A DNA stretch of 25,104 nucleotides from a virus, in the IMG/VR virus record IMGVR_UViG_3300042695_001085, positions 1 through 25,104 of that record; one strand, given 5' to 3'. Made by a program: the position numbers and the translations under genes. Below, piece by piece: positions 1 to 25,104 of the stretch (the first letter of the stretch is position 1; each line of letters begins with the position of its first letter). The notes beneath the pieces were generated by a model. That model saw nothing but the letters and a program-made list of their open reading frames with translations. It did not search any database and was not told the origin of the DNA.

Positions 1-1374
1 GCTTCCAATGGTATATATTCTACATTTGATTATTTAACACAAGGAACTAGATATGTAACTGTGTTTAATGGTGTTATTTCGAGTATTGATAACTTATGTC
101 CTGTTGGACCTGGTAGTGTAATAGCTACACAATCTGGATATGGAACTGGAATAATAGAAGTATCTAGAGGAGAAAATAGTATAACCATGACTCCTTTCCA
201 CACAGTAGGTAGAGATTGGATTGAGGCTAAAGCTAGTACAGATGGTATTTACATATATGCAATTAGAAACCTCTCAGTCCCAGAAGCTGCAGGAAAAATC
301 GAAAGATCATTAAATTATGGTGCATCTTTTTACCCTATCACTTCTGGTATTACTCCAACTCACAACCCAGTTGCTATAGCAATGGATGAAACAGCATCCA
401 CTGTAGTTGTTGTAACTCAAAATGGATATATCTATTATAATTTAGGTACTTACTTTAATAACTTTAATCAATCAACTGCTCCTGGAATAAGAGATTGGAA
501 AGCCGTTGCAGTAAGTGCTACAGGAAATATAATTGTTGCAGCAGCCTCAGATGGTACAGTTTGGAGAACAACAAAAAGTCAGATAAGTAATAATCAAGGC
601 TGGCTTCAATCTAATATAGGATATGGAGGTGGATCAACTTCTTGGACATGCATAACAATAAACCGTGATGGTAGTAGAATTTGGTTAGCTGGAAATAACA
701 CACATTTATATAGATCAGATGATGGTGGATACACTTTTGTACCAATACAAATAACAGTTACAATACCTGGTCTTGGTTCAGCTAATATTAGTAGCCCTTT
801 TAATTTTTCTAATATTGCTACAGATAATCTAGGTAACAATACAGTAGCTACAGTAGAACCAAATAGTAATTCTTCTAATTGTGGTTTCATTGCAAAAAAC
901 TTTATAGGAGGGCCAGTTAATTATAATAACTGGTCATGGGGGTGGGGAAGAACTGGATACTATCCATACAATAATATAGTTAATGGTTCTTGGACAGGAT
1001 TAGCAGTAAGCTCAGATGCTGCTACAATATATGCTGTTAATAACGACCCTTCATTAGGTGGATTATATGTATCACAAGATAATGCCTCTAACTTTTTCGG
1101 AATAGGGGGCGTAAAGCCTTATTCTTCAATAAGTTATGTCCGAAACCAAACCTGCCCAGCTAATGGTACAGTTCTAGAACAATTTTGTGATGGTACTACT
1201 TGGACTCAAATAATTGCTAATGGTAGTTGTTCCACTTACACTACTCAAGAGTATAACTCATATTTATGTCCAATTATGCAGAATTATGTCTGTGATTGTG
1301 GATTTGGTTGTGAAGCATATCCAAACCCATGTTATTATTATGGATGTTATGACTGTAATGGCGGGGTTGTTTAA
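1..1374 (+). CDS. Asp-box / beta-propeller virion protein (fibre or adhesin), 5' end outside the window
   Basis: The frame is open from base 1, so the gene begins upstream; the GTG at 61 lies inside the open frame and is not a convincing start. The visible 458 codons contain Asp-box (BNR) motifs, S-x-D/N-x-G-x-S/T-F, at 307-330 (SLNYGASF) and 715-738 (SDDGGYTF), with a degenerate one near 1065-1090. Between them run blade-like strands such as IAMDETASTVVVV and VAVSATGNIIVAA, typical of sialidase-like beta-propellers. The last ~78 residues hold ten cysteines and a GTVLEQFCDGTTW segment that resembles a short motif recurring in phage tail-fibre and other virion proteins. Its place just before the tail genes, and the fold, suggest a surface-exposed fibre or receptor/glycan-binding protein. 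No catalytic sialidase residues are evident, so I infer binding, not hydrolysis. No signal peptide can be assessed. Confidence 0.7.
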   Translation, partial: ASNGIYSTFDYLTQGTRYVTVFNGVISSIDNLCPVGPGSVIATQSGYGTGIIEVSRGENSITMTPFHTVGRDWIEAKASTDGIYIYAIRNLSVPEAAGKIERSLNYGASFYPITSGITPTHNPVAIAMDETASTVVVVTQNGYIYYNLGTYFNNFNQSTAPGIRDWKAVAVSATGNIIVAAASDGTVWRTTKSQISNNQGWLQSNIGYGGGSTSWTCITINRDGSRIWLAGNNTHLYRSDDGGYTFVPIQITVTIPGLGSANISSPFNFSNIATDNLGNNTVATVEPNSNSSNCGFIAKNFIGGPVNYNNWSWGWGRTGYYPYNNIVNGSWTGLAVSSDAATIYAVNNDPSLGGLYVSQDNASNFFGIGGVKPYSSISYVRNQTCPANGTVLEQFCDGTTWTQIIANGSCSTYTTQEYNSYLCPIMQNYVCDCGFGCEAYPNPCYYYGCYDCNGGVV

Positions 1375-1392
1375 TATATAAAATAAAAATTT

Positions 1393-1623
1393 ATGATAAA
1401 TTATTACAGAAAGAATCAAATGCACTTATCGGTAGATACCGAAACACAAAAAGTTATCGTTTTAATGAACGAATCTAATGAATGTTCAATACGCGTTACT
1501 GCACCAGCCCCGTTTTATGATAAAATAGCTGAAGATTTAACTAATAATATTATTGAAGAATCGACAGAAGAAGCATTTATCGCTACTAGACAGGAAGTAG
1601 AAACTCGTCTTTCTTCTTTATAA
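1393..1623 (+). CDS. Small protein of unknown function (76 aa)
   Basis: I do not recognise this gene. It starts with ATG 18 bases after the preceding stop codon, behind an A/T-rich leader (ATATAAAATAAAAATTT) with no Shine-Dalgarno sequence. The product is short, soluble and acidic in its C-terminal half (a run with DKIAEDLTNNIIEESTEEAF), and contains no cysteine motif, membrane segment or recognisable domain apart from a single Cys near residue 32. It sits between the Asp-box virion protein and a small membrane protein and probably shares a transcript with the former. The coding frame is uninterrupted and its codon use matches the neighbours, which is why I accept it as real. Confidence 0.6.
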   Translation: MINYYRKNQMHLSVDTETQKVIVLMNESNECSIRVTAPAPFYDKIAEDLTNNIIEESTEEAFIATRQEVETRLSSL

Positions 1624-1648
1624 GATTGCGGTTTTTGGACTCTGTTAT

Positions 1649-1657
1649 ATATTTATA
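1649..1657 (+). promoter_or_regulatory. ATATTTATA element, putative phage (late?) promoter
   Basis: A perfect ATATTTATA lies 22 bases before the ATG at 1680, in a 56-base gap. The same element with similar spacing precedes six other genes in the window (ending in A or T). On the complementary strand it reads TATAAATAT, the T4-type late core, so orientation is uncertain. Confidence 0.5.
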
Positions 1658-1679
1658 TACGAACAAAAAAATATAAAAC

Positions 1680-1931
1680 ATGTTAACACTTATTATCGTA
1701 TTAGTACTTGCAGCCGCTGTTACCTTTGTTCTAATGAGAAAAGGTAAGATTGCTGACACAAACAACAACAACATTCCTGATGCAATCGAATCAAAAATCG
1801 AAGCAGTTAAAGAAGTTGTTGCTGAAGTAAAAGAAGTTGTAAAAGAAGCTAAAGCTAAAGCTCCAAAAAAACAAGCAGCTCCAAAAGCAGCACCATCTCC
1901 AAAAACAAAAGCAACAAAGAAAACAAAATAA
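1680..1931 (+). CDS. Small single-span membrane protein with EF-hand-like loop and Lys/Ala-rich tail
   Basis: Eighty-three residues in three parts. Residues 1-19 form a hydrophobic helix (LTLIIVLVLAAAVTFVLM) followed by RKGK, a classic N-terminal membrane anchor. Next is DTNNNNIPDAIE, which matches the D-x-N-x-N-x-I-P-D-x-x-E calcium-loop pattern seen in thrombospondin-3/EF-hand-like segments. The rest is a helix of VKEVV repeats that ends in a Lys/Ala/Pro-rich tail (KAPKKQAAPKAAPSPKTKATKKTK). I cannot assign a function. The layout suggests an inner-membrane protein with a positively charged, possibly nucleic-acid- or lipid-contacting tail. A lysis accessory role is conceivable but unsupported. 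It is preceded by its own ATATTTATA element and followed after 15 bases by another small gene. Confidence 0.65.
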   Translation: MLTLIIVLVLAAAVTFVLMRKGKIADTNNNNIPDAIESKIEAVKEVVAEVKEVVKEAKAKAPKKQAAPKAAPSPKTKATKKTK

Positions 1932-1946
1932 AATATAAAGAAAGTT

Positions 1947-2417
1947 ATGGAAAAAATTAGTCTAAAATTGTTCGAGTTTTTAAATCTCGAAGCTGAAATT
2001 AATGGTTTAGTAAACCAACAAACAGGTGAAGCAATTTCTAAAGGTTTATTAGGTGAAAAACTTAATATGATCACTAAGTATTGGATCACTGATTTAAATA
2101 AAAGATTGACTTCTGAAAAAGAATCAATTAACAAACTTCGTGATGAATTAATTATGAAGTATGGTTCAACAGATGAAAGTGGTGGATACCAACTATCTCC
2201 ATCTATCAAGGTAGAAGATGGTGTCGACGAAGAAGGTAACCCAAAATTCAAAGCAGAACCAAACAAAGATTTCTTTGAATTTCAAAAGGAATACAACGAT
2301 TTGTTAAATCAAGAAAGAGAATTAGAGTATAAGCCTTTCAATATCAGCGATTTCGCTCATGTAGAAACAGAAGGCAACTACCAAACATTCTTCCAATTGA
2401 TTAAAGTTGAAGACTAA
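1947..2417 (+). CDS. Conserved-looking phage protein of unknown function (156 aa)
   Basis: Not recognised. The start ATG lies 15 bases after the previous stop, with the A-rich leader AATATAAAGAAAGTT. The protein is charged and largely helical: residues 5-65 look like amphipathic helix (LKLFEFLNLEAEINGLV, then LNKRLTSEKESINKLRDELIMKYG), followed by an acidic loop (VEDGVDEEGNPKF) and a second helix with EFQKEYNDLLNQERELEYK. It has no cysteine, membrane segment or enzyme motif. It ends just before a strong hairpin terminator at 2442, so it is the last gene of the small transcription unit that starts at 1680. A role as a small structural or host-modifying protein cannot be separated from sequence alone. 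Confidence 0.65.
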   Translation: MEKISLKLFEFLNLEAEINGLVNQQTGEAISKGLLGEKLNMITKYWITDLNKRLTSEKESINKLRDELIMKYGSTDESGGYQLSPSIKVEDGVDEEGNPKFKAEPNKDFFEFQKEYNDLLNQERELEYKPFNISDFAHVETEGNYQTFFQLIKVED

Positions 2418-2441
2418 TCCCTCTATATAAAACAAAGAAAT

Positions 2442-2466
2442 AGCCTCTAATTTAGGGGCTTTTCTT
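2442..2466 (+). terminator. Rho-independent terminator
   Basis: AGCCTCTA and TAGGGGCT pair as an 8-bp stem (one G-U pair) around an ATT loop at 2442-2460, followed by TTTTCTTT. It closes the unit ending at 2417. Confidence 0.85.
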
Positions 2467-2482
2467 TATTAAATAAAGTTAT

Positions 2483-2710
2483 ATGAATAAATTAGTAGAA
2501 ATAGGCAAAGCATGGATAGCAGCAGCAAATCCAACACCAGAACAAAAATCAATAGCTGAACATCGTTTAGCTGTATGTGATGGTTGTGAGCATAAAACAC
2601 ACCAAGATGTAATGAATTTTTGGTATTGTAATGCTTGTGGATGTCCGTTAGCTAAAAAGGTATTTAGTCCAATGAAGGATAGTTGTCCAAAACATAAATG
2701 GGAACAATAA
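2483..2710 (+). CDS. Small four-Cys zinc-type protein (75 aa)
   Basis: The C-terminal half holds CDGCEHK near residue 32 and, after about 18 residues, CNACGCPLAKK, followed by a final SCPKHKW. The CxxC...CxxCxC...CxxH spacing is a rubredoxin/zinc-ribbon-like metal site. Similar short proteins occur in many tailed phages of diverse hosts, but I know no demonstrated function. The N-terminus (LVEIGKAWIAAANPTPEQKSIAEHRLAVC) is helical. The gene starts 19 bases after the terminator and has no visible promoter element of the ATATTTATA type. Its stop is separated from the next ATG by one base, indicating translational coupling. A DNA- or RNA-binding or protein-docking role is plausible but inferred. 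Confidence 0.7.
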   Translation: MNKLVEIGKAWIAAANPTPEQKSIAEHRLAVCDGCEHKTHQDVMNFWYCNACGCPLAKKVFSPMKDSCPKHKWEQ

Positions 2711-2711
2711 T

Positions 2712-2975
2712 ATGAATAAGAAATTAACAGAACAGGAATTAGCTGAACTTATCGCAATGCGTGAACAATATTCAGATACAGTATTTGAAATTGGCCAGCT
2801 ACAATACAATAAACACGAATTAGAAGAGCAATTAAAATTAATTGATCAGGACTTAACGGGGCTATATGCTGACATAAAGTCCGCCGAAACGCGCCAAAAC
2901 GAATTTCTTATTAAGGTTCGTGAAACATATGGAGAAGGAACTCTAGATGTACAAACTGGTGAGATCCTAGCATAA
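2712..2975 (+). CDS. Coiled-coil protein of unknown function (87 aa)
   Basis: The ATG follows the previous stop by a single base. The product is almost entirely charged helix: LTEQELAELIAMREQYSD, then IGQLQYNKHELEEQLKLIDQD and YADIKSAETRQNEFLIKVRETYGEGTL, with leucines and isoleucines in a roughly heptad pattern, so a short antiparallel or dimeric coiled coil is likely. Many tailed phages carry a similar small coiled-coil protein with a NKxxLEEQL-type helix, but I do not know a defined role. The stop codon lies inside a 6-bp hairpin (2966-2982) that may end or process the transcript just before the sheath-gene promoter element. Confidence 0.65.
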   Translation: MNKKLTEQELAELIAMREQYSDTVFEIGQLQYNKHELEEQLKLIDQDLTGLYADIKSAETRQNEFLIKVRETYGEGTLDVQTGEILA

Positions 2976-2982
2976 GGCTAGG
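2966..2982 (+). terminator. Hairpin, possible weak terminator or processing site
   Basis: CCTAGC and GCTAGG pair perfectly around ATAAG. The stop codon of the preceding gene is in the loop. No T-run follows (CGGTTACGTATTTC), so intrinsic termination is uncertain. Its position 20 bases before a promoter-like element fits a boundary. Confidence 0.4.
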
Positions 2983-3001
2983 CGGTTACGTATTTCTCCG
3001 A

Positions 3002-3010
3002 ATATTTATT
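3002..3010 (+). promoter_or_regulatory. ATATTTATT element upstream of sheath gene
   Basis: A one-base variant of the recurrent ATATTTATA element, 37 bases before the sheath start codon. It follows the hairpin at 2966. Spacing is the longest of the set. Confidence 0.45.
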
Positions 3011-3047
3011 GTCAGAATAATTCAAATCAATTTAACTAAAAAATACT

Positions 3048-4760
3048 ATGGCAGAAAAAATTATCTCTCCTGGCGTTTTCACTCGCGAAAACGATAAGAG
3101 TTTAGTACAAAGAGGTATTCAAGAAGTTGGTGCTGCTATTGTTGGACCTACAGTTAAAGGTAATCCTTTAGCTCCAACAGTTGTAACATCATATAGTGAA
3201 TATTTATCAGTTTTTGGTGATATATTCAAGAGTGGTAGTAACTACTATGAATATTTTACTTCATTAGCTGCTAAAGAATACTTCAACAATGGTGGAAACT
3301 CATTACTAGTAACAAAAATCATCAGTGGTTCTTCTTACGATACTTACGCAAGTTCATCAATTACATCTGCAACAGCAGGTACAGCTTCTTTCGTATTAGA
3401 AGCTACTCAATGGGGTGATATCGCAAACAACAGTGGTTCTGAAGTATCTGGCGCTTTAGCAAACGGTACATTAGAGAATGTACGTTGGGAAGTGAGCAAT
3501 GTAAGTACTACAAAAGGTACATTTACATTAGTAGTTCGTCGTGGTGATGACAACACAAATAACAAAAACATTTTAGAAACTTTCTCAAACTTATCATTAG
3601 ACCCATCTCAACCAAACTACATTTCTCGTGTAGTAGGTGATGCAAAACCTGTTTACAACGCTTCAAAAGGCTTAGTAGAAATTTCAGGTAGCTTCCAAGG
3701 TGGTTCTTCATATGTTCGTGTTAAGTCTGTAACTAATACTATCGATTCAATCGATAATAACGGAAACTACAAAGCTACTACATATAGTGGATCTTTACCA
3801 ACAGTTGCTAGTGGTTCATTCAGTGGTGGTGTTGCTTCAACAAACAGATCTGCTGTATTCTTTGAATCAAATGATACTGCAGCTACAAACTGTCAAGGAT
3901 TTGCTGCTGCTGATTATACAGCTGCTTTAAGTTTATTATCAAATAAAGATGATTATAGCTTTAACTTATTATTAGTTCCTGGTGTAACATTAGGTACTGG
4001 TGCTTTAAGTTCATTAGCAGATGATGTAATTGGAGTATGTGAAGGTAGAGGTGATTCAATGGCAATTATCGATACTACAGCATATGGTGCTAACGTAGCT
4101 GCTGCTGTTACAGCTTCTGCTGCTAATGGTTCAAGTTACGCAGCTGCTTACTACCCTTGGGTACAATTATTCAGTTCTAACTTAGGTAAGGCTGTATGGT
4201 GTCCTCCATCAGTAGTAATGGGTGGTGTATTCGCATTTAACGATCAAGTTGGTGCAGAATGGTTCGCTCCAGCAGGTTTAAATCGTGGTGGTATTGGATC
4301 AGTATTACGTGCTGAAAGAAGATTATCTCAAACAGATCGTGATGATTTATATGATACAAACATTAACCCATTAGCTTCATTCCCTGGAGAAGGTGTTGTA
4401 GCGTTTGGTCAAAAGACATTACAAAAGAAATCAACTTCATTAGATAGAATTAACGTTCGTCGTTTATTGATCACATTGAAAGGTTTCTTAGGTCAAGTTG
4501 GTCGTTCATTAGTATTTGAACAAAATACAGCAGCTACAAGAAACAGATTCATGAGCATAGCTAACCCTTACTTAGAATCAGTAGTACAACGTCAAGGTTT
4601 GTATGCTTACAAGGTAGTAATGGATGATTCAAATAACACACCAGATGTAATTGATAGAAACCAATTAGTTGGTCAAATCTATTTACAACCAAGCAAAACA
4701 GCAGAATTCATTGTGTTAGATTTCACAGTATTACCAACTGGTGCAACATTCCCAGCGTAA
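3048..4760 (+). CDS. Contractile tail sheath protein (T4 gp18 family)
   Basis: At 570 residues this is somewhat shorter than T4 gp18 (659). The N-terminus (EKIISPGVFTRENDKSLVQRG, then GAAIVGPTVKGNPLAPTVV) is the hallmark opening of phage sheath proteins: PGV followed by a first beta strand ending in GP-x-x-G. The C-terminus carries the conserved sheath core: an arginine-rich RINVRRLLITLKGFLGQVG helix, the FEQN-x-x-x-TRNRF stretch, a YLESVVQRQGLYAYKVVMDD block, and a final strand (AEFIVLDFTVLPTG). The middle third, Ser/Thr/Gly/Asn-rich, is the variable surface domain. Subunits polymerise around the tube and contract to drive it through the cell envelope. The tube gene follows 46 bases downstream with its own promoter-like element. 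Codon use (many GTA, TTA and GCT) suggests high expression. Confidence 0.96.
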   Translation: MAEKIISPGVFTRENDKSLVQRGIQEVGAAIVGPTVKGNPLAPTVVTSYSEYLSVFGDIFKSGSNYYEYFTSLAAKEYFNNGGNSLLVTKIISGSSYDTYASSSITSATAGTASFVLEATQWGDIANNSGSEVSGALANGTLENVRWEVSNVSTTKGTFTLVVRRGDDNTNNKNILETFSNLSLDPSQPNYISRVVGDAKPVYNASKGLVEISGSFQGGSSYVRVKSVTNTIDSIDNNGNYKATTYSGSLPTVASGSFSGGVASTNRSAVFFESNDTAATNCQGFAAADYTAALSLLSNKDDYSFNLLLVPGVTLGTGALSSLADDVIGVCEGRGDSMAIIDTTAYGANVAAAVTASAANGSSYAAAYYPWVQLFSSNLGKAVWCPPSVVMGGVFAFNDQVGAEWFAPAGLNRGGIGSVLRAERRLSQTDRDDLYDTNINPLASFPGEGVVAFGQKTLQKKSTSLDRINVRRLLITLKGFLGQVGRSLVFEQNTAATRNRFMSIANPYLESVVQRQGLYAYKVVMDDSNNTPDVIDRNQLVGQIYLQPSKTAEFIVLDFTVLPTGATFPA

Positions 4761-4775
4761 GAATTATAAACAATA

Positions 4776-4784
4776 ATATTTATT
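4776..4784 (+). promoter_or_regulatory. ATATTTATT element upstream of tube gene
   Basis: Recurrent promoter-like element 22 bases before the tube ATG, the same spacing as at 1649 and 5352. The surrounding AATAATATTTATT is partly palindromic, so orientation cannot be read from it. Confidence 0.5.
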
Positions 4785-4806
4785 AATAGACAAAATTTAA
4801 CATAAA

Positions 4807-5292
4807 ATGGCTGTATTAGATGCAAACCAAATAATGTTCACCGCTTTCGAACCAAAGGTGCAAAACCGTTTCATCATGTATGTAGATGGTATCCCAGCAT
4901 ATTTGATCAAGAAGGCAGCGTCTCCTCAGTTTGACGCAGGTGAAATTGTACTTGACCATATCAACGTTTACCGTAAAGTAAAAGGTAAAGTTAAGTGGCA
5001 AGACATGAACTTAGAATTATATGATCCAATCACTCCAAGTGGTGCTCAGGCTGTAATGGAATGGGCTCGTTTGGCTCACGAATCAGTAACTGGCCGCGAT
5101 GGTTATTCTGATTTTTATAAAAAAGATTTAGTATTAAACGTATTAGGCCCTGTAGGTGACATCGTTAGCGAATGGGTAATCAAAGGTGCATATGTAAAAA
5201 CTGCAAACTTTGGTGAATACGATTGGTCTAGTGAAGCAGCAGTTAACTTATCAGTTACTATTGCTATGGATTATTGCGTATTGAATTTCTAA
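4807..5292 (+). CDS. Tail tube protein (T4 gp19 family)
   Basis: The length of 161 residues is close to T4 gp19 (163). It follows the sheath gene directly, the usual order in contractile phages. The sequence has the tube pattern: an N-terminal RFIMYVDGIPAYLIKKA strand pair, then ASPQFDAGEIVLDHINVYRKVKGKVKWQDMNLELYDP (the inner-barrel hairpin with the KVKGKVKW stretch), a helix (SGAQAVMEWARLAHE), YKKDLVLNVLGPVGDIVSEWVIKGAYV, and a final SVTIAMDYC strand. Hexameric rings of this protein build the DNA conduit inside the sheath. A strong terminator follows 24 bases after the stop, so tube mRNA probably ends there, which fits the large amount of this protein needed compared with the genes that follow. 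Confidence 0.95.
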   Translation: MAVLDANQIMFTAFEPKVQNRFIMYVDGIPAYLIKKAASPQFDAGEIVLDHINVYRKVKGKVKWQDMNLELYDPITPSGAQAVMEWARLAHESVTGRDGYSDFYKKDLVLNVLGPVGDIVSEWVIKGAYVKTANFGEYDWSSEAAVNLSVTIAMDYCVLNF

Positions 5293-5315
5293 TTCCCTTC
5301 ATATTTCTTTTCTTT

Positions 5316-5348
5316 AAGGCGTCTGCTTATGCAGACGTCTTTTTTTTT
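5316..5348 (+). terminator. Strong rho-independent terminator after tube gene
   Basis: AGGCGTCTGC and GCAGACGTCT pair over 10 bp (one G-U) around TTAT, followed by nine T residues (5340-5348). The promoter-like element ATATTTATA begins 3 bases after the T-run. Confidence 0.93.
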
Positions 5349-5351
5349 CGT

Positions 5352-5360
5352 ATATTTATA
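5352..5360 (+). promoter_or_regulatory. ATATTTATA element upstream of gp26-like gene
   Basis: Perfect copy, 22 bases before the ATG at 5383 and 3 bases after the terminator T-run. This terminator-promoter arrangement is repeated at 6373-6406. Confidence 0.55.
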
Positions 5361-5382
5361 TATACACAAATAAAAATGTTAT

Positions 5383-6135
5383 ATGAGCGAATTTAAAATG
5401 CCTACCGAAACGATTTCGTTACCTTCAAAAGGCTTATTGTATCCAAAAGAATCACCACTATCCACAGGTGAAATTGAAATGAAGTATATGACCGCTAAGG
5501 AAGAAGATATTCTTACCAACGCTAACTACATTAAAGACGGTTCTGTACTTAATCGAGTAATGCAATCATTAATTGTAACACCAGTTAGTTTTAATGATAT
5601 ATTAGTGTGTGATAAAAACGCAATTTTGTTAGGTGCTCGTATCTTGGGATACGGTGCTGAATACCCATTTAGGTATTTTAATCCATCTACAGGTGCTGAA
5701 GAAACAATAACTGTTGATTTATCAACATTAAAAGAAAAAGAAATTGATTTATCAATATTTCAAGAAGGTATAAATGAATTTACATTCACTATGCCATTAT
5801 CTGGAAATGAAGTAACATTTAAGTTATTAACACACGGTGATGAGCAAGCAATTGATGCTGAAATTAAAGGTTTAAAGAAAATTACACCACAAGGTTCATT
5901 TGAAATTACTACTCGTTTAAAATATATTATCACATCAATCAACGGTAAGAGAGAATTAGCATCAATTCGTGATTTTGTTGATAATGGTTTAACAGCAAAA
6001 GATGCTAGAGCATTGCGTGAGCATTATGCACAAATCCAACCAGACATTGACATGACTTACTATCCTGAAAATGCAGAGGAGGGCATTTCGATTCCAGTTG
6101 GAATTAACTTTTTTTGGCCTGACTCAGGGAGATAG
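5383..6135 (+). CDS. T4 gp26-like baseplate/tail-assembly chaperone protein
   Basis: The 250-residue product opens with TETISLPSKGLLYPKESPLSTGEIEMKYMTAKEEDILTN. The LPSKGLLYP motif followed by an EI-x-MKYMTAKEEDIL strand and helix is the signature of the T4 gp26/T4_baseplate family. T4 gp26 is about 208 residues. The central part (GARILGYGAEYPFRYFNPSTGAEE) fits the same fold, and the C-terminal third is helical (GLTAKDARALREHYAQIQPDI). It lies between tube and tape measure, where most tailed phages encode tail-assembly chaperones. Its last 65 coding bases overlap the next gene in the +1 frame, with a T7 run inside the overlap, so a fraction of product may extend into that frame (about 334 residues). 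The unshifted product ends six residues after the slip site (WPDSGR). Family confidence is good. The exact role, hub part or chaperone, is inferred. Confidence 0.8.
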   Translation: MSEFKMPTETISLPSKGLLYPKESPLSTGEIEMKYMTAKEEDILTNANYIKDGSVLNRVMQSLIVTPVSFNDILVCDKNAILLGARILGYGAEYPFRYFNPSTGAEETITVDLSTLKEKEIDLSIFQEGINEFTFTMPLSGNEVTFKLLTHGDEQAIDAEIKGLKKITPQGSFEITTRLKYIITSINGKRELASIRDFVDNGLTAKDARALREHYAQIQPDIDMTYYPENAEEGISIPVGINFFWPDSGR

Positions 6136-6388
6136 ACCTATAATATTCGACCAAATCCACGAAATAGTATTTCATGGAAAGGGTGGATACGATTGGAATA
6201 CGGTGTATAATATGCCAATATGGTTACGTCGATTCACGTTCCATAAGATGAAAAAATTCTATGATGATGAAAATGAAGCAATGGAAAAACAAAATCAACA
6301 GCTTGAAAATAAATCAAAGGTATCATCAAAACCACTAACACCAAACGTATCACAACCCACATATTCAACAAGAGCGCCTAAGAAATAG
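6071..6388 (+). CDS. Second tail-chaperone/gp51-like reading frame, possibly made by frameshift
   Basis: This frame is +1 relative to the upstream gene and is open from 6056; the first ATG is at 6071, giving 105 residues. The convincing protein-like part begins after the T7 run at 6109-6115: GDRPIIFDQIHEIVFHGKGGYDWNTVYNMPIWLRRFTFHKMKKFYDDE. The DW-x-x-VYNMP-[IVY]-x-LRRF stretch resembles small proteins encoded between tube and tape measure in related phages (gp51-like or the T part of G/T chaperones). The region before the T7 run (MQRRAFRFQLEL) looks like out-of-frame read-through of the upstream gene rather than protein, supporting expression as a fusion. The C-terminal 40 residues are Lys/Gln/Ser-rich and probably disordered. 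The stop codon lies in the 3' arm of the terminator at 6373. Confidence 0.7.
   Translation: MQRRAFRFQLELTFFGLTQGDRPIIFDQIHEIVFHGKGGYDWNTVYNMPIWLRRFTFHKMKKFYDDENEAMEKQNQQLENKSKVSSKPLTPNVSQPTYSTRAPKK
6109..6115 (+). other. Candidate programmed frameshift site (TTTTTTT)
   Basis: In the upstream frame this reads AAC TTT TTT TGG. A +1 (or -2) slip of tRNA-Phe keeps full Phe pairing and continues as GGC CTG ACT in the downstream frame. The zero-frame stop follows 18 bases after the run (6133-6135). Confidence 0.55.
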
Positions 6389-6397
6389 GCGCTTTTT
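6373..6397 (+). terminator. Terminator overlapping the end of the chaperone frame
   Basis: GCGCCTA and TAGGCGC pair over 7 bp, extended by an A-T pair at each end, around AGAAA, followed by TTTTT. The stop codon TAG (6386-6388) is in the 3' arm. The T-run merges directly into the ATATTTATA element at 6398. Confidence 0.88.
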
Positions 6398-6406
6398 ATA
6401 TTTATA
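6398..6406 (+). promoter_or_regulatory. ATATTTATA element upstream of tape-measure gene
   Basis: Perfect copy immediately after the terminator T-run and 17 bases before the tape-measure ATG at 6424. The following bases, CGGG, resemble the CGTAG and CGAAC that follow the copies at 9107 and 1649. Confidence 0.55.
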
Positions 6407-6423
6407 CGGGTAATTATTACTTT

Positions 6424-9102
6424 ATGGATGAGAAGTTATTAAAACAGATTGAACAGTACCTTAAAGACTCAGGTCTAAGCGCTGACGAACTTAGAAAGCG
6501 AATGGATGCCGTCAAAGAAAGTACTGCAGAATTTAATAGGGAGTTAATTAATTCTCGCCGCCATTTTGCTTCAATAGATAGTGATATTAAAGATTTAAGT
6601 GATCAATTAAAAAATGTTGTAAGAGATTTATCTAAATCTAATATTACTTCTAAAGACATTAATTCAAGCTTTAGAAAAATAAGTGGGCTTGCAGATAAAT
6701 TAAAATCTGATGCTCAAGGTACTAGTATTTTAAATAAGCAAGAATTAATAGCTATTGATAAAAAACTTCAAAAGGAAACAGAATCTTTATTTGAAAAGAA
6801 AAGAGCTTTAGAAGAAGATTTTAAAGCTTATAATATAAATTCTCTAAATTTAGCAGCAGAAAATAAAAGAAATAAATTATTAGCAGAAAAAGCTAAACAA
6901 TTAATTGAATTAAGAGGATTATTTGATGAAAATGGGCAATTTTTAGATGAAGAAAATAATTATTTGTCTAGAATTCAAATACTTACTAGAGAAAGAATTC
7001 AAAATGAAGAAGAGATTAATGCTAAATTAGGCATATCAGGAAAAATAGTAGATGGTATTGTTGGGACTTTAGGTAAATTAGGTATTAGTAGTACCTTTTT
7101 TGAAAACCTAAAAGAAGATATGAGGGAGGTTGCTAAAACTGGATCTAAATGGGATGTGTTGATGACGGGGGTAAGAGGAACCGTTTCTGGTATAGGACAA
7201 GCATTAAAAGATCCTGTTACACAACTTACTATACTATTAAAAATTGCTAATTTCTTCTTTAAAGCTGCTTTAAATGCTAATGCACAAGCAGTTGAATTAG
7301 GAAAGCAATTAGGATACGGAACTCAAAGAGCAGATGCCTTCAGAGAAAAGATGGTAGCTATAGAGCGTTCATCTAATAATCTAAACGTTACTACTGCTAA
7401 TTTAACTCAAGCATTTGGTGAATTAACTAAAGCAACAGGATTTGCTTATGAATTTACAGCAGACCAGCTTGAAACTCAGATTAAATTAACTAAACAAGTT
7501 GGTTTACAAGCAGATGAAGCAGCTCAAGTCCAAAGATATGCAGCATTATCAGGTAAATCATCTGAAGAAACTTACAAATCATTTGTTAGAGGTCTAACAA
7601 CCGCAAGAAATCAACTTAGAGTTGGTATTGATTTTAGATCAACATTAGCTGAGGCTGTTAAAGTATCAGGCCAATTAGCTGCTAATTTAGGATATAATCC
7701 TGAGCGTATAGCTAAGGCTGTGGTGGCTATGAAGGCATTAGGTACTACATTAGAAGATACCAAGTCACAAGCAGACTCGTTGTTGAATTTTGAATCATCT
7801 ATTGAGAATGAATTAAAAGCAGAATTATTAACTGGTCAAGCATTAAATCTAGAAAGAGCTAGAGCATTAGCATTACAAGGTGATATGGCTGGTGTAGCTC
7901 AAGAATTAGCTAACCAAGGTATGACTGCTGCTAAGTTTTCTAAAATGAATGTATTAGCACAAAATGCTTACGCTCAAGCTTTAGGAACAACATCAGATAA
8001 ATTATCAGAACAATTAAGAAAAAGAGAAGAAGCTGTTAAATCTGGTAAATCATTAGCTCAAATAAATGCAGATGAAGCAGCACAAGCCCTTGAAAGACAA
8101 AATGTTCAAGATAAGTTTAATGCTGCCGTAGAAAAATTACAAAGTCTATTTGGTAATTTGATGGCAGGTCCTTTAGGTTCATTCTTAGATATGTTAAGTG
8201 GGGGGTTAAATATTATTAATAGTATGATTCCCGCTTTAAAAGTAATTGGTGGTCTTTATTTAGCTATTAAGGGTTATCAATTAATATCAAATGTTCTTTC
8301 AACATCTGCTTTAGCTACTAATAGAGCTAATTATGCTATAAAAGCAACCCAATTAGGAACTGAAGCCTTTATAACTCGTGAAAAGGGGGTTCAAGGTTTA
8401 ATGGATAAGCAGGGATTAGGAGCTAGAATGGTATATAATGCCCAATTATTAGCAGGATTAATATCAGAACAAGGTATAGCAGGTATTAAAACATATGCAA
8501 GCACATTAGAAGAAAAAAGCTTAGCTCGTAAAATTATAATGGGTACTTATGATGCTGCTGCTGTTATTGCTGCTAGAACAAAAGCATTATTTGAAGGATT
8601 TAGCCTTAAAAATATATTAGGTCAAATAGCAAGAATACCAATATTATTAGGATTAAGAAGTACAGAAGCTGCAATAGCAACTACTACTGCTGCTGCTACA
8701 GTAACTGCTGCTGAAGCCACTACTTTTGGTGCTGCTACAGTATGGATTGTAGCTGGATTAGCTGCCGTTATGGGGGCTTTAGGTACATATATGGCTATGA
8801 AAGATGGTATTATTGACCCAAGTAAAGGCCCAGTAATGACTGGAGGATTTGGATCAGTTCAATTAGATCCAAATGATAAGGCAATGTATGGTGCTGATGG
8901 TAAAATTAAAGTAGGTACAGACTTGACTGGTGGAGAAGGCGGTGGAAGTGGAGTAAATATTGATTTATCACCAGTAGTATCAGCTCTTGCTGAGGTTAGA
9001 GCAGCTATTGATCAATTAATCAATAAAGAAGGTATAGTGTTAATGGATAGCGTGCAGGTAGGTACAACACAAAACATGAACGGCCGTTATAAAACAGCCT
9101 AA
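6424..9102 (+). CDS. Tail tape-measure protein
   Basis: At 892 residues it is the long protein directly after the chaperone genes, the invariant position of the tape measure (T4 gp29 is 590). Residues 1-200 are charged coiled coil (for example LKQIEQYLKDSGLSADELRKRMDAVKES and ELIAIDKKLQKETESLFEKKRALEE). Residues ~205-310 carry alternating hydrophobic and amphipathic helices (LTILLKIANFFFKAALNANAQAVELGKQLGYG). The middle is Ala/Gln-rich helix. Residues ~580-630 (LGSFLDMLSGGLNIINSMIPALKVIGGLYLAIKGY) and ~750-785 (Ala/Thr-rich, then WIVAGLAAVMGALGTYMAM) are hydrophobic blocks that could line or cross a membrane during ejection. The protein sets tail length. At the usual ~0.15 nm per residue, 892 residues imply a tail of roughly 130 nm (inference). 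A short Gly-rich linker precedes the C-terminal helix. Confidence 0.92.
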   Translation: MDEKLLKQIEQYLKDSGLSADELRKRMDAVKESTAEFNRELINSRRHFASIDSDIKDLSDQLKNVVRDLSKSNITSKDINSSFRKISGLADKLKSDAQGTSILNKQELIAIDKKLQKETESLFEKKRALEEDFKAYNINSLNLAAENKRNKLLAEKAKQLIELRGLFDENGQFLDEENNYLSRIQILTRERIQNEEEINAKLGISGKIVDGIVGTLGKLGISSTFFENLKEDMREVAKTGSKWDVLMTGVRGTVSGIGQALKDPVTQLTILLKIANFFFKAALNANAQAVELGKQLGYGTQRADAFREKMVAIERSSNNLNVTTANLTQAFGELTKATGFAYEFTADQLETQIKLTKQVGLQADEAAQVQRYAALSGKSSEETYKSFVRGLTTARNQLRVGIDFRSTLAEAVKVSGQLAANLGYNPERIAKAVVAMKALGTTLEDTKSQADSLLNFESSIENELKAELLTGQALNLERARALALQGDMAGVAQELANQGMTAAKFSKMNVLAQNAYAQALGTTSDKLSEQLRKREEAVKSGKSLAQINADEAAQALERQNVQDKFNAAVEKLQSLFGNLMAGPLGSFLDMLSGGLNIINSMIPALKVIGGLYLAIKGYQLISNVLSTSALATNRANYAIKATQLGTEAFITREKGVQGLMDKQGLGARMVYNAQLLAGLISEQGIAGIKTYASTLEEKSLARKIIMGTYDAAAVIAARTKALFEGFSLKNILGQIARIPILLGLRSTEAAIATTTAAATVTAAEATTFGAATVWIVAGLAAVMGALGTYMAMKDGIIDPSKGPVMTGGFGSVQLDPNDKAMYGADGKIKVGTDLTGGEGGGSGVNIDLSPVVSALAEVRAAIDQLINKEGIVLMDSVQVGTTQNMNGRYKTA

Positions 9103-9106
9103 TTAA

Positions 9107-9115
9107 ATATTTATA
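9107..9115 (+). promoter_or_regulatory. ATATTTATA element upstream of 98-aa gene
   Basis: Perfect copy in the 40-base gap after the tape-measure gene, 27 bases before the ATG at 9143. It probably starts transcription of the baseplate block. Confidence 0.5.
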
Positions 9116-9142
9116 CGTAGACAATTTTAAATTAAAATAAAA

Positions 9143-9439
9143 ATGGCGATTATTAATCAAAAAGACAAAAGCAAATTAGGTTTAACAGCTAATAATTTAT
9201 CAGCTAACAAATTTGGATATTTTGCTGGTACTGCAACTGACAAATTACACAATCAGTATTCAGTACACACAGATCCTAAAGTTAAATTAGTTGATTTCAA
9301 TGGTTCTTCTAAAGTTAGAACAGAATCTACATTAGATGAGTTAGATCCAAAAGCTCCACGTAACCCACGTGCAACACAATACAAATCAAAGAAAGGTCGT
9401 AAATATAGCGATTTAGGTCCAACTGAAGGTCGTTACTAA
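9143..9439 (+). CDS. Small basic protein of unknown function between tape measure and baseplate genes
   Basis: Not recognised. The 98-residue product is basic (C-terminal KAPRNPRATQYKSKKGRKYSDLGPTEGRY) and lacks cysteines, membrane segments and coiled coil. A central SVHTDPKVKLVDFNGSSKVRTESTLDELDPKAPRNP looks like an extended, loop-rich segment. It has its own promoter-like element, and its stop lies 15 bases before the next start. Position and codon use resembling the tube gene (GGT, CGT, GTT) suggest a virion or baseplate component that is well expressed; this is inference from context. A scaffold or tape-measure-associated role would also fit. Confidence 0.7.
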   Translation: MAIINQKDKSKLGLTANNLSANKFGYFAGTATDKLHNQYSVHTDPKVKLVDFNGSSKVRTESTLDELDPKAPRNPRATQYKSKKGRKYSDLGPTEGRY

Positions 9440-9454
9440 TAAACCAATTAAGGG

Positions 9455-12304
9455 ATGCCTATAATCAAGCAATTAAATGCTACTAAGTTTCGTAGCTTAA
9501 AGTACGGTAATGATACCTCAGACGGAGGTAGCAGTAGGCAACCTTATATGAGGGTTGAATTAAAAGACCTTGATAAACCAATCAATAGACTTAGACTTAC
9601 TAAATTTGATGATGGTTTAGTTAGAGGTGGAGCTGTAGGAGCATTAAATGCTGCTGCGGTTGATACACTTCGTATAGGTAAATTTTTTAAGGATTTACCA
9701 AAAGGACCTTTATTCCTAATTAAACAAGTAGGCTTACAGTTATCTAATCCTAGATTAGAATTTAAAAAAGTTGGTGGTGGTGCTGTAGGTGGTATTGGAC
9801 CAACACGTCTATACAACTTAGGTATCAATACACTTGCTCAAGTTTCCCTTAATGCATTTGGTGGTCATTTAGTAAGACATGGTTTATTACCTGTAATGAA
9901 TGATAATACTAAGTACTTAAGCGTAGTAACTGATAATAACAAATTTAGTGAAGATAACTTAGACTCTCAAAACAATAGATTAGTTGGTTTGAGAAACAAA
10001 TTTGATTTAGGAGATGGTGAAGTTGAATATAGTATAACTTTAAAAGATGCTATAGCAACTAATAGACAAAACAATAGAGACGGAAGACAAGCTAACAGAG
10101 AATTTAATAGAGACGGAAGACAAGCTAACAGAAGTCTCAATAAGATGGGTAGGAAGATTAATAGAGAAGATAATAGAGATATAAGAAAATATAATAGAGG
10201 TTTTAATAGAGAAAGTAGAAAAATTAATAGACAAAATAATAGACAGGGAAGACAAAATAATAGACTTGTAAATCAAAGTACAAGAGAGGGAGCTAGAGTT
10301 GAAGGTTTTGAATTTACTCGTTCTAAATTTGAACGTACTTCGTATGAACCTACTAACCTTGAACAAACTAAATTTGAACGTTCTGTATTTCATCGCTCTA
10401 GTTTCAAAAGAAATAAAATAAACATAAGCGATTATACTATTGATAATTATCTTGGTGGACCAGGTTCAGTATATGGTATAGGAAGAACTATTATCAATAG
10501 ATATAATTTTACTGAAGATAAAATAAAGATCGATCAGGCTTTTGAAAACGCTAGGATAGAAACAATTAGAGGAAGTTTATTAGTTAACCCATTAACAGAA
10601 CAAAGTGCGTTTGCCGATGCTAGTGGTAGTTACATTACAGGGGCAACTGTTGTCCCTTTTATAGATGCAGATTGGGTATGGGATGATTGGAATAACGAAG
10701 AAGATCAATTTAAAGCACTATCAAGAAAAAAACAACCAGGGAGTTTTTACTATACAGTAGGAAATATAGCTGAAAGTAAATTACAAAAGGCTATTGGTGA
10801 TGGAAATATCAATACAAGTCCTCAAGATCCTGATTGGTCTAAGAGCACAATATATGGGTATAAAACTTTTGGAACAGGACATGTTCCTAAGATAGACCCA
10901 ACTATGCTTACGTCCCCAGAACAATTTAAAGCAATAAAACGTTCTTTACTTTGGGACTCTGAAAAGAAAATAATAAAATTTTATGACGAAGACCCAGAAT
11001 ATATTGGTGGTACAAGAGATATAGTAACATTTTCAAAATCAACCAAAAATGCAGTTGATGGATTAAAGGATGCTCAAGTTAAACGAGAAGATTTCACTAC
11101 AACTGGTAAAACTTTAGAAGAAGCCCAATCAAAAATGTCGGCTTTGACAAACCAGCCTGCTGGTTTAGATTATTTTGAAAATGATCCTGGAGGAACTACT
11201 TTAAAAGATGTAGGAGTTACAGCAAGTAAAGTAAGAAAGAAAAAAACAGTTAAAGCGTCAATTATAGATGTTAAGGGATTTGAAAGAGAAAATAAACTAG
11301 AAACCATTTACAATAATGGTGAGATGGTATCATCCCCATTAACATCAATTATTCAAGAAACTAGTGGTGATGATATTTTTAAAACTGAAGATCTTATCAT
11401 AAATAGAGACACTAAAAATTTCCGTTATCTTGCTGGTGGTAGAACAATGTCTGCTTTTGACAGATTTGATCCAGATATAATGAGTGTACATTTTAACTCT
11501 ATCGATCCATTCACTGCTACAAATTTAAGCAGTATATGGTTCTCAGCATATATGTCTGGATTTAAGTATGGTACATCAGCAACTTGGAACCCAGTAAAGT
11601 ATGTGGGTAGGTCAGAAAGTTTTTATACCTTCACCGAACATAAAAGAGATGTAAGTTTTAATTTACAAATTCCATGTTTTAATGAAACTGAATTATTAGA
11701 AAACCATTCAAAGTTAAGTGAATTACAATCAGTTTTAGCAGGAAAATATAGTCCTGATAATAGATTAGGAGGAATAATAACAGCAATAACATTAGGTAGT
11801 TACTTAGTGGGAGAACCAGGAATATTAACATCAGTTTCATTTGATATACCTGATACATCTTCTTGGGATTTGGATTTTAACTTAGCAATGTATTTAAATG
11901 CACAATTTAGCTTCATTGTTATTGGCAAAGAATTACCTGAATTTAGAAAAGGCGGGTTCTTCTTTGGCAAACCACAACCTAAATCAGAACCTCCTAAAAC
12001 AGATCCTGCCGCTAAAGAAGAGCAGAAACCAAAAACAGATGCTACTAAAGGAGACAGTGAACAGAAAATTGAAAAGAAAAAAACGGACGACGCTAAGAAA
12101 AAAGAAGAAAAACAAACAAAGATAATTGCACCAAAAGCAACATTAACAGATTCAAACGCAGGTGCTAAAAAGGAAAAACTTAGCACAGCCGTTAAATCAG
12201 GGACCTATAAACCAACAACAAATCTAGCAACAACCACTAAAAGTACCTTCCAAGGTTATGGTGGTGGAAGTTCAGGTGGAGGTGGTGCAAGTGGAGGGTG
12301 GTAA
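9455..12304 (+). CDS. Large baseplate protein with tandem 11-residue repeats, pentapeptide-like repeats and a Lys/Gly-rich tail
   Basis: The 949-residue product has four parts. (1) Residues 1-200: N-terminal region with LRLTKFDDGLVRGG and a Gly-rich segment. (2) Residues 207-283: seven tandem 11-mers of type NRxxRxxNRxx, the seventh degenerate. (3) Residues ~285-319: seven five-residue units centred on F/Y/L (SKFER, TSYEP, TNLEQ, TKFER, SVFHR, SSFKR), like pentapeptide repeats. (4) Residues ~665-825: WNPVKYVGRSESFYTFTEH, then KRDVSFNLQIPCFNETEL, a helix with LSELQSVLAGKYSPDNR, and GILTSVSFDIPDTSSWDLD. This block resembles the tube-like baseplate domains (T4 gp48/gp54-type tube cap) of other contractile phages. 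The last ~110 residues are Lys/Glu/Thr-rich and end in a Gly/Ser tail. Position after the tape measure and before LysM and hub genes supports baseplate. AGGG just abuts the ATG and is too close to act as a ribosome binding site. Confidence 0.72.
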   Translation: MPIIKQLNATKFRSLKYGNDTSDGGSSRQPYMRVELKDLDKPINRLRLTKFDDGLVRGGAVGALNAAAVDTLRIGKFFKDLPKGPLFLIKQVGLQLSNPRLEFKKVGGGAVGGIGPTRLYNLGINTLAQVSLNAFGGHLVRHGLLPVMNDNTKYLSVVTDNNKFSEDNLDSQNNRLVGLRNKFDLGDGEVEYSITLKDAIATNRQNNRDGRQANREFNRDGRQANRSLNKMGRKINREDNRDIRKYNRGFNRESRKINRQNNRQGRQNNRLVNQSTREGARVEGFEFTRSKFERTSYEPTNLEQTKFERSVFHRSSFKRNKINISDYTIDNYLGGPGSVYGIGRTIINRYNFTEDKIKIDQAFENARIETIRGSLLVNPLTEQSAFADASGSYITGATVVPFIDADWVWDDWNNEEDQFKALSRKKQPGSFYYTVGNIAESKLQKAIGDGNINTSPQDPDWSKSTIYGYKTFGTGHVPKIDPTMLTSPEQFKAIKRSLLWDSEKKIIKFYDEDPEYIGGTRDIVTFSKSTKNAVDGLKDAQVKREDFTTTGKTLEEAQSKMSALTNQPAGLDYFENDPGGTTLKDVGVTASKVRKKKTVKASIIDVKGFERENKLETIYNNGEMVSSPLTSIIQETSGDDIFKTEDLIINRDTKNFRYLAGGRTMSAFDRFDPDIMSVHFNSIDPFTATNLSSIWFSAYMSGFKYGTSATWNPVKYVGRSESFYTFTEHKRDVSFNLQIPCFNETELLENHSKLSELQSVLAGKYSPDNRLGGIITAITLGSYLVGEPGILTSVSFDIPDTSSWDLDFNLAMYLNAQFSFIVIGKELPEFRKGGFFFGKPQPKSEPPKTDPAAKEEQKPKTDATKGDSEQKIEKKKTDDAKKKEEKQTKIIAPKATLTDSNAGAKKEKLSTAVKSGTYKPTTNLATTTKSTFQGYGGGSSGGGGASGGW
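10073..10303 (+). repeat. Seven tandem 33-base units encoding 11-residue NRxxRxxNRxx repeats
   Basis: Units start at 10073, 10106, 10139, 10172, 10205, 10238 and 10271. They encode NRDGRQANREF, NRDGRQANRSL, NKMGRKINRED, NRDIRKYNRGF, NRESRKINRQN and NRQGRQNNRLV, plus the degenerate NQSTREGARVE. A partial unit (NRQN) precedes at 10061. The first two units are nearly identical in DNA; the others have diverged. Confidence 0.93.
10307..10411 (+). repeat. Seven pentapeptide-like repeats (15 bases each)
   Basis: FEFTR, SKFER, TSYEP, TNLEQ, TKFER, SVFHR, SSFKR: aromatic or Leu at the centre, small Ser/Thr at -2, charged at +1/+2. NKINI, SDYTI and DNYLG may continue the register to 10456. Consistent with a short beta-helix. 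Confidence 0.65.
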
Positions 12305-12317
12305 TTTAATAATATAA

Positions 12318-12620
12318 TTGATGAGATATACAACAAAAGATATTACACAAAAACCAACAGGTACAAAATACCTAAAGTTAAAGAAATACCCAAATATTCC
12401 TTTAACAGAATCTGATGTCTATGTTATTACAACAATAGGAGATAGACTAGATTTATTATCCTATGTTTATTACAAAGACCCAGAATATTGGTGGGTTATA
12501 TCTGCAGCTAACAACAACATCAATAAAGGCTCTATGTTTCTCACACCAGGTACTCAATTAAGAATACCAACTGATTTAGGAGCTGTATTAAAAATGTTTA
12601 ACGATTTAAACTACAAATAA
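12318..12620 (+). CDS. LysM-domain baseplate protein (gp53-like)
   Basis: The 100-residue product is mostly one LysM-like unit: YVITTIGDRLDLLSYVYYKDPEYWWVISAANN, then a short linker and LTPGTQLRIPTD. The pattern (Gly-Asp-x-Leu-Asp-x-Leu-Ser, aromatic pair, TyrTrp, Ala-Asn-Asn, Pro-Gly-x-x-Leu-x-Ile-Pro) is the standard LysM of small tail proteins such as Mu/P2 gpX and the C-terminal part of T4 gp53. In those it joins baseplate parts rather than binding peptidoglycan, although peptidoglycan binding is not excluded. The first 30 residues (TKDITQKPTGTKYLKLKKYPNIPL) dock to a partner. It starts 13 bases after the previous stop and ends 4 bases before the hub gene, so the three are very likely cotranslated. 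Confidence 0.85.
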   Translation: MMRYTTKDITQKPTGTKYLKLKKYPNIPLTESDVYVITTIGDRLDLLSYVYYKDPEYWWVISAANNNINKGSMFLTPGTQLRIPTDLGAVLKMFNDLNYK

Positions 12621-12624
12621 TGTT

Positions 12625-15600
12625 ATGTCTATATTTAAAGAATCATTTCCATCGCATATTAAAAAGCAACTCTTAAAAAGAGGAGAGGCTATTGTTAGAC
12701 GTAACTTAACAGACTTAACCTACTATAATGGTAGAAAAGCCTGGTTGAGAATGTCTTCATCAGTTGACGTTAAAGAGGATGGTGGCTCTTTAGCTAAAAA
12801 TTATGTTTTATTAGGAGGTGCTTTATATAATGGTAAACTAAGACATGGTGTTGGGAGTGGGCCTGAAAACGCATATGCATTACAAACACCAAGCGGACAA
12901 ACACACAAATATGGTATTAGACCAATGCCTGGTATTACTGGAGTTGATATTAAATCAAAAGGTGCTTACGGTTCATTAAGAGAAGTAACAATAAATTTTA
13001 ACTGTTGGGATATTACTCAATTAGAAGATTTAGAATTACTTTACATGAGACCAGGATACTCTGTATTATTAGAATGGGGATGGATTCCTTACCTTAATAA
13101 TGATGGGGCTTTAGTATCAACACCTGCAACGTTTGATATATTTGATAGTAATTTAAAAGGAAAAGATTACCAAAACGTATTCCAGAAGTTATTCAAGATG
13201 GAAGAAGAAGCACAAGGTAATTATGGTGGATTCCTAGGTATTATTAAAAACTATAAATGGTCAGCTAGACCAGATGGAGGATATGATTGTAGTACAACTT
13301 TAATTTCTATTGGTGAAATGATAGAATCATTAAAGATTAACTATACAGCAGCTAATTTATCACTTACTACATTACAAACTGTAGGATACCTAAAAATGGT
13401 AGACTCAGCTAATCCTGATTTAGATGATGATGCTTTAGAATTATTTTATGGACGAAATTTCTTATCAGGATTGATATATGAATTATGGGAATCTATAGAT
13501 TCAAAAAACAATTGTGCAATTTTCACTAAAAAAGATAGCTTTGGAGTAGAATACGATATGCTTGCAATGGATATTGAGTTCGAAAATGATACAGAAGATG
13601 ATGAAGAATTGGGATGGGCTTTCGATAATCAAAAATATATTACATTAGAGTCTTTATGTAGATTGATAAATCGTCACTTAACAGTAGGTATAGTAAGTGA
13701 AGATGGAAATAAACCTATTATAGGAGTGTCAGTTAGTGATAGAAAATACCCATCTGGTAATAATATAGATTTATTAAATGCAACAACTCCTTACTTATTG
13801 AGTTTATGTCACCCACTACAAATGTCAGTTGACCCATCAGTATGTTTAATTAGAAACGATGTTTGGGGAGCTTTTAAATTACCTGAAGAAATAACTACCC
13901 CACCTGCCCCATCATCTCCCCCATCAAATACAGGAGACAAAGGAAAACAGGTTGATGCTAATATTACATTTAATGGAGTTGCTACACCTTGTGAAACAGC
14001 AGCCAAAGCAACCTTAGATGCCATCATACCTCAAGTAACTGCTATTAATGGTGATGATACATTCACGATGGATACTCTTAAAAAGTATTTTAATGCTTGT
14101 AGTGCTGCTGGTGTTAACGCAGATAAAGCTGCTGAAGAATTAGCTAGACAATTTGAACTTAATGCAACTGTCACTCCAGGTGTGTTATACGGTACAAATA
14201 TAAGTACAAACGGTAATTCAAGCGATAATCTTTTTACCTTCTTAGATGACCAACTTTATGAATCAGAAATAAAGGAATGCTCCCCAGCATTATCAAATTT
14301 GAAAGGAAAAAATATGGGGATAATACAAGCAAAGATAGATGTAATCACAGCTCAGAAGGCAGCTGCTAAAAAAGCAGAGGAATTAAAAGAAAAACAAGAA
14401 GATGCTGCAGAAGATCTTAGTTGGATGAGCACATTAAAACCATTCTCAGTGTCTGATGCTAATGGAACGGCAGATCCTGCTTGTAAATCTGGTTTAGGAC
14501 AAATAGGAAATATATATCTTAATTTAAGATATTTAATGAAATCATGTAAAGATCCTGGATTAGAGGAAAGTGATAAAACAGGTAAGAATACTATTAATTT
14601 ATATGATTTTTTAAAGAAAATATTAACGGATATTGCTACAGCAACAGGTAATGTAAATAACTTTGATATTCATGTTGATCCTATAGATAGTGTAGCTAGA
14701 ATTATAGATATTAACTTTGTAGACACTCAATCGAAAAAAGACGCCTACAACAATTCATTCACATTCTACTCAGAAGATGGAACACCAACAGGAAAATATA
14801 ATGGTTTAAAATCTACAGTAAGAAATTATTCATTAGAATCACAAATATTCTCTGAACAATCTTCTATAGTAGCAATAGGTGCTCAAACAGGTGGTGGTCA
14901 ATTAGGTTTAGAAAACGATACTATGGTTGGGTTCAACTATGGTGTAAAAGATCGTCTTAAACCTAAAATAAATGCCATGAATACAACAGGAACTGATGAC
15001 AGTGCTTCAGTTCAATTGGAAAATTTATTAACTAACCTCACCCCAATATATGAGTTTATTGGTGAAATGGCAGGTAATGGAGTATTTACTGAAAGTGATT
15101 ATGATATATCTAAGGCAAGTAATTATGAGGGCGCTCTTAGAGATGTTATAGCAATTTTTAGAGCTTTATCTAAAAATCCAATTAAATTTAAAGCAATTAT
15201 CCCTACAAAATTATCATTAGAAATAGATGGTATATCAAATCTAATCATAGGCCATATGTTTAATATCCACCCAGATTTACTTCCTAAAGGATATAAAACT
15301 GAAGGTGATACTGAGGCTGGTAGAAGACTAGGATATATTTTAACAGGAATAGGACATACCGTTAGTGATAATGGTTGGACCACTAAATTAGAAGGCCAAA
15401 CAGTTATATTAGAAGAACCAGATGGTGAGGAAAAAAGTTTATTCGATATTACTTTAAGTAAAACTGGAAAAGTACAAAAAGCTTCCGCTAAAATCACAAC
15501 AGATGAAAAAGGAAACTTAATTAAAACGGACGTAACATTAAGCCAGGCTCAAATGCAGGAAATCGAACAATGGATTAATTTTGGTGGATTTAAAAAGTTC

Positions 15601-16059
15601 TATACAAATGGATATTTTAACCCTAATACTCTTTTAGATGCCGCAACTGCTGCTAAATCATGTGGGTTTAAAATAGCAGTGACATCAGGGATAAGAGGTG
15701 GAGAAAATCAAGGATATCATAGAACTGGTTGGGCTCTTGATATATCTGGGTTTGATGGTCTTTACTCAACAGCTTCAACAAATACTGGGTTGGAAAAAAA
15801 CCATGCAAAATATGCAGCAAATGGAGATAAACTTGCTTCTGCTCTCATAAAAATGGGTTACAAGCATTTATTTGAATCTGGAAAAGATGGTACATCAGCA
15901 GAAGTATATCAAACAAAAACATTTATATGGCGATCAGGAGGTCACTTTAACCATATTCATATGAGTAACTCATTTGAAGCCCCAGGTTGGAAAAACCCAA
16001 ATAAAGTAGGAAAGTATGCAGTACAACAAAAGAAATATAATCCAAATAAGTATAAATAA
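12625..16059 (+). CDS. Baseplate hub protein with C-terminal M15-type peptidoglycan peptidase
   Basis: The 1144-residue product has an N-terminal hub region (residues ~1-320) with KYGIRPMPGITGVDIKSKGAYGSLREVTI and LEDLELLYMRPGYSVLLEWGW, a block typical of large tail-hub proteins in T4-like phages. The centre is Ala/Lys helix plus beta-rich domains. After a short Lys/Asp-rich linker, the last ~165 residues have the M15 (D-Ala-D-Ala carboxypeptidase / L-Ala-D-Glu endopeptidase) zinc site: H1032-x-x-G-x-A-x-D1039 and H1107-x-x-H1110-x-H1112. Exo/endopeptidase specificity cannot be read from sequence. I infer a tail-tip lysin that opens peptidoglycan as the tube passes, replacing the lysozyme of T4 gp5. 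The stop codon shares one base with the next ATG. Confidence 0.85.
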   Translation: MSIFKESFPSHIKKQLLKRGEAIVRRNLTDLTYYNGRKAWLRMSSSVDVKEDGGSLAKNYVLLGGALYNGKLRHGVGSGPENAYALQTPSGQTHKYGIRPMPGITGVDIKSKGAYGSLREVTINFNCWDITQLEDLELLYMRPGYSVLLEWGWIPYLNNDGALVSTPATFDIFDSNLKGKDYQNVFQKLFKMEEEAQGNYGGFLGIIKNYKWSARPDGGYDCSTTLISIGEMIESLKINYTAANLSLTTLQTVGYLKMVDSANPDLDDDALELFYGRNFLSGLIYELWESIDSKNNCAIFTKKDSFGVEYDMLAMDIEFENDTEDDEELGWAFDNQKYITLESLCRLINRHLTVGIVSEDGNKPIIGVSVSDRKYPSGNNIDLLNATTPYLLSLCHPLQMSVDPSVCLIRNDVWGAFKLPEEITTPPAPSSPPSNTGDKGKQVDANITFNGVATPCETAAKATLDAIIPQVTAINGDDTFTMDTLKKYFNACSAAGVNADKAAEELARQFELNATVTPGVLYGTNISTNGNSSDNLFTFLDDQLYESEIKECSPALSNLKGKNMGIIQAKIDVITAQKAAAKKAEELKEKQEDAAEDLSWMSTLKPFSVSDANGTADPACKSGLGQIGNIYLNLRYLMKSCKDPGLEESDKTGKNTINLYDFLKKILTDIATATGNVNNFDIHVDPIDSVARIIDINFVDTQSKKDAYNNSFTFYSEDGTPTGKYNGLKSTVRNYSLESQIFSEQSSIVAIGAQTGGGQLGLENDTMVGFNYGVKDRLKPKINAMNTTGTDDSASVQLENLLTNLTPIYEFIGEMAGNGVFTESDYDISKASNYEGALRDVIAIFRALSKNPIKFKAIIPTKLSLEIDGISNLIIGHMFNIHPDLLPKGYKTEGDTEAGRRLGYILTGIGHTVSDNGWTTKLEGQTVILEEPDGEEKSLFDITLSKTGKVQKASAKITTDEKGNLIKTDVTLSQAQMQEIEQWINFGGFKKFYTNGYFNPNTLLDAATAAKSCGFKIAVTSGIRGGENQGYHRTGWALDISGFDGLYSTASTNTGLEKNHAKYAANGDKLASALIKMGYKHLFESGKDGTSAEVYQTKTFIWRSGGHFNHIHMSNSFEAPGWKNPNKVGKYAVQQKKYNPNKYK

Positions 16060-16529
16060 TGAGAGCGCCTAAGAATTTAGTCAAAGTAAAATATACAATG
16101 GGGGAAAAATATGTTGATTCTAATTTTAACCCATATACAGGATATTACTGTGAATTACGAGGTAAAGCATATCCTGGGAAAGTATATACTGGTGCTTCAA
16201 AACCTTTAAAATTAATATCTAGTTTAAACAAAAGTACTAAAATTAATGGAATAACCTTTAATGTCTCTAGTACATACGATTCAGAAATAGAATTTGTATT
16301 TAGATACTTTGTAAAATACGTCAACACTGTCCCAGTGTACATAAAAGAAATAAACGCTGATACTTATAATTCTATTAAAGATAATCCTTTATATCAAACT
16401 ACAGTGTTAAAATTTACAGTATCTGAAAAAGGTTCTCCCTCAAATGGTTTCTTTGATATGAATGAAGTGGAACAGGCCAATAAGAAAATGTCTGGAATAA
16501 AACTTTATCTTCAAGATGAACTTTTTTAA
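16059..16529 (+). CDS. Protein of unknown function following the hub gene (156 aa)
   Basis: Not recognised. The ATG overlaps the hub gene stop by one base (TAATG), a translational-coupling arrangement that argues for a tail-related partner. The product is basic and beta-rich: VKVKYTMGEKYVDSNFNPYTGYY, GINFNVSS-type strands, and a stretch of aromatic residues (EFVFRYFVKYVNTVPVYIKEI). It has one Cys, and no coiled coil or membrane segment. The C-terminal 35 residues look helical (MNEVEQANKKMSGIKLYLQDELF). It could be a small baseplate or head-tail accessory protein. The next gene begins a different functional block and has its own weak promoter-like element. Confidence 0.65.
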   Translation: MRAPKNLVKVKYTMGEKYVDSNFNPYTGYYCELRGKAYPGKVYTGASKPLKLISSLNKSTKINGITFNVSSTYDSEIEFVFRYFVKYVNTVPVYIKEINADTYNSIKDNPLYQTTVLKFTVSEKGSPSNGFFDMNEVEQANKKMSGIKLYLQDELF

Positions 16530-16545
16530 GGCAAGATTTTATATT

Positions 16546-16554
16546 ATATTTAGG
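16546..16554 (+). promoter_or_regulatory. Degenerate ATATTTAGG element before the polymerase gene
   Basis: Matches the recurrent element in the first seven positions and lies 17 bases before the ATG at 16572, the same spacing as the copy at 6398. The GG in the last two positions makes it doubtful. Confidence 0.3.
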
Positions 16555-16571
16555 GCCACAAAAAAAAGGTT

Positions 16572-17858
16572 ATGTTTTATATTATTGAGAAATCATCTCA
16601 ACTATCACAATTATCATTCGAGGATTGTTTCGTTAGGTTTATTCCTAATAGTAACAGTTTTCATCCTGCACTTACTGAGTTAAGTCTAATTTATGTTAGA
16701 CCTGTTCATAGTAAGAAGGGATACATACTGTGTTTAAATCATAACGAATCATTATCATTATCCAAAGATAAAGTATTTGATTGGTTAGATGATCTAGGTA
16801 AAATATGGGTATTAGATAAAAAACAAGCATTACATTGGTACCCAAATTCAGATAAATTATTTGATGTTAATTTTATAGAGCATGTTGACATAAAGGCGTT
16901 AGATAATGCCTGTATAAGCTACTACTACAGCTTACATGGTGCGTTGTCTAACGTCAACTGTTTAATTCCTATTAGCAAACATTATGAAATGTGTGAGGCT
17001 GTATATGAATTAGCATGGCCTATTATTAAACAATATTCATTAAGCGACACAACGTTTCAATTTAATAATTTTCGCACGTCAAATGTGTTTTATAATATTG
17101 AAAAAAACGGCATTAAGGTCGATAAAAACTGCTTTATTGATTATTATCGAGGTAAGTTGCACCACCCAGAATTCAATTTAAATCGCAGTAAAATATACAC
17201 TCAATATAATTTATATACAACAACATCACGCCCATCTAATACATTTAACAGCGTGAATTTCGCCGCATTGCATAAAGATGATGGCGAACGCATGTGTTAT
17301 AGACCGGAAAACGACAAATTTATTGAAATTGACTTCCAGGGTTATCACCCACGATTAATTGGTGAGATGATTGGATTTGATTTTCCAAAAGATAAAAATA
17401 CATACGAGTATTTAGGTTATATATTAGGTGTATCACAACAAGAAGCAAAAGAATTAACATTCAAGCAATTGTATGGTGGTGTTTGGTCTGAATATCAGTC
17501 AAAGCCATTTTTTGAGAAAGTACTTGCATACACAGATGATATGTGGGATACGTACCAATATGGAAAATCGTTCAAGACGCAGAATAAAATATTTATACCC
17601 GACGAAAGCATAACAAAAACAAAATTATTTAATTATGTTGTGCAGAGTAATGAAACATCAACCAATGTTGAATTATTAGGGCTGGTATTTAATTTATTAG
17701 AAGGTAAAAAAACGAAATTAGTATTGTATACTTATGATGCGTTTTTATTCGATTATAGTGAAGAAGATAAAGGTTTAATTCAACAGATAGTTGATGTATT
17801 AGAATATCCTGTAACCATTAAACAAGGCCAATCGTATCACGGTTTGGAGAAATTATAA
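16572..17858 (+). CDS. Divergent family A DNA polymerase
   Basis: The 428-residue product carries the three polymerase motifs of the PolA family in order. Motif A: D254-F-Q-G-Y-H-P-R261, with TSRPSNTFNSVNFAAL before it. Motif B/O-helix: K293-x3-F297-x3-Y301-G. Motif C: Y388-D389-A. The catalytic aspartates D254 and D389 are kept. Changes from E. coli Pol I: the Glu steric-gate position (Pol I E710) is H259, the R754 position is Q289, and motif C lacks the second acidic residue. The first ~130 residues resemble a 3'-5' exonuclease domain that has lost its metal-binding Asp/Glu (FVRFIPNSNSFHPALTELSLIYV, then WVLDKKQALHWYP), which is inference. There is no 5'-3' exonuclease domain; a separate FEN gene follows. 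I infer the replicative polymerase, though a repair enzyme cannot be excluded. Base use is richer in CGC/GCG than the tail genes. Confidence 0.82.
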   Translation: MFYIIEKSSQLSQLSFEDCFVRFIPNSNSFHPALTELSLIYVRPVHSKKGYILCLNHNESLSLSKDKVFDWLDDLGKIWVLDKKQALHWYPNSDKLFDVNFIEHVDIKALDNACISYYYSLHGALSNVNCLIPISKHYEMCEAVYELAWPIIKQYSLSDTTFQFNNFRTSNVFYNIEKNGIKVDKNCFIDYYRGKLHHPEFNLNRSKIYTQYNLYTTTSRPSNTFNSVNFAALHKDDGERMCYRPENDKFIEIDFQGYHPRLIGEMIGFDFPKDKNTYEYLGYILGVSQQEAKELTFKQLYGGVWSEYQSKPFFEKVLAYTDDMWDTYQYGKSFKTQNKIFIPDESITKTKLFNYVVQSNETSTNVELLGLVFNLLEGKKTKLVLYTYDAFLFDYSEEDKGLIQQIVDVLEYPVTIKQGQSYHGLEKL

Positions 17859-17866
17859 ATATTTAT
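17855..17866 (+). promoter_or_regulatory. ATAAATATTTAT palindrome at the polymerase/next-gene junction
   Basis: Perfect 12-base palindrome that contains both TATAAATA (17854-17861) and ATATTTATT (17859-17867). It overlaps the polymerase stop and abuts the next ATG at 17868, so the ATATTTATT copy would leave no leader. It could be a promoter core for either orientation or chance in AT-rich DNA. Confidence 0.3.
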
Positions 17867-17867
17867 T

Positions 17868-18284
17868 ATGGAACAACTAAACGAATTAGACTTGAACAAA
17901 TTATTCTGTACATTTACAACTCCACTGGATTTGGAAAATACAGTTAACACAATCAATCGCCGTTACGCTATATTATTCAATAAGATATTTATTCTTGAAT
18001 CTCCACAAAGCGAAGAATTGATGTGTACTTACAATATTGACTCGGGCAATGTACAAGATGCACCGATGGCCAATACTATCTTATTACATAGAAAGAAAGA
18101 ATCAAACACATTATATACCATTAATGCTTTAAATACTTTAATTAAGGATTTGAATGGTGGTATATTAGATAAGAGTTTCGTTGTTAACTGGAACGATTAC
18201 AAAAATTGCATTTTACTAACAGACGGACCTAGCCTACGCAGGTTGGATACGGCTATTCATAAAATAATAGATTTTAACAAGTAA
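17868..18284 (+). CDS. Protein of unknown function between polymerase and ssDNA-binding genes (138 aa)
   Basis: Not recognised. It starts 9 bases after the polymerase stop. The product mixes strands and helices: FTTPLDLENTVNTINRRYAILFNKIFILE, then ANTILLHRKKESNTLYTINALNTLIKDLNGG and SFVVNWNDYKNCILLTDGPSLRRLDTAIHKII. The TLYTINALNTLI-x-x-LNGG segment and the VNWNDYKNCILLT strand look like a compact alpha/beta domain with no catalytic motif I can name. Its position inside the replication block suggests a replication, recombination or regulatory accessory, but nothing in the sequence proves it. A 98-base gap with regulatory structure separates it from the single-strand binding protein gene. Confidence 0.65.
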   Translation: MEQLNELDLNKLFCTFTTPLDLENTVNTINRRYAILFNKIFILESPQSEELMCTYNIDSGNVQDAPMANTILLHRKKESNTLYTINALNTLIKDLNGGILDKSFVVNWNDYKNCILLTDGPSLRRLDTAIHKIIDFNK

Positions 18285-18305
18285 AAAACACTTGTTGAAA
18301 TAAGT

Positions 18306-18335
18306 TTTGAGGTCATAAAGAAGAATCATAGATTC
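18306..18335 (+). promoter_or_regulatory. Possible Bacteroidota-type host promoter upstream of gp32 gene
   Basis: TTTG (18306-18309), a 19-base spacer and TAGATTC (18329-18335), a partial match to the Bacteroidota -33 TTTG / -7 TAnnTTTG pair. The third T and the G of the -7 box are missing. Tentative. Confidence 0.35.
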
Positions 18336-18359
18336 ATAATATATTCCGTTCATAGAACG
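18323..18359 (+). promoter_or_regulatory. Pair of small hairpins with the same TC-ATA-GA core in the gp32 leader
   Basis: GAATC-ATA-GATTC (18323-18335) and CGTTC-ATA-GAACG (18347-18359), each a 5-bp stem with an ATA loop, sit 24 and more bases before the ATG at 18383. Their flanks repeat TCATA four times. T4 gp32 represses its own mRNA through a leader structure, so an autoregulatory operator is plausible. Confidence 0.4.
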
Positions 18360-18382
18360 ACTTACAATTAAAACAAATAAAC

Positions 18383-19210
18383 ATGGACTTATCGTTCGTC
18401 AAGCAAAAGCTTGAAGCAAACGCCAACAGAGGCGCAGGTCGTGAAAAAATCGACTACACAAAGATCTTCTGGAAACCTAAAGCAGGTAAATACCAGATTA
18501 GAATCGTCCCAAACAAATTTAGAAAAGAGTGGCCATTAAGAGAAATCCAAATGCATTATGGATTTTCTAAGGGACCAATTTTGGCTTTATCTAACTGGGG
18601 TGAAGAGGATCCAATTACAGGTTTCGCTAAGGGATTAAGAAAATCAGCTGACAAAGATGATTGGACTTTAGCCAACAAAATTTCTCCTAAAACACGTTAT
18701 TTTGCTCCAGTAATCGTTCGCGACGAATTGAGTGCAGGTGTTCGTTTATGGGAAGTAGGTAAATTAGTAAATGACCAATTAATGGGTATCGCTAGCGATG
18801 AAGATTATGGTGATTTTACTGACATTACTGATGGACGTGACTTTACAGTTGAAGCTGTAGAAGACGTTATTGCTGGTAGAAAAGGTATCAAATGTACTTT
18901 ACGTATTAAACCAAAAACATCTCCAATTTCTGATGATCCTGCTGTAGTAGAGAAAGCATTAGAAGAACAACCAGATATCTTAGCAATCAACCGTAAGTAT
19001 ACTTACGATCAATTGAAAGATGTATTACAAAAATGGTTGAGTCCTGAAGATGAAGCATCAACTTCAGAAGCAACTCCAACTGTAGCATCAACAGATGATG
19101 AGGAAGATGATTTTATTAAAGAAATCAATGCTCCAATTCAACCTTACAGTTTAGATGTAAAACCAAAAGAAACGGCATCTGACAAATTTGATTCACTATT
19201 TAACGACTAA
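18383..19210 (+). CDS. 32: Single-stranded DNA-binding protein (T4 gp32 family)
   Basis: The 275-residue product (T4 gp32 is 301) has the gp32 three-part layout. The N-terminal LAST-like segment is basic (DLSFVKQKLEANANRGAGREK). The core starts with DYTKIFWKPKAGKYQIRIVPNKF and continues with WTLANKISPKTRYFAPVIVRDE, the conserved OB-fold strands of gp32. The C-terminus is a Ser/Thr linker and an acidic end (DDEEDDFIKE, finishing FDSLFND), which in T4 recruits other replication proteins. T4 gp32 binds zinc through three Cys and one His. Here only one Cys exists (in IKCTLRI), so the zinc site is absent. The gene precedes uvsX by two bases, which couples the two proteins that act together in strand exchange. 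It coats and protects single strands during replication and recombination. Confidence 0.93.
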   Translation: MDLSFVKQKLEANANRGAGREKIDYTKIFWKPKAGKYQIRIVPNKFRKEWPLREIQMHYGFSKGPILALSNWGEEDPITGFAKGLRKSADKDDWTLANKISPKTRYFAPVIVRDELSAGVRLWEVGKLVNDQLMGIASDEDYGDFTDITDGRDFTVEAVEDVIAGRKGIKCTLRIKPKTSPISDDPAVVEKALEEQPDILAINRKYTYDQLKDVLQKWLSPEDEASTSEATPTVASTDDEEDDFIKEINAPIQPYSLDVKPKETASDKFDSLFND

Positions 19211-19212
19211 TA

Positions 19213-20313
19213 ATGGCTAAAAGTAAAGACAGTTTAACGTCGGTTGTATCCGAATCGTTAAAGAAATCCTTTGATATTAATGCATATAAGAAATCTAAAT
19301 TCTTAGATGAAACTACAAAGTTTAAAGAGCAAAAATGGATTCCATTTTCGCCTGCAATTCAATCTGCATTATCTATTCCTGGGATCCCTATGGGGCATGT
19401 CGCTATAGCTAGAGGAGGTTCTGATACTGGTAAAACTACTCTAATGATTGAGACTGCAGTAGCGGCTCAAAAGATGGGTATTTTACCAGTATTCATTATT
19501 ACTGAGATGAAGTGGGATTTCGCCCATGCTCAAACAATGGGACTAGAATTAGATGCTGTTCCTGATGAAGAAACTGGTGAAGTAATTAACTACAAAGGTT
19601 TCTTCTTATATGTAGATAGATCATCGCTTAATACAATTGAAGATGTATCTGCTTTTATAGCTGATACTCTAAATGATCAGGCAAAAGGTAAATTACCTTA
19701 TGATCTATTATTCCTATGGGATTCAGTAGGTTCTATTCCATGTGAAATGAGTGTTAAACAAGGTAATAACAACCCAATGTGGAATGCAGGTGCTATGGCT
19801 ACACAGTTTGGTAATTTTATCAATCAACAATTTCCACTTTCACGTAAAGAAAAATATCCTTATACAAATACCTTCTTTGTTATTAACAAAACAGGTGTAC
19901 AACCAGCTTTAACACCAATGTCTCAACCAAAGATGACAAATAAAGGTGGTAATGCAATGTATTGGGATGCTTCAATCGTAATCACATTTGGTAATGTTAC
20001 TAATAGTGGTACTTCAAAGATTAAAGCAGTTAAAAACGGAAAGAATGTTGAATTTGCGAAGCGTACTAAGATAGCAATTGATAAAATTCATGCTGACTGT
20101 GGTGTAGCAACCTCATCTACTGTAATTGCAACTCCTCACGGGTTTATTCCTGATGAAGATACTGCAATTAAAGCATACAAAAAGCAATACGCAAACCAGT
20201 GGTTTGAAGGAGTAACAAATGTTGATGAATTACAAATCATAGAAGACAATAGTGAATGGGATGAAAGTAGTAAAATTTCACCTACAATTGAAATAGATAA
20301 CAATGCAGAATAA
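19213..20313 (+). CDS. uvsX: RecA-like strand-exchange recombinase (UvsX)
   Basis: The 366-residue product (T4 UvsX 391, E. coli RecA 353) has a Walker A motif at residues 68-75 (GGSDTGKT, then TLMIE) and a Walker B at LLFLWDSVG ending in D170. The WDSVG stretch and the following SVKQGNNNPMWNAGAMATQFGNFINQQFPLSRKE are characteristic of UvsX-type proteins rather than cellular RecA. The C-terminal half has VINKTGVQP near the L1/L2 loop region and an acidic end. It forms filaments on gp32-coated single strands and pairs homologous DNA for recombination-dependent replication. It starts two bases after the gp32 gene and overlaps the next gene by 11 bases, so the three are probably one operon. Context and motif set make UvsX more likely than a host-type RecA. 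Confidence 0.93.
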   Translation: MAKSKDSLTSVVSESLKKSFDINAYKKSKFLDETTKFKEQKWIPFSPAIQSALSIPGIPMGHVAIARGGSDTGKTTLMIETAVAAQKMGILPVFIITEMKWDFAHAQTMGLELDAVPDEETGEVINYKGFFLYVDRSSLNTIEDVSAFIADTLNDQAKGKLPYDLLFLWDSVGSIPCEMSVKQGNNNPMWNAGAMATQFGNFINQQFPLSRKEKYPYTNTFFVINKTGVQPALTPMSQPKMTNKGGNAMYWDASIVITFGNVTNSGTSKIKAVKNGKNVEFAKRTKIAIDKIHADCGVATSSTVIATPHGFIPDEDTAIKAYKKQYANQWFEGVTNVDELQIIEDNSEWDESSKISPTIEIDNNAE

Positions 20314-21328
20314 ATACTTTGAACTTCTTTCAAGTATTCAACCTGACACTCGTACATCACTAGATTCGATTTTAATAATAGACGGCTTAAATACTTTTTT
20401 AAGAGCGTTTACTATGATAAACCACATAAATCCAAATGGCCACCACATTGGTGGCCTAACTGGATTTTTAAAGTCAGTAGGTTATGCAATTAAAATGCTT
20501 AACCCAACTAAAGTAGTAATTGTATTTGATGGAGTTGGTGGTTCGAATGCTAGAAGGAACTTATACCCAGAATATAAGGCAAATCGTCACGTTAATCGTA
20601 TGACGAACTACTCAATTTTCTCTTCAAAGGAAGAAGAAACAGAGAGTATAAACAATCAGATGGCAAGATTAATTCAGTATCTTAAATGCCTACCGATTAC
20701 TGTTATTAGTATTGATGGTTTAGAAGCAGATGATATTATTGGTTATTTAACTAATAAGTTTCAAGTTTATGATGAAACTAGAAGTGTAACTATTATGTCT
20801 GCTGATAAAGACTTCTTACAGCTAATATCACCTAAAGTACAAGTATATTCTCCTGTTAAAAAGAAAATATATAAACCAAAGGATGTATTGGAGGAATTTG
20901 GGGTTAGTAGTTATAATTTCCTTAACTATAAAATCCTATTAGGAGATAATTCAGATAATGTGCCTGGGATTACAGGTTTAGGACCTAAAAAGTTAACTAA
21001 ATTATTTCCAGAATTAGCATCAGATAACCCAGTAACATTAGATGAAATTATTGAGAGATCTGCAGATAAAATAGAAGAGAATAAATTATATTTCTCTGTA
21101 GTAGAAAGAAGACACCAATTAGCAATTAATTATCAATTGATGTCTTTGAATGGAAGTTTCTTATCACCGGAAAACAAACAGTTGGTAAAAGACGCATTTA
21201 ATAATTCGTATGAGTTAAATAAGTATATCTTTCATCAAATATATGTAAATGATAAGTTAGGAGAATCAATTCCGAATGTAGATAGTTGGTTACAAGAAAC
21301 ATTTGGTTATCTAAATTCTCTAAATTAA
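20303..21328 (+). CDS. rnh: 5'-3' exonuclease / RNase H (FEN family)
   Basis: The 341-residue product (T4 RNase H 305) shows the FEN metal-binding acidic set: D27 (ILIIDGLNTF), D76 (VVIVFDGVGG), E141, D143, D144 (GLEADDIIGYL), D168 and D170 (SADKDFLQL), and D215 and D218 (LGDNSDNVPGI). The arginine-rich helical arch follows D76 (ARRNLYPEYKANR), and a helix-hairpin-helix-type stretch (GITGLGPKKLTKLF) comes after D218. The protein removes RNA primers and flaps from lagging-strand fragments and complements the polymerase, which has no 5'-3' exonuclease domain. The ATG lies within the end of uvsX in a different frame (11-base overlap), and the helicase gene follows after 16 bases, so they form one operon. 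Confidence 0.95.
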   Translation: MQNKYFELLSSIQPDTRTSLDSILIIDGLNTFLRAFTMINHINPNGHHIGGLTGFLKSVGYAIKMLNPTKVVIVFDGVGGSNARRNLYPEYKANRHVNRMTNYSIFSSKEEETESINNQMARLIQYLKCLPITVISIDGLEADDIIGYLTNKFQVYDETRSVTIMSADKDFLQLISPKVQVYSPVKKKIYKPKDVLEEFGVSSYNFLNYKILLGDNSDNVPGITGLGPKKLTKLFPELASDNPVTLDEIIERSADKIEENKLYFSVVERRHQLAINYQLMSLNGSFLSPENKQLVKDAFNNSYELNKYIFHQIYVNDKLGESIPNVDSWLQETFGYLNSLN

Positions 21329-21344
21329 ATTTATAAAATAAGTT

Positions 21345-22727
21345 ATGACAACATTAAGCAAATTAAATCAATATGGCCCGGGTTTCCAAACCAAAGTAAT
21401 TGGAGCACTATTAACACAGAAAAACTTCTTAGTTAATGTATCCGATTCACTTGAAAAGGAATACTTTGAGAATCAGGCTAATCAATGGATTATAAAAGAG
21501 GTACAACAATATTTCTCCAAGTACCATACAGTTCCTACAATGGAGGTGTTATCAACTGAAGTAAAAAAGATTGATAACGACGTTTTAAAAATCGCTATTA
21601 CTGAAGGATTAAGAGAAGCCTATAAAGAATCACAATCAAATGATTTGGAATGGGTGGAAAGCGAATTTACTAATTTCTGTAAAAACCAACAAGTAAAGAA
21701 AGCAATTATGACATCAGTCGATTTGCTTGGTATGGGTGATTATGATAGTATTAAAACACTAATGAATAATGCCTTGAAAGCTGGTGAAGATAAAAATATT
21801 GGTCATGAATATGATAAAGATATTGAGTCAAGATACAGAATGGATGATAGAAACGCAGTACCATTTCCTTGGAAAGTATTTAATGATTTGACTCAAGGTG
21901 GTATGGGTAAAGGTGATTTAGTATTAGTATTTGGTAATCCTGGGGGTGGTAAATCATGGGCTGTAATTGATATGGGTGCTTATGCTGCTGCATTAGGTTA
22001 TAATGTAGTGCACTATTCACTTGAATTAGCTGAAGGATATGTAGGTAAAAGATATGATGCTGTGTTTACAGGGCTACCTGTTGATACATTAGATAAACAT
22101 AGAGCCAAAGTTGAAGAAACAATTGGTAAAGTAAAGGGTAAAGTTGTAATTAAAGAATACCCACCTAAACGAGCATCATTCGACACTATCCAGGCTCACT
22201 TACAACAATTAGAACATCAACACGACTTTAAACCAGATCTAATTATTATCGATTATCTCGATTATGTTAAGAGTTCATCTCGTAATAGAAGTGGAGAGCG
22301 TAAAGAGGAAATTGATGATGTTTATGTTGGAGCTAAAGCATTGGCCAAAGAATTAGGAATACCAGTTATATCGCCTTCACAAGCAAATAGAGGTGCTGCT
22401 AAGAGTAATATCATTGAAGGTGATAATGCAGCAGGTTCATATGAAAAAATTATGATTGGTGATATTATTTTATCTTTAGCTCGTGGGAGAAAGGATAAAG
22501 TAAACGGAACAGGACGTTGGCACGTTATGAAAAATAGATATGGTGCTGATGGATTAACATTTGGTTCCAAAATAGATACGTCAAACGGAAAAATAGATAT
22601 ATACGAAACGCCATTAGAAGATGATGATGACGATGACTCTAAACCTGTAAACCAATACAGTAGTGTCAACAATGATGATAGAGACTATCTTCAACAGAAG
22701 TTTTTTGAACTTAGTAAAGGCCAATAG
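21345..22727 (+). CDS. DnaB-type replicative helicase (gp41-like)
   Basis: The 460-residue product (T4 gp41 475) has a helical N-terminal domain (residues ~1-160), then the RecA-like ATPase core: Walker A GNPGGGKS at 197-204, followed by a WAVIDMGAYAAALGY helix; YSLELAEGYVGKRYD with the Glu of the H1a motif; Walker B LIIIDYLDYVKSS (D303); SPSQANRGAAKS (H3-like); and a final KNRYGADGLTFGSKID. This is the SF4 hexameric helicase that unwinds the fork. The C-terminus is acidic with a DDDDDD run near residue 427 and a Ser/Asn-rich end, a likely contact surface for primase. No primase domain is fused and none is seen nearby. It is the last gene of the replication unit. Confidence 0.93.
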   Translation: MTTLSKLNQYGPGFQTKVIGALLTQKNFLVNVSDSLEKEYFENQANQWIIKEVQQYFSKYHTVPTMEVLSTEVKKIDNDVLKIAITEGLREAYKESQSNDLEWVESEFTNFCKNQQVKKAIMTSVDLLGMGDYDSIKTLMNNALKAGEDKNIGHEYDKDIESRYRMDDRNAVPFPWKVFNDLTQGGMGKGDLVLVFGNPGGGKSWAVIDMGAYAAALGYNVVHYSLELAEGYVGKRYDAVFTGLPVDTLDKHRAKVEETIGKVKGKVVIKEYPPKRASFDTIQAHLQQLEHQHDFKPDLIIIDYLDYVKSSSRNRSGERKEEIDDVYVGAKALAKELGIPVISPSQANRGAAKSNIIEGDNAAGSYEKIMIGDIILSLARGRKDKVNGTGRWHVMKNRYGADGLTFGSKIDTSNGKIDIYETPLEDDDDDDSKPVNQYSSVNNDDRDYLQQKFFELSKGQ

Positions 22728-22735
22728 TATATACT

Positions 22736-22744
22736 ATATTTATA
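22736..22744 (+). promoter_or_regulatory. ATATTTATA element upstream of thioredoxin gene
   Basis: Perfect copy 19 bases before the thioredoxin ATG at 22764, in a 36-base gap. It probably starts the thioredoxin-reductase operon. Confidence 0.5.
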
Positions 22745-22763
22745 ACTACAAACACAAAAATAT

Positions 22764-23024
22764 ATGGTAAAGGTAAAAAGGTTCACGGCTGCATGGTGCG
22801 GCCCGTGTAAGCAGCTTGCTCCTCTTTTCGGGCAACTGCAAGCAGAGTATTCAGGAGTTTCATTTGAAACGATTGATGTGGATAATGATAAAGAAGAAGT
22901 CATGAAATATATGGTTACATCTGTTCCTACGGTTGTAATTGAAAATGGAGGACAAGTGGTTCAACGATTCGTTGGAGTAAACCCGAAATCAACATATACT
23001 CAAGTAATTAAATCACTTATTTAA
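22764..23024 (+). CDS. Thioredoxin
   Basis: The 86-residue product is a minimal thioredoxin. The active site W11-C12-G13-P14-C15 begins almost at the N-terminus, so the usual first beta strand and helix of E. coli Trx (108 residues) are missing. It continues with a VSFETIDVDND strand, the cis-Pro at SVP55 followed by TVVIENGGQVVQRFVG, and a final helix. The WCGPC sequence marks thioredoxin, not glutaredoxin. It most likely keeps the ribonucleotide reductase in the next gene reduced, since the two are 11 bases apart on one transcript and follow a shared promoter-like element. A role in DNA polymerase processivity as in T7 is unlikely, since no thioredoxin-binding insertion is visible in the polymerase. 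Confidence 0.95.
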   Translation: MVKVKRFTAAWCGPCKQLAPLFGQLQAEYSGVSFETIDVDNDKEEVMKYMVTSVPTVVIENGGQVVQRFVGVNPKSTYTQVIKSLI

Positions 23025-23035
23025 AAATTAGAAAA

Positions 23036-24886
23036 ATGGATGTAACGCAAAGTATTCTTAGCGAGATCACTACGTACATGAAGTACGCTAAGTATTCTCC
23101 TGAGAAGAACAGAAGAGAAACATGGGAGGAATTAGTAACGAGAAACAAAGAAATGCATCAAACTAAATTCCCACAACTTAAAAATGAAATTGAAGAAGCT
23201 TATAAACTGGTTTATGATAAGAAGGTATTACCTTCAATGCGCAGTTTACAATTTGCTGGTAAACCCATTGAGCTTAATAATGCTCGTATATTTAACTGCT
23301 CTTTTTTGCCTCTTGATGATTGGAGATCATTCAGTGAAATAATGTTCTTATTGTTGAGTGGGTGTGGAGTAGGATACTCAGTGCAACTACATCACATTGA
23401 GCAGTTACCTGAAATTAAGATACCAACCAAACACAAAAGATACTTAATAGGCGACAGTATTGAAGGATGGGCAGACGCTGTAAGAATGCTATGTAAGGCG
23501 TATTTTACGGGTGCTCCGTTGCCTTTATTTGATTTTAGAGACATCAGACCAAAAGGCGCTCAGTTGATCACTGTAGGTGGTAAAGCACCTGGTCCTGAAC
23601 CATTGAAAGAATGTTTATTTAACTTATCTAAAGTATTTGAACGTAAACAAAATGGTGATAAATTAACATCAGTAGAAGCTCATGATATGGCTTGTCATAT
23701 TGCTGATGCAGTATTGAGTGGTGGTATCAGACGTGCAGCATTAATCTCATTATTCAACTTAGATGATGAAGATATGTTAACATGTAAGTTTGGTAATTGG
23801 TGGGAAGAAAATCCACAAAGGGGACGTGCTAACAACTCTGCAGTTGTAATGCGTCATAAAATTGACGAAGAAGAATTCTTCAAATTATGGAAGAAAATTG
23901 AATTAAGTGGATCTGGTGAACCAGGTATCTACTTCAGCAACGATAAAGATTGGGGAACTAACCCATGTTGTGAAATTGCTTTACGTCCTTATCAGTTCTG
24001 TAACTTATGTGAGGTAAACGTTTCAAACATTGAATCACAAGAAGATTTAAACGAAAGAGTACGTGTAGGTGCCTTTATCGGTACATTACAAGCAGCATAC
24101 ACTGATTTCCATTACTTAAGAGAAATCTGGCGTAAAACAACTGAAAAAGATGCTTTACTAGGTGTTGGTATGACAGGTATTGGTTCAGGTGTAATTTTAA
24201 ATTACGATTTAAAGAAAGCAGCTGATTTAGCTAAAGAAGAAAATGCAAGAGTAGCTGAAATCATTGGTGTTAATAAAGCAGCTCGTGTAACTACAGTTAA
24301 ACCATCAGGTACTAGTTCATTAGTATTAGGTACAGCATCAGGTATTCACGCTTGGCACAATGACTTCTATATCAGACGTATTCGTGTAGGTAAAAACGAA
24401 GCTATTTACAACTACTTAGCTATTAATCATCCTGAATTAGTTGAAGATGATTTCTTCAAACCAACAATCCAAGCAGTTATTTCAGTACCTCAGAAAGCAC
24501 CATCAGGTTCTATTTTAAGAACTGAAAATGTAATTGATATGTTAGAACGTACTAAACGTTTCAATGTACAGTGGGTTAAGAAAGGTCATAGAAAAGGTGC
24601 TAATACAAACAACGTATCTGCTACAGTATCAATTCAAGAGAATGAATGGGAACAAGTAGGACAATGGATGTGGGAAAACAGAAACACATTCAATGGTTTA
24701 TCAGTATTACCTTATTTTGGAGGTAGTTATACACAAGCTCCATTCGAAGATATTACTGAAGAACAATTCAATGAAATGGCTACTCATCTACATAACATTG
24801 ATTTAAGTAAAATTGTTGAATTTAGTGATGATACAGCATTGATGGATCAAGCAGCATGTGCTGGGGGTGCTTGTGAAATAGTATAA
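23036..24886 (+). CDS. nrdJ: Adenosylcobalamin-dependent (class II) ribonucleotide reductase, monomeric type
   Basis: The 616-residue product resembles the monomeric class II reductase of Lactobacillus (739 residues) and those of phages. The cysteines expected for this class are in place: C88 (FNCSFLPL) and C322 as the redox pair, the radical-site NPC311-x-E313, with C322 eleven residues after C311 as in the Lactobacillus enzyme, and the C-terminal swinging pair C608/C613 in CAGGACEIV. KGAQLITVGGKAPGPEPL, SGGIRRAALI and TTVKPSGTSSLVLG (a P-S-G-T loop) are further signatures. No partner small subunit is encoded nearby, consistent with the B12 type. It converts ribonucleotides to deoxyribonucleotides for phage DNA synthesis and needs host-supplied adenosylcobalamin. 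The shorter length points to loss of non-core segments; which ones I cannot tell. It is cotranscribed with thioredoxin. Confidence 0.92.
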   Translation: MDVTQSILSEITTYMKYAKYSPEKNRRETWEELVTRNKEMHQTKFPQLKNEIEEAYKLVYDKKVLPSMRSLQFAGKPIELNNARIFNCSFLPLDDWRSFSEIMFLLLSGCGVGYSVQLHHIEQLPEIKIPTKHKRYLIGDSIEGWADAVRMLCKAYFTGAPLPLFDFRDIRPKGAQLITVGGKAPGPEPLKECLFNLSKVFERKQNGDKLTSVEAHDMACHIADAVLSGGIRRAALISLFNLDDEDMLTCKFGNWWEENPQRGRANNSAVVMRHKIDEEEFFKLWKKIELSGSGEPGIYFSNDKDWGTNPCCEIALRPYQFCNLCEVNVSNIESQEDLNERVRVGAFIGTLQAAYTDFHYLREIWRKTTEKDALLGVGMTGIGSGVILNYDLKKAADLAKEENARVAEIIGVNKAARVTTVKPSGTSSLVLGTASGIHAWHNDFYIRRIRVGKNEAIYNYLAINHPELVEDDFFKPTIQAVISVPQKAPSGSILRTENVIDMLERTKRFNVQWVKKGHRKGANTNNVSATVSIQENEWEQVGQWMWENRNTFNGLSVLPYFGGSYTQAPFEDITEEQFNEMATHLHNIDLSKIVEFSDDTALMDQAACAGGACEIV

Positions 24887-24922
24887 TGCACGACAATTTG
24901 GTTCAAAATATAGTAAATGGAA

Positions 24923-24936
24923 TATACGTAAGTATA
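24923..24936 (+). promoter_or_regulatory. Small GTAA-loop hairpin upstream of the last gene
   Basis: TATAC-GTAA-GTATA forms a 5-bp stem with a GNRA-type loop 11 bases before the ATG at 24948. Function unknown; no T-run follows, so it is not a terminator. Confidence 0.3.
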
Positions 24937-24947
24937 AAAACAAATAG

Positions 24948-25104
24948 ATGAGTAAAGATTTAATAAACAATGTTGATTATTATATAGAAGGCGAGCGCGT
25001 GATTTTCACTGCGCTCGCTCATATTAAACGCGGCTCTTGCTGTGGTAATGGGTGTAGACATTGTCCTTATGAGCCAAAACATACTAAAGGAAAGGTGGTT
25101 ATGT
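24948..25104 (+). CDS. DUF5522-like Cys-rich protein, 3' end outside the window
   Basis: The ATG at 24948 opens a frame of 52 complete codons that runs off the window. It encodes SKDLINNVDYYIEGERVIFT, then ALAHIKRGSCCGNGCRHCPY, then EPKHTKGKVVM. The GSCCGNGCRHCPY-x3-H motif, preceded by a VIFTALAHIKRG strand-helix, matches a small protein family (DUF5522) that is widespread in Bacteroidota and also present in other bacteria and eukaryotes. Its four cysteines and one histidine could bind a metal. The family function is unknown to me. Being encoded by a phage is a point of interest and a host hint. It lies 61 bases after the reductase stop. The start is supported by the A/T-rich leader (AGTATAAAAACAAATAG). 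Codon use includes GCG and CGC, unlike the tail genes. Confidence 0.8.
   Translation, partial: MSKDLINNVDYYIEGERVIFTALAHIKRGSCCGNGCRHCPYEPKHTKGKVVM

Follow-up and report, generated by a model that had tools for sequence, protein, structure and literature searches.

A conserved intergenic element is most likely a variant late-promoter core in distant T4-like phages

Results

An intergenic element precedes tail genes in the window

The window, by which we mean the whole 25,104-nt stretch of viral DNA that was analyzed, carries a tail sheath gene, a tail tube gene and further genes preceded by a short AT-rich element, ATATTTAT(A/T), as listed below (all features are predicted from the sequence).

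1649..1657, + strand: predicted late-promoter element ATATTTATA, 22 nt ahead of ORF 1680; ATATTTAT kept in 7/7 distinct related upstream regions
3002..3010, + strand: predicted late-promoter element ATATTTATT, 37 nt ahead of the tail sheath gene at 3048; ATATTTAT kept in 39/39 distinct related upstream regions, strict pattern in 35/39
3048..4760, + strand: tail sheath gene (phrog_23, E 1.4e-67)
4776..4784, + strand: predicted late-promoter element ATATTTATT, 22 nt ahead of the tail tube gene at 4807; ATATTTAT kept in 41/41
4807..5292, + strand: tail tube gene (phrog_4542, E 1.2e-23)
5316..5341, + strand: terminator-like hairpin with a T run, just 5' of the element at 5352
5352..5360, + strand: predicted late-promoter element ATATTTATA, 22 nt ahead of the baseplate-hub-like gene at 5383; ATATTTAT kept in 33/34
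6370..6396, + strand: terminator-like hairpin, directly 5' of the element at 6398
6398..6406, + strand: predicted late-promoter element ATATTTATA, 17 nt ahead of the 892-aa ORF 6424 (tape-measure position); ATATTTAT kept in 5/5
9107..9115, + strand: predicted late-promoter element ATATTTATA, 27 nt ahead of ORF 9143; ATATTTAT kept in 13/13
17859..17867, + strand: eighth intergenic copy, ATATTTATT, adjoining the ATG of ORF 17868; G002 has the same copy at the same place
22736..22744, + strand: predicted late-promoter element ATATTTATA, 19 nt ahead of the thioredoxin-like gene at 22764, itself before nrdJ; similar element in G001 and G002

The initial annotation had described seven of these copies, 17-37 bases before start codons with three at exactly 22, and had placed two directly after terminators, all of which is borne out: the 9-mers end 22, 37, 22, 22, 17, 27, and 19 bases before the starts, and the hairpins immediately precede the elements at 5352 and 6398. 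Whether the copy at 17859..17867 serves as a promoter of ORF 17868 is doubtful.

The element is real. Its eight copies lie in only 746 intergenic bases, all in the orientation of the genes, where 0.13 (Markov-1) or 0.20 (Markov-2) would be expected (Poisson P 2e-12 and 5e-11, respectively). Eight of the ten ATATTTATW occurrences on the + strand of the window are intergenic, and in-gene + strand copies of ATATTTAT are found at 1260, 3200, 17589, and 17985. Counting over the whole window, on both strands and with one mismatch allowed, shows no enrichment (28 seen, fewer than the 39.6 expected), since the signal is positional and is masked by this approach.

The element is conserved in position and strand among relatives

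Among relatives, which are not independent genomes (the window, G002, and G003 are close, as are G005 and G007), ATATTTAT is kept in 138 of 139 distinct 70-nt regions upstream of six window element genes, and in none on the other strand. The same regions of five control genes have it in 1 of 99, and dinucleotide shuffles of the element-gene upstream regions yield 0.1-2.0 occurrences per gene. Five further genes yielded no locus in this footprint test, and the element at 22736 is among those without one. Two of the relatives, recognized via sheath and helicase, are isolates: immuto, a phage of Flavobacterium, and Mel-JY01, a phage of Microcystis. Result listings of full-text searches, mostly outside subscription journals, gave no description of their promoters. 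In Mel-JY01, ATATTTAT occurs 15 times with the genes and never against them. It is absent in either orientation from the upstream regions of the outgroup RM378, and from those in the 41.6 kb sampled of a second outgroup, the jumbo phage LR756508.

The initial annotation had held that equal frequency inside genes and on both strands would speak against a promoter. This is not what we see for ATATTTATA, which summed over 15 related records, some of them near-duplicates, occurs 198 times on the major strand and 11 on the other. The looser HTATTTATW does lack strand bias in some records (15:18 in G021, 16:16 in G022, 6:7 in G023, and 11:14 in G024), and in the upstream regions of G004 the two strands are nearly even (20 vs. 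15).

The median distance from element to start codon is 20 nt, genes being longest-ORF calls from a simple script with ATG starts only. This distance varies among relatives, from 34 to 46 nt for the sheath gene and from 18 to 47 nt for the tube gene, while the element itself is retained. A T precedes ATATTTAT at only ~50% of sites, the A-11 slot in immuto virion upstream regions is A in 51% and C in 43%, and a purine-rich spot lies 12-13 bases from the first A of the element. No position upstream of the element is conserved in site profiles of relatives (168 and 114 sites, both including redundancy from close genomes). Motif searches without a preset pattern returned TATATTTAt in G001, G002, and G005, and [AC]TATTTATA in immuto virion upstream regions. 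Run over all upstream regions, they placed an early-type motif at the top for both immuto and G004, with nothing clear in G006. The ten Mel-JY01 virion upstream regions returned a Shine-Dalgarno-like motif, with ATATTTAT present in five of them.

Virion genes and early-region genes have different promoter-like motifs

Taking as virion genes those positioned in immuto's two structural stretches, or matching a gene there by blastp, the element precedes 17 of 22 virion genes in immuto vs. 11 of 59 others (p 2e-6). With the pattern fixed beforehand, the counts are 12/14 vs. 13/66 in G016 and 11/15 vs. 18/94 in G017; in G006, the excess among virion genes is not significant (5/8 vs. 6/17, p 0.39). 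Some non-virion genes also carry the element, for example thioredoxin/nrdJ.

Early-region genes of immuto and its near kin display a different, host-like motif, TTG followed after ~20 nt by TAnnTTTA. This pattern, composed after inspection of immuto, is found there before 0/22 virion genes vs. 25/59 other genes, and coincides with the element in just 2 of 81 upstream regions. A TTG 16-26 nt upstream is seen at 5/27 late vs. 25/25 early sites in immuto, 3/25 vs. 16/16 in G016, and 4/29 vs. 26/28 in G017, while the early TTG is not clear-cut in G001 (6/15) and G004 (5/15). Across six genomes, only 3-6 of 21-29 late sites each have it, and the late element thus has no -33/-35 partner.

The core differs from that of T4 at two positions

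The T4 late promoter core is TATAAATA, and T4 late transcription involves gp55, gp33, and gp45. According to the initial annotation, TATAAATA occurred in the window solely as the reverse complement of the copies, suggesting either a reverse orientation with a mirrored factor or an element in its own right. The counts differ: two of its eight occurrences are on the + strand (16051 and 17854), and one of the six on the minus strand (17590) belongs to an in-gene copy rather than to one of the seven described. When TATTTATA and TATAAATA are compared in a single direction, just two of the eight positions are different, which makes a reversed orientation unnecessary, and we dropped the mirrored promoter. 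Because ATATTTATA is palindromic as letters, inspection alone does not distinguish reversal from complementation, and a reversed-sequence control is void. With the same script, TATAAATA in T4 itself is found 17 times with the genes and 5 against, vs. 6 with and 22 against in immuto and 2 and 16 in G001; in the relatives, it is TATTTATA/ATATTTAT that points with the genes, the opposite pattern to TATAAATA. Cores vary within the T4 family: in the portion of the study available, Aeh1 has a/gC at -13/-12, and S-PM2, KVP40, and 44RR are much like T4 (PMC2988020).

A sigma region-2 fold is predicted for a conserved protein of the relatives

The initial annotation had proposed a search for a gp55- or gp33-like factor, and relatives of the window yield a candidate for the former. 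The conserved immuto protein gp153, labeled hypothetical in the records, has an AlphaFold model of middling quality (pLDDT 75, pTM 0.47) with a predicted sigma region-2 fold. Its best structural alignments are sigma factors, and against T4 gp55 (chain 7d7c_F) it gives Z 10.0 over 128 aligned residues (rmsd 4.7). Foldseek returned no PDB match for gp153 with E <= 0.001, the hhalign comparison with gp55 is not significant (probability 0.9%, E 0.061), and phrog_234 matches 11 of 27 family members weakly (best E 0.026). The A1 profile has just two weak matches among PDB sequences, neither sigma-related, and T4's second sigma-type profile, phrog_12791, has none in 6/6 records. Of the 20 records searched, 7 encode members of the gp153 family, among them G003, with a sheath 93% identical to that of the window; none was found in the other 13, records of 25-133 kb that include the window. 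Mel-JY01 encodes a homologue, as does LR756508 (40% identity).

Where T4 gp55 has a short clamp-binding tail, gp153 has a C-terminal domain of ~98 residues, the ends being compared by eye. The model of this domain (pLDDT 88.8) has no clear fold match in the PDB. The highest Z is 5.0, and chain 7xya_G of an AlpA-loading complex, one of the two matches at the top, is a lead only. The gp33 profile phrog_254, present in T4, matches in 0 of 7 relatives, although a diverged gp33 would escape detection; the gp45 profile phrog_223, also present in T4, matches in one of the seven (G002, E 1.2e-9). From the modeled fold we infer that gp153 is a candidate gp55-like sigma factor that may read the element.

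Discussion

The similarities to T4-family late promoters, namely a single -10-like AT octamer with no -35 box, its place before virion genes, and a phage protein in relatives of the window with a predicted sigma region-2 fold, suggest that ATATTTAT(A/T), with its core TATTTATA, is most likely the switch used by a phage-made sigma factor for late genes. The role in transcription start, the distinct promoter class, and the T4-late likeness proposed initially are thus supported, unlike the mirrored factor.

The host might nonetheless read the element without a phage factor, as a variant form of the promoter that the primary sigma of Bacteroidota recognizes (TTTG / TAHHTTTG). They have a TAnnTTT core in common, TATATTTA fits the -7 box TAnnTTTG except at its last position, and the clade's early-region promoters, which look to be of this type, share TAnnTTTA with the element. 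Moreover, promoters of Flavobacterium johnsoniae, in the part of that report available (PMC6847099), have a -33 box that is weak and a start 4-5 nt away, close to the position of the purine-rich spot here. However, we consider this explanation unlikely: the late elements lack a -33 box and have A in place of the closing G, only about half of the sites have the leading T, the slot of the near-invariant A-11 may be C (as in many immuto virion upstream regions), most late sites lack the TTG of the early sites in immuto, G016, and G017, and the element distinguishes virion genes from the rest. It is also present in a phage of a cyanobacterium, and an element common to a Microcystis phage and a Flavobacterium phage is probably read by a phage factor.

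Its closeness to start codons could instead mark a leader sequence that aids translation, for hosts whose leaders have no Shine-Dalgarno sequence, which we regard as very improbable. The element is found at 1 of 104 gaps shorter than 10 nt vs. 25 of 81 of at least 25 nt in immuto (2/119 vs. 22/82 in G001, 0/66 vs. 17/43 in G005), a comparison in which composition also differs because the regions upstream of short-gap genes are coding. In addition, its spacing to the ATG drifts among relatives, and many Mel-JY01 copies lie 32-40 nt upstream with a GGAG-like sequence in between. We give equally little credence to an AU-rich endonuclease site at transcript heads, which would also be AU-rich, strand-specific, and at gene starts; primer extension in T4 is equally ambiguous on this point in the available text of PMC2988020. 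Two copies directly follow terminator-like hairpins, after which a fresh start would be needed, and a host-type promoter motif accompanies the element in almost none of the immuto upstream regions.

We therefore hold it highly likely, from sequence comparison, that the element is the clade's late promoter, used by the host RNA polymerase core with a phage-coded sigma region-2 protein, the early genes having host-sigma-type promoters. In this scheme, gp153 or its homologues would join the polymerase core and open the DNA at the element, with transcripts beginning close to the purine-rich spot, a few bases further downstream. Early-region genes would use the host primary-sigma-type promoters described above, and the contrast with the distinct late element points to a T4-like exchange of sigma factor as infection passes from early to late. 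More tentatively, and with the odds somewhat against it, this clade with hosts of two phyla may have a re-specified core and a gp55-like sigma whose own C-terminal domain replaces the clamp-binding tail, in which case late transcription may not depend on the gp33/gp45 pair.

While T4 supplies a textbook example of sigma replacement in its late transcription, how late genes are switched on in distant T4-like phages, which abound in freshwater and sea, was an open question. What is new here is most likely a variant late-promoter core of the classic T4 mechanism in such phages. Together, the element and a candidate sigma open the scheme to direct tests in a Flavobacterium phage that is in culture, and they supply an annotation rule for late operons that can be applied to thousands of uncultured contigs. 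The re-specified core with its gp55-like sigma, if true, would fill a gap in Far-T4 phages, where T4 transcription-regulation core genes went undetected according to the text available (PMC4360716). The element and the candidate sigma also offer a natural experiment in which a phage sigma alters core recognition while its lineage moves between host phyla.

A conserved element precedes genes of the window and of its relatives

The window, an IMG/VR virus record 25,104 bases long with a GC content of ~33%, carries nearly all its genes on the + strand, in the order tail sheath, tail tube and baseplate, then SSB, a UvsX-like recombinase, an exonuclease, a DnaB-like helicase and ribonucleotide reductase. 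Comparison of the sheath and the helicase gives as named relatives two isolates, Flavobacterium phage immuto (~52% identity) and Microcystis phage Mel-JY01. Two long ORFs have no PHROG match: a 949-aa ORF (9455-12304), in which a long degenerate Asn-Arg-rich repeat stretch is followed by RTSFER-like repeats, and a 1144-aa ORF (12625-16059). The C-terminal part of the latter resembles, by eye, an M15-type peptidase, and the immuto gene at the matching place is annotated as a carboxypeptidase.

The initial annotation placed seven copies of a short AT-rich element before window genes, and all seven are there. The T4 late core word, TATAAATA, was also said to occur solely as the reverse complement of these copies, which is incorrect, two of its eight window occurrences being on the + strand. 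In the window an eighth copy lies between genes, and ATATTTAT also occurs four times inside genes. Counted over the whole window regardless of position, the motif is not enriched; in its 746 intergenic bases, ATATTTATW was seen eight times, with 0.13-0.20 expected. One copy lies ahead of non-virion genes, thioredoxin-like and ribonucleotide reductase (22736-24886), which hints at a regulon wider than structural genes.

Summed over 15 records of related phages, the strand split of ATATTTATA is 198:11. After fetched genomes were turned so that genes read +, forward copies proved mostly intergenic (immuto, 15/16; G002, 22/25; G004, 15/16; G001, 19/27), intergenic DNA being 4-7% of the sequence. 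We then sampled the 70 nt before the start codons of window genes in 80 sheath loci of relatives; thioredoxin, SSB, UvsX, helicase and nrdJ, with no locus among the 80, fell outside this sample. ATATTTAT is present in 138 of 139 distinct upstreams of the six element-bearing genes, and never on their other strand, versus 1 of 99 for five control genes without the element. The stricter [ACT]TATTTAT[AT] is found before the sheath (35/39), the tube (40/40) and a gp26-like gene (33/34), and all four failing sheath upstreams read ATATTTATC. Among relatives, the distance from element to ATG shifts from 34 to 46 for the sheath and from 18 to 47 for the tube, a drift not expected of a ribosome-positioning signal.

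The element points with the genes, as the T4 core does in T4

Motif searches with no preset pattern returned TATTTATA, preceded by A (51%) or C (43%), from immuto virion upstreams, and ATATTTAT(A/T) from the pooled virion upstreams of G001, G002, G004 and G005. In ten of ten relatives and in the window, TATAAATA is oriented opposite to T4, where the same script counts 17 with and 5 against genes, and it is TATTTATA or ATATTTAT that points with genes. The looser HTATTTATW lacks strand bias in several of 12 further records (G021, 15:18; G022, 16:16; G023, 6:7; G024, 11:14); the 15 reverse matches beside 20 forward ones in G004 upstreams probably arise because A-rich leaders contain AATAAATA.

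Across 114 sites, the position 12 bases downstream of the element's first base is preferentially a purine (A in 73%, G in 18%), and the position immediately before it is hardly ever G; this purine is a candidate start site. The available text of PMC2988020 numbers the T4 late promoter T-13 A-12, and that of PMC7892883 places bases -12, -9 and -8 in pockets of T4 gp55. Aligned by us to this numbering, TATTTATA would keep A-12 and A-8, with -10 and -9 changed.

Two putative promoter classes divide the genes

By reading, a second motif (TTG, ~20 nt, TAnnTTTA, then G or C) was found in upstreams of immuto, G004, G002 and G001, in stretches whose genes are small and for the most part lack annotation (~60-77 kb in immuto). 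Because it resembles the flavobacterial primary-sigma promoter, given as TTTG/TAHHTTTG in the available text of PMC6847099 and PMC9723704, the genes behind it are taken as putatively early. Among immuto genes with an upstream gap of at least 25 nt, the late element precedes 17/22 virion genes vs 11/59 others, and this host-type motif 0/22 vs 25/59; two upstreams have both. Both patterns, written after immuto had been seen, were then fixed for two genomes new to the analysis. The late element again marks virion genes in G016 (12/14 vs 13/66, p 5e-6) and G017 (11/15 vs 18/94, p 6e-5), and the host-type motif precedes none of them in either genome (G016, 0/14 vs 16/66, p 0.06; G017, 0/15 vs 27/94, p 0.02). 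Genomes inspected previously agree, with 10/13 vs 13/69 (G001), 9/10 vs 17/55 (G002), 6/6 vs 14/64 (G004) and 5/5 vs 12/38 (G005) for the late element; G006 (5/8 vs 6/17) does not reach significance, and G022 offered no virion gene to this test. In immuto, G016 and G017 the two classes can be told apart by a TTG 16-26 nt upstream; this split is weaker in G002, and G001 and G004 scarcely show it. The leaders of many early-region genes in immuto and G002 end in AAAGGTT or AAAAGTT directly 5' of the ATG, which may act as a signal for translation in these phages.

A phage-coded factor probably reads the element

In upstream regions of Mel-JY01, whose host is a cyanobacterium, all 15 copies of ATATTTAT point with the genes and none against them, including the following:

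Before the gene at 17435, which comes after the terminase gene; with genes
Before the gene at 26740, which comes after the capsid gene; with genes
Before the gene at 31641, which comes before the sheath gene; with genes
Before the tail tube gene (34510); with genes

These copies are mostly 32-40 nt from the ATG, with a GGAG-like stretch in between. Primary sigma factors of cyanobacteria read promoters different from those of the phylum of the immuto host, which makes recognition by a phage-coded factor the more economical explanation.

In immuto the gp55 profile, phrog_234, has a single weak match, to the "hypothetical" protein gp153 (E 0.008); five other records have no match to this profile. 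Homologues of gp153 are common in IMG/VR (at least 80 loci), occur in 7/20 records (G001, G003, G004, G016, G017, G018 and G022), in Mel-JY01 and in the jumbo phage LR756508, and are given no name in annotated records. Pfam Sigma70_r2 is hit by 15 of 27 family members (best E 0.01) and phrog_234 by 11 (best 0.026); direct profile comparison of gp153 with gp55 is not significant. Foldseek with an AlphaFold model of gp153 (pLDDT 75, pTM 0.47) gave no match at E ≤ 0.001, the best, at 0.19, being a sigma-H entry. After realignment, the titles of the 50 matches listed name sigma factors or polymerase holoenzymes, and T4 gp55 (7d7c_F) aligns to the model with Z 10.0 over 128/137 residues (rmsd 4.7), a Z that for a helical protein is suggestive rather than conclusive. 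In immuto, the neighbor of gp153 carries the annotation RecN-like ATPase, and baseplate genes are near; T4 gene 55 lies near 46/47. The last 98 residues of the family alignment form a conserved, well-predicted C-terminal domain (pLDDT 88.8) for which the PDB gave no clear match in fold; of the two best, at Z 5.0, one is a chain of an AlpA-loading complex. LR756508 has a gp153 homologue yet, in the 41.6 kb sampled, no ATATTTAT upstream of genes; its inter-ORF gaps are unusually long under the standard code, perhaps reflecting a recoded stop codon.

With T4 as positive control, the gp33 profile matched in 0/7 relatives and the gp45 profile in 1/7. That one is G002, a close relative of the window, which carries a sliding-clamp-like gene on the minus strand (41864-42481; phrog_223, E 1.2e-9), and a profile search did not find phrog_223 in immuto, G001, G004, G016, G017 or Mel-JY01.

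The sequences show the element, where it stands, that it is conserved and which classes of genes carry it; from these patterns we infer promoter role, timing, reader and start site. Early in infection, host polymerase with host sigma would act at TTG...TAnnTTTA; later, the same polymerase core with a gp153-type sigma would act at TATTTATA, without -35 contact. We consider gp153 a likely sigma for the element, and with greater confidence regard the element itself as a late promoter element. It very probably defines a T4-type class of late promoters whose core differs (TATTTATA here, TATAAATA in T4) and which is conserved across a clade whose hosts span two phyla.
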